Shown here piece after piece: positions 1 through 64,000 of a stretch of DNA of 64,000 nucleotides. A program made the position numbers and the translations under genes. The notes under the pieces were generated by a model that was not told the origin of the DNA, did not search any database, and was given only the letters and a program-made list of their open reading frames with translations. Where the stretch lies: the NCBI GenBank assembly GCA_000721275.1, contig JOFO01000004.1, forward strand, positions 62,001 through 126,000, written 5' to 3'. Numbering within the stretch: the stretch's first letter is position 1; each line of letters opens with the position of its first letter. The stretch comes from Microtetraspora glauca. Its GTDB lineage: Bacteria > Actinomycetota > Actinomycetes > Streptomycetales > Streptomycetaceae.

Positions 1-156
1 CTCTCCGGAGCCGTACTGCTGATCTGGGTGGACATCCTGTCGCGGGTGGTGCTCGCGCCCGTCGAGCTGCCGGTGGGCGTGCTGACCGCCGTCATCGGCG
101 TCCCGTGCTTCGTCCTGCTGATGCGCCGCCGCTCCTACACCTTCGGAGGCAAGTGA
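1..156 (+). CDS. Siderophore-iron ABC transporter permease, C-terminal end (partial)
   Basis: The reading frame is open from the first base and ends at the TGA at 154-156, giving 51 residues. They contain a hydrophobic stretch beginning LSGAVLLIWVDILSRV, a second one around PVGVLTAVIGVPCFVLL, and a tail ending RRRSYTFGGK. This is the usual last-helix and cytoplasmic tail pattern of FecCD/BtuC-family permeases for Fe3+-siderophores or cobalamin. The stop overlaps the ATG of the ATPase gene (ATG at 156), which implies translational coupling. The order permease, ATPase, binding lipoprotein supports the assignment; the substrate cannot be told from the fragment. Confidence 0.85.
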   Translation, partial: LSGAVLLIWVDILSRVVLAPVELPVGVLTAVIGVPCFVLLMRRRSYTFGGK

Positions 157-968
157 TGCGGGTCGACATCGACGCCCTGACGGTCGAGATCGCCGGCGCG
201 CGGCTGGTCGAGGAGGTCACCCTGTCCGCGGACGGCGGGCAGGTCGTCGGCCTCGTGGGGCCCAACGGCAGCGGCAAGTCCACCTTGCTGCGCTGCGTGT
301 ACCGCGCCCTGCGCCCCACGGCGGGCACGGTACGGCTCGGCGGTGAGGACCTGCACTCCCTCAGCGCGCGCGAAGGCGCCCGCCGGCTGTCCGCCCTGCC
401 CCAAGAGGCGGTCACCGAGTTCGACTTCACGGTCGCCGAGGTCGTGGCGATGGGGCGGCTGCCGCACCAGGGGCCGGTGGCCCGGACGACCGACGAGGAC
501 CGCAAGGCGTGCGAGGCGGCGCTGCTTCGGGTCGGCGCCGGCCACCTCGCCGACCGCGGCTTCCTCACCCTCTCCGGCGGCGAGAAGCAACGGGTCCTGA
601 TCGCCCGGGCGCTCGCCCAGCAGCCCCGCGTCCTGGTTCTCGACGAGCCGACCAACCACCTCGACATCGCCCAGCAGCTGGAGGTCCTGGCCCTCGTGCG
701 CGACTGGGGGTCCCCCAGGACGGAGCCCGGGGACGGCGTGACCGTGCTCACCGCACTGCACGACCTCAACCTCGCCGCGCTCCACTGCGACGTGCTCTAC
801 GTCATCCACAGGGGCCGGATCGTCGCCTCCGGCGCTCCGCACGAGGTGCTCACGCCCGCGCTGCTGGCCGAGGTCTTCGGCGTACGGGCCCACCGGGTGC
901 CGCATCCCGAGACCGGCGCCGTGCAGCTGCTCTTCGACCGTCTTCCGTCCTCCCGTCCCGCTTCCTGA
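156..968 (+). CDS. ABC transporter ATP-binding protein, iron-siderophore type
   Basis: This 270-residue protein is the cytoplasmic ATPase of a Fe3+-siderophore importer. Walker A (GPNGSGKST) is at residues 35-43, the signature LSGGEKQR at 139-146, and Walker B with the catalytic Glu (VLVLDEPTNHLD) at about 159-170, followed by the switch His in LTALHDLNLAALHCD. This is the FepC/FhuC pattern. An upstream in-frame ATG exists at 105, but ATG 156 is chosen because it overlaps the permease stop and starts the protein at MRVDIDAL, the normal beginning of the fold. The gene lies between the permease end and the binding lipoprotein and is probably cotranscribed with both. Iron rather than cobalamin as substrate is inferred from similarity only. 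Confidence 0.93.
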   Translation: MRVDIDALTVEIAGARLVEEVTLSADGGQVVGLVGPNGSGKSTLLRCVYRALRPTAGTVRLGGEDLHSLSAREGARRLSALPQEAVTEFDFTVAEVVAMGRLPHQGPVARTTDEDRKACEAALLRVGAGHLADRGFLTLSGGEKQRVLIARALAQQPRVLVLDEPTNHLDIAQQLEVLALVRDWGSPRTEPGDGVTVLTALHDLNLAALHCDVLYVIHRGRIVASGAPHEVLTPALLAEVFGVRAHRVPHPETGAVQLLFDRLPSSRPAS

Positions 969-983
969 GGAGTCGTCGCCACC

Positions 984-2006
984 ATGCCGAAGTCCGTACG
1001 CCCCGCCGCGCTCGCCCTCGCCGCCGCCCTGGTGCTCACCGGTTGCGGAGCGCAGGTCACCCCGGAGAACGGCGCGGGGGGTGGTGCCGAGGCCCGCGAC
1101 GGGCACTACCCGGTCACCATCGAGAACTGCGGTCGGAAGAAGAGCTACGACAAGGCCCCGCAGCGCGTGGTCACCAATGACGTGGGGATCACCGAGATCA
1201 TGTTCGCGCTCGGGCTCGAGGACCACATGGCGGGCTACGTGATGCCCGACGACAGGGGCGACCTCACGTCCGTCCCCTGGAAGGACGGCTACAGCAAGAC
1301 CACGTGGCTCTCGAAGAAGACGATCAACAAGGAGCTGGTGCTCGACGCCCGCGCCGACCTGGTCTTCGCGGGCTGGAACTACGGCTTCAACGAAGGCGAG
1401 GGCTTCACCCCCGCCCAGCTGGAGAAGGTGGGCATCGACTCGTACCTGCTGAGCGAGTCGTGCCGCAACGGGCGGGAAAAGGCACGGGGGGTGATGCCGC
1501 CGCTCGAAGCGCTGTACACCGACCTGCGGAACCTGGGAAGGATCTTCGACGTCGAGGCACGCGCGGAAGCCCTCGTCGCCGGCTTCGAGAAGACGGTGGC
1601 CGACGCACAGGCCACGGCCCTGAAGGGCGCCGACCGTCCGCGCGTCTTCCTCTACGACGACGGGCAGGACAAGCCGCTGACGTCGGGCCGGTACGCCGGG
1701 CCGCACGACATCATCACCAAGGCGGGCGGGGACCACGTCATGAAGGACCTCGCAGACAGCTGGGCGACGGTCGGCTGGGAGACCGTCGTCGAGCGCGACC
1801 CCGAGGTGATCGTGATCAACGACTACGGTGACACCAGCGCGGAGCAGAAGCGCCGGTTCCTGAAGTCCTACCCGCCGCTCGCCGGCGTCTCGGCCGTGAA
1901 GAACGACCGGATCGTCGTCCTTGACTACGCCGAGCTGGTGGAGAGCCCGCGCAACCCCGCGGCCATCGCCTCGCTCGCCGCGGACCTGAGGCGTTTCGCC
2001 TCGTGA
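984..2006 (+). CDS. ABC transporter substrate-binding lipoprotein (iron-siderophore)
   Basis: The 340-residue protein starts with a lipoprotein signal peptide. A hydrophobic run of Ala/Leu is followed by the lipobox LTGC with the acylated Cys at residue 21. The mature part reads as a TroA/FecB-type periplasmic-binding fold: an early RVVTNDVGITEIMFALG segment typical of the first lobe, a long linking helix (LYTDLRNLGRIFDVEARAE), and WETVVERDPEVIVINDYG in the second lobe. It should capture ferric siderophore outside the membrane and pass it to the permease. It follows the ATPase by 15 bp in the same direction, so it is the third gene of the operon. No regulatory iron box is visible because the operon start is outside the window. 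Confidence 0.9.
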   Translation: MPKSVRPAALALAAALVLTGCGAQVTPENGAGGGAEARDGHYPVTIENCGRKKSYDKAPQRVVTNDVGITEIMFALGLEDHMAGYVMPDDRGDLTSVPWKDGYSKTTWLSKKTINKELVLDARADLVFAGWNYGFNEGEGFTPAQLEKVGIDSYLLSESCRNGREKARGVMPPLEALYTDLRNLGRIFDVEARAEALVAGFEKTVADAQATALKGADRPRVFLYDDGQDKPLTSGRYAGPHDIITKAGGDHVMKDLADSWATVGWETVVERDPEVIVINDYGDTSAEQKRRFLKSYPPLAGVSAVKNDRIVVLDYAELVESPRNPAAIASLAADLRRFAS

Positions 2007-2047
2007 CCTGACGAACGGCGACACCTCGGCGGCCGGAGCAGGCCGGC

Positions 2048-2164
2048 CTACGCGAAGAGGTGGCGGTCGGCCCGGCTCCAGGCGACGCGGCGGGCCAGGT
2101 CGTCGAGGTACCCGTCGGCGACCGACAGGAACCGCCGTGGAGGGCGCGGGAGTTCGGTGTTCAC
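2048..2164 (-). CDS. Putative 38-residue small protein
   Basis: A short minus-strand frame begins with GTG at 2164, overlapping the TGA of the peptidoglycan-binding gene (GTGA arrangement), and ends with TAG at 2048-2050. The product, VNTELPRPPRRFLSVADG and onward to RADRHLFA, has no recognised domain. The coupled start argues for translation, while the small size and lack of a known family argue against certainty. It may also be the remnant of a longer gene. Confidence 0.4.
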   Translation of the reverse strand: MNTELPRPPRRFLSVADGYLDDLARRVAWSRADRHLFA

Positions 2165-2973
2165 GTTCCTCCTTCGAGCGAGGCCCGGGTGTCGGGCCCG
2201 TACACACCCTCGGGATCCCCCGACAGACCGCGGTCGCGCTGGAGCTGCGCGACTCCGCGGCGGGTCGCCTTGTCGTAGGTTCCGGTGGTGGTGACGTAGG
2301 TGAAACCCTGGCCGAAGAGCAGCTGTTGCAGTCGTGTCACGTCGGGGCCGCTGTCGCCCATGCGGAGGGTGCGTGGTTCGGCAGGCGCCGGTGAACAGGT
2401 CGTGTTCCGGGGCGGACTCGGTGTCAGGCTTCCGTCTGTCCAGCCGGGTTCGTTGCCGGGGTCCTCGGCAGGGACGCGCGGTGGGGCGGCGGATACGGCG
2501 GGGGTTGGGGCGGATCCGGCGGGCTTCGGCGCGTCGGTGGACGGAGTCGCGCCGGAGGGTGTCCGGCCCGGTTCTCCGGGGACCGGGGCGGTGGCGCTCG
2601 GGGCCGTCTTCGCGGACGCGGCGACCGGTCCAGAGGCGGTGGGAAGGGCTGAGGGAGGCGCGGAGGCGGGGGCCGCGGGCACGTTCATGCTCGGCAGCGT
2701 GCGGCGTACCTGCGACTGTGCCGGGCCCGGCGGCGTATCGCCCCCCAGGACGTGCAGGGCGCCGCCCACGCAGAGGGCGGTCAGGACACCGGCCGCCGCC
2801 AGATACCGGCCGGGCCGGAAGCGGCGGCGGCGCCCACTGTGGGGTGCCGCGCGTCCGGCAGGGGGGCCGAATCCGTCGGGCCGCGTCGCCGAGGCGGCGT
2901 CGGGCCGGCTCGCCCCGGCGAGGTCTCCGGAAGAGGGAACGACGGAGGAAACCTCGTCGGGGCGATGGGGCAT
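2161..2973 (-). CDS. Membrane-anchored peptidoglycan-binding domain protein
   Basis: The protein has 270 residues: a proline-rich cytoplasmic head (1-55), one transmembrane helix at about 57-78 (YLAAAGVLTALCVGGALHVL), a long Pro/Ala/Ser/Thr-rich linker to about 200, and a C-terminal PG_binding_1 repeat. The repeat is recognised by LRMGDSGPDVTRLQQLLF, GTYDKATRRGVAQLQRDRGL and VYGPDTRASLE. The topology puts the binding domain outside, touching the cell wall. No catalytic domain is present, so a sensor or anchor role is more likely than hydrolysis. It lies upstream of the small coupled frame and downstream of the LAETG protein on the same strand, with 48 bp between, so joint transcription is possible. 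Confidence 0.8.
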   Translation of the reverse strand: MPHRPDEVSSVVPSSGDLAGASRPDAASATRPDGFGPPAGRAAPHSGRRRRFRPGRYLAAAGVLTALCVGGALHVLGGDTPPGPAQSQVRRTLPSMNVPAAPASAPPSALPTASGPVAASAKTAPSATAPVPGEPGRTPSGATPSTDAPKPAGSAPTPAVSAAPPRVPAEDPGNEPGWTDGSLTPSPPRNTTCSPAPAEPRTLRMGDSGPDVTRLQQLLFGQGFTYVTTTGTYDKATRRGVAQLQRDRGLSGDPEGVYGPDTRASLEGGT

Positions 2974-3020
2974 GCTGCGTTCTTTCGGAGCTGTGGAGCT
3001 GCGGAGCTGCGGATCGGCGG

Positions 3021-4046
3021 TCAGGCGCGGCTGTCGGCGCGGCGGCGGCGGACGACGACCAGGCCGGCGCCGGCGAGCAGCAGGACCGAGGCGGCGGCAG
3101 CGATCACGGTGACGTTCCCGCCGCCCGTCTCGGCCAGGTCACCCTCGGACCCGGCCGGGGCCGTGGCGGGGGACGAGGACGGCGACGGGGCTCCGGAGGA
3201 CTCCTCGGACGGGGCCGGGCCGTCCGACACGGTGGCCGAGGCCGTCGGCGTGGCCGGGGCCGCCGAACCGGACGGTTCCGAGGAGGTGGTCGGGGACGCC
3301 GGAGCCGAGGTGGCCGGGGACGCCGGAGCCGAGGTGGTCGCGGCGGGGGCCGTGGTCGTCGGCGCGGACGTCGGCGTGGGCTCCTGCCCGGCGGGAGCGG
3401 ACGTGGTCGCGGTGGGGGTCGGCTCGGCGGTGTCGGCGGTGCAGTCGCGGGTGCCGCCGTTCCACCAGCTGATGTTCTTCTCCTTGATGACCGGCCGGCC
3501 CGGCCCCTCGGGCAGGTCGCCGTGGACCAGGCCGTCCTCGGCGTCCTTCACCCCGTCGTACTTCACACTGCCGCGGTAGAGGTCGACCTGGGCGTAGCAG
3601 CCCGCGTCGGGGACGGCGATGTCGAGTGACCCGGTCTCGGCGCCCTTCACCGACACGGTGTCGAAGTCGTGGAAGACCTGCAGCCCGGAGGTGTTCCAGG
3701 TGGCCCCGTGGGTGCGGTAGGAGGCGAGGGAGACGGTGCAGCCGGCGCGGTCGCTGGCGGCCCGGACCTGGAGGTGCACCTTGCCGTCGGCGCCGGGCTT
3801 CAGCGACATGTCGTCCACCTTCACGGCGGCGGCCCACGCCTGACCGTCCAGGGAGAACTCGCAGTCGCCGCTCAGGTCCTGGGCCGGCACCGCGTCCTCG
3901 GCCGTGTACGCGCGGGCGCCGCGGCCCTCCCAGCCCTCGCCGCCCGGTGTCCCCTGGGCCCAGGCCGCCGTACCGCCACCGAGGGTCAGACACACGGCGG
4001 CCATGCCACCGACAACGGCGCGCCGCGCCGCAACTGCTGCAGACAT
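3021..4046 (-). CDS. Secreted LAETG-anchored cell-wall protein
   Basis: The 341-residue protein has a Sec signal peptide (residues 1 to about 30, ending AAWAQG) and an extracellular domain to about 200. That domain contains cysteines in GDCEFSL, AGCTVSL, DAGCYAQV and TRDCTAD. A Thr/Ala/Pro/Ser-rich stalk follows, and the C-terminus has a full sortase signal: LAETGGG, a hydrophobic helix (VTVIAAAASVLLLAGAGLVVV) and the tail RRRRADSRA. Class E sortases of Streptomyces recognise LAXTG, so covalent wall attachment is expected. Its function is unknown. The stalk includes a short tandem repeat of the APASPATSAPASP type. A weak GGAAG lies 7 bp before the ATG. Confidence 0.88.
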   Translation of the reverse strand: MSAAVAARRAVVGGMAAVCLTLGGGTAAWAQGTPGGEGWEGRGARAYTAEDAVPAQDLSGDCEFSLDGQAWAAAVKVDDMSLKPGADGKVHLQVRAASDRAGCTVSLASYRTHGATWNTSGLQVFHDFDTVSVKGAETGSLDIAVPDAGCYAQVDLYRGSVKYDGVKDAEDGLVHGDLPEGPGRPVIKEKNISWWNGGTRDCTADTAEPTPTATTSAPAGQEPTPTSAPTTTAPAATTSAPASPATSAPASPTTSSEPSGSAAPATPTASATVSDGPAPSEESSGAPSPSSSPATAPAGSEGDLAETGGGNVTVIAAAASVLLLAGAGLVVVRRRRADSRA

Positions 4047-4412
4047 ACGTTCTTCCGCTCTTGAGCAGCCTTCAGCCGGCGCTGGTGCCGCTCACGGCAT
4101 GGGCGCCGGCCGAAGGACGAAAGGAATCGGCCGGCGAAGACAGACGCGCCGACCGCCCTGATCGTCAAGCCCTCAACTATTGCCGTCAATGCTTTCACCG
4201 CTAACAAAATGATCTCGGACTCGGGACCGTTCCCGGCGGGCCGGAGCTCGCTCCGGCCCGTGCCCGCAGCGCAGTCGCCCGTGTGCTGAGGGTGCCACCC
4301 CGGCGAGGCGGCGGAACTTCATCGCAGGGGGAAGGCGTTGGCCAGAGTGGTGCGTGATGACACGTGGCCGACGACCGACGGCATGGCGGAAACCGGGGTG
4401 GCACGAGTGGCG
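4047..4412. other. Intergenic region, divergent promoters expected
   Basis: This 366-bp stretch separates the minus-strand LAETG gene from the plus-strand TerB-like gene. It contains a local A/T-richer patch around 4170-4215 (CAACTATTGCCGTCAATGC, AACAAAATGATC), which is where promoters for the two divergent genes would lie. No operator palindrome was recognised. In-frame ATGs at 4338 and 4383 could lengthen the TerB protein. Confidence 0.4.
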
Positions 4413-4967
4413 ATGTGGGATCGGCTCAAGGACCAGGCGAGCAGGACTCTCCAGCAGGCACAGGGGACGCGCGGCGGCGGCCCCGGCGGCCACGCGCCGT
4501 CGGGCGCGCGGCCCGGTGGTGGTGGTTCCCGGGCCGAGCTCGTGAGCGCGCTGAAGCTGCAGCTCACGTCGCTGAAGACGGAGCTGAAGAGCGGCGCCTT
4601 CCGGGACGCCAGCATGGCCATGTGCGCGCTGGTGGCCGCCGCCGACGGGCGGATCGACCCGGCCGAGCGCCGGCACGTCGAATCGCTCATCCTCACCAAC
4701 GACGTCCTCCAGAACTTCCCCGCCGACCAGCTCCGCCAGCGGTTCCACCAGCACGTCGACCAGCTTTCGGCCGGCTTCGTCCTGGGCAAGGACGTGGTGC
4801 TCCAGGAGGTCCGCAAGGTGGCGAAAAAACCCGCCGAGGCGCGGGCCGTCATCCAGACCGGCATCGTGATCGCGGGTGCGGACGGCTTCATCGAGCCCGC
4901 CGAGGAGCAGATCATCCGCGAGGCGTGCGCGGCGCTCGGCCTGTCGGCGGCGGAATTCGGCATCTGA
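4413..4967 (+). CDS. TerB-family tellurite resistance-like protein
   Basis: From ATG 4413 the product has 184 residues: MWDRLKDQASRTLQQAQ, a Gly/Pro-rich linker, then an all-helical TerB/DjlA-type domain from about residue 45. Two acidic repeats are visible, MCALVAAADGRIDPAERRHV and VIAGADGFIEPAEEQIIREA. The paired AADGxIxPAE motifs are the metal-binding signature of the TerB fold. ATG 4413 is preferred because members normally begin MWDRLK, although ATG 4338 and 4383 are in frame. TerB proteins are cytoplasmic and linked to tellurite, phage and general stress response; this copy stands alone, without TerA/D/Z neighbours. Confidence 0.85.
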   Translation: MWDRLKDQASRTLQQAQGTRGGGPGGHAPSGARPGGGGSRAELVSALKLQLTSLKTELKSGAFRDASMAMCALVAAADGRIDPAERRHVESLILTNDVLQNFPADQLRQRFHQHVDQLSAGFVLGKDVVLQEVRKVAKKPAEARAVIQTGIVIAGADGFIEPAEEQIIREACAALGLSAAEFGI

Positions 4968-5034
4968 CCCGCCCACCTCGGCGAAGAGGCGCGTGACCGG
5001 GGTGCGGGGCACGATGAGAGAGGTGGTGGTACCC

Positions 5035-5262
5035 ATGGAATATCCCGAGAGCTACGAGCTCGTCTTCCAGGAATCGGCGGCCACCGACGACGTGGTCGTG
5101 GTCCGCCGCACACAGCGCGCCGGGCCGGGCGGCTGCCCGGTCTACGAGGACGAGACGGGCATCGTGCGCGCGGAGATCAGCGAGCGGGGCGACATCCGCA
5201 TGCTCGCGAGCGGCGGCCACCAGGCCCCCTCCTCCCCGGTGGCGGCCCGCCCGCGGAGGTGA
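5035..5262 (+). CDS. DUF6296 family protein
   Basis: A 75-residue protein starting MEYPESYELVF, with the core GPGGCPVYEDETGIVRAEIS and RMLASGGHQAPSSP. This resembles the small Streptomyces DUF6296 family, which has no known function. ATG 5035 is chosen over ATG 5014 because a GAGAGG run lies 12 bp before it and the family begins with MExPExY. It follows the TerB-like gene by 67 bp on the same strand. Confidence 0.75.
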   Translation: MEYPESYELVFQESAATDDVVVVRRTQRAGPGGCPVYEDETGIVRAEISERGDIRMLASGGHQAPSSPVAARPRR

Positions 5263-5437
5263 GGGCGGGCGCAGAATCAGCGCGGCGGGAGCATCCGGCC
5301 TGTCCCGTGCCACGACCACCGGCCCCGCGCTCCGGATCCGGCTGATGCCGCCGGTGGTGGAGCCCTTGCCGAACCGTCCATCGGCGTTCTCGCCCCGGGT
5401 GCGGACGGGGGGCGCTCGACCCATCTGCGGAGACCTC

Positions 5438-5497
5438 CGCATGGTGGTCGGCCGCACCTTCGGCCACAGAACTACGGTGTGCAGCCACATACGCGCG
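5438..5497. repeat. 60-bp duplicated regulatory-type segment, copy 1
   Basis: This 60-bp segment aligns without gaps to 20617-20676, with 49 of 60 bases identical. The best kept part is AACTACGGTGTGCAGCCACA. Copy 2 sits just upstream of a truncated MFS transporter gene, which suggests a promoter/operator. Copy 1 has no recognisable target gene immediately downstream. The rest of the gap 5263-5540 shows nothing else. Confidence 0.6.
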
Positions 5498-5539
5498 CCA
5501 GGCGACCCGCCGCGCGTTCCCCTCAGGGCCGGCGGGGGC

Positions 5540-5995
5540 AGTCCTCCACGCTCGTCGGCGTCTTCTCCGTGACCAGGCGGTTTACGGCGTCGGTGCTCAG
5601 TCCGCTCGCGCGGCCAGGTCGGGAACGCTGACGCCGACGGTCCGGACGGTGACCTCGCTCGGCAGCTCACGGGCGTCCGCGAGCCGCACGCTGTCCGCGG
5701 TCACGGCCGTCACCTTCGCTTCCGAGCCGTCGATCACCGTCACACCCAGCTTCCAGGCGCTTCGCGACCGAGCGCCGGCCCCGGGTATGCAGGGACGGGC
5801 CGAGGACGCCGCCGCAGACCAGGGTCACCCGGCGGCCGCCATCCGCCGGCTCGGCGGCGGTCTCGATGCCGGTGGGACCGGTGCCGACCACCGTCACCGG
5901 GGACGCCGCAGGCGTGGCGTCGAGGGCCGCGCGGAGCCCCTGGGCCTCCTCCAGGGTGGCGAGCGGGCGGGTGGCCTCGCACCCGTTCGGCGTGA
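5540..5995 (-). pseudogene. FAD-dependent NADH dehydrogenase-like oxidoreductase remnant
   Basis: On the minus strand, three frames together spell the middle of an NDH-2-type oxidoreductase. One reads CEATRPLATLEEAQGLRAAL, then VTVVGTGPTGIETAAEPADG (the GxGxxG-type dinucleotide motif) and VTLVCGGVLGPSLHTRGRRS. After a frameshift near 5757 comes LGVTVIDGSEAKVTAVTADS and VTVRTVGVSVPDLAARAD, and after another shift near 5605, GLSTDAVNRLVTEKTPT. Neither a start nor a complete C-terminus is found, so this is a decayed fragment. It lies just downstream of the TetR gene on the same strand. Confidence 0.8.
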
Positions 5996-6008
5996 AGCGT
6001 AAGCGGTG

Positions 6009-6599
6009 TCAGAGCGTGTGGCGTGGTGCTGCGTACACAGCGTCGAGAACGACGACCAGGAGTCGGCGGGCGGCTTCGGCGTCTTCGTCGTGGGGCGTGG
6101 ACAGGGCGATTCCCGTGACGAGCCGAAGCAAGTCGTCGGCGGTCAGGTCGGAGCGGGCGGTGCCGTGCCGCTGCGCTGGGATGAGCAGACCGGCTGCCGC
6201 GTTCAGGATCAGCTGATGGCAGTCCAGCTCCGGCGTACCTGGGTCGTCGACCATCAGCGCGCTTCCCATGCCGTGGTTGGCGCGGGCGTGAGCCAGGAAG
6301 GCGCGCAGCCATCGGGCCAGGGCACCGTCGGCTGAGTCCGTGCTTCGGAGTTCCTCCGCGTGCTCGCACAGGGCCTGAACGCGGTCTTTGAGCACTGCGG
6401 TCAACAGGGACTTGCGGTTCGGGAAATGCCGGTACAACGTCCCTGGGCCCACGCCGGCGCGGCGGGCGATCTCGTTCAGGGACGCCTGGGGGCCGGCTTC
6501 GGCGAACACGTCATGGGCGGTGGCCACCAGGCGCTCCCGATTGAGGCGGGCGTCTGCGCGTCTCGCCTCTGGAGCGGTGTGTTCGCGTCCGGTCGTCAT
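6009..6599 (-). CDS. TetR-family transcriptional repressor
   Basis: The 196-residue protein starts MTTGREHTAPEARRADARLN and has the TetR helix-turn-helix at about residues 35-65 (LNEIARRAGVGPGTLYRHFP). Its C-terminal ligand domain resembles SCO1712-like repressors of oxidoreductase genes. The start ATG at 6599 lies 37 bp from the first of two operator-like palindromes (6636-6652 and 6672-6688) in the gap shared with the divergent LLM oxidoreductase. It probably represses itself and that gene, with release by an unknown small molecule. Upstream in-frame codons exist to 7040 but run antisense into the neighbouring gene. Confidence 0.92.
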   Translation of the reverse strand: MTTGREHTAPEARRADARLNRERLVATAHDVFAEAGPQASLNEIARRAGVGPGTLYRHFPNRKSLLTAVLKDRVQALCEHAEELRSTDSADGALARWLRAFLAHARANHGMGSALMVDDPGTPELDCHQLILNAAAGLLIPAQRHGTARSDLTADDLLRLVTGIALSTPHDEDAEAARRLLVVVLDAVYAAPRHTL

Positions 6600-6635
6600 C
6601 GTCCCTGCCCTTCGGGTGCCTCCGGGGATAGTAAA

Positions 6636-6652
6636 ACGGAGAAGCTCTCCGT
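6636..6652. promoter_or_regulatory. TetR operator-like palindrome, site 1
   Basis: ACGGAGAAGCTCTCCGT is a perfect inverted repeat (7-bp arms, 3-bp centre) in the gap between the divergent TetR and LLM-oxidoreductase genes. A nearly identical site lies 36 bp further on, which is the classic arrangement of an autoregulating TetR repressor. Confidence 0.85.
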
Positions 6653-6671
6653 ATGGTAGGGGGAGGAGGAA

Positions 6672-6688
6672 ACGGAGAACCTCTCCGG
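6672..6688. promoter_or_regulatory. TetR operator-like palindrome, site 2
   Basis: ACGGAGAACCTCTCCGG repeats the 6636-6652 sequence with two changes and keeps 6-bp perfect arms. Centre-to-centre distance is 36 bp. It lies 23 bp before the start of the LLM oxidoreductase gene, where a bound repressor would block transcription. Confidence 0.83.
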
Positions 6689-6711
6689 AACCATTTGCGA
6701 CAGGAGTGCAC

Positions 6712-7662
6712 ATGCCGGTCACCCCCTCGCCAGAGCCCGGCCCGGTCGGGATCTGGGCCTTCGCCTTCGACGGGCAGCCTGCCGGACGCGTCCGGGAATC
6801 GGCCTCGGAAATCGAGGAGTTAGGGTACGGGGCCCTGTGGTACGGAGAAGCCTTCGGCCGCGACGCGGTAGGGCAGACGTGGCTGCTGCTGTCGGCGACC
6901 CGCCGCCTCACCGTCGCCTCGGGCATCGCCAACATCGCCTTCCGCGAACCGATAGCCACCGCCGCCGCGGCACGCACCCTCGGCGAGGCGTTCCCCGGGC
7001 GCTTCATCCTCGGCCTGGGCGGACACCGCGTCGACGACACCGTTCACCACGTCGACGGATACGCCGTACCGACCCGCGGCAAGGCGGTGACCACGATGCG
7101 TTCCTACCTGGAGTCCATGGACGCCTCACCCGCCCACGGCCCCACGCCGCACTCCTCCCCGCGGCGCCTGCTTGCCGCCCTGGGGCCGAGAATGCTGAAA
7201 CTGGCCGCCGAGCGCACCTGGGGCGCCCACACCTACTTCGTGCCCGTCGAACACACGGCACGGGCACGCCAGATCATGGGACCGGACGCGTATCTCGCCG
7301 TCGAGCAGGCCGTCGTGCTCGACCACGACCTCGGCCGGGCCCGGGAGGTGGCGACGGCGCACGTCGCCGCATACCTGGCCATGGCACCGCACCAGGAGGC
7401 GAACGTAAGCCGCCTCGGCTTCGGGGACGAGGACATCGTCGGCGGCCCGAGCCGCAGGCTGGTGGACGCGATCGTCGCCCATGGAGATGCGGAAGCGATC
7501 CGCCGACGCGTTCAGCACCACCTCCAAGCGGGAGCCGACCACGTCTGCCTCCAAGTACTGACCGCTACGCCGACGCGGCCGCCACTGCGGGAATGGCGCG
7601 AGCTCGCCCCCGCTGTGCTGCCCCGTCGTACCCAGGTGGCCGCCTCACGCCCCAGCACCTGA
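6712..7662 (+). CDS. LLM-class F420-dependent oxidoreductase (TIGR03620-like)
   Basis: This 316-residue bacterial-luciferase-like enzyme is expected to use reduced or oxidised coenzyme F420; its substrate is unknown. Recognisable segments are GPVGIWAFAFDG at the first strand, EIEELGYGALWYGEAFGRDA, RLTVASGIANIAFREPI and FPGRFILGLGGH, which together match the TIM-barrel order of this family. The start is ATG 6712 with CAGGAG 7 bp before it; the open frame further upstream lies antisense to the TetR gene. Control by the divergent TetR through the two palindromes is very likely. Confidence 0.9.
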   Translation: MPVTPSPEPGPVGIWAFAFDGQPAGRVRESASEIEELGYGALWYGEAFGRDAVGQTWLLLSATRRLTVASGIANIAFREPIATAAAARTLGEAFPGRFILGLGGHRVDDTVHHVDGYAVPTRGKAVTTMRSYLESMDASPAHGPTPHSSPRRLLAALGPRMLKLAAERTWGAHTYFVPVEHTARARQIMGPDAYLAVEQAVVLDHDLGRAREVATAHVAAYLAMAPHQEANVSRLGFGDEDIVGGPSRRLVDAIVAHGDAEAIRRRVQHHLQAGADHVCLQVLTATPTRPPLREWRELAPAVLPRRTQVAASRPST

Positions 7663-8160
7663 TCGCCGGACGCGGCCGGCGGACTGGGAACAAGCCGACC
7701 GCGGCGCGGACGGGACGCCGTGGCCTCCTCGCTGCTCCGCGGTGGCGACAAGTCCGCCGTGGTGGCAATCGTCCTGCTGCGGCGCGCCAACGTGTACCGG
7801 AGTACGGTATTCGTCAACCGAGGCGCGGCTCGTGCGGGGAGAATCGGTGGGTCGAACCTCCCGTACGCGCCGCACTCCGGCGGGCAGGGTCCGGCGGGAG
7901 ACAGGGAACGGCTCGGAGTTCGACACGTTCGGCGTGGCTGCCTGACGCCGGTCGATGAGAGACGTGAGGCCGTCAGGCCTCGGCGGAGGCTGTCGACCTC
8001 ACGTCACCGACAAGGCCGAGGACATCACCGTTCGCAAGGGCGGCACGCCTGGGGCCGCCGATACCGTGAGGGTGTGGCCGTTCTCACGCCGGCGAGTGCC
8101 ACCGGCCGCGTTGGTAGATTGCGATCACCGGCCGTGTGCTGCCTGACCAGCGGTACGTCC
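7663..8160. other. Gene-free stretch with a long imperfect hairpin
   Basis: No convincing coding sequence was found in these 498 bp. The main structure is an imperfect hairpin at 7961-8005 with outer arms GACGTGAGG and CCTCACGTC, possibly a terminator. Confidence 0.4.
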
Positions 8161-8529
8161 ATGTCCGGGCCGACGATCGACGAAACAGGGGGAAGTGTGT
8201 CCGAGCGAGCCGTGTCCGACGTGACGTCCGGAGACGTGCTCGACGGGCACGTGAGTGAGTGGCACAGCGAGGAGGGGTGGGGTGTCCTGGTGACCCCCAC
8301 CCTGCCGGGCGGCGTGTGGGCGCACCACTCGGCCGTCGAGGCCGAGGGGTTCCGCGCGCTGACCGCTGGAGAGGCGGTCACCTTCTCGGTGGAGGGGGCT
8401 GACCAAGACCGGTTCCGCTGGAGGGTTGTGCGCATCTGGCCGTCGGCGCCCGAGCCACTGCCGGGAGACCGCGGGAGCGCCGGGGGACCGGGCTACTCGT
8501 CCAGCCTCGATATCACCTTCGACACCTGA
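8161..8529 (+). CDS. Cold-shock-domain-like protein
   Basis: The product contains one OB-fold of the cold-shock type: GDVLDGHVSEWHSEEGWGVL, then GGVWAHHSAVEAEGFRALTA, then VTFSVEGADQDRFRWRVVRI. The RNP1-like aromatic pattern is weakened (EEGWGVL instead of KGFGFI), as in the Streptomyces family of divergent CSD proteins. Two starts are possible. ATG 8161 gives 122 residues, while GTG 8197 gives 110 residues and has AGGGGGA just before it; GTG 8197 may be the real one. It is a cytoplasmic, probably nucleic-acid-binding protein with no operon partner. Confidence 0.75.
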   Translation: MSGPTIDETGGSVSERAVSDVTSGDVLDGHVSEWHSEEGWGVLVTPTLPGGVWAHHSAVEAEGFRALTAGEAVTFSVEGADQDRFRWRVVRIWPSAPEPLPGDRGSAGGPGYSSSLDITFDT

Positions 8530-8558
8530 TCGTCCTGTCCTACGGGCGACCGATCGCA

Positions 8559-8573
8559 TTGTTAGCGCTCACA
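8559..8573. promoter_or_regulatory. LacI-family operator-like site 1
   Basis: TTGTTAGCGCTCACA has the CGCT-centred inverted repeat typical of LacI-family regulators of sugar genes. It lies just upstream of the degraded LacI-type gene, where an autoregulatory site would be. Two related sites are at 9695-9710 and 9771-9788. Confidence 0.75.
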
Positions 8574-8594
8574 TTGGTGGGGTATCGGAAGCGT

Positions 8595-9420
8595 TGGACT
8601 TCTTGTGTGTCGTTGGACAGCCCGTGATCACAGAAGGGAGGCGAACGCGGCGCACCCCCCGCAAGACGTCCGCCGAGGTGGGAGTCTCTCGCCAGACCGT
8701 CCCGTGCTGAGCGATCACCCATCGTGCGCGCGGCCGCCCGTGAACGGGATAGCCGCAGCCATCAGGCGCTCGTTACCGCCGCAACTCTGCCGCGCGTTTC
8801 ACGCGCCGTACGGGGACCCTGGGGACCGTCGCGGTCAACGCCGCCAGGGCGGTCGCTGGCTCACCCTGCCCGCGGTCTCCCTCCATCAGGGGCCCGGCGC
8901 CCTTGTGGTGACGTAGCGCCTGTTCGCCGCCGGGCAACGCACCGTCGGGCGCGTGGCAGGCCCCGAGGGACGGCTGGAGGGCGAGGCGTGCGCGCGGGCC
9001 GGCGTGCCCTCCTGGAGGGGAGTGGTATCCGGGCCCGTGCTGCGGCAGGCGACTGCAGCCCGCCGTTCGGATGCCGGGCGGGGCAGGGGCTTGCGGGGCG
9101 CGCCCCGGCCGCCGTGGAGCGGCGCCGTTCACGGCGGTCTTCCTCGCCGACGACCAGAAGGCGTCCGGCGTCCGGCGGGCTCTGCGCGAGGCCGGAACCC
9201 GGACCCCCGGGCGGGTGGCCGTCGCCGGCTTCGGCGGCATCCCGGGGGAGCCGAGTACTTCCCGCACCCGCTGGCGACGGTCCGGCAGGACCGCGCCACG
9301 ACAGGGTGCTGGAGCATCCGTCTCCAGGCGGACCGCAGCGAAGGTCGCGCCGCGGTGCGCCCGAAGCCCCGCTGGTTGGCGTCCAGTTCATCGTCCGCCC
9401 GTCCGCGCCCAGGCGTCGGC
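8595..9420 (+). pseudogene. LacI-family transcriptional regulator remnant
   Basis: Pieces of a LacI/GalR regulator appear in order but in different frames with stops between them. There is a helix-turn-helix piece SAEVGVSRQTV near 8670-8705, the start of the effector domain GTLGTVAVNAA near 8815-8850, FTAVFLADDQKASGVRRALR near 9129-9190, VAVAGFGGIPGE near 9220-9250, and then in another frame AEYFPHPLATVRQD. The order and spacing match a 340-residue regulator. The gene can no longer be translated as one protein. It was presumably the local regulator of the arabinose genes downstream; something else must control them now. Confidence 0.8.
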
Positions 9421-9694
9421 GGACGCGGCGGCCGTCGGGCGACGCCCTCCGGTCGTCGGGGGCAGGCTGTTGCCCGCGGCGGTCGCGTCCGCCCCGGCGT
9501 CTGTCTGCGTTCCGGCTCGATGTGTGCCGGGCCGAACGCGTGAGGCCGCCAGTGCCGGGATCCGACGTCGGCCGGGCCGTCCGCGTGAAGCGCCTCCGTG
9601 GAACGGCCGCCTTGTATGTGCCCGCCGGTTCCTCCGTCTCCCGTGTGGTCGGCGGTACAGAGCCCCGGGGGCTGCGGACCGCCCGCGCGTGTTC

Positions 9695-9710
9695 AAGTGA
9701 GCGCTCACTT
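9695..9710. promoter_or_regulatory. LacI-family operator-like site 2 (perfect palindrome)
   Basis: AAGTGAGCGCTCACTT is a perfect 16-bp palindrome between the dead regulator and the ribulokinase remnant. It shares the AGCGCT core and flanking TGAG/CTCA with the other two sites. Confidence 0.8.
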
Positions 9711-9770
9711 TGCAGCTCTAGTTTCTCGCGGAATGTTCGACAGAAGTGCGCACAGCTCTTGTCCAGCTCG

Positions 9771-9788
9771 ATTGTGAGCGTTAACAAT
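9771..9788. promoter_or_regulatory. LacI-family operator-like site 3
   Basis: ATTGTGAGCGTTAACAAT is an inverted repeat 43 bp before the ribulokinase-like GTG start, with 61 bp between its centre and that of site 2. A pair of operators at this distance suits DNA looping or cooperative binding in a sugar-inducible promoter. Confidence 0.78.
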
Positions 9789-9831
9789 CAGGAGGCATTC
9801 CGGCCCTGCGCGAGACGAAAGAGACCGCATC

Positions 9832-10269
9832 GTGAGCCCACACGTTCCGTCCGGCACCGAGACCCGGTACCACCCCGAGGCGCGCACCGTCGGCGTCGGC
9901 TTCGGCGGCCTCTCCGGGCGGGCCGTCGTGGTCAGGGTGCCGGACGGCGCCGAGCCCGGGGCGTCGGTCCGCGCGTACCGGCACGCCGTCCTCGGGGGCA
10001 GCGCTCCCTCCACCGGGATCGCCCTGCCCCCGCGCAGGGCCCTGCGGCACCCCGGGGTCCGGTGCCACGTGCTGCGCGTCGCCGTGCCCGTGGCGGGCGC
10101 CGACGCCACCGCGTCCCCGGAGCGCGCCGTCGTCCGCGAGGCGGTGGCCGAGGCGGTCCTGCGCACCGCGGCCCTGAGGGCGGTCGAACCCCCGCGACAC
10201 CTCCTGGACCGCCACCGCACACGCACGCACGGCCCGGATGCCCGCTACGGCAGACCGGCTTCCGCCTGA
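9832..10269 (+). pseudogene. araB: L-ribulokinase N-terminal fragment
   Basis: From GTG 9832 the frame runs for 145 residues. The first 85 resemble the N-terminus of ribulokinase: RTVGVGFGGLSGRAVVVRV (the FGGY-family first phosphate motif, normally GVDFGTLSGRAVVV), then VRAYRHAVLGG, LPPRRALRHPG and VLRVAVPVAG. An intact enzyme has more than 540 residues, so most of the protein is gone and several conserved residues are changed. The rest (SPERAVVREAVAEAVLRTAA and onward) is not clearly ribulokinase and may be the tail of another fused remnant. The gene would have phosphorylated L-ribulose in arabinose catabolism; the fragment cannot. Confidence 0.7.
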
Positions 10270-10407
10270 CCGCGGGGGTGCGGCCGCGGAGCCGCCCGCT
10301 GTCCCGCGGGCCGCGGGAGCCCGAGCGCCGACGACCGCCAGGCCCCGCCCCGTACCGCTGACCGAGAGCACGACGCCCCAGCACCGTTCACCTCAAGGAG
10401 AGCCGCC

Positions 10408-12960
10408 TTGCGCCCACGCAACCGCACCACCAGAAGGACCGGTGTCGTCACCGGCGGTCTGCTCGCCACCTCGCTGGCGGCCGGCCTCCTCACCCAGGCC
10501 CCGGCGGCGGCGGACCCCGCCGTCATCGACTACACCCTCTCCGTCGACGCCGCCGGCACGGGACCGGCGATCGACCCCACCCTGTACGGCGTCTTCTTCG
10601 AGGACATCAACAACGCGGCCGACGGCGGTCTCTACGCCGAGCTCGTCCAGAACCGCTCCTTCGAGTTCGGCCCGGTCGACAACCGCTCCTACACCCCGCT
10701 GACCGCCTGGCAGCAGACCGCGTCCGGCGGCGCCACCGGCTCCCTCACCGTCGTCGACGACGCCGAGCGGCTGAACGAGCGCAACCGCAACCACCTGCGG
10801 GTCGACCTCACCGGTACGGGCGGTACCACCGGCCGCTTCGGAATCGTCAACAGCGGCTACGGCGCGGGCATGGCCCTCAAGGAGGGCAGGCGGTACGACT
10901 TCTCCGTCTGGGCGCGCACGGACCACGCGGCCGGCACCCGCCTCACGGCCGAACTGCGCACCGCCGACGGCACCGTCGTGACCCCGCCGCTCGGCATCAC
11001 CGTGCGGGGCGACCGATGGACCAAGTACACCGGCACGCTCGTCCCCAGGGTGACCACCACCGCCGGACGGCTCGCGGTGACGGCCTCCGGCTCCGGGGCC
11101 CTCCGCCTCGACATGGTCTCGCTCTTCCCCCGCGACACCTACAAGGGCCGCGCGAACGGGCTGCGCAAGGACCTCGCCGAGAAGATCGCCGCGCTGAACC
11201 CCGGATTCCTCCGCTTCCCCGGCGGATGCCTGGTCAACACCGGCAGCCACCACGCCTACGAGGCCCCGAACTGGGAACGCCGCCGCTCCTACCAGTGGAA
11301 GGACACCATCGGCCCGGTCGAGCAACGGGCCGTCAACGCCAACTTCTGGGGATACCACCAGAGTTACGGCCTCGGCTACTACGAGTACTTCCAGTTCGCC
11401 GAGGACATCGGGGCTATGCCGCTGCCCGTCGTGCCCGCCCTCGTCACCGGCTGCGGGGAGAACCAGGCCACCGACGACCCGGCCCTCCTCGAGCGGCACA
11501 TCCAGGACACCCTGGACCTCATCGAGTTCGCCAACGGCCCCGTCACCTCCACCTGGGGACGCAAGCGCGCCGAGATGGGCCACCCCAAGCCCTTCGGCCT
11601 GACCCACCTCGGCGTCGGCAACGAGGAGAACCTGCCCGACGCCTTCTTCGCCCGCTTCACCGAGTTCCGCAAGGCCATCCAGGCCGAGCACCCCGAGATC
11701 ACGATCGTCTCCAACTCGGGCCCCGCCTCCTCCGGCGCGACCTTCGACCGCCTGTGGGAGCTCAACCGCCAGGCCGGCGTCGACATGGTCGACGAGCACT
11801 ACTACAACTCCCCGCAGTGGTTCCTGGAGAACAACCACCGCTACGACTCCTACGACCGCAACGGCCCCAAGGTCTTCCTCGGCGAGTACGCCTCCCGCGA
11901 CAACCGCTTCGCCAACGCCCTGTCCGAGGCGGCGTTCATGACCGGCCTGGAGCGCAATGCCGACGTCGTCAAGCTCGCCTCCTACGCTCCGCTGCTGGCC
12001 GACGTGGACAAGAACCAGTGGCGGCCCGACATGATCTGGTTCGACAACAACCGCTCCTGGGGGTCCACCAGTTACGAGGTCCAGAAGCTGTTCATGAACA
12101 ACACCGGCGACCGGGTCGTGCCGAGCCGCGCCTCCGCCACCCCGTCCGTCTCCGGGCCGATCACCGGCGCGGTCGGCCTGTCGACCTGGGCCACCAGCGC
12201 CGCCTACGACGACGTCGAGGTCACCGCCGCGAACGGCGCCACCCTGCTGAAGGACGACTTCTCCGCCGGTGCCTCCCGGTGGACGCCGGCGGCCGGCCGC
12301 GGCACCTGGGCCGTCCAGGACGGGGCGTACGTCCAGACCGACGAAGCCGCCGAGGACACCCTGGTCACGGCGGGCGACCCGGGCTGGCAGGACTACGACC
12401 TGAAGGTCAAGGCCACGAAGAAGTCCGGCAAGGAAGGGTTCCTGATCGCCTTCGGCGTACGCGGCACCGGAAACCACTACTGGTGGAACCTCGGCGGCTG
12501 GGGCAACACCCGGTCCGCCGTCGAGAAGGCCGTCGACGGGGGCAAGCAGACGCTGCTGGAGAACCCCACCACCATCGAGACGGGCCGCACCTACGACATC
12601 CGCGTCCAGGTGCGGGGCCGGCAGGTCACCCTCTACCTCGACGGGCAGAAGTGGGGTTCCTTCACCGACGACAAGGCCGCCGAGCCCTTCCGCCAGGTGG
12701 TGACCAGGGACAAGGGCGATCTGATCGTCAAGGTCGTCAACGCCCAGGCGGCCGCGGCCCGTACGACCATCGACCTCGGCACCTCCAGCGTCGCCTCGAC
12801 GGCCCGGCTGACCACCCTGGAAGGCGCGCCGGACGCGGTGAACAGCGCCGACGCCCAGCCGATCCGGCCGCGCGAGTCGACCCTGGAGGGCATCGGGCGG
12901 ACCTTCACCCACACCTTCCCCGCCCACTCGGTCACCTTCCTGCGCGTCAGGAGCAGGTAG
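10408..12960 (+). CDS. Secreted alpha-L-arabinofuranosidase, GH51 type with inserted laminin-G-like domain
   Basis: The 850-residue protein starts at a TTG codon (10408) with AAGGAG 7 bp before it; the next candidate starts would cut into the signal peptide. The signal peptide (residues 1 to about 33) ends at PAAADPA. The catalytic GH51 part contains LRFPGGCLVNTG, the acid/base Glu406 in GVGNEENLPD and the nucleophile Glu493 in VFLGEYASRD. From about residue 600 an inserted beta-sandwich (FSAGASRWTPAAGRGTWAVQ, NHYWWNLGGWGNTRSAVEKA) resembles LamG/DUF1080-type carbohydrate-binding modules, after which the GH51 C-terminal domain resumes. It should release L-arabinose from arabinan or arabinoxylan outside the cell. 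It is the first intact gene of the arabinose locus. Confidence 0.92.
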   Translation: MRPRNRTTRRTGVVTGGLLATSLAAGLLTQAPAAADPAVIDYTLSVDAAGTGPAIDPTLYGVFFEDINNAADGGLYAELVQNRSFEFGPVDNRSYTPLTAWQQTASGGATGSLTVVDDAERLNERNRNHLRVDLTGTGGTTGRFGIVNSGYGAGMALKEGRRYDFSVWARTDHAAGTRLTAELRTADGTVVTPPLGITVRGDRWTKYTGTLVPRVTTTAGRLAVTASGSGALRLDMVSLFPRDTYKGRANGLRKDLAEKIAALNPGFLRFPGGCLVNTGSHHAYEAPNWERRRSYQWKDTIGPVEQRAVNANFWGYHQSYGLGYYEYFQFAEDIGAMPLPVVPALVTGCGENQATDDPALLERHIQDTLDLIEFANGPVTSTWGRKRAEMGHPKPFGLTHLGVGNEENLPDAFFARFTEFRKAIQAEHPEITIVSNSGPASSGATFDRLWELNRQAGVDMVDEHYYNSPQWFLENNHRYDSYDRNGPKVFLGEYASRDNRFANALSEAAFMTGLERNADVVKLASYAPLLADVDKNQWRPDMIWFDNNRSWGSTSYEVQKLFMNNTGDRVVPSRASATPSVSGPITGAVGLSTWATSAAYDDVEVTAANGATLLKDDFSAGASRWTPAAGRGTWAVQDGAYVQTDEAAEDTLVTAGDPGWQDYDLKVKATKKSGKEGFLIAFGVRGTGNHYWWNLGGWGNTRSAVEKAVDGGKQTLLENPTTIETGRTYDIRVQVRGRQVTLYLDGQKWGSFTDDKAAEPFRQVVTRDKGDLIVKVVNAQAAAARTTIDLGTSSVASTARLTTLEGAPDAVNSADAQPIRPRESTLEGIGRTFTHTFPAHSVTFLRVRSR

Positions 12961-13215
12961 CAGCTGCCGGCGGCGCGGCGCACCGCCGTGCCGACGTCCC
13001 CGCCGGAGAGGACGACCGTCCTCTCCGGCCGCCCGCCCACGCGGCCCGCGGCGAGGGGACCGACGCCCCGTTCGAGGGCTTCGGTGCTCTCCGCACGCTC
13101 CGCGGGCCCCGTGGACGCCACACCGCGGGCCGCCCACTGTCGCCGTTCGCACGCGCGACAGCCGTCCGTCACACCGAACTCGCCCTTGCCGTCGGGTTGT
13201 CCAAGGAGATCTTCC

Positions 13216-14214
13216 ATGAACGTCGGGCGCACCGTCCGCCACCGGACCGCGGCACTCCTGGCCGCCGGTGCCGCGGCCCTCGCCTGCCTGGTCCCCACGG
13301 CGTCGGCCGCTCCGGCGGCCGCCTACCCCGATCCGCTGCCCGTCACCGGGGACGTCGTCGTCCACGATCCGGCGGCGATCCGGCTCAAGGACGGAACCTA
13401 CGTCGTCTACTCCACGCACGGCGGTCTCGAAGCGCGCACCTCGCGGGACGGACGCCACTGGGAGCGGGCGGGGTCCGCCTTCACCACGCTCCCCGCCTGG
13501 TGGCGTTCCTACTCCGCGGAGAGCGACCCCTGGGCCCCGGAGATCGTGCACCGCAAGGGCCGCTACTGGCTCTACTACGCAGTCTCCTCCTTCGGCTCGA
13601 ACCACTCCGCCATCGGGCTCGCCACCTCGCCCACCGGCCGGCCCGGCACCTGGACCGACCACGGAACGATCTTCGCGAGCGGTACGGCGGACCCCTACAA
13701 CGCCATCGACCCGGGCATCGTCGAGGGCGGGGGCCGGCTCTGGATGTCCTTCGGCTCCTACTGGACCGGCATCCGCATGGTGGAGCTGGACGACCGCACC
13801 GGGCGCCCCCTCCCCGGGGCCCCCGTCCACCACCTGGCCACCCGGCCCGACGCCCCCTACGCCGTCGAGGCGCCGTACGTCGTGCGCCGGGGCGGCCACT
13901 ACTACCTCTTCGTCTCCTACGACCGCTGCTGCGCGGGCGTCGAGTCGACCTACAACATCCGCGTCGGCCGTTCCACCTCGCCGACCGGCCCCTACACCGG
14001 ACGCGACGGCCGGCCGATGACACAGGGCGGCGGCGACCTGCTGCTGGCCGCCCACGGCAAGTACCTCGGACCCGGCGGACAGTCGGTGCTCCGCGACCGC
14101 GGCGGGGACGTCCTCGTCCACCACTACTACGACGCCGAGGACCAGGGCACTCCCAAGCTCGGCCTCACCCCGCTCTCCTGGAGCGCCGACGGCTGGCCGG
14201 TGCTCGCCCGCTGA
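13216..14214 (+). CDS. Secreted endo-1,5-alpha-L-arabinanase, GH43
   Basis: The protein has 332 residues with a signal peptide ending near ASAAPAAA. The five-bladed GH43 propeller shows the three catalytic acids in order: Asp in VVHDPAAIRLKDG (base), Asp in YNAIDPGIVEGG (pKa modulator), and Glu in PYAVEAPYVVRRGG (acid). DPWAPEIVHRKGRYWLYY is another typical blade. AAGGAG lies 8 bp before ATG 13216. It should cut the arabinan backbone outside the cell into arabino-oligosaccharides. The gap 12961-13215 holds no gene. Its neighbours supply debranching (GH51) and oligosaccharide import. Confidence 0.92.
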   Translation: MNVGRTVRHRTAALLAAGAAALACLVPTASAAPAAAYPDPLPVTGDVVVHDPAAIRLKDGTYVVYSTHGGLEARTSRDGRHWERAGSAFTTLPAWWRSYSAESDPWAPEIVHRKGRYWLYYAVSSFGSNHSAIGLATSPTGRPGTWTDHGTIFASGTADPYNAIDPGIVEGGGRLWMSFGSYWTGIRMVELDDRTGRPLPGAPVHHLATRPDAPYAVEAPYVVRRGGHYYLFVSYDRCCAGVESTYNIRVGRSTSPTGPYTGRDGRPMTQGGGDLLLAAHGKYLGPGGQSVLRDRGGDVLVHHYYDAEDQGTPKLGLTPLSWSADGWPVLAR

Positions 14215-14260
14215 CGGCGACCGCCCGCCCCCTCGCGCCCCTGCCCCACGAAAGGAAGTC

Positions 14261-15790
14261 ATGACCCCCGCCCCTGACCACGTCGCCCGGTTCACCCTCG
14301 ATCCGTCGTTCACCGTCGGCGAGGTGAACCCCCGTCTCTTCGGCTCGTTCGTCGAGCACCTCGGCCGCTGCGTCTACACCGGCGTCTTCGAGCCCGACCA
14401 CCCCTCGGCGGACGAGGCCGGCCTGCGCACCGACGTCCTCGGCCTCGTCCGCGAGCTCGGCGTCACGGCCATCCGCTACCCGGGAGGCAACTTCGTCTCC
14501 GGATACCGGTGGGAGGACTCCGTCGGCCCCGCCGAGGACCGGCCCCGCCGCCTCGACCTCGCCTGGCGCTCCACCGAGACCAACCGCTTCGGGCTCAGCG
14601 AGTTCATGGCGTTCCTGAAGAAGGTCGGCCCCGAGGCCGAGCCCATGATGGCCGTGAACCTCGGCACCCGGGGCGTGGCCGAGGCCCTCGAACTGCAGGA
14701 GTACGCCAACCACCCCGGCGGCACCGCCCTCTCCGACCTGCGGGTCGCCCACGGCGACAAGGAACCGTTCGGCATCCGCCTGTGGTGCCTCGGCAACGAG
14801 ATGGACGGGCCCTGGCAGACCGGCCACAAGACGGCGGAGGAGTACGGCCGGCTGGCGGCCGAGACCGCGCGTGCGATGCGCCAGATGGACCCCGACCTCG
14901 AACTCGTCGCGTGCGGTTCGTCGAGCCAGGCGATGCCCACCTTCGCGGCCTGGGAGGCGAAGGTCCTGGAGGAGACGTACGACCTCGTCGACCACATCTC
15001 CCTGCACGCCTACTACGAGGAGAAGGACGGCGACCGCGACTCCTTCCTCGCCTCCGCCGTGGACATGGAGTCGTTCATCGAGAACGTGGTCGCCACCTGC
15101 GACCACATCGGCGCCCGGCTGAAGTCCAAGAAGAAGATCAATCTCTCCTTCGACGAGTGGAACGTCTGGTACCAGAGCCGCTTCGAGGCGGAGGCCGCCG
15201 AGAACCCGCTCGACTGGCCGGAGGCCCCCCGCCTCCTGGAGGACAGCTACTCTGTCACCGACGCCGTCGTCTTCGGCTCGCTGCTCATCGCCCTGCTGCG
15301 GCACGCCGACCGGGTCACCGTCGCCTGCCTCGCCCAGCTCGTCAACGTCATCGCCCCGATCATGACCGAGCCCGGCGGCCCGGCCTGGCGGCAGACCACC
15401 TTCTACCCGTTCGCCCACGCCGCGCGCCACGGCCGCGGCGAGGTCCTCGACGTGCGCGTCGACTCGCCCACGTACCCCACCGCCGTCCACGGCGACGTGC
15501 CGCTGCTCCAGGCCACCGCGGTACGGGACCCGCGGACCGGAGCGGTCACCGTCTTCGCCGTCAACCGCTCGCAGGACCGCCCCCTCCCGCTGCGCGTCGC
15601 GCTGAACGGCATGGACCTCGGCGAGATCGTCGAGCACACCGTCCTCGCCGACGCGGACCCGGAAGCCCGCAACACCCTCGACGAACCGGACCGCGTCACG
15701 CCCCACCCGGGCGAGGGAGCCGTCCTGGCCGGCTCCGCGCTGAGCGTCACGCTCGAACCGCTGTCCTGGACCATGATCCGCCTGGCCTGA
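14261..15790 (+). CDS. Intracellular alpha-N-arabinofuranosidase, GH51
   Basis: A 509-residue enzyme without a signal peptide, of normal length for GH51 family arabinofuranosidases. Seen motifs are RLFGSFVEHLGRCVYTGVFE at the N-terminus, IRYPGGNFVSGYRWEDSVGP, the acid/base Glu in WCLGNEMDGPW, SLHAYYEEKDGD, and the nucleophile Glu in SFDEWNVWY. It should hydrolyse imported arabino-oligosaccharides to L-arabinose in the cytoplasm. AAAGGAAG precedes ATG 14261, and the gene follows the GH43 gene by 46 bp, so the two probably form an operon. The recognised local arabinose-catabolic kinase is broken, so arabinose itself must be used through genes elsewhere or not at all. Confidence 0.95.
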   Translation: MTPAPDHVARFTLDPSFTVGEVNPRLFGSFVEHLGRCVYTGVFEPDHPSADEAGLRTDVLGLVRELGVTAIRYPGGNFVSGYRWEDSVGPAEDRPRRLDLAWRSTETNRFGLSEFMAFLKKVGPEAEPMMAVNLGTRGVAEALELQEYANHPGGTALSDLRVAHGDKEPFGIRLWCLGNEMDGPWQTGHKTAEEYGRLAAETARAMRQMDPDLELVACGSSSQAMPTFAAWEAKVLEETYDLVDHISLHAYYEEKDGDRDSFLASAVDMESFIENVVATCDHIGARLKSKKKINLSFDEWNVWYQSRFEAEAAENPLDWPEAPRLLEDSYSVTDAVVFGSLLIALLRHADRVTVACLAQLVNVIAPIMTEPGGPAWRQTTFYPFAHAARHGRGEVLDVRVDSPTYPTAVHGDVPLLQATAVRDPRTGAVTVFAVNRSQDRPLPLRVALNGMDLGEIVEHTVLADADPEARNTLDEPDRVTPHPGEGAVLAGSALSVTLEPLSWTMIRLA

Positions 15791-15884
15791 CGGGCCGCCC
15801 CGCAGCAAAGCCGCCCACGGGCGGTTCCCCACCGGAGGGCGGCCGACATCCGCCCTCCACCGAACCCCGGGAAGACGAGCCGCA

Positions 15885-17222
15885 ATGCCCTCACCCCATC
15901 CCAGCCGGCGCCGGGTCCTCGCCGGCTCCCTGAGCGCCCTCGCGACCACGGGCGTCCTCGCCTCGACCGCGAGCTGCGCGGCGCCCTCGGCCGCCGCGTC
16001 CGGCCGGACCGGACTCCGGTTCTGGCACCTCTTCGGCGGCGGCGACGGCGTCAACATGCAGAAGATGCTGGACGCCTTCCGCGCCGCCCACCCGGACGTC
16101 GCACTGGAGGCCACCACCCTCCAGTGGGGCGCCCCCTACTACACCAAACTCGGCATGGCGGGCGCCGGAGGCCGGGCACCGGAGGTCGCCGCGCTCCACA
16201 TGGCACGGCTGGCCGGCTTCGGCCCCGGACGGCTCGTCGACCCCTTCGACCTCGACCTGCTCGCCGAGGCCGGCGTCCGCCCGGAGGACTTCCCCGAGGA
16301 CCTGTGGCGGCGCGGACGGATCGACGGCCGCCAGTACGCCGTCCCCCTCGACACCCACCCCCTCGTGCTCTACTACCAGACCGACATCTGCCGCAAGGCC
16401 GGCCTGATGGACGGGAAGCGCCTCAAGCCCATCGAAGGAGCCGCGGAGTTCACCGAGGCCCTGCGCGCCGCCAAGAAGGTGACCGGCGCGGCCGCCCTCG
16501 TCACCGAGACCCTCGGCCCCGACTGCATCACCCCCTGGCGCCTCTTCTCCACCTTCTACTCCCAGACCGGCGGCACCGTCCTCACCCCCGACGGCAAGGG
16601 GCTGGCCCTCGACGACGCCAAGGCCCTGCGGGTGCTCGAGTACATGGCCACCCTCGTGGACGAAGGGCTGTGGACGCGCCGCGCCGACTACGGCGCCTCC
16701 GTGGGCATCTTCAACCAGGGGCGGACGGCGTTCCACCTCAACGGCGACTGGGAGGTCACCACCTTCCGCACGGGAGGAATCCCCTTCTCGATGGCGCGGG
16801 TCCCCGCGCTGTTCGGACGGGCCACGGCGCAGGCCGACTCGCACGCCTTCGTCCTGCCGCACCAGCGCCGCCGCGACACCGCGACGGACCGGGCCGCCTG
16901 CGCCTTCGTCGCCTGGATGCTGAAGAACTCCGTCGAGTGGGCGGCGGGCGGCCACGTACCGGCGTACCGGCCCGTCCTCTCGGATCCCGCCTACCTCGCG
17001 CTCGACCCCCAGTCCGCCTACCGCGACGTGATCGACGACGTCGTGCTCGACGAACCGGCCTGGTTCGCCGGCTCCGCCTCCCGGATGTGGATCGAACTCG
17101 GCGAGGTGTTCTCGACGCTGCTCACCGGCTCCCGCACCCCCCGCGAGGCGCTCTCCGAGGCGAAGCTCCGGCTCGGACGCCTCCTCGACACCCGCAACCC
17201 CCTTCCCGGAGTCGCGTCATGA
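15885..17222 (+). CDS. Carbohydrate ABC transporter substrate-binding protein
   Basis: The 445-residue protein has a twin-arginine-like leader (SRRRVLAGSLSALATTG) and a probable lipid-attachment Cys in STASCAAPS. The mature protein is a cluster-B extracellular solute-binding protein: LRFWHLFGGGDGVNMQKMLD, AYKQ-like YAVPLDTHPLVLYYQTDICR, FHLNGDWEVTTF and AFVAWMLKNSVEWAAGGHVPA are characteristic. The lipobox is weak (TASC), so export as a Tat lipoprotein is likely but not certain. It should bind arabino-oligosaccharides for the two permeases encoded just downstream. No ATPase gene is present, which is usual for Streptomyces systems that share MsiK. Confidence 0.93.
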   Translation: MPSPHPSRRRVLAGSLSALATTGVLASTASCAAPSAAASGRTGLRFWHLFGGGDGVNMQKMLDAFRAAHPDVALEATTLQWGAPYYTKLGMAGAGGRAPEVAALHMARLAGFGPGRLVDPFDLDLLAEAGVRPEDFPEDLWRRGRIDGRQYAVPLDTHPLVLYYQTDICRKAGLMDGKRLKPIEGAAEFTEALRAAKKVTGAAALVTETLGPDCITPWRLFSTFYSQTGGTVLTPDGKGLALDDAKALRVLEYMATLVDEGLWTRRADYGASVGIFNQGRTAFHLNGDWEVTTFRTGGIPFSMARVPALFGRATAQADSHAFVLPHQRRRDTATDRAACAFVAWMLKNSVEWAAGGHVPAYRPVLSDPAYLALDPQSAYRDVIDDVVLDEPAWFAGSASRMWIELGEVFSTLLTGSRTPREALSEAKLRLGRLLDTRNPLPGVAS

Positions 17223-18181
17223 CCACGCTCACCCCCGCCGCCCCGGCCCCCTCGGCCTCCGGAGCGGGCCGCGACGCCGTCACGGCGCGCCCCCGGACCG
17301 TCCGCGGGAAATGGACCGAGCACGGCCTGGTCTTCGTGGCCCCCTTCCTGGTCGTCTACGGCCTCTTCCTCGTCTGGCCGCTCATCAGCGGCCTCGGGAT
17401 GAGCCTGACCAGCGAGAACATCACCGGCACCGAGGCGGAGTTCATCGGCCTGGACAACTACGCGGAGGCGGTGGCCGACCCGCAGATGTGGTCCTCGCTG
17501 GGGAACACCGTCTGGTTCACCGTGCTCTCCACCCTCCCGCTCGTGCTGGTCGGACTCGTGCTCGCCCTGCTCGCCCACCAGCTGCGGGTCGTGCAGTGGC
17601 TCTGGCGGATCAGCTGGTTCGCGCCCTTCCTGCTGCCCTCCGGCGTCGTCTGCATGCTGTTCGCACAGATGATCTTCCCGCCGGGGTTCGGGCTCGCCGA
17701 CCAGCTCCTCGCCTCCGCCGGACTCGAACCCGGCATCGGCTGGCTGAGCGACGAACGCTACGCGATGCTCTCCATCGTCCTGACCACGGTGTGGTGGACG
17801 GTCGGGTTCAACTTCCTGCTGTACCTCGCGGCGCTCCAGGCCGTGCCGCAGCACCTGTACGAGGCGGCCGAGCTCGACGGCGCCGGAGCGTGGCGACAGC
17901 TCCTCCACATCACCCTGCCGCTCCTGCGGCGCACCACCGGCCTCGTGCTCGTCCTCCAGGTGCTCGCCTCGCTCAAGATCTTCGACCAGGTCTACCTCAT
18001 GACCGGCGGAGGACCCGACGACTCCACCCGGCCGATCCTCCAGTACGTCTACCAGCAGGGCTTCACCGGCTACCGGATCGGCTACGCGTCCGCCGTCTCC
18101 TACATCTTCTTCGCCCTCATCCTGATCGTCTCCCTGGTCCAGCCCGTGCTGGCCCGGCGCAAAGAGGAGGCCGGCAAGTGA
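17219..18181 (+). CDS. Carbohydrate ABC transporter permease (MalF-like)
   Basis: The 320-residue protein has about six transmembrane helices. The first is GLVFVAPFLVVYGLFLVWPL and is preceded by a positively charged N-terminal tail. The EAA loop reads YEAAELDGAGAWRQLLHITLP, the surface that docks the ATPase. ATG 17219 overlaps the TGA of the binding-protein gene by four bases. Together with the next gene it forms the membrane channel for arabino-oligosaccharides; the substrate is inferred from the neighbouring hydrolases. Confidence 0.95.
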   Translation: MTTLTPAAPAPSASGAGRDAVTARPRTVRGKWTEHGLVFVAPFLVVYGLFLVWPLISGLGMSLTSENITGTEAEFIGLDNYAEAVADPQMWSSLGNTVWFTVLSTLPLVLVGLVLALLAHQLRVVQWLWRISWFAPFLLPSGVVCMLFAQMIFPPGFGLADQLLASAGLEPGIGWLSDERYAMLSIVLTTVWWTVGFNFLLYLAALQAVPQHLYEAAELDGAGAWRQLLHITLPLLRRTTGLVLVLQVLASLKIFDQVYLMTGGGPDDSTRPILQYVYQQGFTGYRIGYASAVSYIFFALILIVSLVQPVLARRKEEAGK

Positions 18182-19062
18182 GCCTCGCCGCCGCCCGTGA
18201 CCACACCGCCCGATCGACGCGCGCCGGGAGCCGCCGGCCCCGCTGGACCGCGGGCCGGATCTCGCTGCTCGCCGTGGCGCTCGTCCTGGCCGTCGCCTGG
18301 CTGCTGCCCCTGCTCTGGGCCGTCGCCACCTCGCTCAAGCCGGAGGGGGAGACGACCCGGACACCGCTGGAGTGGATCGGCTCGCGGATCACCTTCGAGG
18401 CGTACGCCAAGGTGTGGGAGTCGGGCACCCTGCTGCGGTGGACGGTGAACTCCCTCGTCGTCTCCGGCCTCACCACCCTGCTCACCGTCGTCCTGTGCGC
18501 CATGGCCGCCTACGGCTTCACCCGGACCGCGTTCCGGGGACGCAAGCTCCTGTACGGCCTCGTCCTCGCCGGGATCATGGTGCCGCCCCAGGTCCTCATC
18601 GCACCGCTGTTCACCCAGATGGTCCGCATGGGGCTCGTGGACACCTACTGGGGAGTGATCCTGCCCCAGGTCGCCGTGCCCGCCATGGTGTTCATCCTCG
18701 TGAAGTTCTTCGAAGGGGTGCCCAGAGAACTGGAAGAGGCCGCCTTCGTCGACGGCGCCGGACGCTGGCGGGTCTTCTGGACGATCGTCATGCCGCTGTC
18801 CCGGCCGGTCCTCGCGGCGGTCGCGATCTTCACCTTCATCTCCACGTGGAACAACTTCCTGTGGCCGTTCCTCGTGACCACGGACCCCCAGGCCATGACG
18901 CTCCCGGTGGGGCTGGTCAACGTCCAGTCCGGCTTCGGCGTCCGGTACGCCCAGATCATGGCCTCCCTGGTGATCGCGGGCCTGCCCCTGCTGCTCGTCT
19001 TCGCCCTGTTCCAGCGGCAGATCGTGCGGGGCATCGCCCACACGGGCCTGGCCGGCCAGTGA
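18178..19062 (+). CDS. Carbohydrate ABC transporter permease (MalG-like)
   Basis: The start is GTG 18178, overlapping the previous stop (GTGA), and gives 294 residues with six predicted helices. The EAA loop is LEEAAFVDGAGRWRVFWTIV, followed by MPLSRPVLAAVAIFTFISTW. It pairs with the MalF-like subunit. A strong terminator hairpin begins 6 bp after the stop, so this is the last gene of the arabinan operon. Confidence 0.95.
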   Translation: MSLAAARDHTARSTRAGSRRPRWTAGRISLLAVALVLAVAWLLPLLWAVATSLKPEGETTRTPLEWIGSRITFEAYAKVWESGTLLRWTVNSLVVSGLTTLLTVVLCAMAAYGFTRTAFRGRKLLYGLVLAGIMVPPQVLIAPLFTQMVRMGLVDTYWGVILPQVAVPAMVFILVKFFEGVPRELEEAAFVDGAGRWRVFWTIVMPLSRPVLAAVAIFTFISTWNNFLWPFLVTTDPQAMTLPVGLVNVQSGFGVRYAQIMASLVIAGLPLLLVFALFQRQIVRGIAHTGLAGQ

Positions 19063-19067
19063 ACCCG

Positions 19068-19105
19068 CCGTGGTGCCCCGCCGGCAGCCCGGCGGGACAC
19101 CACGG
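19068..19105 (+). terminator. Rho-independent-type terminator after the arabinan operon
   Basis: A stem with 17-bp arms and one mismatch (19068-19084 with 19089-19105) directly follows the last permease gene. The loop is four bases. No T-run follows, as is common in Streptomyces. Confidence 0.88.
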
Positions 19106-19249
19106 CCATGCGCCGACCCGCCCCCCCCGCGGCCTTCGTGTCCGTGTGGACCACGGCGTGGGCGGGGTCGCGCCAGATCTTGCCGTGACGCTGTGAAGCG
19201 TGGCGGAACCACGAGACGGGGGGACACGGGTCCCCCCGGGAGGAAGGAC

Positions 19250-20506
19250 ATGACCGACACCACCAACTGGGCGGGGAACATCACCTTCGGCGCGGAACGC
19301 CTCCGGGCCCCCGCCTCGGTCGAGGAACTGCAGGAGCTGGTGGCCGGCTCCCGTGCCGTACGAGCCCTGGGAACCGGCCACTCCTTCAACGCGATCGCCG
19401 ACACCACCGGGGATCTGGTGACCACCGCCGGCCTGCCCCGCGTGCTCGACATCGACGGGCGGGCCCGCACCGTCACCGTGAGCGGCGGATCCCGATTCGG
19501 GGAGATCACCGGCCTCCTCCACGAGGCCGGACTCGCCCTCCACAACCTCGGTTCGCTGCCCCACATCTCGATCGCCGGAGCCTGCGCGACCGGCACGCAC
19601 GGGTCGGGGGACGGCAACGGCACCCTCGCCTCGGCCGTACGGGCCGTCACCTACGTCTCGGCCTCCGGCGACCTCGTCACGACGCGGCGGGGCGACGAGC
19701 ACTTTGAGGGCTCCGTGGTCGCCCTCGGCGCGCTCGGCGTGGTCACCACGCTGACCCTGGACCTGGTGCCGGCCTTCGACGTCCGGCAGTGGGTCTACGA
19801 GGACCTGCCCGTCACCGCCCTCCGCGGCGCCTTCGACGAGGTGATGTCCGCCGCGTACAGCGTCAGCCTCTTCACCCGCTGGAGAGGGGACCTGATCGAC
19901 CAGGTGTGGTTGAAGCGGCGCGCGGACGCCCCGGAAGCCGCGACCGAGCCGTCGCGCTGGCTCGGTGCCGTCCGGGCCGACGGTCCCCGACACCCCGTCC
20001 CCGGCATGCCGGCCGACGCCTGCACCCCGCAGCTGGGCCTGCCGGGCCCGTCCCCGTTCCGGCTGCCGCACTTCAGGCTGGAGCACACCCCGAGCAGCGG
20101 CGACGAACTGCAGTCGGAGTACTTCGTCGCCCGTGAGGACGCCGTCGCGGCCTTCGACGCCCTGCACGCCGTACGGGACGCCTTCGCCCCCCATCTGCGC
20201 GTGGGGGAGATCCGGAGCGTGGCCGCGGACGGCCTCTGGCTCAGTCCGGCCCATCGGCGGGACTCCGTGGCCTTCCACTTCACCTGGCTGCCCGACACGG
20301 CCGCCGTGACGAAGGCCCTGCACGTGATCGAGGACGCCCTCGCCCCCTTCGCGGCCCGGCCGCACTGGGGCAAGCTCTTCGTCACGGAGCCCGAGGCCCT
20401 GCGCGGTCTCTATCCCCGGTACGACCGTTTCGAGCGCCTGACGGCGGACGTCGACCCCACGGGGACGTTCCGCAACGACTTCATCGCCCGCTGCTTCCCG
20501 CGGTGA
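19250..20506 (+). CDS. Alditol oxidase (AldO-type, covalent FAD)
   Basis: The 418-residue flavoprotein resembles alditol/xylitol oxidase of Streptomyces coelicolor. The N-terminus TNWAGNITF, the flavin-attachment motif LGTGHSFNAIAD with His44, SLPHISIAGACATGTHGSG, ALGALGVVTTLTLDLVPA, AAYSVSLFTRWRGD and the C-terminal ARPHWGKLFV are all present. Such enzymes oxidise the terminal hydroxyl of xylitol, sorbitol or arabinitol with O2, releasing H2O2. ATG 19250 has GAGGAAGG 4 bp before it. Its place next to the arabinan operon suggests a pentitol-linked role, but the terminator between them shows separate transcription. Confidence 0.93.
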   Translation: MTDTTNWAGNITFGAERLRAPASVEELQELVAGSRAVRALGTGHSFNAIADTTGDLVTTAGLPRVLDIDGRARTVTVSGGSRFGEITGLLHEAGLALHNLGSLPHISIAGACATGTHGSGDGNGTLASAVRAVTYVSASGDLVTTRRGDEHFEGSVVALGALGVVTTLTLDLVPAFDVRQWVYEDLPVTALRGAFDEVMSAAYSVSLFTRWRGDLIDQVWLKRRADAPEAATEPSRWLGAVRADGPRHPVPGMPADACTPQLGLPGPSPFRLPHFRLEHTPSSGDELQSEYFVAREDAVAAFDALHAVRDAFAPHLRVGEIRSVAADGLWLSPAHRRDSVAFHFTWLPDTAAVTKALHVIEDALAPFAARPHWGKLFVTEPEALRGLYPRYDRFERLTADVDPTGTFRNDFIARCFPR

Positions 20507-20507
20507 A

Positions 20508-20545
20508 CCGTCCGCGGAACACGGCCGGGGCGGACGGACGCCGGG
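20508..20545 (+). terminator. Possible terminator after alditol oxidase
   Basis: CCGTCCGC and GCGGACGG form an 8-bp stem starting just after the stop codon of the alditol oxidase gene. The loop is long and G/C-rich, so the call is moderate. Confidence 0.5.
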
Positions 20546-20616
20546 AGGGCGGTCCGCCGTCCCGCCGCGGCCTGTGGGTGGGTGCTCCGGCACCGGCGAC
20601 CGGCCCGGGCGGGCAT

Positions 20617-20676
20617 GACATGGTGGCCGCCCGCACCCTCAGCCGCCGAACTATGGTGTGCAACCACATACACGCG
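20617..20676. repeat. 60-bp duplicated regulatory-type segment, copy 2
   Basis: This copy lies 68 bp before the truncated MFS gene and aligns with 5438-5497 (49 of 60 bases). The core AACTATGGTGTGCAACCACA contains a near-palindrome around GTGCA, so a transcription-factor site is plausible. Confidence 0.6.
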
Positions 20677-20744
20677 TGACCAGCGGGATTCTACGGTGTG
20701 GCGACACGAACACCGTCCCCGTCACTCGCTCGGAAGTGGTGCAC

Positions 20745-20858
20745 ATGGCCGCCGCAAGACCCGCCTCCACGTCTCCCGGATCCATCAAGCGCATCGTCGC
20801 CGCGAGCCTCATAGGCACCACCATCGAGTGGTACGACAACTCATCCGATCAGGGCTAG
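20745..20858 (+). pseudogene. MFS transporter, N-terminal stub
   Basis: ATG 20745 begins a frame that reads RIVAASLIGTTIEWYD, the start of the first helix of the metabolite:proton symporter group of MFS transporters. It then leaves homology at about 20838 and stops at 20856-20858. An intact protein would have about 430 residues. The break coincides with the beginning of an unrelated 180-bp stretch rich in AACCAGCAC and GTGCTGGTT words. Confidence 0.75.
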
Positions 20859-21030
20859 GACCTGCGTCTTTTCGCGCTGTGAGCGGTGAGAACCAGCACG
20901 GAACCAGCACGGGAGTTGAGTGTGCTGGTTCGGGCCGGAGGTTGGCGAGTTCCGACCCTGAACCGGAAGCTCTTTGCTCGGAGCCGGCGTCACTCGGTGT
21001 GATCTCTCTCGCGGCGCTACATAGGTGGTC
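20839..21030. other. Junction sequence between two truncated genes
   Basis: About 190 bp with no coding signal join the MFS stub to the pirin tail. It contains AACCAGCACGG twice in direct order and GTGCTGGTT once inverted (20891-20930). Such a patch may be the scar of an excised element. Confidence 0.4.
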
Positions 21031-21198
21031 ATGTTGTGGTGGAACTTTGTCGGCCGCACCGACGACGAGATCCGCAAGGCGAGGGAGGACTGGATGGCGA
21101 GCGATCGCTTCGGCGAGGTCAAGGGCTACGACGGTGACCGTCTGGACGCCTCCGAGCTCCCGGCGACCCAGCCGAAGGCGCGGGGTCGGGTGCGCTGA
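21031..21198 (+). pseudogene. Pirin-family protein, C-terminal fragment
   Basis: The 55-residue frame MLWWNFVGRTDDEIRKARED and onward to [13 protein letters not shown] matches the C-terminal end of pirin-family cupins. A TAG codon lies in frame 6 bp upstream of the ATG, so the N-terminal four fifths of the protein are missing. It may be transcribed but should not make a working cupin. Confidence 0.78.
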
Positions 21199-21597
21199 GT
21201 TGGGGGTTTTCCGCTCCTAATCGATGCAGGGGCGGAGGTGCCTGGTCCTGTCCGTCGTTCGTTGTCGCGGCTGTGGGAGGAGGGCGTATCGCAGCCCCTC
21301 CCGCAGCCGCGCAGTCGGCTGGTGTGCTTCCAGGGTGTGCTCGTGCACGAGCGGGTCCGGTCGGCTGAATGCCGACCTCTTGCCGACTTTTCTGACGGGA
21401 AGTCAGTTTTCTCGATGGTGCGGCGCAGGGTGGTCCAGCGTGGGTCGCGTGGGGCGGAGCAGGAGCGGCGCTCGTCATCCGTGGGCCGATCGCCTGCTCG
21501 GCCGTACGGGCCGCGCGGGTGCCCTCGGAGCCATGCCCGCTGTCCGCGACAGGGACCTCGCGCACCGGTCTCGGCCCTGGAGGAGCGCGTACCGGCA

Positions 21598-21760
21598 TCG
21601 CGCCTCCTGACGTCGGCGAACCGCAACGGAAGCGGCCGATGCGGCGAGTCGCTCGCCAGCAGCTTCTTCGTCTGCTGGTAGTGCTCCGGCATCATCTTGT
21701 GGGTCTCCCGACCGATGCCCGACCGCTTGTGGCCGCCGAAGGCGGCGTGTGCGGAGTGTG
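21598..21760 (-). pseudogene. Aldehyde dehydrogenase, C-terminal fragment
   Basis: On the minus strand the frame reads [20 protein letters not shown], then [15 protein letters not shown]. This is the last 40 or so residues of an NAD-dependent aldehyde dehydrogenase of the ExaC/AldB type. The catalytic region is absent. Nothing else was recognised between 21199 and 21921. Confidence 0.8.
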
Positions 21761-21921
21761 ATGAAAGTCCGAGGATGCGCAAAGCGTATGAACGGGCACG
21801 ATGACGGACGGAGGGCGATTTGATCACTGGCTGCAACGGGCTCCGGCTTTCTCAGGGAGGCTCTGGAGCGGCTTCCGGAGCACCTGACTGACGTCGAGGA
21901 GCGACCACCGGGTCTTTGCCG

Positions 21922-22327
21922 CTACTCCGCGCCGGCAAGGCTCGAAGACTGCTGGGGCAGCAGGCCACGAAGATGACCGAAGACCCGTGCGTCGGCGGCG
22001 TCGGGATAGCCGTTGAACCAGCCCGTCGGAGGCGGGTCACGCGATTCCGCCAGGCCGTGGCACCACTGCGAGAGGACGTTGTCGCCGAGCGCAGGATCCG
22101 TCACGGCGGCGCAGCTTGACGATGTGCCGAAGGACGCGGTCGCGGTCCACGGACCGGACGGCGCCGATCGAGGCGCCTTCGTGGGCGATCCGGTTCCGGA
22201 CCTGCCTGGCCTGGTGCAGGGTGTCCATGCCCGTGGCCCGGCCCGCCGGGAGTGCGGCCACGCTGTGCGGGCCGCCGCCCAGCGACTTGTCGGCGGGAAC
22301 TGGGGCGACGGTCTCTTCGAAGGCCAC
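21922..22327 (-). pseudogene. HEPN-motif hypothetical protein with a frameshift
   Basis: The frame from ATG 22327 reads LHQARQVRNRIAHEGASIGA, which contains the RNxxxH signature of HEPN-domain proteins, and VDRDRVLRHIVKLRR. After a one-base shift near 22110 the second frame continues PALGDNVLSQWCHGLAESRD and GWFNGYPDAADARVFGHLRG to the stop at 21922. Joined, the two halves give about 135 residues. HEPN domains are often RNases of toxin or defence systems, but no partner gene is present. A sequencing error could also explain the shift. Confidence 0.5.
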
Positions 22328-22457
22328 GGCCGGGTCTGCCCGGTGGGCGCGGTGCCCCTGTCCCTTGCGTACGCCGGGATCTCGGCTTCAAGGTCAGGGG
22401 CGTTCAGCCCACGTACGGGGCCGTGACCGAGGCCTGCACCCGCCGCCACACCGGCGC

Positions 22458-23174
22458 TCAGTCGACGGCGGAAGACGATGGTGCCCCGTCCTGCGGTGGG
22501 CGAGGGCTCACCCGCTCGACCGTCAGCCGGTTCACCACACCGACCACGCCGTCCACCCGCCACGCGGCTCGGACCAGTACCGACGCGTCGGCCTCCGGCC
22601 CGGGCGAGCCGGCCAGGGTGACCATCCCGTCCCGGACATCGACGTGGAGCTTCTCGGCACCGCGAGGGGCCGCCCTCCGGGCAGTGACGGCGTCGGCGAC
22701 TTCCCTGCGGATCTCCTCGTCCGTTCTCAGGAAGACGCGCAGGAGGTCACGTCGCGTGGTGATGCCGATGAGGCGGTCCTCCTCGTCCACCACGGGCAGC
22801 CGGTCGATGTGACGGCGTTCCATGATGCGCGCGGCGTCGACGACGCGCTGCTCGGGGTGGACCGTGACCGCTGGACTGGTCATCAGTTCCATGGCCGCCG
22901 ACGCGGCCGGACGGGCGTGGACGAGCCGCTTCAGAACTCCCGCCAGTCGGCGTCGCCCGACACCACCGCGGCCGAGACCTGCCTGTCGCCGGGTGAGGTC
23001 CGTCTGGGACACCACACCCATGACCTTGTCGTCCTCGTCCACCACCGGCACGCCGCTGATCCGGTGGGAGGCGAGCATGCGGGCCAGTTCGCCGACTGAG
23101 GTGTCCGGGCGCGCCTGCACCACCTCACCGGTCATCACCTCGCCCACCATCCGGTTTCCGACCACGGTTCTCAT
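22458..23174 (-). CDS. CBS-pair plus BON domain protein
   Basis: The 238-residue protein carries two CBS motifs, at about 9-70 (VGEVMTGEVVQARPDTSVGE, ISGVPVVDEDDKVMGVVSQT) and about 95-155 (MTSPAVTVHPEQRVVDAARI, IDRLPVVDEEDRLIGITTRR). A BON-like domain follows at about 165-230 (LHVDVRDGMVTLAGSPG). CBS pairs bind adenine nucleotides and sense energy state. The mycobacterial CBS protein Rv2626c is a DosR-regulon member, and this gene likewise sits in a hypoxia-type island. It follows the alcohol dehydrogenase gene by 30 bp on the same strand and is probably cotranscribed with it. Confidence 0.9.
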   Translation of the reverse strand: MRTVVGNRMVGEVMTGEVVQARPDTSVGELARMLASHRISGVPVVDEDDKVMGVVSQTDLTRRQAGLGRGGVGRRRLAGVLKRLVHARPAASAAMELMTSPAVTVHPEQRVVDAARIMERRHIDRLPVVDEEDRLIGITTRRDLLRVFLRTDEEIRREVADAVTARRAAPRGAEKLHVDVRDGMVTLAGSPGPEADASVLVRAAWRVDGVVGVVNRLTVERVSPRPPQDGAPSSSAVD

Positions 23175-23204
23175 CTCCTGTCGTGCGCGCGGGTACGGGA
23201 CAGT

Positions 23205-24215
23205 TCACATCTCGAAGACCACGCGAGCCTTCACCGTTCCCTTGAGCACCTCGTCGACGCACTCGTTGACGGACGAGAGGGGGCGGGTTTCGTAGATCAC
23301 GCGGGTACGTCCGGCGGCGTGCAGCTGGAACACCTCGGCCAGGTCCTGGCGGGTACCGACGATCGAGCCGATGACGGACGTTCCGCCGAGCACGGTGGAG
23401 AAGATCGGAACCTGGACCGCGCCGTCGGCGGGAAGGGCCACCATGACCAGCCTGCCGCCCCGGCGCAGGCCGGCCAGGGCGGTCGCGAAGCTTTCCTCGC
23501 TCACCGCCAGGGCCAGGGCCGCGTGCGCGCCTCCGTACCGCTGGAGGACCGTTGCCGGGTCTTCCTTGCGGGCGTCGATGAGGATGTCGGCGCCGAGGTC
23601 GGCGGCGAGCCGGAGCTTGTCGTCGGAGATGTCGATCGCGGCCACAGTGGCACCGGCGATCTTGGCGTACTGCACGGCGAGGTGTCCCAGCCCGCCTATA
23701 CCGGAGATCGCCACGAGGTCTGTCGGACCGATGCCGGCCACCTTCAGGGCCTTGTACGTGGTGACTCCCGCGCACGTCAGAGGCGCCGCCTCGCGCGGGT
23801 CGACGCCGTCGGGCACGGGCTGCGCGAAGTCGGCGTGGGCGAGCATCTTCTCGGCGTAGGCGCCGTCGACCCCGTATCCGGTGTTGACCTGCTGTTGGCA
23901 CAGGGTCTCCCAGCCGGAGAGACAGTGCTCGCACCGTCCGCAGGCCCAGCCCAGCCAGGGCACGGCCACGCGCTGCCCGACCGACAGGTGCGTGACGCCC
24001 GCGCCGAGTTCCTCGACGATGCCGACGCCCTCGTGCCCGGGGACGAACGGGGGCGTGGGCCTGACCGGCCAGTCGCCGTGGGCCGCGTGGATGTCCGTAT
24101 GGCACAGCCCGGACGCTTCGACGCGGATGCGTACCTGTCCGGGACCGGGCACGGGATCGGGACGCTCCTCGATCACCAGCGGTTCTCCCAGGGCCTTCAC
24201 CACTGCTGCCTTCAT
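23205..24215 (-). CDS. adhP: Zinc-dependent alcohol dehydrogenase (AdhP-type)
   Basis: The 336-residue medium-chain dehydrogenase has the catalytic zinc ligands Cys in ASGLCHTDIH, His-Glu in PGHEGVGIV and the third Cys in LTCAGVTTYKAL. The four structural zinc cysteines are in CGRCEHCLSGWETLC, and the NAD-binding GIGGLGH motif follows. It should interconvert ethanol and acetaldehyde with NAD(H). The gene is divergent from GAPDH, and a DosR-like box lies between them (24346-24359). In this island it would help regenerate NAD+ under oxygen limitation, alongside AdhE. Confidence 0.93.
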   Translation of the reverse strand: MKAAVVKALGEPLVIEERPDPVPGPGQVRIRVEASGLCHTDIHAAHGDWPVRPTPPFVPGHEGVGIVEELGAGVTHLSVGQRVAVPWLGWACGRCEHCLSGWETLCQQQVNTGYGVDGAYAEKMLAHADFAQPVPDGVDPREAAPLTCAGVTTYKALKVAGIGPTDLVAISGIGGLGHLAVQYAKIAGATVAAIDISDDKLRLAADLGADILIDARKEDPATVLQRYGGAHAALALAVSEESFATALAGLRRGGRLVMVALPADGAVQVPIFSTVLGGTSVIGSIVGTRQDLAEVFQLHAAGRTRVIYETRPLSSVNECVDEVLKGTVKARVVFEM

Positions 24216-24345
24216 GGCGTGCTCCTCATGCTCGTCGTCGCTTCCAGCGTGCTGCGCGGCACGGGCAGGGAACAGAACCGGTCAGGACCCGTTCGCCGGG
24301 CCGAAGGGCCGTGGCGGACCGGGCCGGGAGGGGCACGGCGCACGA

Positions 24346-24359
24346 GGGCCCAATGACCC
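24346..24359. promoter_or_regulatory. DosR/OsdR-like box (adhP / GAPDH)
   Basis: GGGCCCAATGACCC fits GGGNC-N4-GNCCC, the half-site spacing of the DosR box. One more base on each side pairs (A and T). It lies between divergent adhP and GAPDH, 90 bp before the latter. Confidence 0.6.
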
Positions 24360-24448
24360 TGCGGCGCCCCCCGTTCGGCCCCTGCCCCCGGCCAGGCGGA
24401 GCCCACAGGCTGGCCCCACTCGAATCACCTGTCGGGAGGGCGGCGGAG

Positions 24449-25477
24449 ATGACCGTACGCATAGGCATCAACGGCTTCGGGCGCATAGGGCGCGACTACC
24501 TGCGCTGCGTCATGGGACGCATGGAGACGGGTAACGGCATCCCGGTGGAGGTGGTGGCCGTCAACGACCTCGCCTCGCCGGCCGCGCTGGCCCACCTGCT
24601 CGCCTACGACTCCACCTACGGCAGGCTCGGCCGCACCGTCGAGCACGATGACGAATCGCTCACGGTGGACGGGCACCGCATCGCCGTCACGTCCGAGCGC
24701 GACCCGGCCGACCTGCGCTGGGGGGACCTCGGTGTGGACGTGGTCATCGAGGCCACCGGCCGCTTCCGCACCAGGGAGGACGCCGGCCGGCACCTGCGGG
24801 CGGGTGCGCGCAAGGTGCTGCTCTCGGTGCCCGGCAAGGACGTGGACGCCACCTTCGTCATGGGCGTCAACGAGTACGCGTACGACCCGTACGCGCATCA
24901 CGTGATCTCCAACGCGTCCTGCACCACCAACTGCGTGGCCCCGATGGCGAAGGTCCTCGACGAGCGCTTCGGGATCGTCAAGGGACTGATGACCACCATC
25001 CACGGATACACCAACGACCAGGTCGTGCTCGACGGTCCGCACAAGGATCTGCGCCGGGGGCGCACGGCCGCCGTGAACATCATCCCGACCGGCACCGGTG
25101 CCGCCCGCGCCGTCGGTCTCGTGCTCCCGGAGCTCGCCGGCACCCTGGACGGCATCGCCGTGCGCGTGCCGGTCGAGGACGGTTCGCTGACGGACCTCAC
25201 CCTCGTCCTGGAGCAGCCGGTGTCCGCGGAGGACGTCAACGACGCCTTCCTCGACGCCGCCGGTGGACCGCTGAAGGGCATCCTGCGCGTGAGTCACGCC
25301 CCGATCGTCTCGCGCGACATCGTCGGCGACCCCGCGTCCTGCATCGTGGACGCCCTCCTGACCCAGGCCCACGGGAACCTGGTCAAGGCCTTCGGCTGGT
25401 ACGACAACGAGTGGGGCTACACCAACCGTCTGGTCGATCTGACCCAGTACGTCGCCGCCCTCCTGGACGGCCGGTGA
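24449..25477 (+). CDS. gap: Type I glyceraldehyde-3-phosphate dehydrogenase
   Basis: The 342-residue enzyme starts TVRIGINGFGRIGRDYLRCV (Rossmann motif). It has the catalytic Cys158 in SNASCTTNC and the catalytic His in TTIHGYTNDQ, and the C-terminus WYDNEWGYTNRLVDL. Asp in VNDLASP at the end of the second strand points to NAD rather than NADP. It catalyses the oxidative step of glycolysis, producing 1,3-bisphosphoglycerate and NADH. A second, island-located GAPDH beside AdhE and pyruvate formate-lyase suggests a fermentation isozyme. GGCGGAGATG gives a poor ribosome site right before ATG 24449. Confidence 0.96.
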   Translation: MTVRIGINGFGRIGRDYLRCVMGRMETGNGIPVEVVAVNDLASPAALAHLLAYDSTYGRLGRTVEHDDESLTVDGHRIAVTSERDPADLRWGDLGVDVVIEATGRFRTREDAGRHLRAGARKVLLSVPGKDVDATFVMGVNEYAYDPYAHHVISNASCTTNCVAPMAKVLDERFGIVKGLMTTIHGYTNDQVVLDGPHKDLRRGRTAAVNIIPTGTGAARAVGLVLPELAGTLDGIAVRVPVEDGSLTDLTLVLEQPVSAEDVNDAFLDAAGGPLKGILRVSHAPIVSRDIVGDPASCIVDALLTQAHGNLVKAFGWYDNEWGYTNRLVDLTQYVAALLDGR

Positions 25478-26073
25478 ACCCCGGGGCACGCGGCGGCAAC
25501 GGAGACGGGACGGCGGGCGTCAGGCGGGTGCGGCTGTGGCGATGGCGGCGCAACGCGCTGCGCCGCCGCTCCCACGCCGTGGAGGGCTGGTTCCTGCTGG
25601 TGCTGGGCGTGACCGGGTGCGTCGGCGCGCCGCTGGGCGGCGCGGCGGCCTGGGAGGCCGTGCTGGAGGCACGGTCACAGCAGCGGGCCGAGAGCCACCT
25701 CACCGACGCCGTGCTGGTGGAGGACGCCGCACCGCCGGCCAGGGGCAGCGCACGCACCACGGTCGCGGTGCGGTGGACCGACGCCGACGGCGTCCCTCAC
25801 ACCGACCGGGTGCCGGTCGCCGGCCACCTGGAGCGCGGAGCGCGTGTCCCCGTGTGGACGGATGAGGACGGCGCGATGACCTCGGCGCCGCCCGGCCTGG
25901 CCGCCGCACGGTTCGACGCCTCCGTGGCCGGAACAGCCGTCATGGTGAGCCTCGGCTTCATGGTCCTCGCCGTCCACCGGATCGTGCGACGGCGATACGA
26001 GCGTCGCCACAGCCGGCGGTGGGCGAGGGAATGGGCCCGAGTGGCTCCCGCGTGGGACCCGCGAACCGCCTGA
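25474..26073 (+). CDS. Rv1733c-family membrane protein
   Basis: GTG 25474 overlaps the GAPDH stop (GTGA), giving 199 residues. Two membrane helices are seen at about 35-55 (FLLVLGVTGCVGAPLGG) and about 150-170 (AGTAVMVSLGFMVLAV). Between them is a beta-rich extracellular part with VAVRWTDADGVPHTDRVPV and RVPVWTDEDGAMTSAP. This layout is that of the actinobacterial Rv1733c family, whose mycobacterial founder is a DosR-regulon antigen of unknown function. Overlap with GAPDH implies translation coupling. Confidence 0.8.
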   Translation: MNPGARGGNGDGTAGVRRVRLWRWRRNALRRRSHAVEGWFLLVLGVTGCVGAPLGGAAAWEAVLEARSQQRAESHLTDAVLVEDAAPPARGSARTTVAVRWTDADGVPHTDRVPVAGHLERGARVPVWTDEDGAMTSAPPGLAAARFDASVAGTAVMVSLGFMVLAVHRIVRRRYERRHSRRWAREWARVAPAWDPRTA

Positions 26074-26105
26074 GCTGCCGCCGGGAGACCATCGGGCCCC
26101 TCCGC

Positions 26106-26124
26106 GGGACCTTCGGGACCTTCG
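26106..26124 (+). promoter_or_regulatory. Repeated DosR-type half-sites before adhE
   Basis: GGGACCTTCGGGACCTTCG holds the half-site GGGACCTTC twice in direct order with a 9-bp period, about 100 bp before the adhE start. A further GGGCCCC run lies at 26095-26101. No full inverted box is formed, so the function is uncertain. Confidence 0.4.
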
Positions 26125-26226
26125 CCACGGGCTCGTCCGGCGCAAGGCTGTGGGTGACGGAACGGGCAGCCGACCCGGTGGTCGGCCTTGCACGGCCGCT
26201 GGGCCACCCAGACTCAGGGAGCCTTC

Positions 26227-28884
26227 ATGCACCAGCCGACCAGCGACCCGCACACCACCTCTGACAGCGCCCCATCGGACACGCGCGTGGCCGTGAACCT
26301 GCTGGTCGACAACGCGGCCAAGGCACTCACCGACTTCGAGTCCTTCACGCAGGAGCAGGTCGACCACATCGTCGCCAAGGCCTCCGTGGCCGCCCTCGAC
26401 CAGCACACCACCCTGGCACGGCTGGCGGTCGAGGAGACCGGACGCGGCGTGTTCGAGGACAAGGCCGCGAAGAACATGTTCGCCTGCGAACACGTCACGC
26501 ACAGCATGGCCCGGGCGAAGACGGTCGGCGTCGTCGGCCGCGACGACATCGAGGGAATCATCGAGATCGCCGAACCGGTGGGCGTGATCTGCGCGGTCAC
26601 CCCGGTCACCAATCCGACGTCGACGACCGTCTTCAAGGCGCTGCTGGCACTGAAGACGCGCAATCCGGTGGTGTTCGCCTTCCACCCCTCCGCACAGGCG
26701 TGCAGCGCCGAGGCCGCCCGCGTCGTGCGGGACGCCGCCGTCGCCGCCGGAGCCCCCGAGCACTGCGTCCAGTGGGTCGAGGAGCCCTCGATCGAGGCGA
26801 CCAGTCTCCTCATGCGCCACCCGGGCGTGGCCCTGATCCTCGCGACCGGCGGAAACGGCATGGTCAAGGCCGCCTACTCGGCGGGCAAGCCGGCCGTCGG
26901 CGTCGGCGCGGGGAACGTACCCGCCTATGTGCACCGCAGCGCTGACCTGCGCAGGGCCGTCAACGACCTCGTCCTGTCCAAGTCCTTCGACAACGGCATG
27001 ATCTGCGCCTCCGAACAGGCGGTCATCCTCGACGCGGAGGTGTACGACGAGGCCCTCACCGAGTTCCGGCGCCTGCACGCGTACCTCGCGACGGCGGAGG
27101 AGAAGAGGCAGCTGGAGACCTACCTCTTCCCGCCGGACCCGGCGGGGCGCCAGGGCCGCGTCAATCCGGCGGCCGTGGGCCAGAGCCCCGCCTGGATCGC
27201 CGAGCGGGCCGGGTTCACCGTCCCCGCCGACACCTCGCTGATCCTGGCCGAGACCGGTCGCGTCGGCCCGGGCGAGCCGCTGACGCGGGAGAAGCTCTGC
27301 CCGGTGCTCGCCGTGCTACGGGCCGGCACGCCCGAGGAGGGGTTCGACCTCGCCGCCGACATGGTCGCCTTCCACGGGCAGGGGCACAGCGCTGTGATCC
27401 ACACCGGCGACCCGGACCTCGCGGAACGATACGGCCACCGCATGAAGACGGTACGGATCATCGTCAACTCACCGTCGTCCCAGGGAGCCATCGGCGGCAT
27501 CTACAACCGCCTCCTGCCCTCGCTGACCCTGGGCTGCGGATCCTGGGGCAGCACGTCCGTCTCCGACAACGTCTCCGCCGCCCAGCTGCTCAACATCAAG
27601 CACGTCACCACACGGCAGAACAACCTGCAGTGGTTCAAGGTGCCGCCGAAGATCTACTTCGAGCCGCAGGCCATCCGCTACCTGGCCGCGATGCCGGATG
27701 TCCACCGCGTCACCGTGGTCACCGACGCCACCATGACCCGGCTCGGGTACGTCGACCGCGTCAGCCGGGTCCTGCGGCAGCGGGAGCGGCCCGTGACCCT
27801 TCAGGTCATCGACGACGTCGAACCGGAGCCGAGCATCGACTCCGTAAGACGCGGCGCCGCCCTCATGCGCGACTTCCGGCCGGACACCATCATCGCCCTC
27901 GGCGGCGGGTCCCCCATGGACGCGGCGAAGGTGATGTGGCTGCTCTACGAACAGCCGGATGTCGACTTCGCGGACATGCGGCAGAAGTTCTCCGACATCC
28001 GCAAGCGCGCCTTCCGCTTCCCGGTTCTCGGTGACCGCGCGCGCCTGGTCTGCGTCCCCACCACCTCGGGCACCGGCGCCGAGGTCACCCCCTTCGCGGT
28101 GATCTCCGACCCGGCGACCGGCAAGAAGTATCCGCTGGCCGACTACGCCCTCACCCCCAGTGTCGCGATCGTCGACCCGGTACTCACCGCCGACCTGCCG
28201 GCGTCGCTCGCCGCCGACAGCGGCTTCGACGCCCTCACGCACGCCACCGAGGCGTACGTCTCGGTCTACGCCAACGACTTCACCGACGGCCTGGCGCTGC
28301 ACGCCATCAAGCTGATCTTCGAGAACCTGGAAGCCGCCGTCACCGGCCGGGACGCACCGCGAACCCTGGCCCGGGAGAAGATGCACAACGCGGGCACCAT
28401 CGCAGGCATGGCCTTCGGCAACGCCTTCCTCGGCATCGTCCACGCCATGTCCCACACCCTGGGCGCCACCTTCCACCTCGCCCACGGGCGGACCAACGCG
28501 ATCCTCCTCCCGCACGTGATCCGCTACAACGGCACGGTTCCCGCCAAACCGACGGGATGGCCCAAGTACGAGAGCTACCGGGCGCCCGAGCGCTTCCAGG
28601 ACATCGCCCGTGCCCTGGGACTGCCGGCCTCCACCGCCGCCGAAGGCGTCGCCTCGTACGCCGCCGCCGTGGAGCGCCTGCGCGACGCCGTCGGCATCGA
28701 ACCGTCCTTCCGAGCCCTGGGCGTCGACGAGACCGACTTCACCAGCGCCCTGCCGCGGCAGGCGCTGAACGCCTACGAGGACCAGTGCGCGCCCGCCAAC
28801 CCGCGCACGCCGATGCTGGACGACATGGAGGACATCATGCGAGCCGCCTACTACGCCGGACCCCGGCCACTGCCCTTGATCTGA
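26227..28884 (+). CDS. adhE: Bifunctional acetaldehyde-CoA / alcohol dehydrogenase AdhE
   Basis: The 885-residue fusion has an N-terminal CoA-acylating aldehyde dehydrogenase (about 20-450) with catalytic Cys260 in NGMICASEQAV. Its C-terminal iron-dependent alcohol dehydrogenase (about 470-880) has GGGSPMDAAKVMWLLYE, TTSGTGAEVTPFAV, DALTHATEAYVSV and the metal-binding HAMSHTLGATFHLAHGR. It reduces acetyl-CoA to ethanol and regenerates two NAD+. AdhE is typical of fermenting bacteria and unexpected in an aerobic filamentous actinomycete. With pyruvate formate-lyase about 19 kb downstream it would complete a pyruvate-to-ethanol/formate route. The sensor kinase gene follows after 68 bp on the same strand and may share its transcript. 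Confidence 0.96.
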   Translation: MHQPTSDPHTTSDSAPSDTRVAVNLLVDNAAKALTDFESFTQEQVDHIVAKASVAALDQHTTLARLAVEETGRGVFEDKAAKNMFACEHVTHSMARAKTVGVVGRDDIEGIIEIAEPVGVICAVTPVTNPTSTTVFKALLALKTRNPVVFAFHPSAQACSAEAARVVRDAAVAAGAPEHCVQWVEEPSIEATSLLMRHPGVALILATGGNGMVKAAYSAGKPAVGVGAGNVPAYVHRSADLRRAVNDLVLSKSFDNGMICASEQAVILDAEVYDEALTEFRRLHAYLATAEEKRQLETYLFPPDPAGRQGRVNPAAVGQSPAWIAERAGFTVPADTSLILAETGRVGPGEPLTREKLCPVLAVLRAGTPEEGFDLAADMVAFHGQGHSAVIHTGDPDLAERYGHRMKTVRIIVNSPSSQGAIGGIYNRLLPSLTLGCGSWGSTSVSDNVSAAQLLNIKHVTTRQNNLQWFKVPPKIYFEPQAIRYLAAMPDVHRVTVVTDATMTRLGYVDRVSRVLRQRERPVTLQVIDDVEPEPSIDSVRRGAALMRDFRPDTIIALGGGSPMDAAKVMWLLYEQPDVDFADMRQKFSDIRKRAFRFPVLGDRARLVCVPTTSGTGAEVTPFAVISDPATGKKYPLADYALTPSVAIVDPVLTADLPASLAADSGFDALTHATEAYVSVYANDFTDGLALHAIKLIFENLEAAVTGRDAPRTLAREKMHNAGTIAGMAFGNAFLGIVHAMSHTLGATFHLAHGRTNAILLPHVIRYNGTVPAKPTGWPKYESYRAPERFQDIARALGLPASTAAEGVASYAAAVERLRDAVGIEPSFRALGVDETDFTSALPRQALNAYEDQCAPANPRTPMLDDMEDIMRAAYYAGPRPLPLI

Positions 28885-28952
28885 CGCTCCGGGCCACCCG
28901 CCCGGCCGATAGGCTGTCACGGTACGGGCGGGTGATCGACGGAGGAGGACCG

Positions 28953-30680
28953 GTGGGCGTGGAGGAGCCGCTGTCGCGGATGCCCCAGATGCGGCTCGAC
29001 GAGCTGCTGGAGGAACTGCAGGCGCGCATCAACGCCGCCCGCGGCACCCGGGACCGGGTGCACAGCCTCCTGGAGGCCGTCGTCTCGGTAGGCCGTGAAC
29101 TGGACCTCTCGCAGGTGCTGCGGCGCATCGTGGAAGCCGCCGCCCTGCTCGTCGACGCCCAGTACGCGGCGCTCGGAGTGATCGGGCCCGACGGCCGGAC
29201 CCTGTCGCAGTTCCTCACCGTCGGGCTGACGGAGGAGGAGATCGCGAAGATCGGCCCCCTGCCGGCCGGGCACGGCATCCTGGGAGAGCTCATCCGCAAC
29301 CCGGAACCGCTCCGCCTGACGGACCTCGGCGCCCACGAGGCGTCCTACGGCTTCCCTGCCCATCACCCGCCGATGCGCACGTTCCTCGGCGTGCCCATCC
29401 GGGTACGCGACGAGGTCTTCGGCAACCTCTACCTGACCGACAAGCGCGGCGGCATGGACTTCGACGCCGAGGACGAGTCGGTGATCTCCACCCTGTCCGT
29501 CGCCGCCGGCGTCGCCATCGACAACGCGCGGCTGTACGAGGGGTCGCAGCGCCAGCAGCGGTGGCTTCAGGCCAACGCGGAGATCACCAACAGCCTCCTC
29601 TCAGGCAGCCCCCGACTCGAGGTCCTGGAGCTGATCGCCCGCCGCGCCCAGGAGATCACCGGCGCGGCGCTCGCCGACGTCTCCGTGCCCGTCGCCGGGA
29701 CGGACGACCTCGTCGTCGAGCTGGCCATCGGTGCCGACGGCGAGACCCGCCGTGGCCTGGTGGTCCCGGTCGCGGGCACGCTTTCCGGCGCCGCCTACCA
29801 GGCCGGCGCCCCCGTGACCACCGCCGGCCTCGCGCAGGACGACCGGTACACCGCCGGGCCCCGTCGCTTCGACGGGCTGGGCCCGGCGGTCGCCGTCCCG
29901 CTGGGCACCGCCGTCAAGGACACCCGAGGCGTTCTGCTGCTCGCCCGTCACGAGGCCGAACCGGTCTTCACGGAGGGGGAACTCGACCCGCTGCTCGCCT
30001 TCGCAGGGCAGGCCGCGCTCGCTCTGGAGCTCGCCGCGCGGCGCAGTGACGCCGAGCAGCTCGCCCTCCTGGAGGACCGCGACCGCATCGCCCGGGACCT
30101 GCACGACCTCGCCATCCAGAGGCTCTTCGCGACCGGGATGACCCTGCAGAGCGCGGCACGGCTCGTACAGCACGAGGGCGCCGCCGAACGCGTCTCGCGC
30201 GCGGTGGGGGACCTCGACGAGACCATCAAGATCATCCGTTCCACGATCTTCGGCCTGCGTGCCCGTGAGGAGGAATCGGGACCGAGTCTGCGGGCACGCG
30301 TGGCCCGCGCGGTGGGAGAGGCGGCGACGACCCTCGGCTTCCCGCCGCGCCTGAGCATGGAGGGACTGCTCGACACGGACGTGCCGCCGCAGGTGGCCGA
30401 GCACGTCGTGGCGGCCCTCACGGAAACGCTGAGCAACGCCGCCCGCCATGCCCACGCGAGCCGGGTCGAGGTCTCGCTGCAGGCCACCAACGACGAGGTC
30501 GTCCTCACGGTGACGGACAACGGCCGGGGCATCCCCGCCGAAGGCAGGCGCAGCGGCCTTCGCAACCTCGAGGAGCGGGCGACGGGCGTGGCCGGCACGC
30601 TGCGGGTCGAGCGGCCGACGGAGGGCGGCAGCCGACTCGTGTGGCGGGCCCCCCCCCCCCCCCGCCGTGACGGCTCGTGA
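28953..30680 (+). CDS. GAF-domain sensor histidine kinase, DevS/DosT/OsdK type
   Basis: The 575-residue protein has two GAF domains (about 55-200 and 225-365) and a HisKA_3/HATPase module. The first GAF carries the DevS-like string ASYGFPAHHPPMRTFLGVPI; His138, just before Pro-Pro, corresponds to the heme-ligating His149 of mycobacterial DevS, so O2, NO or CO sensing is likely. The phospho-acceptor is His384 in RDLHDLAIQRLFATG, and the ATPase has TETLSNAARHAHAS and DNGRGIP. GTG 28953 follows GGAGGAGG; GTG 28959 is also possible. It should phosphorylate the NarL-type regulator at 32119. A 15-bp C-run lies near the 3' end. Confidence 0.92.
   Translation: MGVEEPLSRMPQMRLDELLEELQARINAARGTRDRVHSLLEAVVSVGRELDLSQVLRRIVEAAALLVDAQYAALGVIGPDGRTLSQFLTVGLTEEEIAKIGPLPAGHGILGELIRNPEPLRLTDLGAHEASYGFPAHHPPMRTFLGVPIRVRDEVFGNLYLTDKRGGMDFDAEDESVISTLSVAAGVAIDNARLYEGSQRQQRWLQANAEITNSLLSGSPRLEVLELIARRAQEITGAALADVSVPVAGTDDLVVELAIGADGETRRGLVVPVAGTLSGAAYQAGAPVTTAGLAQDDRYTAGPRRFDGLGPAVAVPLGTAVKDTRGVLLLARHEAEPVFTEGELDPLLAFAGQAALALELAARRSDAEQLALLEDRDRIARDLHDLAIQRLFATGMTLQSAARLVQHEGAAERVSRAVGDLDETIKIIRSTIFGLRAREEESGPSLRARVARAVGEAATTLGFPPRLSMEGLLDTDVPPQVAEHVVAALTETLSNAARHAHASRVEVSLQATNDEVVLTVTDNGRGIPAEGRRSGLRNLEERATGVAGTLRVERPTEGGSRLVWRAPPPPRRDGS
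30649..30663 (+). repeat. Poly-C tract of 15 inside the kinase 3' end
   Basis: Fifteen consecutive cytosines encode the Pro run in WRAPPPP, just after the last conserved kinase residues. A length change would alter only the last few residues of the protein. Such runs are rare and are prone to slippage in replication and in sequencing. Confidence 0.9.
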
Positions 30681-30797
30681 TCGCCGTCGGGACGCGTCAT
30701 CACACGCGCCGTGCGGGCTCGGGCGCCGGGACCACCCCTGGCAGCCGGAACGTTCGCGTGCAGGTCGCACGCGCGCCCGGAGAGGAAGGCCGACCCG

Positions 30798-31262
30798 CTA
30801 CGGGGTGAGCCGCAGGCCCGTCACCAGGTCCGGTCGGATGCGCAGCGCGGCGTTCATGGCGGGGTGGTCCACCCAGGAGCGCAGGCGGGAGGCGATGGAC
30901 GCCAGCTCGCCCTCGTCCGTGACGCGGCGGGCGTATCCGGTGACCACGACGCTCCAGCCCAGGTGTGTTTCGGGATCGATGACGTCCGCTTCGTAGGCCA
31001 CGACGACACCGGTGGCGTCGGTGGGCGCCACGATGGAGGCGAGCGTGGCGCCGTCGTGGAGCTGGACGACGACGTCGTCGCCGTCCATGAGGTGGTTGAC
31101 GGGACGGACGGCCGGCAGGGCGTGCTGGGTGAAGACGATGCGTCCCAGGGACACGGTGCCGAGCAGGCGCAGCGCCTCGGCCCGTCCCAGCTGTGCCATC
31201 CGCCGGGGCGCCACCGCCTCGCGGTGATCGTCCACCGTTCGATGAGTGGCTTCCTCCTCCAT
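30798..31262 (-). CDS. Pyridoxamine 5'-phosphate oxidase-fold (PPOX) protein
   Basis: From ATG 31262, with AAGGTGG 7 bp upstream, the product has 154 residues: LGRAEALRLLGTVSLGRIVF, HALPAVRPVNHLMDGDDVVV, GVVVAYEADVIDPETHLGWS and VVVTGYARRV. This is the split-barrel flavin/F420-binding fold of the actinobacterial PPOX class. The mycobacterial relative Rv3129 belongs to the DosR regulon. A near-match DosR box lies about 85 bp upstream (31344-31357). A broken second copy of this gene is at 53650-53890. Confidence 0.88.
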   Translation of the reverse strand: MEEEATHRTVDDHREAVAPRRMAQLGRAEALRLLGTVSLGRIVFTQHALPAVRPVNHLMDGDDVVVQLHDGATLASIVAPTDATGVVVAYEADVIDPETHLGWSVVVTGYARRVTDEGELASIASRLRSWVDHPAMNAALRIRPDLVTGLRLTP

Positions 31263-31343
31263 CGTGCCCACCTTCTGCTCCGGTTCGGTCCTCGCGTGCT
31301 ACGTGCCTTCCGTCAGCGTGCCTGCGGCCGACCACCGGCACTA

Positions 31344-31357
31344 GGGCCGAACGGACC
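31344..31357. promoter_or_regulatory. Near-match DosR/OsdR-like box (PPOX gene)
   Basis: GGGCCGAACGGACC keeps the 5-4-5 spacing with one deviation from GNCCC. It lies upstream of the PPOX gene on the minus strand. Confidence 0.45.
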
Positions 31358-31416
31358 TTTCCCGCCACACGCGTTTCAGGCCGTCCTGCCGGAGGGCACG
31401 GCCTCCTGCCCAGCTG

Positions 31417-31737
31417 TCAGGCGAAGGAGCAGGGCAAGGCACGGTCCACGCCCAGGGCCCGGACGACCCGAGCGGGAAGCCGCTGGATACCGGACAGTCT
31501 CAAGCCCACGCCGGAGGCCTGGCAGCGCTGGTGCATGCGGAGGAAGAGCGCGACGCCGGAGCTGTCGCAGAAGGTGACGCCCGTCAGGTCGAGCGTCACT
31601 CCGCGTTCCGCCTCCCTGGTCAGACGGGTCAGAACCGGCTCGATGCGCGCGACGGTGCAGAGATCGAGCTCTCCGGCCAGGGCGACGGACACCGTGCTCC
31701 GGTCCGCTGGGGTCTCGGTCAGACTGATCTGGGTCAT
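31417..31737 (-). CDS. STAS-domain anti-sigma factor antagonist
   Basis: The 106-residue protein has one STAS domain: VSVALAGELDLCTVARIEPV, the phospho-acceptor loop LTGVTFCDSSGVALFLRMHQ, and LRLSGIQRLPARVVRALGVD. The Ser in CDSSG is the site expected to be phosphorylated by a partner kinase and dephosphorylated by a SpoIIE-type phosphatase. It would bind an anti-sigma factor and free a stress sigma factor. A remnant of a second copy ends at 54116 next to the transposon. It is divergent from the response regulator gene and shares its boxes. Confidence 0.92.
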   Translation of the reverse strand: MTQISLTETPADRSTVSVALAGELDLCTVARIEPVLTRLTREAERGVTLDLTGVTFCDSSGVALFLRMHQRCQASGVGLRLSGIQRLPARVVRALGVDRALPCSFA

Positions 31738-31864
31738 GGTCGTGGAGGCTGCCTCTCTGTGACCGGGCAGGGCCCGTGGCCTCTCGTTGCGCCGACAGCG
31801 CCGGCACGGGGCAGTCCACCGGAACGCGGACTCGGGCGGCATCTGCCGTGGGTCCCTCGGCGCG

Positions 31865-31878
31865 GGGCCGAAGGTCCC
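31865..31878. promoter_or_regulatory. DosR/OsdR-like box (STAS / regulator gap, site 1)
   Basis: GGGCCGAAGGTCCC fits the 5-4-5 inverted pattern and lies 128 bp upstream of the STAS start and 241 bp upstream of the regulator start. Confidence 0.6.
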
Positions 31879-32022
31879 TGTCCGGTCGGGCTGATCGCGA
31901 AGGGCCCATCGGATGCGAGTCGCCTCCGCCCGGTGTTCCTCGTCCGTGCGGTTGCCGAGCCCCGGCGATCGCATGGGCACCGCCGCTCCGGGCACCGGTG
32001 TGGAGAGGACGACGCGGAATGA

Positions 32023-32036
32023 GGGCCATCCGGCCC
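32023..32036. promoter_or_regulatory. DosR/OsdR-like box (regulator promoter, site 2)
   Basis: GGGCCATCCGGCCC lies 83 bp before the response regulator start, suited to autoregulation. Confidence 0.62.
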
Positions 32037-32118
32037 TGGCCGGAGGTCCCGTTCGCGCGGCACGATGCAGACGGATCCGCCTGCGGCGGAAATGGACTAG
32101 GCGAACACGGAGTGCTTC

Positions 32119-32820
32119 ATGACGGACAGCAGCGGCCTCACCGAGAAGGAGCCGGTCAGGGTCTTCCTGCTCGACGACCACGAGGTGGTGCGCCGTGGGG
32201 TGCATGACCTGCTGGACGCCGAACCGGACCTGACGGTGGTCGGAGAGGCGGGCACGGCCGAGCAGGCGCTCGTGCGGGTGCCGGCGCTGCGTCCGCAGGT
32301 CGCCGTCCTGGACGTGCGACTGCCGGACGGAGACGGGGTGAGCGTCTGCCGCGAGCTGCGCTCACGCATGCCGGACCTGGCCTGCCTGATGCTGACGTCC
32401 TTCGACGACGAGGAGGCACTGCTCGACGCCATCATGGCCGGCGCGTCCGGCTACGTCCTCAAGCAGATCACCGGCACCGACCTGGTCAACGCCGTGCGTA
32501 CGGTCGCATCCGGCCAGTCCATGCTCGACCCCGGTGCCACGGCACGGGTCATGGCCCGGCTGCGGGGCGGAGCCGCCAAGGAAGAGCAGCCGCAGGGCCT
32601 GCCGGGTCTGACGGATCGGGAGCGGGAGATTCTCGCCCTGGTCGGGGAAGGACTGACCAACCGGGAGATCGGCAAGCGGCTCTACCTCGCCGAGAAGACC
32701 GTGAAGAACAACATCTCCCGGCTGCTGGCGAAGCTGGGCGTCGAACGCCGCGTGCAGGCCGCGGTCATCGCCACCCAAGCCCTGGCCGCCCAGGACGACC
32801 AGGGCCGCCCGAAGACCTGA
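32119..32820 (+). CDS. NarL-family response regulator, DevR/DosR/OsdR type
   Basis: The 233-residue regulator has a receiver domain with the acidic pocket Asp19-Asp20, the phospho-acceptor Asp65 in [13 protein letters not shown], and the conserved Lys in [10 protein letters not shown] LuxR-type HTH at about 165-230 includes [20 protein letters not shown] and [20 protein letters not shown]. The [20 protein letters not shown] recognition region is that of DevR. It should be activated by the GAF kinase at 28953 and bind the GGGNC-N4-GNCCC boxes. A terminator follows the gene. Confidence 0.93.
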
Positions 32821-32843
32821 GTACGGTCCCACGGGGTCGTGAG

Positions 32844-32886
32844 CGTCCCGTCCGCGTCATCCGGCAAGGATGCCGCGGACGGGACG
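32844..32886 (+). terminator. Terminator after the response regulator
   Basis: Perfect 13-bp arms CGTCCCGTCCGCG (32844-32856) and CGCGGACGGGACG (32874-32886), with an inner CATCC/GGATG pairing, are followed by TTT. Confidence 0.85.
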
Positions 32887-32889
32887 TTT

Positions 32890-33462
32890 CCGTATGTCCG
32901 GCCGACAGGCCGGCGCATCGCGTTCGGGCCGTCCCGGCAAGGTTGCGCCGGCCTCGGACGGTGATGGCCGACGTGGTGGTCGACGCGCCGCACTCGGGCC
33001 ACCCGCCGTCACCGGGTCGCGCGACGGGCACCCTCGGGTCCACGCCGCGGAGCTCTCGACGGCCCTGGCGGGGGAGCCTCGAACGACGCGAGGTTTCTGG
33101 GTGTCCCCGCACGTAGTGCCCCCGCCCCGACAGACCATGTGGTGCGGGCGCTCACGACCGGTCCTCCTCGGTGCGAGGGCCGGTACAGGTCGTGAAGCCG
33201 GCTGCGTGACGCCTGCAGCCGGCGGGACGACCACCGAGCAGCCCCGGACGGCGATCACTCCCCCCCGGCTCCGCGCCCACGGCCCGTACCGACAGTTCGT
33301 CGAATCCGTGCGGGGCGGGAGCGCGACGGTTGAGGACACGGCTGTCAGGCCCCAGCGTGTGCCGCGCGAACGGGAAATATGCGGACTTCCGCTTCGTGGG
33401 CGGTCCGTTTCGCCGTGCCCGTGCCTCGACCGGGTCACCCGGCTTCCGGCGCCGCCGCGGCC
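32890..33462. other. Gene-free stretch
   Basis: No gene was recognised in these 573 bp between the regulator terminator and the 3' end of the minus-strand antiporter gene. Long frames exist on both strands but look like unbiased open frames in G/C-rich DNA. Confidence 0.45.
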
Positions 33463-34707
33463 TCACACCACAGGGCGTTCACGGCGACCGGGTTCCCCCG
33501 CCGTGCTGCCGCCACGACGCCGACTTCCTGATGAGGGCACGGTCGTGCCGGGGCGTGACGAGCGCTTCGCGTCGGAAGGGCGTGGTCCGGTGAAGCGGGT
33601 GATGACGGGGCCGACCACGGCGAGCAGGAGGACGTAGGCTGCCACGAGGGCGCCGAGCCGGTCGTCACCGGTGCCCACGAGGCCGACGATGACGAGGGAG
33701 AACTCGCCCCTGGCGATGAGCGCGGTTCCCGCACGCAGCCGCCCCCGGCGTCCCGCGCCCTCGCGGCGCGCCGCGTACCAACCGGACCCCACCTTCGTCA
33801 CGGCGGTGACCACGGCCAGGAGCAGGGCGACCGGAAGGACCGGCAGCAGCGAGTCCGGCGGGACGGACAGGCCGATCGCGAGAAAGAACACCGCGGCGAA
33901 CAGGTCCCGCAGCGGGCTCAGTACCTTCCGCGCCCGGTCGGCCGCCTCGCCCGTGAGGGAGAGGCCGACCAGGAAGGCACCGACCGCCGCCGAGACGTGG
34001 ACGGCCTCCGCGAGGGCCGCGACGACCAGCGTCACGCCCAGGAGGCGCAGCAACAGCTGCTCCGCGTCCGGGTGCGACAACAGCCGCCCCAGATGGTGCC
34101 CCCACCAGTAGGACATGGTGAGCGCGGCCGCTACCGCGCCCAGGGCCAGCAGCACTCCCAGCAGGGCCTCCTGCCATGTGCCGCCGGCCGCCACGACGGC
34201 CAGCAGTGGAAGGTACGCCGCCATCGCGAAGTCCTCCAGCACCAGCACGGACAGCACTGCCGGGGTCTCCCGGTTGCTCATCCTCCGCAGGTCGCCCAGG
34301 AGCCGGGCGATGATGCCCGACGAGGAGACGTAGGTCACCCCCGCGAGCGCGAGGATCCCTCCTGCGCCCAGTCCGAGCAGCCATCCCGCCACCGCACCGG
34401 GGGTCGCGTTCAGCACGAGGTCGACCCATGCCGAGGGCAGGTGGCGGCGCAGACTGACCGTGAACTCCGGCACCGTGAACTCGAGACCGAGCACCAGCAG
34501 CAACAGCACGACCCCGATGCCCGCACCGGTCTCCACGAACGAACCCGCTGCCGGGACCGGGGCGATTCCTCCCTCGCCCAGTGCCAGGCCCGCCAGGAGG
34601 TACAAAGGGACAGGGGACAGCGCGAAGCGTCGCGCCAGAGCGCCGAGCAGACCCAGGAAGGCGAGGATGACGCCCAGCTCCAGCAGCAGGGCGACCGAGA
34701 TACGCAT
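33463..34707 (-). CDS. Cation:proton antiporter (KefB/CPA2 family)
   Basis: The 414-residue protein has about twelve hydrophobic helices of the Na+/H+ exchanger fold, beginning LLLELGVILAFLGLLGALAR, with LLLLVLGLEFTVPEF and VTYVSSSGIIARLLGDLRRM in the typical order and GTALIARGEFSLVIVGL near the end. Unlike KefB, the cytoplasmic TrkA-N part is not fused; the regulatory domain is encoded separately by the next gene (34712-35191), 4 bp upstream on the same strand. It should exchange K+ or Na+ for H+. The last 40 residues are charged and disordered. Confidence 0.93.
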   Translation of the reverse strand: MRISVALLLELGVILAFLGLLGALARRFALSPVPLYLLAGLALGEGGIAPVPAAGSFVETGAGIGVVLLLLVLGLEFTVPEFTVSLRRHLPSAWVDLVLNATPGAVAGWLLGLGAGGILALAGVTYVSSSGIIARLLGDLRRMSNRETPAVLSVLVLEDFAMAAYLPLLAVVAAGGTWQEALLGVLLALGAVAAALTMSYWWGHHLGRLLSHPDAEQLLLRLLGVTLVVAALAEAVHVSAAVGAFLVGLSLTGEAADRARKVLSPLRDLFAAVFFLAIGLSVPPDSLLPVLPVALLLAVVTAVTKVGSGWYAARREGAGRRGRLRAGTALIARGEFSLVIVGLVGTGDDRLGALVAAYVLLLAVVGPVITRFTGPRPSDAKRSSRPGTTVPSSGSRRRGGSTAGEPGRRERPVV

Positions 34708-34711
34708 CCGC

Positions 34712-35191
34712 TCAGCCCCGGAAGAGCTGTTCCACCGCGGCGATCCCCTCCCGGGTCCCGATCACCACCAGTACGTCCCCGGCACTCAGAACCTTCTCCG
34801 GACCCGGCGAGGGAATGACTTCCTCGTCACGGACGATCGCCACGATCGACGCGCCCGTCCGTGTCCGTGCCCTGGATTCTCCCAGCGGGCGGCCGGCGAA
34901 CGGAGTGCCGGCGGGCACCTCGACCTGCCCGGCGCTGAGGCCGGGCACCTCCCTGGTCAGATCCGCGAACCGCTCGGCGATACGCGGTGCGCCGAGGATC
35001 TCGGAGAGGACGTCGGCCTCCTCGCCGGTCAGCCGGAAGACGGCCCGCGCCTGGTCCGGGTCGGCTTCTCCGTAGACCGCCAGCTCGAAGTCACCCGAGC
35101 GCTGCGCGACCACACCGATCCTGTCGCCCTCCCGGTTGACGAACTCGTAGAGCAGCCCCACACCGGGCAGCAGCACCTCGTTGACGTCCAC
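34712..35191 (-). CDS. TrkA-C (RCK) domain regulator of the antiporter
   Basis: The 159-residue cytoplasmic protein resembles KhtT. The N-terminus is LLPGVGLLYEFVNREGDRIG, and the C-terminal RCK-C domain (about 80-158) has GTPFAGRPLGESRARTRTGA, SIVAIVRDEEVIPSPGPEKV and LVVIGTREGIAAVEQLF. Such subunits gate K+/H+ antiporters in response to nucleotides or pH. The gene precedes the antiporter gene on the minus strand by 4 bp, so the two form one operon. Boxes in the gap to the divergent USP gene may control both. Confidence 0.9.
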   Translation of the reverse strand: MDVNEVLLPGVGLLYEFVNREGDRIGVVAQRSGDFELAVYGEADPDQARAVFRLTGEEADVLSEILGAPRIAERFADLTREVPGLSAGQVEVPAGTPFAGRPLGESRARTRTGASIVAIVRDEEVIPSPGPEKVLSAGDVLVVIGTREGIAAVEQLFRG

Positions 35192-35347
35192 ACGACCCCA
35201 TCCCGTCCGTCTTGAAGCCGCGTCATACGACTCGGCACCCGACTGTTGCGCATTGGTTATTCGGCATCCGCGGACGGCAGCTCAAGCGCCGGTCCCGGCC
35301 GGGAAGGCCCACCGGGGACTCTTCCTGCCGTCGCGCATGGGCCGACA

Positions 35348-35361
35348 GGGCTGAGCGGCCC
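35348..35361. promoter_or_regulatory. Near-match DosR/OsdR-like box
   Basis: GGGCTGAGCGGCCC keeps the spacing with one deviation in the left half. It lies in the gap between the antiporter operon and the USP/ATPase operon. Confidence 0.4.
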
Positions 35362-35442
35362 CACGCGGAAGGCCGGACGGTCCTTCAGGTGACGACTTGC
35401 TCCGGTCGGGGCGTCGGCAGGGCCGTTCCCGACGACGGCTTC

Positions 35443-35456
35443 GGGACGGTCGGCCC
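35443..35456. promoter_or_regulatory. DosR/OsdR-like box (USP / P-type ATPase operon)
   Basis: GGGACGGTCGGCCC lies 89 bp before the USP start. The position matches that of the boxes before the regulator, GAPDH and the 52569 USP gene. Confidence 0.65.
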
Positions 35457-35544
35457 TGGAAGTGGTCCGTACGCCCCATGGCCGGGGGGTCGCGTCCGGG
35501 GTGGGCTGGGAGACGAGAGCCGGAGTCCGGACAGAGGAGGCGTC

Positions 35545-36450
35545 ATGAGCGGTCTGGTGGTCGTGGGTGTGGACGGGTCGGAATCGAGTTCCGTCGCGGT
35601 GGAGACGGCGGCCCGGGAGGCACGGGCGCGTGGGGCGGCGCTGCGGGTGGTGCACGCGTTCGCCTGGCCGGTGCCGTATGCGCTTCCGCGCTCTTCACTG
35701 GTTGGCCCGTCGTTGTCGGGGCCGCCGTCGTTGGTCTCGGAGGACGTGCTCCGGGAGATGGCCGGGGGGCTGGTGGCCGACGCGGTCGGGCGGGCGCGGG
35801 CGGCGGCACCGGAAGTCGAGGTCAGCCAAGCCGTGCTGCCCGGTGACCCCGTGACGGTCCTGGAGGCACAGTCCCGCGCCGCCGAGCTGGTCGTGGTGGG
35901 TCCCCGGGGGACGGGCGGGTTCGTCGGGCTGCCGACCGGGTCGACGGCGGTGCACCTGGTGGCGCACGGGGGGTGCCCGGTGCTGGTGGTCCGCGGGCAG
36001 CCGCGCGTGGATGGCCCGGTCGTGCTGGGCGTCGACGGTTCGGCCGCGGGCGCAGCGGCGGTCGACTTCGCCTTCGCGACGGCAGAGCGGCGGAGGGCGC
36101 CTCTGGTGGCGTTCCACGCCTGGACGACGTGGAACGCGCCGATGCCCCCTCCGCAGGACGCGTCGGCTCCGTACGCCAACCCGCCGGGCGCTCTGTCCGA
36201 GGCGGAGGAGGCCCTGCTGTCCGAGGCGCTCGCGGGCTACCGCGCACGGTATCCGGGGGTGGTGGTGGAGTACAGGGTGGTGCACGGTCGCACCCGGGAG
36301 GCGTTGATCGACGCGAGCCGGTCCGCTCAGCTGATGGTGGTCGGCGCTCGGGGGCGCGGCGGTTTCGCCGGGCTGCTGCTCGGCTCGGTCAGCCAGGCCC
36401 TGCTGCATCACGCCCACTGTCCCGTCGCCGTGGTCCGAGGCCGGCGATGA
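35545..36450 (+). CDS. Universal stress protein, tandem domains
   Basis: The 301-residue protein has two USP domains (about 1-145 and 155-300). Each opens with a VGVDGS-type strand (VVVGVDGSESSSVAVETAAR and VVLGVDGSAAGAAAVDFAFA), and each has an ATP-binding loop: VGPRGTGGFVGLPTGSTAVH and VGARGRGGFAGLLLGSVSQA. Tandem USPs such as Rv2623 bind ATP and act in mycobacterial dormancy. GAGGAGG lies 5 bp before the ATG. The stop overlaps the start of the P-type ATPase gene (ATGA), so the two are one operon under the box at 35443. Confidence 0.95.
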   Translation: MSGLVVVGVDGSESSSVAVETAAREARARGAALRVVHAFAWPVPYALPRSSLVGPSLSGPPSLVSEDVLREMAGGLVADAVGRARAAAPEVEVSQAVLPGDPVTVLEAQSRAAELVVVGPRGTGGFVGLPTGSTAVHLVAHGGCPVLVVRGQPRVDGPVVLGVDGSAAGAAAVDFAFATAERRRAPLVAFHAWTTWNAPMPPPQDASAPYANPPGALSEAEEALLSEALAGYRARYPGVVVEYRVVHGRTREALIDASRSAQLMVVGARGRGGFAGLLLGSVSQALLHHAHCPVAVVRGRR

Positions 36451-39185
36451 CCACGCCTCAGCAGACCAGGACCGGGAACAGCGCCCCGCACGTACCGGCG
36501 TCCCCGCAGCCGGATGCCCACCGACGCGGCGTCGACGACGTCGCGGGCTCGCTCGCGGTGGTTCCGGACCTCGGCTTGACCACGGCGGACGCCGAACGGC
36601 GGGCGGCCGTCTGGGGAGCCAACGAACTGGCCGAACCGGTCCGCCGGCCGCGGTGGCTGCGTCTGCTGGACCAGTTCCGCAGCTGGCTGATCGGTATCCT
36701 GCTCGCTGCCGCCGTCATCGCCGGAGTCGTCGGCGACGTCACGGACGCCCTTGTCATCACCGCCGTTCTGCTCATCAACGCCACCATCGGATACCTGCAG
36801 GAAAACCGTGCCGAGCGCAGCCTCGAAGCGCTGCGCCGGATGCTCGTCCCCACGGCCCGGGTGCGCCGCGACGGCCGGGTCCAGGTGATCCCGGCGGGCT
36901 CCCTGGTGCCCGGCGACATCGTCCTCCTGGAAGGCGGAGACCGCGTCCCGGCCGACGGACGCCTGATCGTCGCCGAGTCGGTCGAGGCGGCCGAGGCCGC
37001 TCTGACCGGCGAGTCACGCCCCGTCGCCAAGACGACCGCGCCCACCGCGGCCGACGGCCAGGAACACGTGCCCGTGGCCGAGCGCACCGGCATGCTCTTC
37101 ATGAACACCGCTCTGACCCGCGGTCGTGCCGAGATGATCGTCACGGCCACCGGCATGCGTACCGAGGTCGGCGCGATCGCGGAGGCGCTGCGCACCGAAG
37201 CGGAACCACCCAGCCCGCTTCAGGTCCAGATGGACAGCCTGGGCCGACGCCTCGCAGTGGTCAGCGGCATCGCCGTGGCCGCCTACGCGCTCGCGGCCCT
37301 CCTACGAGGCGAAGAACCGGCCGACCTCGCCCTCCGGGCGGTGGCTCTGGCTGTCGCCGCGATCCCCGAGGGGCTGCCCGCCGTTCTCGCGCTCACCCTG
37401 GCCCTGGGCGTCTACCGCATGGCCCGTCGCGGTGCCGTCGTCAAGCGCCTGGCCTCCGTCGAAGCGCTCGGATCCGCGACCGTGGTGTGCAGCGACAAGA
37501 CCGGCACCTTGACCCTGAACGAGATGACCACCCGGGTCCTGTGGGCCGCCGGAAGCACCTACAGCGTGGCAGGCGAAGGCTACGACACCACCGGCACCGT
37601 GCTCCTGGCCGACGGTGAGGGCGGAGTGGACCTGCACGACGCGCTGTTGCCGTTCGCGCTCTGCAACGACGCCCGCCTCACCCCGGACGGAATCATCGGG
37701 GACCCCACCGAAGCCGCCCTGATGGTCCTCGCGGCCAAAGCCGGCCTTGACGCCGACCCGCGCACACACATGACGCGTACGGACGAGGTGCCCTTCGACC
37801 CGGCCGCCAGATACATGGCCACTTTCCACGCTGACGCCGATGACCGCGTCCGCGTCCACGCCAAAGGAGCCGTCGACGTCCTGTTGGACCGCTGCGCCCA
37901 CGTCCTGACCGCGCAAGGGCCGATGCCCCTTGACGCGGATCGCCGCCGGGAGGTCACCGATGTCGCGCGGCGGTTGGGCAGCCAGGGCCTGCGTGTCCTC
38001 GGTGCCGCCACCGCCACCGTCGACCAGCCCCACCGGAAAGACGTGACAGGGCTGACCTTCACCGCCATCGCCGGGATCTCCGATCCGCCCCGTCCCCAGG
38101 CCCGTGACGCGGTCGCCCTGGCGCAGGCGGCCGGTGTGACCGTCAAGATGGTCACCGGGGACCATGCCGACACCGCGACCGCCATCGCCCGCGAACTCGG
38201 CATCACGGGAGACATCGTCTCCGGGACCGAACTCGCCCGGATGAGCGACCAAGAGCTCACGGACCGCATCGAGGACATCGGCGTGTTCGCCCGCGTCGCC
38301 CCTGAGCACAAGGTGACCATCGTCCGAGCCCTGGCCCGGCGCGGTCACATCGTGGCCATGACCGGAGACGGCGTCAACGACGCGGCGGCCCTTCGCTCCG
38401 CCCACATCGGCGTCGCGATGGGCGTCACCGGTACGGACGTGGCCAAAGAGGCCGCGGACATGGTGCTCACCGACGACGACTTCTCCACCATCGTCCGCGC
38501 GGTCCGCGAAGGCAGGACCATCTACGACAACATCGTCACCTTCGTCCGCTTCCAGCTGTCCACCAACATCGGCGCCATCTTCACGTTGCTCGCCACTGTG
38601 CTGGCCGGGCTTCCCGCGCCCCTGTCCGCCATCCAGCTGCTGTGGGTCAACATCATCATGGACGGGCCGCCGGCCATGGCCCTGGCCGTCGATCCTCCGC
38701 GGGACGACGTCATGCGGCGCCCGCCCCGGCCGCCCCGGGAGCGGATCCTGGACGCCCGCCGCCTGGCCGCCATCTCCCGATCAGGCGCCGTCATGGCCGC
38801 CGGCACCCTGGCGGTCTTCGCCGGAGCCCGCCATCTCACCGACGCCGCGACGGCCGCCACCATGGCCTTCACCACGTTCGTCCTCTTCCAGCTCTGCAAC
38901 GCCCTGGCCTCGCGCAACGACGGGGGCCCCGTCCTGGCACGCCATCAGTTCCACAACCGCACCCTGTGGACGTGCCTGGCCGCCGTACTCACCCTCCAGA
39001 TCATCGCCGTACAGCTGCCCGTCGCCCAAGGAGTCTTCGGCACAGTCCCCCTCAGCCCGGTCCAGTGGGCGATCTGCCTCGCCACCGCCTCCACCGTGCT
39101 GCTGACCGAGCACTGCCGGCGTGCCGCACAGGTGCGGTCGGGCCGCCGTCGAGCAGTACGGCAACGGACGCTTGGAGACAGGTGA
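36447..39185 (+). CDS. Cation-translocating P-type ATPase (CtpF-like)
   Basis: The 912-residue pump is of the P2 (Ca2+/Na+-type) class. It has the actuator motif ALTGESRPV, the helix-4 motif AAIPEGLPAVLALTLALG, the phosphorylated Asp350 in CSDKTGTLTLNE, the nucleotide-domain KGAVDVLLDRC, and the hinge TGDGVNDAAALRSAHIGVAM. The N-terminal cation-ATPase domain (about 25-95) and a six-helix C-terminal end are present. The nearest known type is mycobacterial CtpF (Rv1997), a DosR-regulon Ca2+-type pump. The specificity here is not decided by sequence alone. It is translationally coupled to the preceding USP gene. Confidence 0.95.
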   Translation: MTTPQQTRTGNSAPHVPASPQPDAHRRGVDDVAGSLAVVPDLGLTTADAERRAAVWGANELAEPVRRPRWLRLLDQFRSWLIGILLAAAVIAGVVGDVTDALVITAVLLINATIGYLQENRAERSLEALRRMLVPTARVRRDGRVQVIPAGSLVPGDIVLLEGGDRVPADGRLIVAESVEAAEAALTGESRPVAKTTAPTAADGQEHVPVAERTGMLFMNTALTRGRAEMIVTATGMRTEVGAIAEALRTEAEPPSPLQVQMDSLGRRLAVVSGIAVAAYALAALLRGEEPADLALRAVALAVAAIPEGLPAVLALTLALGVYRMARRGAVVKRLASVEALGSATVVCSDKTGTLTLNEMTTRVLWAAGSTYSVAGEGYDTTGTVLLADGEGGVDLHDALLPFALCNDARLTPDGIIGDPTEAALMVLAAKAGLDADPRTHMTRTDEVPFDPAARYMATFHADADDRVRVHAKGAVDVLLDRCAHVLTAQGPMPLDADRRREVTDVARRLGSQGLRVLGAATATVDQPHRKDVTGLTFTAIAGISDPPRPQARDAVALAQAAGVTVKMVTGDHADTATAIARELGITGDIVSGTELARMSDQELTDRIEDIGVFARVAPEHKVTIVRALARRGHIVAMTGDGVNDAAALRSAHIGVAMGVTGTDVAKEAADMVLTDDDFSTIVRAVREGRTIYDNIVTFVRFQLSTNIGAIFTLLATVLAGLPAPLSAIQLLWVNIIMDGPPAMALAVDPPRDDVMRRPPRPPRERILDARRLAAISRSGAVMAAGTLAVFAGARHLTDAATAATMAFTTFVLFQLCNALASRNDGGPVLARHQFHNRTLWTCLAAVLTLQIIAVQLPVAQGVFGTVPLSPVQWAICLATASTVLLTEHCRRAAQVRSGRRRAVRQRTLGDR

Positions 39186-39720
39186 AGACCGGACGGGATG
39201 GGCGAGGGCGTGGATCACCGGCTCGACGCCCAGCCGGGACGGCCATCCCTTGAGGATGTCGTCGGTCCTTGGGCGGATCACCCCGGCGAGGACGGCGACC
39301 GAGGCGACCACCGGAGGAGGGGCCGCCGGTGAGTTCGGCGCGCTTGGCGGCCCCTCCTCCGGGGTGGCGGGGCCGTTGGGCTCGACGAAGTCGGTGATCA
39401 GCTCGCCCAAGGAGCCGCGCTCGATCTGCCGCTGAGGGACGTGGAAGCACCACATTTGCCACCCGCGCACGGATCGCTCCCGTGGCGCCGATGGTCCCGC
39501 CCGGCCGACGTCCGGCCTCCTCCCGCCACGACCGTGACGCGCGGAGGCGATGACGCGTTCTGGAAGGGATACGGGATGCGCCTCGCGCAAATCTGCACCG
39601 CACTCCCCGCCGTCGACGCCGCAGTGGCAAAGGGCCCAAGCTGAAGGCCCGTGCCGGGCGCGGTCATCCGGCACATCGCAGAAAGGCCGTACTCCGGGCT
39701 CTTCTGACCGAAGAAGAAGC
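39186..39720. other. Gene-free stretch containing a terminator
   Basis: No gene is assigned in this 535-bp gap between convergent genes. A minus-strand frame with plausible usage (SLGELITDFVEPNGPATPEE, AVLAGVIRPRTDDILKGWPS) passes through 39190-39430 but has no recognisable family and contains the hairpin at 39311-39362; it may be a remnant. Confidence 0.4.
39311..39362. terminator. Bidirectional terminator hairpin
   Basis: Perfect 17-bp arms (39311-39327 and 39346-39362) with an 18-base loop lie between the convergent P-type ATPase and lipoprotein genes. Confidence 0.8.
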
Positions 39721-40455
39721 TCAGCCCGTGCCCGCTGTCTCCGTCAGCTTCTTGAGTTGGGCGGTGATCACCTCGTCCGGGGCCTCGCCCGCGTTCTTGT
39801 GCGTGACCAGGCCCTGCCAGCTGAAGACGGCCACGTTGGAGCCGCTGCGGACCACCCGGTACCAGTGCGCTGTTCCCGACAACTCCCTTTTGAAGGCCAG
39901 CGCTTCGTCGGCGGGACCCGGGTCGGGGACGGGGAGTCCCGTGACGGTCGGGTTGAGGCCCATGTCGTTCTCGTACCCGGTGCAGCTCTTCGCCGCGTCA
40001 CGGACGCGGGCGAGGACTTCCTCCGCGTCGGCCGCCTCGGCGTAGGCGTAGAGCGTGATGTCGGTGGCCTTTGTGTCCTTCTTCGGGTGGACGGAGCGGG
40101 CCGCCGCCGCGGTCGGTGCCGGTTCGGGGGAGCGCAACCGGATGTCCTCCACGGGCTGGCAGGCCGCCGGTTCGGCCGGCTTCCCCTTGCTGCCGAGGAC
40201 GGTGCCCTGCTTGAAGACGGTGAAGGTGTATTCGGGCAGGTCCGCTTCGGTGACCGCCGCGCTCTCCAGGCCGGCGGCGTCCAGCGGACCTCCGTTCGTC
40301 CTTCCCGCGGCCGTCCCCTCTGCCGAGTCCTCGGTCACGGCGCCGCTTCTGCCGTCTTCCGGCCCTTCGTCGCCGTTTCCGCAGCCGGCCAGCAGGGCCA
40401 CCGCGGCAAGCGTCACCGCGACAGCCTGAACCCGTCGCAGTCCGTCCACTCTCAT
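39721..40455 (-). CDS. Putative lipoprotein of unknown function
   Basis: The 244-residue protein has a signal peptide with lipobox LLAGC (Cys at residue 25), a low-complexity acidic linker (GNGDEGPEDGRSGAVTEDSA), and a soluble domain with LPEYTFTVFKQGTVLGS, VRDAAKSCTGYENDMGLNPT and YRVVRSGSNVAVFSWQGLVT. This resembles the mycobacterial/streptomycete sensor-type lipoproteins of the PknH-extracellular class in layout, but no family can be named with confidence. GGAGTGGAA precedes ATG 40455. No box is seen upstream. Confidence 0.8.
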   Translation of the reverse strand: MRVDGLRRVQAVAVTLAAVALLAGCGNGDEGPEDGRSGAVTEDSAEGTAAGRTNGGPLDAAGLESAAVTEADLPEYTFTVFKQGTVLGSKGKPAEPAACQPVEDIRLRSPEPAPTAAAARSVHPKKDTKATDITLYAYAEAADAEEVLARVRDAAKSCTGYENDMGLNPTVTGLPVPDPGPADEALAFKRELSGTAHWYRVVRSGSNVAVFSWQGLVTHKNAGEAPDEVITAQLKKLTETAGTG

Positions 40456-40687
40456 TTCCACTCCTCCGGTACCAGTGCCCGGGCACGTCGGCACCTGGGG
40501 CATATCTGGAAGACGATGGCAGAGCGCGGTAGGGGCGGCGTCACCCGAAACGCGTACAGCCACTACGTACGCCGACCAGTTGGAGGACGAGCCGGTCGCG
40601 GAACCCGGCGAGTGCCGCGTCGTGGATCGCCGTGTCCGGAGGCCGGGAGCACGTCATGCGCGCTGCTTCCGCGGCACTTCGAAGGAG

Positions 40688-40891
40688 GTGGGCCCCGAGC
40701 CCGGACTGCTGGCCGTCGGAACCATCACGTCGATAGGGCTCGGCGCGATACTCGTGTTCGCCGTCGACTGGCAGGGGGAGGGCGCTGACCGGCCCCTGGC
40801 GGGACTCATCATGATGGCGGTCGGAAGCCTCGCCCTGGTCGCCGTCACGCACATGTACGGCCATGACTCCCGTTCCGGGAAGACGCCGTGA
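40688..40891 (+). CDS. Small membrane protein, DUF6458-like
   Basis: The C-terminal part, AVGTITSIGLGAILVFAVDW and LAGLIMMAVGSLALVAVTHM, forms two membrane helices joined by an acidic/Trp turn, as in the short actinobacterial DUF6458 proteins. The start is uncertain. GTG 40688 gives 67 residues but overlaps the GGAGG that would serve it; the frame is open from 40475. Confidence 0.6.
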   Translation: MGPEPGLLAVGTITSIGLGAILVFAVDWQGEGADRPLAGLIMMAVGSLALVAVTHMYGHDSRSGKTP

Positions 40892-41355
40892 GACCGCGGG
40901 GCCACACCGGCACCATCCTTGTCCCCGTGGTGGGCCCCATGGCGCCTGACGGCAGGTGAACTTGCTCCGACGTCCCACGGCGGGACCGGGGCGTGACAGT
41001 CCCAGCGTCAGGGCTGTCGTCGTCGTGATGCCGTTCTGGTCGGCCGTGGTGGGCCCGGCGGGGCCGGCGCTCTCGTTCCTGCGACGGGGTGGAGCGCGTT
41101 GCGCATGGTCCGCACCTGGGCGGCACCCGCGGCCTGGGAGACGCCGGTGTCGTCGGTGGGCGTCCTGACCGGACCTGACGAGCAGTCCAGCGCAGGACCG
41201 GTCCGAAGGCGTCGACCCCAGCGCTTCGCCCTCGGCCACCGCGATACCGCACCCTCGCAACGACCGGGGCCCGGTGCGGCCGCTTCCCCTCAGGGGAAGC
41301 GGCCGCACCGGGCCCCGGCAGACTCCGGCGAGCTCATGCCGACCGCGAGCGACGG
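40892..41355. other. Gene-free stretch with terminator
   Basis: No gene was recognised apart from the 27-bp-arm hairpin at 41264-41318. Frames on both strands here lack start signals and homology. Confidence 0.4.
41264..41318. terminator. Very long perfect hairpin, bidirectional terminator
   Basis: Arms of 27 bp (41264-41290 and 41292-41318) are perfectly complementary with a single unpaired central base, so the folded RNA would have a three- to five-base loop. It lies 38 bp from the 3' end of the minus-strand USP gene and downstream of the plus-strand DUF6458-like gene. Confidence 0.88.
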
Positions 41356-42282
41356 TCAGGGATGCCGCACCACCGCCACAGGCGCCGCAGCACGGTGCAG
41401 CACCGCGTGCGTGACCGGGCCGATGCGCGGGCCGATCGCCGAGTGGCGCACACGCCGTCCCACGACCAGCAGCGAGGCGTCCTTCGAGGCGTCCACGAGG
41501 TGGTCGGCCGCCCCGCCCACCACACATTGCTCCTTGACGTCGACCTCCGGGAACTTGCCCCGCCACGGCCGCAGCGCGTCGGTGAGCACGCTTGCCTCAC
41601 GCAGTCCCATCGCGACGCCATGTCCGGGATCGACGGCTTCGGGGTCGTGTCCGAACACGATCGGTACGTCCCACCCGTGGACGACCTTCAGGGCGGCCCC
41701 GCGTGCGGCGGCGGCGGAGAAGGCGAACTCGATCAGCTCGTCGCACGGCCGGGTGAGGTCGAGCCCCAGCACCACGTCGAGGTACCGTGCCCGGCCGGTC
41801 GGGCCGCCCTGGGGCTGCTTCTCGTCCTCGGCCTGCTCGCCGGCCCGCACGACGACGACCGGGCACTCGGCGTGCGCGATGACGGGCAAGGACACCGATC
41901 CGGCCAGAAGGCCACCCAGGGCTCCCAGTCCCCGCGAGCCCAGAACCAGGACCTCCGCCTTGTTCGTCGCGGCGAGCAGCACCTCGACGGGACGGCCGAG
42001 GATCTGCTCGACGCCGACGCGCAGACCGGGATGACTCTCCCGCACCCGCTCGGCCGTCTCACGCGGGATGCGCTCGGCCCAGTGCCGGGTGACGGTCGTT
42101 TCGCCGGAGGCGGTGTCCGCACCCGTGAACGGGACGTGGGTGAACCCCGGTGACCAGTCCTGCCAGGCATGGACGATGTGCAGGGGCAGATCCCGCAGCA
42201 GCGCCTCTCGGGCAGCCCAGTGCGCGGCTGCCTGCGACTCCATCGAGCCGTCCACAGCGGCGATGACCGGACGTTGTGACAT
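41356..42282 (-). CDS. Universal stress protein, tandem domains
   Basis: The 308-residue protein has two USP domains. The first opens PVIAAVDGSMESQAAAHWAA and has the ATP loop LGSRGLGALGGLLAGSVSLP; the second opens VVLGLDLTRPCDELIEFAFS and ends with VVGRRVRHSAIGPRIGPVTH. The second domain has lost the DGS and the G-2x-G-9x-G pattern, so probably only the first binds ATP. The gene precedes the hibernation factor gene in the map but is separated from it by a terminator. No clear box was found in its 179-bp upstream gap. Confidence 0.94.
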   Translation of the reverse strand: MSQRPVIAAVDGSMESQAAAHWAAREALLRDLPLHIVHAWQDWSPGFTHVPFTGADTASGETTVTRHWAERIPRETAERVRESHPGLRVGVEQILGRPVEVLLAATNKAEVLVLGSRGLGALGGLLAGSVSLPVIAHAECPVVVVRAGEQAEDEKQPQGGPTGRARYLDVVLGLDLTRPCDELIEFAFSAAAARGAALKVVHGWDVPIVFGHDPEAVDPGHGVAMGLREASVLTDALRPWRGKFPEVDVKEQCVVGGAADHLVDASKDASLLVVGRRVRHSAIGPRIGPVTHAVLHRAAAPVAVVRHP

Positions 42283-42424
42283 GGAATCCTCCGTGTGAGG
42301 GGGCGTTTCGATCGGGAAGCGTTCGCGGACCAGGCGAAGGCCGGGCCCCTCGCAGAGGCGCGGCACGTGTCGGCGGAGAACGGGCCCGCCGCCCACGACG
42401 GCCGGTGACGGGAGGCGAGGGGCG

Positions 42425-42449
42425 GGCCGGAAGCGGGGCGCTTCCGGCC
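42425..42449 (-). terminator. Terminator after the hibernation factor gene
   Basis: GGCCGGAAGCG and CGCTTCCGGCC form an 11-bp perfect stem with a 3-base loop, 12 bp beyond the stop of the minus-strand hpf-like gene. Confidence 0.83.
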
Positions 42450-42461
42450 GGAGGACGATCT

Positions 42462-43253
42462 TTACCGGGCGGGGGCGATCAGCCCGTAGTGGCCGTCGTA
42501 GCGGTGGTAGAGCACGCTGCCCCGACCGGTGGCCGTGTCGGCGAAGAAGACGAACGGCAGTCCGGTGAGGTGCAGCCGCTGAACGGCCTCGGGCACCGTG
42601 CTCGCAGGCACGGGGACCGTGCTCACGCCCAGCAGCCCTTCGGCCTCGCGCTCCTGGCCCACGGGCCCCAGCGATGCCAGGCGGTGGCGGCCGGTACGGA
42701 CGTCGCGGTAGACCACGCTGTCGTACCCGGAGACCAGGTCCGTGAAGACCCAGAAGTCGTAGTCCATGGCCTCCAGGTCGATCACGGCGTCCTCGGGCGT
42801 CTGCCGGGTCCGGCTGAACGACTTGTACCGCTCGACGCGGCGCTCCTCGGCAGGCAGGTGCTGACGGTGCGGACGGTGCTCGTGGCCCGCGCTGTCCCAC
42901 CACGCTTCCTGGGCGGTGTCGGAGAGCCCGCGCGGCCCGTGCCGCCGTGCCCTGGCCAGCCGCGCGGTCAGACGCTCCTGCAGGAGGTCGACCGCTTCGA
43001 ACATGGTGCTCGCGGCGACGTGGGCACGTACCGGCCGACCGCTCACATCGACCACGGCCTGGGCGATGGCGGGGCGGGCCGCCGAGCAACGGACCGCCTG
43101 GGTGAGCTTCACCTGGGCGGCCAGTACCGGCTCGCTCACGTGGTCGAGGGTCGCGAGCACCTTCTCCCGTGCGTAGGCGGCCGCGCCTTGGGGCACCTGT
43201 CCTCGGCTGCGGACCTGGACGTCGACTGCCTGGCTGGTCTTGAGACGGCTCAT
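42462..43253 (-). CDS. hpf: Ribosome hibernation promoting factor, long form (HPF/RafH-like)
   Basis: The 263-residue protein has an S30AE (HPF) N-terminal domain at about 8-105 (VDVQVRSRGQVPQGAAAYAR, STMFEAVDLLQERLTARLAR). Its C-terminal dimerisation region is duplicated in this family: YKSFSRTRQTPEDAVIDLEA, DYDFWVFTDLVSGYDSVVYR and LPFVFFADTATGRGSVLYHR. It binds the 30S subunit and joins 70S ribosomes into inactive 100S particles. Mycobacterial hypoxia-induced versions (Rv0079, RafH) are DosR-controlled; the box at 43384-43397 lies 131 bp before this gene. A housekeeping copy is probably elsewhere in the genome. Confidence 0.93.
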   Translation of the reverse strand: MSRLKTSQAVDVQVRSRGQVPQGAAAYAREKVLATLDHVSEPVLAAQVKLTQAVRCSAARPAIAQAVVDVSGRPVRAHVAASTMFEAVDLLQERLTARLARARRHGPRGLSDTAQEAWWDSAGHEHRPHRQHLPAEERRVERYKSFSRTRQTPEDAVIDLEAMDYDFWVFTDLVSGYDSVVYRDVRTGRHRLASLGPVGQEREAEGLLGVSTVPVPASTVPEAVQRLHLTGLPFVFFADTATGRGSVLYHRYDGHYGLIAPAR

Positions 43254-43383
43254 GGGAACTCCTCCTTGATCGCTCTCAGCCTGTCCGGCGCCGACTGTTC
43301 CCGGCAGAGCCGACGGGGTCGTCGCCGCGGGGCGACCGGTCCCCTCGCCGCCCCTCCATCCGGGACGTGCGGACATCCGCAAA

Positions 43384-43397
43384 GGGCCGTTCGGCCC
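43384..43397. promoter_or_regulatory. DosR/OsdR-like box (hpf / phosphoketolase gap)
   Basis: GGGCCGTTCGGCCC is the most symmetric of the boxes apart from 52262. It lies between divergent hpf and phosphoketolase genes. Confidence 0.62.
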
Positions 43398-43695
43398 AGG
43401 GCCAGGCAAGGGGCTGGAGCCAGGAACAAGCACGTGGCCATGGTCGGCCGGGACAGCGCAAGGAGGCTGCCGAAGTACCCCGTCCGGCCCTTACCGCGAC
43501 GCTTTCGCTGTGTCAGCGTCGTGATGGGCGGGTGCACTTACGGCCATGCGGCTCAGGAGCCGTGGAATCGCGAGGGGCGGCGCCTCCGGGCGGCCCGAGG
43601 CGGTTCGCGTTCCCGCGACGCGGGACATCGCACGCTTCGGCCCCGCAGGCCCGGCGCCCCGCTTGCCGCCCGCGACCACACACGACGGAGGAAAC

Positions 43696-46107
43696 ATGCG
43701 TGAGGACGAGCGCTCTGAAGGCGTACCGCTGACCGACGAGGAACTCGGTGCGCTCGACGCGCACTGGAGGGCCGCCAACTACCTGTCGGCCGGCCAGATC
43801 TACCTGATGGACAACCCGCTGCTGAGGAAGCCGCTGGAACCGGCGCACATCAAGCCGCGGCTGCTCGGACACTGGGGCACCTCCCCGGGCCTCAACCTCG
43901 TGCACACCCACCTCAACCGCGTCATCAAGCGGTACGGCGTCGACGTGCTGTGCGTCTGGGGGCCCGGACACGGCGGGCCGGCCGTCCTCGCCAACTCCTG
44001 GCTGGAAGGCAGTTACAGCGAGACCTACCCCGACGTGAGCCGCGACGAGCACGGCATGGCCCGGCTGTTCCGGCAGTTCTCCTTCCCCGGCGGGGTGCCG
44101 AGCCACGTGGCGCCCGAGACCCCCGGCTCGATCCACGAGGGCGGCGAACTGGGCTACTCCCTGTCACACGCCTACGGCGCCGCCCTGGACAATCCCGACC
44201 TGCTGGTGGCGTGCGTCATCGGCGACGGTGAGGCGGAGACGGGACCGCTCGCCGCCTCCTGGCACTCCAACAAGTTCCTCGACCCCGTCCACGACGGAGC
44301 GGTCCTGCCCGTCCTCCACCTCAACGGATACAAGATCGCGAATCCCACCGTGCTCGCACGGCTGCCGGAGGCGGAACTCGACCAGTTGCTGCGCGGCTAC
44401 GGCCACGAGCCCCTGCACGTCACCGGAGACGACCCCCACCAGGTCCACCGGGCCATGGCGGCGGCCATGGACACGGCCCTCGACCACATCCGGCACATCC
44501 AGCGGCAAGCCCGGACCGGCGCCCCCGTCGGGCGGCCGCGCTGGCCGGTGATCGTCCTGCGCACGCCGAAGGGCTGGACCGGACCCGCCACGGTCGACGG
44601 TGTCCCCGTCGAGGGCACCTGGCGTGCCCACCAGGTGCCCCTGACGGGCGTCCGCGACGACGACGGCCACCGGGCCCGACTGGAAGCGTGGCTGCGCTCG
44701 TACCGGCCCGAGGAGCTCTTCGACGACGCCGGCCGGCCGAGCCCCCAGGTGCTGGAATGCGTGCCGGAGGGCGAGCGGAGGCTGGGTGCGACCCGGCATG
44801 CCAACGGCGGCCTGCTCCTGCGGGACCTGCCCCTGCCTCCGCTCGCACGCTTCGCCGTCCCCGTGGACGGGCCCGGCCAGACCCGCCACGAGCCGACCGG
44901 GGTACTCGGAGACCTGCTGGAGGGCGTCATGGCCGCCACCGGCGAGCGCCGCGACTTCCGGCTCGTCGGCCCCGACGAGACCGCCTCCAACCGTCTCCAG
45001 GCCGTGTACGGAGCGAGTGGCAAGGCCTGGCAGGAACCGCTCCTGGCCACCGACGAACACCTCGACCGGCACGGCCGGGTCATGGAGATCCTCTCCGAAC
45101 ACACCTGCCAGGGCTGGCTGGAGGGCTACCTGCTGACCGGCCGACACGGCCTGTTCTCCTGCTACGAAGCCTTCGTCCACATCGTCGACTCCATGGTCAA
45201 CCAGCACATCAAGTGGCTCAAGACCTCGCGAGCCCTGCACTGGCGCGCCCCTGTCGCCTCACTCAACTACCTGCTCACCTCCCACGTGTGGCGCCAGGAC
45301 CACAACGGCTTCTCCCACCAGGACCCCGGGTTCGTCGACCACGTCCTCAACAAGAGCCCCGAGGTCGTCCGCGTCTACCTCCCGCCGGACGCCAACACCC
45401 TGCTGACCGTCGCCGACCACGCGCTCCGCAGCCGTGACCAGGTCAACGTGATCGTCGCCGGCAAACAGCCCTGCTTCGACTGGCTCTCCCTCGACGACGC
45501 CCGCGCCCACTGCGCCCGCGGCGCCGGCGTGTGGGAATGGGCGGGTACCGAGGACGGGACCCGTGACCCGGACGTCGTCCTGGCCTGCGCCGGTGACGTC
45601 CCCACCCAGGAGATCCTCGCGGCGGCCGACCTCCTGCGGCGCCATCTCCCCCAGCTCGTCGTACGGGTGGTGAACGTCGTCGACATGACCCGGCTCATGC
45701 CCCACGAGGAACACCCCCACGGCATGACCGACCCGGAATACGACGCCTTGTTCACCCGGGACAAGCCGGTGATCTTCGCTTACCACGGTTACCCCTGGCT
45801 CGTGCACCGCCTCGCCTACCGCCGCACCGGCCACCCGAACCTGCACGTGCGCGGCTACAAGGAGGTGGGCACCACCACGACCCCCTTCGACATGGTCGTG
45901 CGCAACGACCTCGACCGCTACCGCCTCGTCATGGACGTGATCGACCGCGTGCCCGGCCTTGCCGTGCGAGCCGTGGGCGTGCGCCAGGCCATGGCCGATG
46001 TCCGCACCCGTCATCACGCCTTCATCCGCGAACACGGCGCCGACCTGCCCGAGGTCGCCGACTGGAGCTGGAGCTGGAGCTGGAGCGGCGGCCGGCAGTC
46101 GGCATGA
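43696..46107 (+). CDS. xfp: Xylulose-5-phosphate / fructose-6-phosphate phosphoketolase
   Basis: The 803-residue thiamine-diphosphate enzyme matches the normal length of the family. Conserved segments are [47 protein letters not shown], the TPP/Mg site [47 protein letters not shown] and [17 protein letters not shown]. It cleaves xylulose 5-phosphate to acetyl phosphate and glyceraldehyde 3-phosphate without NADH production, giving ATP through acetate kinase. GGAGGAAAC directly precedes ATG 43696. The C-terminus holds a (Trp-Ser)4 stretch from a TGGAGC repeat at 46063-46086. Confidence 0.96.
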
Positions 46108-46634
46108 TCCCACCGTCCGCATCGTGTGACGCCGAACGCCTCGGCAGGCAGCCGCGACACCCCTGCGCGGCTTCAGCCGACCCGGGAACCACCAAGGACG
46201 GGAGCCGCCGGGAAGCAAGCGGGCGGGCCGGCTCGAAGGAAGTGCTGGAGCGGGCCCGGACCACTTCGTTCGTCATCCCTTCGCCCACGGTCCGGTGCCG
46301 CGCCACGGTTCTCGTCTCCATCCGACTGAGGAGCTTCCGCCCCCGCTCTCGGCCTCCACGGGGAGGCGGTGGTCCGCCGAGGGTCCATCGGCCCTGTCTC
46401 CCGGCCGTTCGGGTCACACCGCCGTGGCCGTCCACCCGGGGCGTGCGGCGTGAGGCCTCCCGGCCCCCAGCAGGGACCTCGGGCCCCCTGCGCGCACCGC
46501 TCCGGCCGATCACCGTGGAGGGGCAGGCCCGCCCAGCACCGCCCCGGAGTGCCGGACGGCGATCACCGGGCCCCTGAAGTCACCCCGCGCACGCCGCGTC
46601 CGGCCCGCCCGGCCGCCAGACCCACGGAGTCCCC
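46108..46634. other. Gene-free promoter region before a USP gene
   Basis: The 527 bp hold no recognised gene. One full box is at 46473-46486, and a GGGCCCC run at 46568-46574. Confidence 0.45.
46473..46486. promoter_or_regulatory. DosR/OsdR-like box (USP gene)
   Basis: GGGACCTCGGGCCC fits the 5-4-5 pattern and lies 149 bp before the USP start. Confidence 0.58.
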
Positions 46635-47504
46635 ATGTCCCGCACCGTCACCGCCGGCCTCGACGGATCCCCGGAGAGCCTCGCCGCCACGCAGTGGGCC
46701 GCCCAGGAGGCATCGCGACGTGCCGTGCCGCTGCGGCTGCTCCGCGTCTGGAACGTCGACGAGGATCCCCGTACCCGAGTGGTCGATCCCGCGACCGCAC
46801 GCGGATGGGGCGAGCGCACGCTCGCCATCGCCGAAAGGCGGCTGCGGCGCCGCCACCCGGGCCTGGACGTCGAGACGGCGTGGGTGGCCGGCGACCCCGT
46901 GGAGGAGCTGTGCGGTGCCGCCGAGGAAGCGGAACTGCTGGTGCTCGGCTCCCGTGGTCTGGGTGGCCTGGCCGGATTCCTCGCCGGGTCGGTCTCCCTG
47001 GCGGTGCTCGCCCGCACGCGGCGCCCGGTCGTTCTCGTCCGCCCGCACGACCCCCTGGGGCCCGATGAGGAGCGCACGGGGGAGGTGGTCGTGGGTCTGG
47101 ACGTGTCCGCCGCCTGCGACGAGCCGCTCGCCTTCGCCTTCGCCGCCGCGGACCGGTACGGCTGCGGGCTGCGCGTGGTGCACCGGTGGGCCGTACCGGC
47201 GCTCTACGGACCCGACATGCTCGACGCACTGCCGCTGCTCCTGACGGAGGTCGCCGAAGACACGCGGCGGGCGCTCGACGAGGCACTGGCCCCCTGGACC
47301 GAGAAGTTCCCGGACGTGCCGGTGGTGCGCGACTGCCGCCAGGGCCGGCCGGCGCAGGACCTGACGGAGCTGTCGCACGACGCCCGGCTCGTCGTCGTCG
47401 GCCGCAAGGCCCGCCGGGCACGGATCGGCACCCGCATCGGGGCCGTCACCCACGCGGTCCTGCACCACTGCCCGGCGCCGGTCGCGGTCGTCCCCCACGG
47501 CTGA
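46635..47504 (+). CDS. Universal stress protein, tandem domains
   Basis: The 289-residue protein has two USP domains. The first opens [20 protein letters not shown] and has the ATP loop [20 protein letters not shown]; the second opens [20 protein letters not shown] and ends [20 protein letters not shown]. As in the 41356 protein, the second domain lacks the DGS and Gly-rich loop. The sequence is closest in the window to the 41356 USP. A DosR-like box lies upstream, and the pyruvate formate-lyase gene follows after 313 bp. Confidence 0.94.
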
Positions 47505-47634
47505 ACGGACCCGGCCCCCAGAGCGGCGCACCGACACCGCCCGTCCGGCACCAGCCCCGGACGGCTCGGGCAGCCGTGCCGCCCGGCGGCTGCCTCCCCT
47601 CTCTCCGCGACGGCTCCGCGCGGCCCGCGAGGGA

Positions 47635-47672
47635 GGGCGCAAGGTCCCTCGTGCCGCCGGGACCACCGGGCC
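47635..47672. promoter_or_regulatory. Two near-match DosR/OsdR-like boxes before pflB
   Basis: GGGCGCAAGGTCCC (47635-47648) and GGGACCACCGGGCC (47659-47672) each keep the 5-4-5 spacing with one deviation. They lie 145-183 bp before pflB. A half-site pair GGCCCTTGCGGCCC is at 47715-47728. Confidence 0.45.
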
Positions 47673-47817
47673 CCGCCCACCGGGAACGACAAGGCCGGTC
47701 AGCGGCTTCGCGCGGCCCTTGCGGCCCTCGGCCGGTGGCAGGCGGACGACGAGCATCGAAGGTGAGGCCGGGCCGTCTCGCCCGCCTCGCAGGCCGCCGT
47801 CCCTTGGAGATGACGAC

Positions 47818-50076
47818 ATGACCGTGACCGTCCAGCCCCCCGCCGACACCAGCACGCCGTGGCGCGGCTTCACCGGTGAGGAGTGGCAGCGGGAGATCGA
47901 CGTCCGTTCCTTCATCCAGGACAACTACGCCCCTTACGAAGGCGGTGCCGCGTTCCTGGCCGGTCCCACGGACCGGACGCTCGCCGTGTGGAGAGCCGTC
48001 GCCGCTCTCTTCCCCGAGGAACGCCGCAAGGGCGTCCTCGACGTCGACACGGCGACGCCCTCCACCATCACGTCCCACGCGCCCGGCTACATCGACCGCG
48101 ACCGGGAGCTGATCGTCGGTCTGCAGACCGACGCCCCGCTGAAGCGGGCCATCATGCCCAACGGCGGACTGCGCATGGTCGAGAACGGATTGCGCGCCTA
48201 CGGCTTCGAGCCCGACCCGTTCGTCACCACGGTCTTCGGCACCTACCGCAAGACCCACAACGACGGCGTCTTCGACGCCTACACCCCCGAGATGCTGCGC
48301 GCCCGCAAGGCCGGCATCGTCACGGGCCTGCCCGACGCGTACGGGCGGGGCCGGATCATCGGCGACTACCGCCGCGTCGCGCTGTACGGGACCAGCCGGC
48401 TGATCGAGGCCAAGCGCGCCGAGCGGTCGCGCCTCGACCACATCCCGTCCGCGGTCGACGTCATCCGCGACCGGGAAGAACTGGCCGAGCAGATCAGGGC
48501 GCTGGGCGAGCTGGAGCGCATGGCAGCCTCCTACGGCTGCGACGTCTCCCGTCCCGCGGCCACCGCACAGGAGGCCGTCCAGTGGCTGTACCTGGGCTTC
48601 CTGGCCGCGGTGAAGGAGCAGAACGGCGCGGCGATGTCCCTCGGCCGCACCTCCACCTTCCTGGACGTCTACCTCCAGCGTGACCTCGACGAGGGGCGCA
48701 TCGACGAGAGTCGCGCCCAGGAGCTCGTCGACGACTTCGTGATCAAGCTGCGGATCGTGCGGTTCCTGCGCACCCCGGAGTACGACGCACTGTTCTCCGG
48801 CGACCCCACCTGGGTCACCGAGTCCATCGGCGGCATCGGAGAGGACGACCGCCCTCTGGTCACGCGCACCTCCTTCCGCTTCCTCCAGACCCTCTACAAC
48901 CTCGGACCCGCCCCGGAGCCCAACCTGACCGTGCTCTGGTCCCGTCGACTGCCCGAGGGGTTCAAGCGGTTCTGCGCCCAGGTCTCCATCGACACCAGCT
49001 CGATCCAGTACGAGTCCGACGACCTGCTCCGCCCCCGCACGGGTGACGACTCGGCGATCGCCTGCTGCGTCTCCGCGATGGCGGTGGGCAGGCAGATGCA
49101 GTTCTTCGGCGCCCGCGTCAACCTCGCCAAGGCCCTCCTGTACGCGATCAACGGCGGCCGCGACGAGATGACCGGTGAGCAGGTCGCCCCCGCGACCACC
49201 CCGCTGACCGGCGAGTACCTCGACCACGCCGAGGTGGCCGGCGCGTACGACCGCATGCTGGACTGGCTCGCCGCGACCTACGTCAACGCGCTCAACGTGA
49301 TCCACTACATGCACGACAAGTACGCCTACGAGCGCATCGAGATGGCCCTGCACGACCACCCGGTCCACCGGACGATGGCGTGCGGCATCGCGGGTCTCTC
49401 CGTGGCCGCCGACAGCCTCTCGGCCATCAAACACGCCCGGGTGCGGGTCATCCGGGATGCCACCGGGCTCGCCGTCGACTACCGGGTCGAGGGCGACTAC
49501 CCGGCCTACGGCAACGACGACGACCGGGCGGACCGGATCGCCGTCGACCTGGTCCGCTCCTTCATGGCCAAGGTGCGCCGGCACCCCACCTACCGGGGTG
49601 CCGAACACACGCAGTCGGTTCTCACCATCACCTCCAACGTCGTGTACGGCAAGCACACGGGCAATACGCCCGACGGCCGGCGCGCCGGAGCACCGTTCGC
49701 CCCGGGCGCGAACCCGATGAACGGCCGCGACCACCGCGGCATGGCGGCCTCGGCGCTGTCGGTCGCGAAGATCCCGTACGACCAGGCCCGCGACGGCATC
49801 TCCCTGACCTCGACCATCACCCCGGAGGGTCTGGGACACGAGCCGGCCGAACGCGCGGGGCACCTCGTCGGAATCCTCGACGCCTACACCGCCGAAGGCG
49901 GCTTCCACATGAACGTCAACGTCCTCGACCGCGCCACACTGGAGGACGCCATGGAACACCCGGACGACTACCCCGAGCTGACCATCCGCGTCTCCGGCTA
50001 CGCCGTCAACTTCGTCCGGCTCACCCGCGAACAGCAACTCGACGTCATCGGCCGCACGTTCCACGGTGCGCGATGA
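47818..50076 (+). CDS. pflB: Pyruvate formate-lyase (glycyl radical enzyme)
   Basis: The 752-residue enzyme has the usual length of PflB. The catalytic pair Cys416-Cys417 is in [11 protein letters not shown] and the radical Gly727 in [14 protein letters not shown] near the C-terminus. [28 protein letters not shown] and [18 protein letters not shown] are typical of true PFL rather than glycerol dehydratases. It converts pyruvate and CoA to acetyl-CoA and formate, and its radical is destroyed by O2, so it works only without oxygen. The activase gene overlaps its stop. Such a gene in a Streptomyces-like genome is a strong pointer to anaerobic survival metabolism. Confidence 0.96.
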
Positions 50077-50801
50077 CCACCGGCCGCATCCACTCCTGGG
50101 ACCTGTCCACCGGCGTGGACGGGCCCGGGACCCGTTTCGTCCTCTTCCTCAGCGGCTGCCCGCTGCGCTGCCTGTACTGCGCCAACCCCGACACCTGGCA
50201 CATGCGCGACGGGGAGCAGGCCACCGTGGACGACGTGCTGGCCCGCATCGAGCGGTACCGGCGGTTCACCGACCTGGCCGGCGGGGGAGTGACCCTCACC
50301 GGAGGTGAGCCTCTGCTTCAGTCCGCCTTCACGGCCGAGGTCCTGCGGCGGTGCAAGGAGCTGGGCCTGCACACCGCCCTCGACACCTCCGGTGCCCTGG
50401 GCGCCCGGGCCGACGACGCGCTCCTGGCCGACACCGATCTCGTCCTGCTCGACATCAAGTCCTTCGACGCCGGTGTCTACCGGCGCCTGACCGGCGGTCG
50501 GCTCGCACCCACCCTCGGCTTCGCCACCCGTCTGAACCGTCTCGGCGTCCGGGCCTGGATCCGCTACGTCCTCGTCCCCGGCTGGACCGACGACGAGGAG
50601 GCCATCGACGGCCTCGCCCGCTTCCTCGCCGATCTGGACAACGTCGACCGCGTCGACGTCCTTCCCTTCCACAAGCTCGGTGCCGCCAAGTACGACGCGC
50701 TCGGCATCCCCTTCCCCCTCCGTGACCGTCCCGTTCCCGACGCCGCGCTGGCCGAACGCGTGCGTGAGCAGTTCCGAGCGCACGGCCTGCGGGCGCAATG
50801 A
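50073..50801 (+). CDS. pflA: Pyruvate formate-lyase activating enzyme (radical SAM)
   Basis: The 242-residue protein has the radical-SAM cluster motif CPLRCLYC at residues 29-36, the SAM-binding [13 protein letters not shown] and the family segments [18 protein letters not shown] and [20 protein letters not shown]. It abstracts hydrogen from Gly727 of PflB using a [4Fe-4S] cluster and SAM. ATG 50073 overlaps the pflB stop (ATGA). A strong terminator follows, closing the two-gene operon. Confidence 0.95.
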
Positions 50802-50852
50802 ACGAACCGGGCGGGGCGAACGGCGCGTGCCCCGTGCGGCACCGGGAAAGAC

Positions 50853-50890
50853 CGGTGCCCGGCTTCCGCGGAGCAGGAAGCCGGGCACCG
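50853..50890 (+). terminator. Terminator after pflBA
   Basis: CGGTGCCCGGCTTCC (50853-50867) and GGAAGCCGGGCACCG (50876-50890) form a perfect 15-bp stem with an 8-base loop, 51 bp after the pflA stop; it may also serve the convergent flavohemoglobin gene. Confidence 0.88.
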
Positions 50891-50953
50891 TAGGGATGTG
50901 CGAGGGGGTTGGTCCTCGCACGAAGCGATGGCCTGGAACGGCAGGGCGGTCGG

Positions 50954-52156
50954 TCAGGCGGTGGCGTCGGCCAGCCACAGGTCCGGGCCGAAGACCTCGT
51001 AGCGGACGTTGCGGGCGGGGATGCCGCCGCGCAGCAGCTGCGACCTGACCTCGCGCATGAAGGAGAGCGGGCCGCACAGGTACACGCTCGCGTCGGCCGG
51101 AAGTTCCAGCGCGTCGAGCTCCATCAGCCCCGTCCGGGAGCCGGGCTCCTCCGCCGCGTCCCGCTCGTACCAGAACTGGGCGCGTGCCTCGGGCAACGCG
51201 TCGACCAGCCGCTTGGTGTCGGCCCGCAGCGCGTGGTCGGCGGGCGAACGGTCGGCGTGCAGGACCGTGACGGAGCGGGTGGACGTCTCGCCGGCGAGGT
51301 GCTCCAGCATGGACACCATCGGTGTGCAGCCGATGCCCGCGGAGACGAGTGCCAACGGCGCGTCCGTCTCGTCCAGCACCACGTCACCGAACGGGACGGA
51401 GAGGGTGAGTTCGTCGCCGGCCTCGAGAGTGCGGTGCAACAGGTTCGACACTTCGCCCTCGGGAGCGCCGTTCCCGCGCACGCGCTTGACGGTGATCCGG
51501 CGCACCTGGTCGCCGGGTGCCGAGGAGAGGCTGTACTGGCGCAGTTGGTGCACGCCGTCGGGCATCCGCACGCGCACGCTGACGTACTGTCCGGCCCGGG
51601 CGCGAGGAGCCGGGGCACCGTCGGAGGGCCGCAGCAGGAAGGAGACGGTGTCGGCAGTCTCGTCGCGACGTTCGACGACGGTCCACTGTCGCCAGGGGTG
51701 CCCGGGTCGCACCTGGGCTTCGAGGCAGAGGCGGGCTTCCTGCGCGATGAGGGCGCCGGCCATCAGCCAGTAGACCTCGTCCCAGGCGGCCGCGACGTCC
51801 GGGGTGACCGCTTCGCCCAGGACGTCGGTGATGGCGGCGAACAGGTACTTGTGCACGAGGGTGTACTGATCGTCGGTGACGCCCACGGCCACGTGCTTGT
51901 GGGCGATGCGGGCGAGCAGGGCGTCCGGGCGGGTGCCGGGCTCCGCCAGGAGCGAACCGGCGAAGGCGGCGATCGACCCGGCAAGGGCCCGGCGCTGCGC
52001 GCCACTGGCCTGGTTGCCCCGGTTGAACATGCCGTCCAGCAGCTCGGGGTGCTCGGCGAACATCGTGGCGTAGAACCGGGTGGTTATCTCGTCCAGTGCC
52101 CCGCCGACGGCAGGCAGGGTGGCCCGGATCAGCGCGGCCGACTCGGCAGACAGCAT
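50954..52156 (-). CDS. hmp: Flavohemoglobin / nitric oxide dioxygenase
   Basis: The 400-residue protein has an N-terminal globin (about 1-140) with the proximal His in RIAHKHVAVGV, an FAD domain (about 150-255) with RQYSLSSAPGDQ, and a NAD domain with VSAGIGCTPMVSMLEH and VYLCGPLSFMREV. It oxidises NO to nitrate with O2, protecting heme sensors and iron-sulfur enzymes. CAGGAG lies 5 bp before ATG 52156. No NsrR-type operator was seen; the upstream gap has DosR-like boxes shared with the divergent USP gene. Confidence 0.94.
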   Translation of the reverse strand: MLSAESAALIRATLPAVGGALDEITTRFYATMFAEHPELLDGMFNRGNQASGAQRRALAGSIAAFAGSLLAEPGTRPDALLARIAHKHVAVGVTDDQYTLVHKYLFAAITDVLGEAVTPDVAAAWDEVYWLMAGALIAQEARLCLEAQVRPGHPWRQWTVVERRDETADTVSFLLRPSDGAPAPRARAGQYVSVRVRMPDGVHQLRQYSLSSAPGDQVRRITVKRVRGNGAPEGEVSNLLHRTLEAGDELTLSVPFGDVVLDETDAPLALVSAGIGCTPMVSMLEHLAGETSTRSVTVLHADRSPADHALRADTKRLVDALPEARAQFWYERDAAEEPGSRTGLMELDALELPADASVYLCGPLSFMREVRSQLLRGGIPARNVRYEVFGPDLWLADATA

Positions 52157-52261
52157 GACACTCCTGAGGGGGAAGCGGAGGGGTTTCGCACTGCACAGCG
52201 GCAGGCACCTCCTGGTTTAGCAGGCTGAAGACCGCCCGACCTCCTGTGTGCGCAGGACCCG

Positions 52262-52275
52262 GGACCAAGGTCCCG
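52262..52275. promoter_or_regulatory. DosR/OsdR-like box, best match
   Basis: GGGACCAAGGTCCC has both half-sites GGGAC/GTCCC exactly as in the mycobacterial DosR consensus, and the symmetry extends to CCGGGAC/GTCCCGG. It lies 106 bp before hmp. Confidence 0.72.
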
Positions 52276-52314
52276 GGTTCAGGGCCTCACGGTCCGGTGC
52301 GGAGCAAGAGCCCG

Positions 52315-52328
52315 GGACCAGTGGCCCG
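52315..52328. promoter_or_regulatory. DosR/OsdR-like box (hmp / USP gap, site 2)
   Basis: GGGACCAGTGGCCC lies 53 bp from the 52262 box, that is, five helical turns on the same DNA face. Confidence 0.65.
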
Positions 52329-52460
52329 GAGCGGGAGCGGGGCCTCTCGCACACGCCGCGGACCTCGTGCCGCCCACGACTCCCTCCCGCGCTCTCCGCC
52401 ACCTGAGACCGGCTCAAGGCCCTGGCGGGCAGCACAGCAGGGCCATCGAGGCCCACGTCA

Positions 52461-52474
52461 GGGACGATCGGCCC
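52461..52474. promoter_or_regulatory. DosR/OsdR-like box (hmp / USP gap, site 3)
   Basis: GGGACGATCGGCCC lies 95 bp before the USP start, the same distance class as the boxes at 24346, 32023 and 35443. Confidence 0.66.
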
Positions 52475-52568
52475 CAGCGCCGGCCGCCGGGTTCCTGCGA
52501 GGCTCGCCTCACCGCGTCAGCAGCTCCGCCGACGCCTTCACCCGCACCGGCAGCCCCGGGAGGCACCC

Positions 52569-53444
52569 ATGTCCGGCACCATCACCGTAGGACTCGACGG
52601 AACCGACCACGCCCTCGCGGCAGCGGACTGGGCGGCGGACGAGGCGGAGCGCCGCGGCGCGAGCGTGCGGCTGGTCCATGCCTGGGTCTGGGGCCCCACC
52701 GACGTGGTGTACGTCGGCGACCGCGCGGCGGAGGAGCGCTGGGCACGCGACGCGCTCAACGAGGCGCGGGCCCGCATCGCCAAGAAGCACCCGTCCCTGG
52801 ACGTCACCACCGAACTCCTCGTCGGCGACCCGGTGCCCACCCTTCTCACCGAGGCCGCACGCGCCGAGATGCTGGTGCTGGGATCCCGTGGCTACGGCAC
52901 TCTCACCGGTTATCTGATCGGCTCCGTCTCGCTCCACGTGCTTCGACAGGCGACAGGGCCCGTCGTCATGGTCAGGATGCCCGAGGTCTCCACGCGCCGG
53001 CACGAACCCGGGGAGGAGGAGGTGGTGGTCGGCGTCCAGGAACCCGGAGAGAGCGGCGACTCCGTCCTGGAGTTCGCCTTCACGGCCGCCGCCGAACGAG
53101 GAGCGGCCCTGCGTGTCGTGCACGCCTGGAGCATCCCGACAGCCCTTGCCTGGGGCCCCGGGTCGCTGTACCTGGCCGACCAGGCCGGTGCTCTGGCGCG
53201 GATCAACCGGGAGGTCCTGGCCGACGTCCTCGTGCCATGGCGCGACAAGTACCCCGGGGTGGAGGTCATCGAGCACTTCGAGATCGGCTCGCCCTCCGAA
53301 GTGCTGCTGCACAGCAGCGTCCGTGCCGGCCTGGTCGTCGTCGGTCGCCGCTCCCACGAGGCGGGCCTGCGACGCCTCGGAGCGGTCACCCACGCCGTCC
53401 TGCACCATGCCTCCGCACCCGTGGCGGTCGTGCCGCACGACTGA
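52569..53444 (+). CDS. Universal stress protein, tandem domains
   Basis: The 291-residue protein has two USP domains. The first opens ITVGLDGTDHALAAADWAAD and has the ATP loop LGSRGYGTLTGYLIGSVSLH; the second opens VVVGVQEPGESGDSVLEFAF and ends VVGRRSHEAGLRRLGAVTHA, again without a full ATP loop. Three DosR-like boxes lie in the upstream gap. It is the last intact gene of the island before the duplicated PPOX/STAS remnants. Confidence 0.94.
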   Translation: MSGTITVGLDGTDHALAAADWAADEAERRGASVRLVHAWVWGPTDVVYVGDRAAEERWARDALNEARARIAKKHPSLDVTTELLVGDPVPTLLTEAARAEMLVLGSRGYGTLTGYLIGSVSLHVLRQATGPVVMVRMPEVSTRRHEPGEEEVVVGVQEPGESGDSVLEFAFTAAAERGAALRVVHAWSIPTALAWGPGSLYLADQAGALARINREVLADVLVPWRDKYPGVEVIEHFEIGSPSEVLLHSSVRAGLVVVGRRSHEAGLRRLGAVTHAVLHHASAPVAVVPHD

Positions 53445-53649
53445 CACCCGGGGCCGGGGCCACGACCCGACTTCCCGGCCGAGGCGTCACGAGGAGCCCC
53501 GGCCGGATTCCCCCCGGGGGTACAGCGAGGCCCCCCGGGCCGTCGGCGCGGTCGGAGAGCGGACCGACGGCGGCGAGGGGGACCCGCATCAGGGACCATC
53601 GGGCGGAGCGGCTGACAGGGCGGTCACGAGGCGCAGGTGTTCGTCCTCG

Positions 53650-53890
53650 TCGATCTCACCAGGACAGAGGTGGGTGGACACCGTCGTGCAGCTGCACGAC
53701 GGTGTCCACGCCGTCCACACGGTGATGGACCGGCTGCACAGCCGGGAGGACGTGTCGGGGTGAAGACGATGTGCTCCAGCGAGACGGTGCCGGGCACCGC
53801 AGCGCTTCGGTGCGGTCGGGTCCGGTTGGGCGCCGGGGCGCCACCGCCTCGTGGTGGCCGTCCGTCGTCCCGTGCGTGGCCGCGTCGTTC
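53650..53890 (-). pseudogene. Second PPOX-protein copy, truncated and rearranged
   Basis: The minus-strand frame reads TDGHHEAVAPRRPTGPDRTE, then HVLPAVQPVHHRVDGVDTVV, matching the intact PPOX protein (DHREAVAPRRMAQLGRAEAL, HALPAVRPVNHLMDGDDVVV). Homology ends after VVQLHDG, where a 36-bp perfect palindrome (53674-53709) begins. The C-terminal half is missing. Confidence 0.8.
53674..53709. repeat. 36-bp perfect palindrome
   Basis: The sequence 53674-53691 is followed directly by its own reverse complement at 53692-53709, with no spacer. It is made of the VDTVVQLHD-coding stretch of the PPOX remnant joined to an inverted copy of itself, a typical product of strand-switching repair. Confidence 0.9.
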
Positions 53891-54029
53891 CGCGTGCCTG
53901 CCTTCTTGTTCCGGCCTGAGAACCCGGGGCTGCCCGAAGTGCCCTGCCGTCTCAGCGCCTTGCCGTCCCGGCTGCGCAGGCAGGACCTGACGGAACTTTC
54001 CCGAGGGCCGGTTTCCGGGAAGGGCCCAG

Positions 54030-54116
54030 TCAGGCGAAGGAGCACGGGATGGTCCGATCCAGCCCCAGAGTCCGGATCACCGTCGCCGGAAGCCGCGGGA
54101 CACGGCCCTGTTCTCG
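54030..54116 (-). pseudogene. Second STAS-protein copy, C-terminal stub cut by a transposon
   Basis: The stub reads RVPRLPATVIRTLGLDRTIP and CSFA before the stop at 54030, aligned with IQRLPARVVRALGVDRALPC and SFA of the intact STAS protein. Homology ends within a few bases of the left inverted repeat of the Tn3-type element. The missing N-terminal part is not found beyond the right end of the element. Confidence 0.8.
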
Positions 54117-54119
54117 TAT

Positions 54120-54152
54120 AGCTACGGCGAACGGACGTGTAGCGCTGTGTGA
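54120..54152 (+). repeat. Left terminal inverted repeat of the Tn3-type element
   Basis: The 33 bp starting AGCTACGGCGAA match the reverse complement of 60815-60847 at 26 of 33 positions, including the first 12 without a mismatch. Length and position fit Tn3-family repeats. Confidence 0.75.
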
Positions 54153-54198
54153 TTGCCCCGGTCCTCGTTTCTCCTGGCTGGGCGCATCGTTGAGCCGA

Positions 54199-57100
54199 AT
54201 GAGTGATCTCGGTCGGGGTAGAGGAGTGCGGGTGCAGCAGGACTGGGAGCCGGAGGACCTGATCGAGGTCTGGACGCTGCTGGAAGACGACATGAAGCGG
54301 GTGCGGAACAAGTCCGGGGCGACCCGGCTCGGGTTCGCGCTGTTGCTGAAGTTTTTTGAGGCGGAGGCCCGGTTTCCGGAGTCGGCCAGGGAGGTGCCGT
54401 CCGCCGCGGTGGAGTACGTGGCGCAGCAGGTGAAGGTCCCGGCAGGGGCGTGGGCGGGGTACGACTGGCAGAGCAAGGCGATCCAGCGGCATCGGGGCGA
54501 GATCCGGGCGGCGTACGGGTTCCGGGCGAACACCGAGGAGGACCAGGACCGGCTGGCCGCGTGGCTGGCGACCGAGTTGTGTCCGGTGGAGCTGTCGCGG
54601 GACCGGGTGGCGGCCGCGGTGGTGGCCCGGTGCCGCGACGACCACGTCGAGCCGCCGGCGCCCGGTCAGGTTCGGAGGCTGGTCGGCAAGGCGGTCAAGG
54701 ACTTCGAGAAGCGGCTCTCGCTGGACCGGCTCAGCCACGCGACGCGCTGACGGCTGGAGGACCTGATCACGGGCGACGGAACCGAGCAGGGCATCGACGG
54801 CGACGGCGACGGCGCCGCGGTCGGGGGCGGGCGGTCGCACTTCACCGAGCTGAAGACCGACCCCGGCGCTCCGGGTCTGGAGAGCCTGCTGGCCGAGGTG
54901 AACAAGCTGGAGCGGGTACGGCGCCTGGAGCTGCCCGCGGACCTGTTCGCGGACGTGTCGGAGAAGCTCGTGGACGCCTGGCGGGCGCGGGCGTCGAAGG
55001 AGTACCCGGCGAACCTGGAGCGGATGAAGCCGCCACGGCGCCTGACACTGCTGGCCACGCTGTGCCACGTGCGCCAGACGGAGATCACCGACTCGCCGGT
55101 GGACCTGTTCATCCAGCTCGTGCTGAAGATCATCACGCGGGCGGAGCGGAAGGTCGACAAGGAGCTGGGGGCGGAGCTGAAGAAGGTCCGGGGCAAGGAG
55201 GCGATGCTGCTGCGGGTCGCGGAGGCGGCCCTGTCGGAGCCGTCCGGCACGGTGCGGCGGGTGATCTTCCCGGTGGTCGGTGGTGAGAAGACGCTGAAGG
55301 CCCTGGCGGCGGAGGCCGCGGCGAACGAGGCCCGGTACAAGGCCCGGGTCCGGCACCGTGCTGCGCTCCTCGTACTCGGCGCACTGGAGGCGGATGCCGT
55401 CGCCGCTGCTGAAGGCGCTGGAGCTGAAGTGCAACAACACCGCCTACCGGCCGGTGATGGACGCGATCGACCTGCTGAGGCGGTATCTGGGGCAGCCGTT
55501 GAAGGAGGGCGCGTTCTTCGATGCGGCGGAGACGGTGCCGCTGGACGGGGTGGTGCCCGAGCAGTGGCGGGCGACAGTGGTGGACGACAAGGGCCGGGTC
55601 GAGTGCATCCCGTATGAGCTGTGCGTGCTCGTATCCCTGCCGGACGCGCTGCGCCGTCGGGAGATCTGGGTGGTGGGCGCGAGCCGGTGGCGTAATCCGG
55701 AGGACGACCTGCCCGCCGACTTCGAGGACAACCGGGACGTCCACTACGCGGCCCTGGGCCAGCCGCGGGACGCGGGTGAGTTCATCACCGCCTTGAAGGC
55801 CAAGCTCCGCACTCGTTGGACCGCTTCGAGCAGGCTCTGTCCGCGGGCACCACGGGCGGGGTCGCGATCGTCAAGAAGCGCGGCGAGCCGTGGATCAGGG
55901 TCTCCCCGCGCGGCAAGCAGGAGGAGCCGGAGTTCCTGGTCGCCGTCAAGGCGGAGATCGAGCGGCGCTGGGGCACCATCGACCTGCTGGACGTCCTGAA
56001 GTACGCCGAGTTCGACACCGGCTTCATCGTCGAGTTCACCTCGGTCGCCACCAGAGAGAACCTGTCCAGGGACGTACTGCGGCGCCGGCTGCTGTGCTGT
56101 TCGGTCTGGGCACCAACATGGGCGTCAAGCGGGTCACGGTCACCGGCAAGCACGGCGAGTCCGAGGCGACGCTGCGCCGGGTGCGGCACCTGTTCGTCAA
56201 CCGGGCCAACATGCGCGCCGCCTTGCGCAAGCTGGTGATCGCCACCTTCGCCGCCCGGGACGAGATGTGGTGGGGCACCGGCACCGCGTGCGCCTCCGAC
56301 AGCCGCAAGTTCGGCGCCTGGTCCAGCAACCTGATGACCGAGTGGCACCAGCGTTACCGCGGCCCCGGCGTGATGATCTACTGGCACGTCGAGCGGAAGT
56401 CGGTGTGTATCTACTCCCAGCTCAAGTCCTGCTCCGCCTCCGAGGTCGCCTCGATGATCAAGGGCGTGCTGCGACACTGCACCGACATGGAGGTCGACCG
56501 GCAGTACACCGACACCCACGGCGCGTCCATCGTCGGCTTCGCCTTCGCCCACATGCTCGACTTCAAGCTGATGCCGCGGCTGAAGAACGTCGGCTCCGCG
56601 CGGCTGTACCGGCCCGCCGCCGGTGAGGACGACAACTGGCCGAACCTCGCGCCGGTGCTGTCGACCAAGACGATCAACTGGGACCTGATCCGCAAGCAGT
56701 ACGACCAGATCGTGAAGTACAACACCGCCCTGCGCCTGGGCACCGCCGAGGCCGAGCAGGTCCTGCGCCGCTTCGCCCGCGGCGGACCCAAGCACCCCAC
56801 CTACCAGGCGATCGAGGAACTCGGGCGGGCGGTACGCACGGCGTTCGTCTGCGACTACCTCGCCGACGTCGAACTCCGGCAGGAGAGCCACGGGGGTCCG
56901 CAGGTGGTGGAGAACTGGAACAGCGCGAACAAGGACCTCTTCTACGGCAAGGACGGCGACCTGGCCGGGTCGGACAAGGAGTCGCAGGAGGTGTCCATGC
57001 TCGCCCTGCACCTGCTCCAGTCCGCCCTCGTGCACGTCAACACGCTGCTGATCCAGCAGGTCCTCGCCGACCAGAAGGGGGCCGACATGCTTACCGACGC

Positions 57101-57281
57101 CGACCGGCGGGCCCTGTCCCCGCTGTTCTGGACGCACGTGAACCCCTACGGCCGGTTCGAGCTGGACATGAACAGCAGCCTCGACCTGGACCTGACCGCC
57201 CCGGCCCGGGCCGTGCCCGCCCCGCGCAGCCCGCAGAGAGAGGCGGTGCCGACCGGAGGAGACGCCGCGGTGCTGTTCTAG
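54199..57281 (+). pseudogene. tnpA: Tn3-family transposase with one stop and three frameshifts
   Basis: ATG 54199 starts a DUF4158-type N-terminus (DLIEVWTLLEDDMKRVRNKS, RLGFALLLKFFEAEARFP). An in-frame TGA at 54748-54750 interrupts it, and the same frame continues HFTELKTDPGAPGLESLLAE. Shifts near 55350, 55810 and 56095 lead to [35 protein letters not shown], and finally the catalytic domain [60 protein letters not shown] and [20 protein letters not shown]. All parts of a transposase of about 1000 residues are present but not in one frame. Confidence 0.9.
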
Positions 57282-57896
57282 ACGCGGGCGGCCGCCGGGC
57301 CAGAGGAGTCGGACCCTGCCCGCTAAGCCGAGGCCCAAGGCTGCCTCCACGACCGGCGTCCCCGAGGTCGTCCCTCGCGCCGCTGTTCGTCGCGCTTGCG
57401 CTGCCATAGAGGTGCCATGCCGGGCGCGTAACCGCAAACCGCCGTGACGTGAACGTTCGAGCTGCCCCGGACCTCACGATCGCGGCAGCCCGATCGGGGA
57501 GACACGCCTGCAGACAACCAAGAGCAACCTCAGTGCCGAAGACGGGGAGGGGAGACAGCCGGGTCCCCTCCGCGCCGATGCAACAGGGGCCCGGCACGCC
57601 CGCGCTCCACGGGGGATTGAGGAGCGCGAGGCGCAAGGGAAGAGCCCTTGACCGTGCACATCTTGCCGAACACGCCCGGTTCAAACGCGCAGGGCGAGAA
57701 AAAGCGGAGCGGCGGCAGAAACGTTCCTGTTTCTCCGGGGCTGCGGCAAAGTACCGGCTGGTGCTGGGTGTGTACTGTCTTCTCGGGTAGGCGCCAGGGG
57801 CGTGAAGCGGCGGCCGGCCGGTGCGGTGTGTGCTCCCGGCGGGGTGACGGTGTCGTGCGTAACGTGGGCGGTGAGGGACGAGAGCGAGAGGGCGCC
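57282..57896. other. Gene-free stretch inside the transposon
   Basis: No gene was recognised in the 615 bp between the transposase and the phosphatase gene. The promoter of the cargo genes should be here; the A-richer patch 57690-57730 is a candidate. Confidence 0.4.
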
Positions 57897-59237
57897 GTGA
57901 ACTCCGACGAGGAACCGAGCGGCACACCGAGCGAGACGCGTCTGCCCGGGCTTGGGCTGAAGCTGGACGAGCAGCTGGAGGGCATCGCACAGCAGCTGCG
58001 GGCGCTGGCGCGGGCGAAGGACCGGTTGCAGGGACTGCTGTCGGCGGTGCTGGCCATCGGCGGCGATCTGGACCTGCCGACGGTGCTGCACCGAATCGTC
58101 ACCACCGCCATGGACCTGGCCGGGGCGCGTTACGGCGCCCTCGGCGTCCTGGCCCCTTCCGGAGATCACCTGGAGCAGTTCATCACTGCCGGCCTCACCG
58201 AGGAGGAACGGGCCGCGCTCGCGGGAATCGACTTCCCGCACGGCCGCGGCGTCCTGGGTCACCTGATCCACCATCCCGAACCGCTGCGCGTGGAGGACAT
58301 CCCCTCGCACCCGGCCTCGGTCGGATTCCCGCCCGGCCACCCGCCCATGCGCACGCTGCTGGGCGTCGCGATCACCGTCCGCGGCGAGATCTACGGAGAC
58401 CTCTACCTCTCCGAGCGCGGGGACGGCCGGCCGTTCGACGAGGACGACGAGGCCATCGTGCGCGCTCTGGCGGGAGCCGCCGGGATCGCCATCGAGAACG
58501 CCCGCCTGTTCGGTTACATGCGTGACAGCGCCGAACAGTTCCAGCGGCTGCTGCTGCCGACCCTGCCCGACCTGACGCCGTTCTCCGGCGCAGCGGTCTA
58601 CCGCGCCGCGGCCGAGCCGGCCAGCGTCGGCGGCGACTGGTACGACGCCGTCGTCCTGCCCGACCGCGCCTGCGCGGCCGTCATCGGCGACGTCGTCGGC
58701 CACGACCTGCACGCGGCCGCCGCCATGGCCCAGGCCCGCAACATGCTCCGCGCCCTGCTCTACGACCGCCAGACCCCGCCCAGCTCGGTGCTGACCCAGC
58801 TCGACCACACCGTCCACGCCATCACCGACCTGCCGGTCACCACCGCATGCCTGGTCAGGATCGAGCCCACCGGCGATGGCTGGACGCTCCACTGGAGCAC
58901 CGCCGGCCACCTCCCGCCGCTGATCCTGACCCCCGATGGATCCGCCCGATACCTGCATGCGGAGCCGGGCATCCCCCTGGGCGTCGACCCCGACATCCAC
59001 CGCCCCGACCACACCCACGAGCTGCCGCCGGGCGCCATCGTGCTGCTGTTCTCCGACGGCCTTGTCGAACACCCGGACCATCCCATCGACGACCGCCTGA
59101 ACGCCCTGGCCGATCTTGCCGCCGCGCACGCCCCCCAGCCACTGGACGCCCTGGTACACGCCCTCGCCGACCACCACCCCAGCGACGGCCGCGACGACAT
59201 CGCCATCCTCGCCATCCGCACCCCCGGCGAAGAATGA
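57897..59237 (+). CDS. GAF-domain SpoIIE-type serine phosphatase
   Basis: From GTG 57897 (GAGAGG 5 bp upstream) the product has 446 residues: a coiled helix (about 20-55), a GAF domain (about 60-205) and a PP2C/SpoIIE phosphatase (about 225-443). The phosphatase has the metal-binding ASVGGDWYDAVVLPD, IGDVVGHDLHAAAAMAQARN, WSTAGHLPPLILTPDG and FSDGLVEHP. The GAF domain has ASVGFPPGHPPMRTLLGVAI, close to that of the DevS-type kinase at 28953, with a His before Pro-Pro. It should dephosphorylate STAS-type anti-sigma antagonists in response to a signal sensed by GAF. It lies inside the transposon as cargo. Confidence 0.93.
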   Translation: MNSDEEPSGTPSETRLPGLGLKLDEQLEGIAQQLRALARAKDRLQGLLSAVLAIGGDLDLPTVLHRIVTTAMDLAGARYGALGVLAPSGDHLEQFITAGLTEEERAALAGIDFPHGRGVLGHLIHHPEPLRVEDIPSHPASVGFPPGHPPMRTLLGVAITVRGEIYGDLYLSERGDGRPFDEDDEAIVRALAGAAGIAIENARLFGYMRDSAEQFQRLLLPTLPDLTPFSGAAVYRAAAEPASVGGDWYDAVVLPDRACAAVIGDVVGHDLHAAAAMAQARNMLRALLYDRQTPPSSVLTQLDHTVHAITDLPVTTACLVRIEPTGDGWTLHWSTAGHLPPLILTPDGSARYLHAEPGIPLGVDPDIHRPDHTHELPPGAIVLLFSDGLVEHPDHPIDDRLNALADLAAAHAPQPLDALVHALADHHPSDGRDDIAILAIRTPGEE

Positions 59238-59421
59238 CCCCCACCCGAGCCGAGCCTCCTTTCGCGAAGGCCAAGCACGGCAGGATCAGACCGGTGCCCT
59301 GCAGGCTCTCCTCCAGGGCGGCCGCAGTGCGCACGGCTCCCGTCTCCGCAGGCGCGCAGTCCAGGCCGATCGTGGGCATGCTGATGGGTGTAGTGCTCAG
59401 GTATCACGTCGTGGAGGGATC

Positions 59422-59646
59422 ATGCTCATCCAGCACGCGTTCGAGAACGGCGTCCTGCATGTGCACCTCGTACAGGACCTCGAAGTCCACAACCGCGCCG
59501 CGGCCGCCGTACACATCGAGCAACTTCTCATCACACACCGCCCCCGGACGCTGCGCCTCCAGCTGCCCACCGCCACCCCCTCACCGGCATCCCTGAGCGC
59601 CCTGGCCCGCACCCGCCGGCTGTGCGAAAGCCTGGCGTCGGTCTGA
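59422..59646 (+). CDS. Small STAS-like protein
   Basis: The 74-residue protein reads MLIQHAFENGVLHVHLVQDL, EVHNRAAAAVHIEQLLITHR, and a second half with LRLQLPTATPSPASLSALAR. The secondary-structure order and the position after the SpoIIE phosphatase suggest a divergent STAS domain, but the phospho-Ser loop (DSSG-type) is replaced by PTATPSPAS. GTGGAGG lies 5 bp before ATG 59422. It could be the phosphatase's partner. Confidence 0.65.
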   Translation: MLIQHAFENGVLHVHLVQDLEVHNRAAAAVHIEQLLITHRPRTLRLQLPTATPSPASLSALARTRRLCESLASV

Positions 59647-59686
59647 GCGTCGTCAGCTCCGCCTCCCTCGCCCCGCCCGCCGCCGC

Positions 59687-60001
59687 ATGAGCGAAACTCT
59701 GCAGCGGGTGCGCGAAGCGCTCCTGCGCGCAGGATTCGACCCCCACCCCGCCGGCGACAGCGGCCTGCAGATCCGCAAACAGGACGAGGAGACGGTCGAG
59801 GTGTGGTGGGAAGCCGGCGACGTCCTGCGCCCCACCGCGATCACGCATGCCGCCGAGCCAGGCCTGGCCGGCCATATGGAGATCGCGGGCATCCACCACG
59901 CGATGGACATCGCCCTCACCGAGATCTTCCGGAAAGCGGGCCTGCACGTCACCCACCGCCCCGACGACACCCTTCTCGTCCAACAGCCACCCAAGGAATA
60001 G
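59687..60001 (+). CDS. Hypothetical protein
   Basis: A 104-residue soluble protein starting MSETLQRVREALLRAGFDPH, with VEVWWEAGDVLRPTAITHAA and HHAMDIALTEIFRKAGLHVT. No family was recognised. It follows the STAS-like gene by 40 bp and is probably in the same operon. No signal peptide or membrane helix is seen. Confidence 0.75.
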   Translation: MSETLQRVREALLRAGFDPHPAGDSGLQIRKQDEETVEVWWEAGDVLRPTAITHAAEPGLAGHMEIAGIHHAMDIALTEIFRKAGLHVTHRPDDTLLVQQPPKE

Positions 60002-60112
60002 AGACGGCGACGGACTCTTCCCCCGTGCGGACCTCACAAACGATCCTTTGCGCGAGCAAGATCAACAGCGGACGGCCGGACCTCCGCCGGACCCGAATGC
60101 GTTCGCAGAACC

Positions 60113-60814
60113 CGTTCTCAGGAACTCGACTACCGGCTCGACGCGCTCAGCAAGCGCGGCATCCCGAGTGAGAAGATCTTCAGCGAGAAGATCAGCACCC
60201 GCGTCCGGGTCCGCCCGAAGTTCGAGGAAGCGCTTCGGGCTGCGCGGGAGGTCAAGGCGCACGCCCCGTACTGCCGTGTCATCTTCACCGTGTACGAGAT
60301 GAAGCGGCTCGGCCGCGATGCCGCCGAGCTGACCGCGCTCGCCGACCACCTCACCGCTCACGGCCTGGTCCTGGAGATGCTCGCCGGGCCCCTGCCCGGG
60401 ATCTACGACCCCACCGGGCCGGGGAAGCCGCTGTTCGCGTTCTTCGCGGCGATGGCGGAGACCGAGCGGGAGAACATCCGCGAGTCCACGGTGGAGGGGC
60501 TCGACACCGCGGTTCGCAAGGGCGAGCACGGCGACCGGCCACCGGTCGTCACCGATGACATGCTCCACACCGTCCTGCGGCGCCGCGCGGACGGCGAGTC
60601 CGTCGAGCAGATCCAGCCCGACCTGATCATCCCCACCGGCAAACGCAAGGGACAGAACCCCTCGGTGGCCAGCATCTACCGGGCGCTCGCCGAGCACGCC
60701 AAGCGCGAGGTGTACCCCGAAGCCGTCGAACGGGCCCACGCCGACTTCACCGCCCTCCAGGTCGGTGACATCCCCGGACCCCGCCTCGCTGTCCCTGACC
60801 GAGCGTCACTTTGA
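60113..60814 (+). pseudogene. Serine recombinase (resolvase family), N-terminus missing
   Basis: The frame reads QELDYRLDALSKRGIPSEKI, TVYEMKRLGRDAAELTALAD, PLPGIYDPTGPGKPLFAFFA and AMAETERENIRESTVEGLDT, the second half of a resolvase catalytic domain, then an HTH part with KRKGQNPSVASIYRALAEHA. The first 15-20 residues, including the catalytic Ser, are not found. In Tn3-family elements this enzyme resolves cointegrates. The stop directly borders the right inverted repeat. Confidence 0.85.
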
Positions 60815-60847
60815 TCACAGAGAGCTGCTTGTCACTTCGCCGTAGCT
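60815..60847 (-). repeat. Right terminal inverted repeat of the Tn3-type element
   Basis: The reverse complement begins AGCTACGGCGAA and aligns over 33 bp with 54120-54152 (26 of 33). It marks the right end of the transposon. Confidence 0.75.
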
Positions 60848-60899
60848 TCGGGGGAGCAGGGCCGAGACGGTTATTTGCCTGATCCGCACCGGCAGATCC

Positions 60900-61025
60900 G
60901 CCCGGACTCCCCGCCGGCCTGGTCTACTTCGTGCTGCACGACGTGGAAGGCGAGAGCCGGGCCCGCGAGCTGGCCGCAGCGCTGCACGTCGCCCTCTACG
61001 GCGAGCCCGAGCCTTTGGAAAGCTG
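60900..61025 (+). pseudogene. Unassigned coding remnant beside the transposon end
   Basis: One plus-strand frame reads GLPAGLVYFVLHDVEGESRA and RELAAALHVALYGEPEPLE with good codon usage but no start. It probably is the cut end of a host gene; the family was not recognised. It overlaps the 3' end of the minus-strand frame below. Confidence 0.35.
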
Positions 61026-61171
61026 CCTGCGCAGCTCGTGGAGGGCGTCAGGGCTGCCGGTACGGACCACCTGCTCCAGCAGCCGGTCGAGCCGGGCATC
61101 GTCCCCCGCGCCCACCGCGTCCACGATGCCCGCGATGATCTCGCGCGCTCCAGGCGGCAGCCCCCGCTCAC
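60996..61171 (-). pseudogene. Small gene coupled to the regulator, one-base frameshift
   Basis: GTG 61171 overlaps the regulator stop (GTGA), but its frame soon leaves the good one. If the run of five G at 61161-61165 (seen as C on the plus strand) were six, the product would read MSGGLPPGAREIIAGIVDAV and DDARLDRLLEQVVRTGSPDA to the stop at 60996. This suggests a short helical protein of about 58 residues broken by one base, or a sequencing error. Confidence 0.45.
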
Positions 61172-61512
61172 CGCGTCGCCGCCTCCGCCTCAGCGGGCTC
61201 GGCCTCCGGGGTGTCCTCGCGGTGCAGGAAGGCACCCAGGAGGTCGCCGACCGGGTGGTCGGCCTCGGATGGGTGACGCAGGGCCACGCTGTCGTCGACG
61301 GTGTAGCGGTTGCGTCGCCCCACCCGGGTGCGGGTCAGGTAGCCGGCCACCTCCAGGTCGGCGACGATGATCTGCACCGCGCGTTCGGTGATCCCGATCC
61401 CGGCGGCGATGTCGCGCAACCGTACCTCGGGGTCGCGGGCGATCCGTAGCAGCACCCGTGCGTGGTTGGTGAGGAAGGTCCACTGGTCGCCGCGTGCCGA
61501 TGAGCTGCTCAT
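61168..61512 (-). CDS. Winged-helix (MarR/ArsR-like) transcriptional regulator
   Basis: The 114-residue protein has a winged helix at about 10-75: WTFLTNHARVLLRIARDPEV, RDIAAGIGITERAVQIIVAD and VAGYLTRTRVGRRNRYTVDD. Its C-terminal tail is acidic (HREDTPEAEPAEAEAATR). ATG 61512 is preceded by GGAGG at 3 bp. The gene diverges from the USP-like/TerC operon, and an inverted repeat (61558-61585) lies in the gap, so it probably controls both directions. The ligand is unknown. Confidence 0.88.
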   Translation of the reverse strand: MSSSSARGDQWTFLTNHARVLLRIARDPEVRLRDIAAGIGITERAVQIIVADLEVAGYLTRTRVGRRNRYTVDDSVALRHPSEADHPVGDLLGAFLHREDTPEAEPAEAEAATR

Positions 61513-61557
61513 GGCCTCCATCATACGAACCCGGCTTCGCGTATTCGCCCCCTCGTG

Positions 61558-61585
61558 CGAACCTTTATTAGCGAAAAGGTTTTCG
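61558..61585. promoter_or_regulatory. Operator-like inverted repeat in an A/T-rich gap
   Basis: AACCTTT (61560-61566) and AAAGGTT (61575-61581) are inverted with an 8-bp spacer and flanked by CGA/TCG. The patch is unusually A/T-rich for this DNA. It lies 48 bp before the regulator and 78 bp before the divergent gene. Confidence 0.6.
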
Positions 61586-61662
61586 CGTAACTGTTGACGG
61601 GTGTCGGTGCCGCAGGTGACCCTTGAGGGGATTCCTCCCGTTAAGGAAGGCGGGCCGTAGTC

Positions 61663-62175
61663 ATGACCCGACTGCTCTCCCACCCCGTACGCGACCACGT
61701 CCACCGCCCCGCGCGGGCGGGTCTGGTCCAGCCGATCGCGGCCGTGCTGACCGATCGCATCGACGATGTCGCGGTGGCCGAGGCGGCCGCGCGGATGGCG
61801 CTGGTCCGCCGGGTGCCGCTGCTGCTGATTGCCGTGGTGTCCCCGCACGTCGGCCGTTCCCCTCTCGGCCCGGCGGCCTGCCCGTCGGTGCGGGCGGTTC
61901 TGGCCCGGGTCATGCCCAAAGTCGGCCCCCACGCCACCGGCTGCATCCCCGAGGTGTTCCACCTGCCGGCGGGCAACGGATCACGGCTCGCGGCGGCCAA
62001 GCAGCTGCTGGCCCTGGCCGGCCGCCACCGGGCTCCGGACGTGGTGGCCTCGCGTCGCGGCCCGCACGGGCTGGACGCGCACGCCCTGATCGAGGCCGCA
62101 GCCCTGCGCGGCGGCCCGTTCGTCCATGCGATCGCCCCTGCGGCCTGGGTGCCGCTGCGATCGCCCTCGACGTGA
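61663..62175 (+). CDS. USP-like hypothetical protein
   Basis: The 170-residue protein has an alpha/beta arrangement reminiscent of USP domains: LVQPIAAVLTDRIDDVAVAE, AEAAARMALVRRVPLLLIAV, and HRAPDVVASRRGPHGLDAHA in place of the ATP loop. The nucleotide motif is not conserved. GTTAAGGAAGG lies 12 bp before ATG 61663. It leads an operon with TerC and two further stress-type proteins. Confidence 0.7.
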   Translation: MTRLLSHPVRDHVHRPARAGLVQPIAAVLTDRIDDVAVAEAAARMALVRRVPLLLIAVVSPHVGRSPLGPAACPSVRAVLARVMPKVGPHATGCIPEVFHLPAGNGSRLAAAKQLLALAGRHRAPDVVASRRGPHGLDAHALIEAAALRGGPFVHAIAPAAWVPLRSPST

Positions 62176-62228
62176 TCGCCTCCTCAGCGTGACCTGCCGT
62201 CCGGCCCCTTGAGAGGAAACGTTTAGCG

Positions 62229-63293
62229 ATGAATGACCTGTCGTTCGCCGTCCCGCTGTGGGTGTGGGCCGCGGTCACCGTCGGCATCTGCGTGATGCTC
62301 GCCGTCGACCTGATCGCCCACCGCGACAACCACGTCATCGGCTTCAAGGAAGCCGCGATCTGGAGTGGCATCTGGATCGCCATCGGCCTGGGCTTCGGCT
62401 TGATCCTGCTGGCGTGGCAGGGCGGGGAGGTGTCCTCCACCTACTACGCCGGCTACCTGATCGAAAAGGCCCTGTCGATCGACAACGTCTTCGTCTTCGC
62501 GCTGGTCTTCTCGTTCTTCGCCGTCCCCGACGCCTACCAGCACAAGGTCCTGTTCTGGGGCGTGCTGGGCGCCCTCGCGGCCCGGCTGGTGTTCATCTTC
62601 GTCGGCGCCGAACTGCTCCAGGTGTTCTTCTGGACCGCTTACCTCTTCGGCGCGTTCCTGATCTGGACCGGCTGGAAGATGGCCGTCTCCAAAGACGAAG
62701 AGGTCCACCCCGACCGCAACCCCATCGTCCGCCTGGTCAAGAAGCTCATCCCCACCGATCCGAAGTTCCACGGCGACAAGTTCTTCATCCGCCGCAACGG
62801 CAAGCGGATCGCGACGCTGCTGTTCGTGGTCCTGGTCGCCGTGGAGGCCACCGACCTGATCTTCGCGATCGACTCCGTCGCCGCCGTCCTGGCGATCACC
62901 ACCAACACCTTCCTGGTGTGGACCGCCAACGCCTTCGCCGTTCTCGGCCTCAGGAGCCTGTACTTCTGCCTCGCCGGACTCCTGCGCCGCTTCCAGTACC
63001 TGCACTACGGGCTGGCGGTCCTGCTCGTCTTCGCCGGCGTCAAGCTCATCCTGTCCGAGACCCCCGTCGGCAAGCTCCCCATCCCCCTCACCCTCGGCGT
63101 CATCGTCGCAACGATCACCATCTCCATCGGCTGGTCCCTGATCGCCACCCGCAACCAGCCCACCGACGGCAGCGGCGAACAGCACCCGGCCCAGACCGGC
63201 GAGGACGAGCCGATCGCCGACCGACCGCCCGTCGAACCCATCCGCCAGCAGCCCACTGCCCGCCGCAGCCCGAACCCAAAGAACATGCCATGA
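62229..63293 (+). CDS. TerC/Alx-family integral membrane protein
   Basis: The 354-residue protein has about nine helices and the TerC signatures EKALSIDNVFVFALVFSFF and EATDLIFAIDSVAAVLAITT, whose acidic residues bind metal. RSLYFCLAGLLRRFQYLHYG follows as usual. The C-terminal 50 residues are polar. Members export Mn2+ or give tellurite tolerance. GAGAGGAAAC precedes ATG 62229. The stop overlaps the next gene's ATG. No Mn2+ riboswitch is evident in the short 53-bp gap upstream. Confidence 0.94.
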   Translation: MNDLSFAVPLWVWAAVTVGICVMLAVDLIAHRDNHVIGFKEAAIWSGIWIAIGLGFGLILLAWQGGEVSSTYYAGYLIEKALSIDNVFVFALVFSFFAVPDAYQHKVLFWGVLGALAARLVFIFVGAELLQVFFWTAYLFGAFLIWTGWKMAVSKDEEVHPDRNPIVRLVKKLIPTDPKFHGDKFFIRRNGKRIATLLFVVLVAVEATDLIFAIDSVAAVLAITTNTFLVWTANAFAVLGLRSLYFCLAGLLRRFQYLHYGLAVLLVFAGVKLILSETPVGKLPIPLTLGVIVATITISIGWSLIATRNQPTDGSGEQHPAQTGEDEPIADRPPVEPIRQQPTARRSPNPKNMP

Positions 63294-63859
63294 CCACCAC
63301 CCAGACACCCCGGCCGTTCATCCCCTCCCCGGCCCCGCCGGAGGCCCACATCTACCATCTCTCCCTGCACTCCAGCGGCCATGTTCTGGCGCTGTTCACC
63401 CGCTCCGGTGCCGACCGGGCCGTGGCCGCCCACGCGGCCGACCTGGCCGCCCGCACCGGACACAGGGTCATCGCCGCGGCGGTCGTGCGCAGCACCGGCT
63501 TCAGCATCAACGCCCTGCTGCACCACGTCCGCTCCCGCCGGATCCAGGCCGAGACCCACGCCATCCTCACACCCGTCATGCCGGCCATCGCCCGCGCCGG
63601 CCCGGTCCAGGTCACCGCCCTGGTCGTGCCCGCCCGCATCAACCCCTACCGGGACCTGCCCGCCGACCGCATCGAGCGCCTCGCCGAGCGCACCGGCACC
63701 GAGGCCGCCGTCAGCCCCGTCCCCCTGACCGGATACACCTCACCCATCACACGACACCTTCAGCGAACAGCACCCGACCCGCTCACCACCCCGGACGCGC
63801 AGCGACGGGGCCGCCGCGGCACCCGGCAAGACGACTCCGCACCACCGAGGAGGTCGTGA
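63290..63859 (+). CDS. USP-like hypothetical protein
   Basis: ATG 63290 overlaps the TerC stop (ATGA) and gives 189 residues: AHIYHLSLHSSGHVLALFTR, AAHAADLAARTGHRVIAAAV, HAILTPVMPAIARAGPVQVT. It has the strand-helix order of a nucleotide-binding alpha/beta fold but no ATP loop, and a disordered basic tail. It resembles the 61663 protein in context. The stop overlaps the start of the next USP gene (TGATG). Confidence 0.7.
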   Translation: MTTTQTPRPFIPSPAPPEAHIYHLSLHSSGHVLALFTRSGADRAVAAHAADLAARTGHRVIAAAVVRSTGFSINALLHHVRSRRIQAETHAILTPVMPAIARAGPVQVTALVVPARINPYRDLPADRIERLAERTGTEAAVSPVPLTGYTSPITRHLQRTAPDPLTTPDAQRRGRRGTRQDDSAPPRRS

Positions 63860-64000
63860 TGGCTGCCCGGGGCGTGGTCGGCGTCGACGGCTCGGCGTCG
63901 AGTCTGGCCGCCGTCGAGGCCGCGGCACGAGAAGCCCGCTGGCGCGGCGCCGGGCAGCACCTGGTGCACGCCTTCATCTGGCCGACCATGCACGTGCCGC
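63859..64000 (+). CDS. Universal stress protein, N-terminal part (cut by window end)
   Basis: The 47 visible residues, MAARGVVGVDGSASSLAAVE, AAAREARWRGAGQHLVHAFI and WPTMHVP, match the beginning of the 35545 USP (VVVGVDGSESSSVAVETAAR, VVHAFAWPVP). GAGGAGG lies 6 bp before ATG 63859, which overlaps the previous stop. Confidence 0.9.
   Translation, partial: MAARGVVGVDGSASSLAAVEAAAREARWRGAGQHLVHAFIWPTMHVP

Follow-up and report, generated by a model that had tools for sequence, protein, structure and literature searches.

Between positions 22458 and 53444 of the window, the 64,000-nucleotide stretch of DNA that was analysed, dormancy genes are interspersed with intact fermentation genes (Table 1). 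The former encode a DevS-like kinase, a DevR/OsdR-like regulator, universal stress proteins (USPs), a CtpF-like ATPase, an HPF-type factor, a CBS-BON protein, a PPOX-type flavoprotein, an Rv1733c-family protein and a flavohemoglobin. Gene identities were taken from Pfam and NCBIfam profile matches, and the curated NCBIfam cut-offs were exceeded by PflB, PflA, AdhE, AdhP, the type I GAPDH, the Rv1733c-family protein and the phosphoketolase. Every gene named in an earlier sequence-only reading of this DNA was recovered, and its view of a DosR/OsdR-type island with PflB/PflA, AdhE, AdhP, GAPDH and Xfp intermixed is upheld by these profiles, by predicted regulator boxes and by residues of the kinase and regulator. 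The region is a Streptomyces member of the DevR/OsdR-type dormancy islands that carries a fermentation module. The USP genes, which had been described as four in tandem, are dispersed. For the CtpF-like protein a P-type ATPase is indeed present, but the label stops at 'CtpF-like' because its score lies below the cut-off for PMR1-type Ca-ATPases (TIGR01522). NCBIfam gave no match to the HPF-type factor. The antiporter/TrkA_C pair, for which the Kht name is suggested provisionally, the STAS-domain protein and the start of the kinase gene 47 nt past adhE, in the same direction, had been overlooked. Neither of two further open frames was accepted as a gene: 46104-46577 is without a Pfam match, and 32870-33637, known from its translation alone, was not picked by a composition-based gene call.

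Table 1. Genes and predicted OsdR-type boxes of the window, with profile matches or matrix scores
Feature	Position	Strand	Match or score
CBS-BON protein	22458..23174	-	Pfam PF00571, PF04972
AdhP, Zn alcohol dehydrogenase	23205..24215	-	NF006940 345.7 bits, cut-off 344 (margin 1.7 bits)
Two boxes between divergent adhP and gap	24297..24360		11.0, 8.7
Type I GAPDH, open frame from 24311	24449..25477	+	TIGR01534 408 bits, cut-off 367
Rv1733c-family membrane protein	25474..26073	+	NF050032 139.8 bits, cut-off 80
AdhE, bifunctional acetaldehyde-CoA/alcohol dehydrogenase	26227..28884	+	NF010378 1335.7 bits, cut-off 951
DevS/DosT-like sensor kinase (GAF-GAF-HisKA_3-HATPase)	28932..30680	+	Pfam; heme His and Tyr positions kept
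PPOX-type flavoprotein	30798..31271	-	PF12900
Box upstream of PPOX	31343..31358		17.9
STAS-domain protein, start uncertain	~31417..31752	-	PF01740, on longer frame 31417-32205
Box between STAS gene and devR	31864..31879		15.5
Box 89 nt upstream of devR-like gene	32022..32037		16.1
DevR/OsdR-like response regulator	32119..32820	+	133/207 residues identical to DevR 3c3w
Cation/H+ antiporter (Na/H-exchanger) and TrkA_C protein, putatively KhtU/KhtT-like	33463..35191	-	PF00999, PF02080
Two boxes upstream of USP1	35369..35457		13.0, 16.0
USP1 (two Usp domains)	35545..36450	+	PF00582
CtpF-like P-type cation ATPase	36447..39185	+	PF00122, PF00689; TIGR01522 736 bits, cut-off 798
USP2 (two Usp domains)	41356..42282	-	PF00582
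HPF-type ribosome hibernation factor	42462..43253	-	PF16321; PF02482 slightly below its cut-off
Box between hpf (138 nt) and xfp (~305 nt from likely start)	43383..43398		18.2
Xfp phosphoketolase, open frame from 43546	43696..46107	+	PF09364, PF03894, PF09363; NF003619, NF003621
Two boxes upstream of USP3	46380..46487		13.0, 10.4
USP3 (two Usp domains)	46635..47504	+	PF00582
Weak tandem box pair upstream of pflB	47634..47673		9.9, 7.2
PflB, pyruvate formate-lyase (PFL)	47818..50076	+	TIGR01255 1133 bits, cut-off 994
PflA, PFL-activating radical SAM enzyme	50073..50801	+	TIGR02493 295 bits, cut-off 232
Flavohemoglobin	50954..52156	-	PF00042, PF00970, PF00175
Box upstream of USP4	52460..52475		19.4
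USP4 (two Usp domains)	52569..53444	+	PF00582
Broken Tn3-type transposase	54226-57281		

Residues 12-749 of PflB align to the E. coli PFL (1h16), including the Cys-Cys pair and the C-terminal Gly loop (RVSGY), and with a score above the equivalog cut-off the protein is predicted to be a full-length glycyl radical enzyme. PFL is active only without O2, because its glycyl radical is O2-labile. By gene content the mixed-acid set is complete (PFL, activase, AdhE, Pta and AckA), the single Pta-AckA pair of the genome being encoded by adjacent genes outside the island (C2:118613-120795). A search of the genome for an FNT-family formate channel gave no PF01226 match, and it is possible that formate leaves by another exporter.

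The regulator encoded at 32119 has a receiver and a LuxR-type HTH domain and, when aligned to 3c3w, keeps D54, T82, K104, K179, K182, N183 and T205 of DevR but not T198; its own D65, K193, K196 and N197 correspond to DevR positions 54, 179, 182 and 183, which we take to be the phosphorylated Asp and the DNA-contact Lys, Lys and Asn. It can on this basis be placed, as a prediction, in the DevR/OsdR class. The genome encodes three close DevR homologues (100, 75 and 65%, the first being this protein), and either of the other two could be the real regulator. DosT and DevS are the best structure matches of the first GAF domain of the kinase, in which H145 and Y167 correspond to DosS H149 and Y171 if the construct numbering is as assumed; these are presumably the proximal His and distal Tyr of heme sensing. 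With a second GAF domain, HisKA_3 and HATPase following, the domain order is that expected of DevS/DosT, and the protein is predicted to be a heme-based O2/NO sensor.

Candidate regulator sites were sought with a weight matrix built from the S. coelicolor OsdR sites given in Table 1 of PMC5069765. Six sites scoring at least 15 lie in the 31.3 kb of the island and none in the remaining 32.7 kb of the window, compared with three in the 300 kb of 15 control stretches of the same genome; these are not depleted of sites, as 11 of the 15 hold an exact match to the box pattern. Seven island sites reach 13, a number matched by one in 1000 column-permuted palindromic matrices. The strong boxes are at devR, PPOX, the USPs and hpf/xfp, and the predicted member genes are devR, PPOX, STAS, USP1, USP3, USP4, hpf/xfp and adhP/gap, with pflB weakly marked; the scan of the window found no box directly upstream of adhE and no strong one directly upstream of USP2. 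In the pflB pair the second position is aligned in loci L117/L045, L118 and L066, the first in L117/L045 only. Genome-wide, the loose pattern with one mismatch was not enriched (972 places against 1559 for the reversed control), so that exact places alone were used to see clustering.

A nearly full-length island-type PFL was found in 34 of 150 sampled Streptomyces genomes, about a fifth, that of the window included. A box scoring at least 10 stands upstream of 26 of these 34 pflB genes, but of 5 of the 21 core-type pflB genes and of 13 of 103 control genes (Fisher p 8e-12 for island-type against controls; the controls are those of 237 genes in 15 stretches that have more than 120 nt of upstream intergenic space). 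Matches covering at least 85% of PflB were counted, which kept 55 of 59 loci and left out the split or partial L087-L090; since a count of 45 island loci included a duplicate (L117 = L045), the context counts rest on the 34. Only 2 of 1000 permuted matrices reached 26/34, and none reached the 20/34 observed at score 12. Four of the 34 stay below 8 in the upstream region, and scores of 10.8-15.5 occur at three core-type pflB genes without island neighbours (L037, L067 and L079). Within island loci, L117 and L118 left aside, boxes of at least 10 precede 26/27 devR, 7/7 PPOX, 3/3 flavohemoglobin, 2/2 hpf, 8/12 adhE and 37/79 USP genes, and are scarcer at xfp (2/9), gap (2/6), adhP (8/19), CBS-BON (11/33) and devS (1/9). 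Where pflA and devR share a strand they are 96-110 nt apart in L069, L120 and L128; the distance falls to 68 nt in L127 and rises to 443 nt in L060. About 45-52 nt separate adhE and devS in L045, L066, L089 and L118. A tie between PFL and a DevR/OsdR-type regulator across the genus is supported by these predicted boxes.

In the PFL tree, from which one of 96 loci was dropped for an aligned length below 690 or a stop (L073), the island-type enzymes form one group of 43 rows that adjoins PFLs of other actinobacterial families, and some of these neighbours also lie beside DevR/DevS. Gene contexts were examined for 39 of 80 named loci. Two other-family loci, L201 and L205, hold PflBA, GAPDH, AdhP, CBS-BON, DevR, DevS and a CtpF-like protein together, L201 having AdhE as well. 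DevR or DevS is near PFL in only 5 of the 15 other-family PFL loci, three of which are shortened by contig ends (L203, L205 and L215), and at pflB of L201 (4.3) and L205 (5.1), the fullest of these clusters, the Streptomyces matrix found no box of at least 10. The sequence-only reading had supposed that PFL was gained by the regulon here. A recent gain by this strain is rejected on the genus-wide recurrence, the tree and the other-family clusters, and the module is regarded as a recurrent one because it is widespread in the genus sample and has comparable clusters in other families. It is probably old and optional, being split or partial in some lineages, four sampled genomes (G034, G042, G086 and G105) and apparently S. 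lividans among them.

The reading we prefer, at a probability of roughly two in three, is that the full pyruvate-to-formate/ethanol/acetate module belongs to a DevR/OsdR-type regulon and serves as a low-O2 switch to fermentation for resting mycelium. As O2 falls it would leave the predicted heme of the DevS-like kinase, which would phosphorylate the regulator at its conserved site; the regulator would then bind the GGGCC-N4-GGCCC-type boxes and may turn on its own gene, the USPs, HPF, PPOX and probably flavohemoglobin, as well as adhP/gap-adhE, xfp and pflBA. The kinase gene follows adhE directly in the same direction and may therefore be co-transcribed with it. Once O2 is gone PFL would act, AdhE would reoxidise NADH, and Pta-AckA could convert acetyl-CoA, or the acetyl phosphate made by Xfp, into ATP. 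HPF would park the ribosomes, so that a little fermentative ATP might keep the resting mycelium alive. Hypoxic fermentation by this genome is what we infer, and an intact pathway amid dormancy genes, recurring in many relatives, suggests that some of these bacteria, though regarded as strict aerobes, could outlast a lack of air by fermenting.

A real regulon might instead handle redox or carbon overflow, either under low oxygen or during development, with PFL supplying formate and acetyl-CoA for biosynthesis, AdhE and AdhP detoxifying aldehydes and Xfp bypassing glycolysis. We consider this unlikely, at odds of about one to three, as pflBA, adhE and Pta-AckA together give a fermentation that balances on paper and a glycyl radical enzyme is useful only without O2. 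What speaks for it comes from relatives: stress genes of S. coelicolor are under OsdR control and the OsdR mutant shows deregulated developmental genes, according to the portion of PMC5069765 drawn on here, and Table 2 of PMC6302529 has pentose-phosphate isoenzymes and Gap3 among the S. lividans genes co-expressed with OsdR.

Slightly less probable is that the neighbourhood has no functional meaning. The region would then be an archipelago of stress genes, where USPs have PFL, AdhE and Xfp beside them because such regions gather accessory genes, these enzymes would here be outside DevR-like control, and PFL would hardly work in an aerobe. The weak boxes at pflB and their lack at adhE in the window would fit, as would the order of genes, which is reshuffled between island loci, the split or partial PFLs noted above, the PFL of G013/L073, which ends at residue 650, and the broken Tn3-type transposase at 54226-57281. 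Against this, DevR, DevS, USP or AdhP genes lie within about 9 kb of 31 of the 34 island-type pflB genes but of 2 of the 21 core-type ones. The enrichment of boxes at island-type pflB, the recurrence of much of the gene set in other families, and the full-length PflB with its catalytic motifs argue in the same direction. Control by the NADH-responsive redox repressor Rex, with the DevR-type island a mere neighbour, is very improbable: according to the part of PMC5355995 consulted it governs pflBA and adhE in Staphylococcus aureus and respiratory genes in Streptomyces, but TGTGAACNNNTTCACA with up to three mismatches has one match in 64 kb (chance mean 3.99), which lies at 20730, outside the island, and Rex was rejected as an obvious regulator.

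Fermentation under the DevR/OsdR-type switch, as we prefer it, can be set against known systems. The DosR (DevR) regulon of M. tuberculosis is likewise understood to join a heme-GAF kinase and a LuxR-type regulator with USP, CtpF-like, Rv1733c, HPF, CBS and PPOX families, and is not known to contain PFL or AdhE. In Mycobacterium smegmatis a DosR-controlled fermentative hydrogenase provides a DosR-type switch that drives a redox outlet in an aerobe; there the outlet is H2, here it is predicted to be formate and ethanol through PFL and AdhE. The concept of DosR would thereby be extended from shutting down to switching fuel. The mixed-acid fermentation of enterobacteria and Firmicutes uses the same enzymes with the same likely products, but stands under FNR or Rex in the excerpts used of PMC4601167 and PMC5355995, whereas PFL and AdhE of the window lie beside a DevR-type system.

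Another close likeness is the OsdR/OsdK island (SCO0204/SCO0203) of S. coelicolor and S. lividans, which, in the sections of PMC5069765 and PMC6302529 considered here, likewise has a DevR/DevS-type pair amid USP, alcohol dehydrogenase, CBS and PPOX genes, and the same box consensus, with PFL and a fragment of its activase encoded close by in S. lividans. These sections also place nitrate reductase Nar2 and pyruvate phosphate dikinase in that island, whereas the genes annotated in 22458-53444 include no nar gene but intact pflBA, adhE, gap and xfp. The earlier statement that PFL under such a regulator was undescribed does not hold, as Table 2 of PMC6302529 reports co-expression with OsdR for a putative PFL (SLIV_36865/SCO0206) and for the activase fragment, a putative pseudogene, of S. 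lividans. PFL near an OsdR-type regulator is therefore not wholly undescribed, and the intact set differs from the published island; literature on PFL with DosR/DevR yielded nothing relevant beyond the papers cited here.

In the part of PMC5069765 used here streptomycetes are said to show no anaerobic growth, and the term 'anaerobic paradox' is applied to such aerobes, which survive anoxia and have many anaerobic genes. A wider proposal, to which we give slightly less than even odds, is that an ancient DevR-controlled module of fermentative dormancy (pflBA, adhE, adhP, gap and xfp with DevR/DevS) is common to several actinobacterial families. Roughly one in five of the Streptomyces species sampled would have retained it, and in S. 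lividans it would have broken down. The paradox would then be partly an artefact of model choice, species with the intact module being able to ferment through anoxia, and PFL would have been put under a DevR-type switch at least twice, in the island-type group and for the core-type PFL of L084/L085. Since many species have the pathway intact and the copy near osdR in S. lividans is apparently broken, the anaerobic question becomes directly testable by choice of species.

The island itself extends past 53444: boxes continue up to about C4:180 kb, together with further genes of the USP and CBS-BON types and another DevR/DevS pair; to the right of the window 7, 4 and 1 sites of at least 13 fall in successive 20-kb stretches.

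We put at roughly two in three the probability that the island in the window is a Streptomyces dormancy island of the DevR/OsdR type carrying, as part of its regulon, a full fermentation module leading from pyruvate to formate, ethanol and acetate. The observations behind this view are intact genes, OsdR-type boxes (sites of the GGGCC-N4-GGCCC type) and a recurrent linkage. The window occupies C4:62001-126000 in a 7.47-Mb assembly of the genus Streptomyces. Composition-based gene calls followed by Pfam and NCBIfam family searches recovered every gene that the sequence-only reading had named, although the four USP genes described there as tandem are dispersed, with two Usp domains apiece. PflB aligns over residues 12-749 with the E. 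coli PFL (1h16) and retains both the Cys-Cys pair and the glycine loop near its C terminus, and PflA, AdhE, AdhP, GAPDH and the Rv1733c protein pass curated NCBIfam cut-offs. Genes for Pta and AckA are adjacent on contig C2 of the same genome; with the PFL set they would make, on paper, a balanced formate/ethanol/acetate fermentation, through which carbon would flow. A family search of the genome gave no match to a formate channel of the FNT type. The island also contains a Na/H-exchanger and TrkA_C pair resembling KhtU/KhtT, and relatives of both genes are present in two fetched loci, L069 and L207.

Boxes were scored with a symmetric matrix of 16 bases built from 26 sites in Table 1 of PMC5069765. 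These sites derive from a different species, which makes the test independent of the window's genome. Six sites scoring at least 15 fall in the 31.3-kb island, against none in the other 32.7 kb of the window and three in a 300-kb control taken from elsewhere in the genome (15 stretches, with an exact pattern match in 11). Five of them stand upstream of USP4, hpf/xfp, PPOX, devR and USP1, and the sixth lies in the interval from the STAS gene to devR. Scores are lower for USP3 (13.0), adhP/gap (11.0) and pflB, whose box pair is weak (9.9 and 7.2), and for adhE and USP2 the scan of the window found no notable box immediately upstream. Beyond the window's right edge, boxes scoring at least 13 number 7, 4 and 1 in three successive 20-kb stretches, where they stand among further USP and CBS-BON genes. 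A putative Hsp20-like protein, judged by eye, is encoded there just after a box of 16.1 and may be compared with HspX of the DosR regulon. Over the genome as a whole, a loose pattern allowing one mismatch shows no enrichment (972 places, against 1559 for the reversed control), and the box claim therefore rests on local clustering and the matrix; the boxes would serve to activate transcription.

In the loci marked as island, a box of at least 10 was found upstream of devR in 26 of 27 cases, PPOX in 7/7, flavohemoglobin in 3/3 and hpf in 2/2, with intermediate counts for adhE (8/12), USP (37/79), adhP (8/19) and CBS-BON (11/33). Counts are low for gap (2/6), xfp (2/9) and devS (1/9), so that these three are not generally controlled through boxes of their own. 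The position of the window's pflB box at about -150 recurs in the PFL loci L117/L045, L118 and L066, where scores are 10.9-12.7, and that at about -175 in L117/L045 (9.4), which has an additional box of 18.5 farther upstream. L117 also has a box of 16.6 in the divergent region between adhP and adhE, the gap and Rv1733c genes being absent from between them. In the window these two genes separate the adhP-side promoter from adhE, and we therefore infer that adhE is controlled by read-through. The kinase gene follows adhE after 47 nt in the window and after about 45-52 nt in L045, L066, L089 and L118; in L069, L120 (S. globisporus), L128 and L127 (Sphaerisporangium) the next gene pair of this kind is pflA and devR, which share a strand and are 68-110 nt apart, devR coming second.

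Across the genus sample, PFL-like genes are found in 57 of 150 genomes, and DevR homologues in 138 at E <=1e-80, a threshold that admits the ~65% type too. Fetching every listed PFL match other than the window's gave 59 loci, 55 with a nearly full-length PflB, which were split by identity to the window's PflB into 34 island-type (>78%) and 21 core-type (70-74%). Within about 9 kb of pflB, any of DevR, DevS, USP or AdhP is present in 31/34 island-type against 2/21 core-type loci. Taken singly, the counts are 18/34 and 2/21 for DevR (at least 65%), 29/34 and 2/21 for any USP, 16/34 and 0/21 for AdhP, 10/34 and 1/21 for AdhE, 7/34 and 0/21 for Xfp, and 5/34 and 2/21 for DevS, the last not significant. 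Three island-type loci lack such neighbours; in two of them, L049 and L063, the contig carries a DevR homologue at a distance of 26-35 kb.

Upstream of pflB, a box of at least 10 is present in 26/34 island-type against 5/21 core-type loci; the figure for control genes whose upstream space exceeds 120 nt is 13 of 103. Only 2 of 1000 column-permuted palindromic matrices reached 26 island-type pflB genes. Two core-type PFLs, L084 (G048) and L085 (G036), lie beside DevR/DevS with strong boxes (16.6 and 15.4) and fall within a Streptomyces core-type group of the PflB tree, apparently a separate, independent recruitment; core-type PFL is otherwise outside dormancy islands in this sample. L037, L067 and L079, core-type loci with a box of at least 10 and without island neighbours, count against full specificity, and our confidence in the overall reading is slightly reduced because some core-type pflB genes outside islands also have boxes. 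The window's own genome has a second, core-type PFL (L034), where one strand carries pflB and pflA together with genes for an unknown protein of 372 aa, an FDH-like molybdopterin enzyme and 4Fe-4S, Rieske and DUF6755-like proteins. This looks like a PFL with a formate-oxidising electron-transfer cluster. The FDH-like enzyme, at 573 bits below the curated FDH cut-off of 666, may be a formate-handling partner or belong to an unrelated system.

It had been supposed that the regulon gained PFL here. The picture is instead of a probably old and optional module, apparently with losses, rather than of a gain in the window's strain. In a PflB tree of 96 rows (quick method, midpoint root) the 43 island-type rows, a group defined by identity, form one side of one branch with support 99, and the PFLs of Actinomadura, Acrocarpospora and Sphaerisporangium adjoin them. 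A class-wide sample of 246 genomes has PFL relatives at E <=1e-150 in 25, of which 10 belong to the window's genus. DevR and/or DevS are nearby in five of 15 loci fetched from other families (L201, L205, L206, L207 and L210), and L201 has HPF-, AdhE-, DevR-, DevS-, PflA-, PflB-, CBS-BON-, GAPDH-, AdhP- and CtpF-like genes within 20 kb. The Streptomyces matrix found no box at pflB of L201 and L205. Four of the 57 genomes (G034, G042, G086 and G105) have split or partial PFL only, at loci with island genes.

The first GAF domain of the kinase has the DosT and DevS GAF domains as its closest structures. In alignment, with construct numbering assumed, it retains the heme positions DosS H149 and Y171, and it shares with DosT a glycine at the position of the gating Glu87 in DosS; the kinase would bind heme and pass phosphate to the regulator. 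The regulator is identical to DevR of 3c3w at 133/207 residues. Three close DevR homologues are found in the genome and could share control of the regulon: besides this regulator, the DevR of a second DevS (60%)/DevR (75%) pair, which lies on its contig at about C4:178-180 kb, some 86 kb distant, and a third (65%) elsewhere.

Coordinates of features in the window and elsewhere in the same genome
Feature	Reference	Position	Strand
Island	window	22458..53444	
DevS-like kinase gene	window	28932..30680	+
DevR-like regulator gene	window	32119..32820	+
Na/H-exchanger and TrkA_C pair	window	33463-35191	
pflB	window	47818..50076	+
Tn3-type transposase pieces	window	54226-57281	
GAF-SpoIIE phosphatase	window	57648-59237	
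Resolvase N-terminal piece	window	60290-60814	
Box scoring 16.1	L092 (G000:C4:146001-166000)	13526	
Putative Hsp20-like protein	L092	13675-14130	
Second DevS/DevR pair, convergent	L093 (G000:C4:166001-186000)	12097-14432	
Third DevR homologue	G000:C94	5829-6479	
Second PFL, core-type	L034 (G000:C12:104300-124200)	2560-10818	

A partial literature search, judged mostly by titles and abstract openings, found no discussion of PFL in the OsdR regulon. The earlier statement that PFL under such a regulator was undescribed does not hold, as Table 2 of PMC6302529 lists among the S. lividans genes expressed with OsdR SLIV_36865/SCO0206, a 'putative pyruvate formate-lyase', and SLIV_36867, a 'PFL-activating protein, N-terminal fragment, putative pseudogene'; in that paper the term occurs twice, both times in its table. 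According to PMC5069765, OsdR binds DevR target promoters, osdR is induced at low oxygen (cited there) and anaerobic growth is not known.

Just right of the island's fermentation part lie the pieces of a broken-up Tn3-type transposase, its DUF4158 and DDE parts in separate open frames, and the resolvase piece. The GAF-SpoIIE phosphatase has relatives in the fetched stretch L094 and in several PFL loci.
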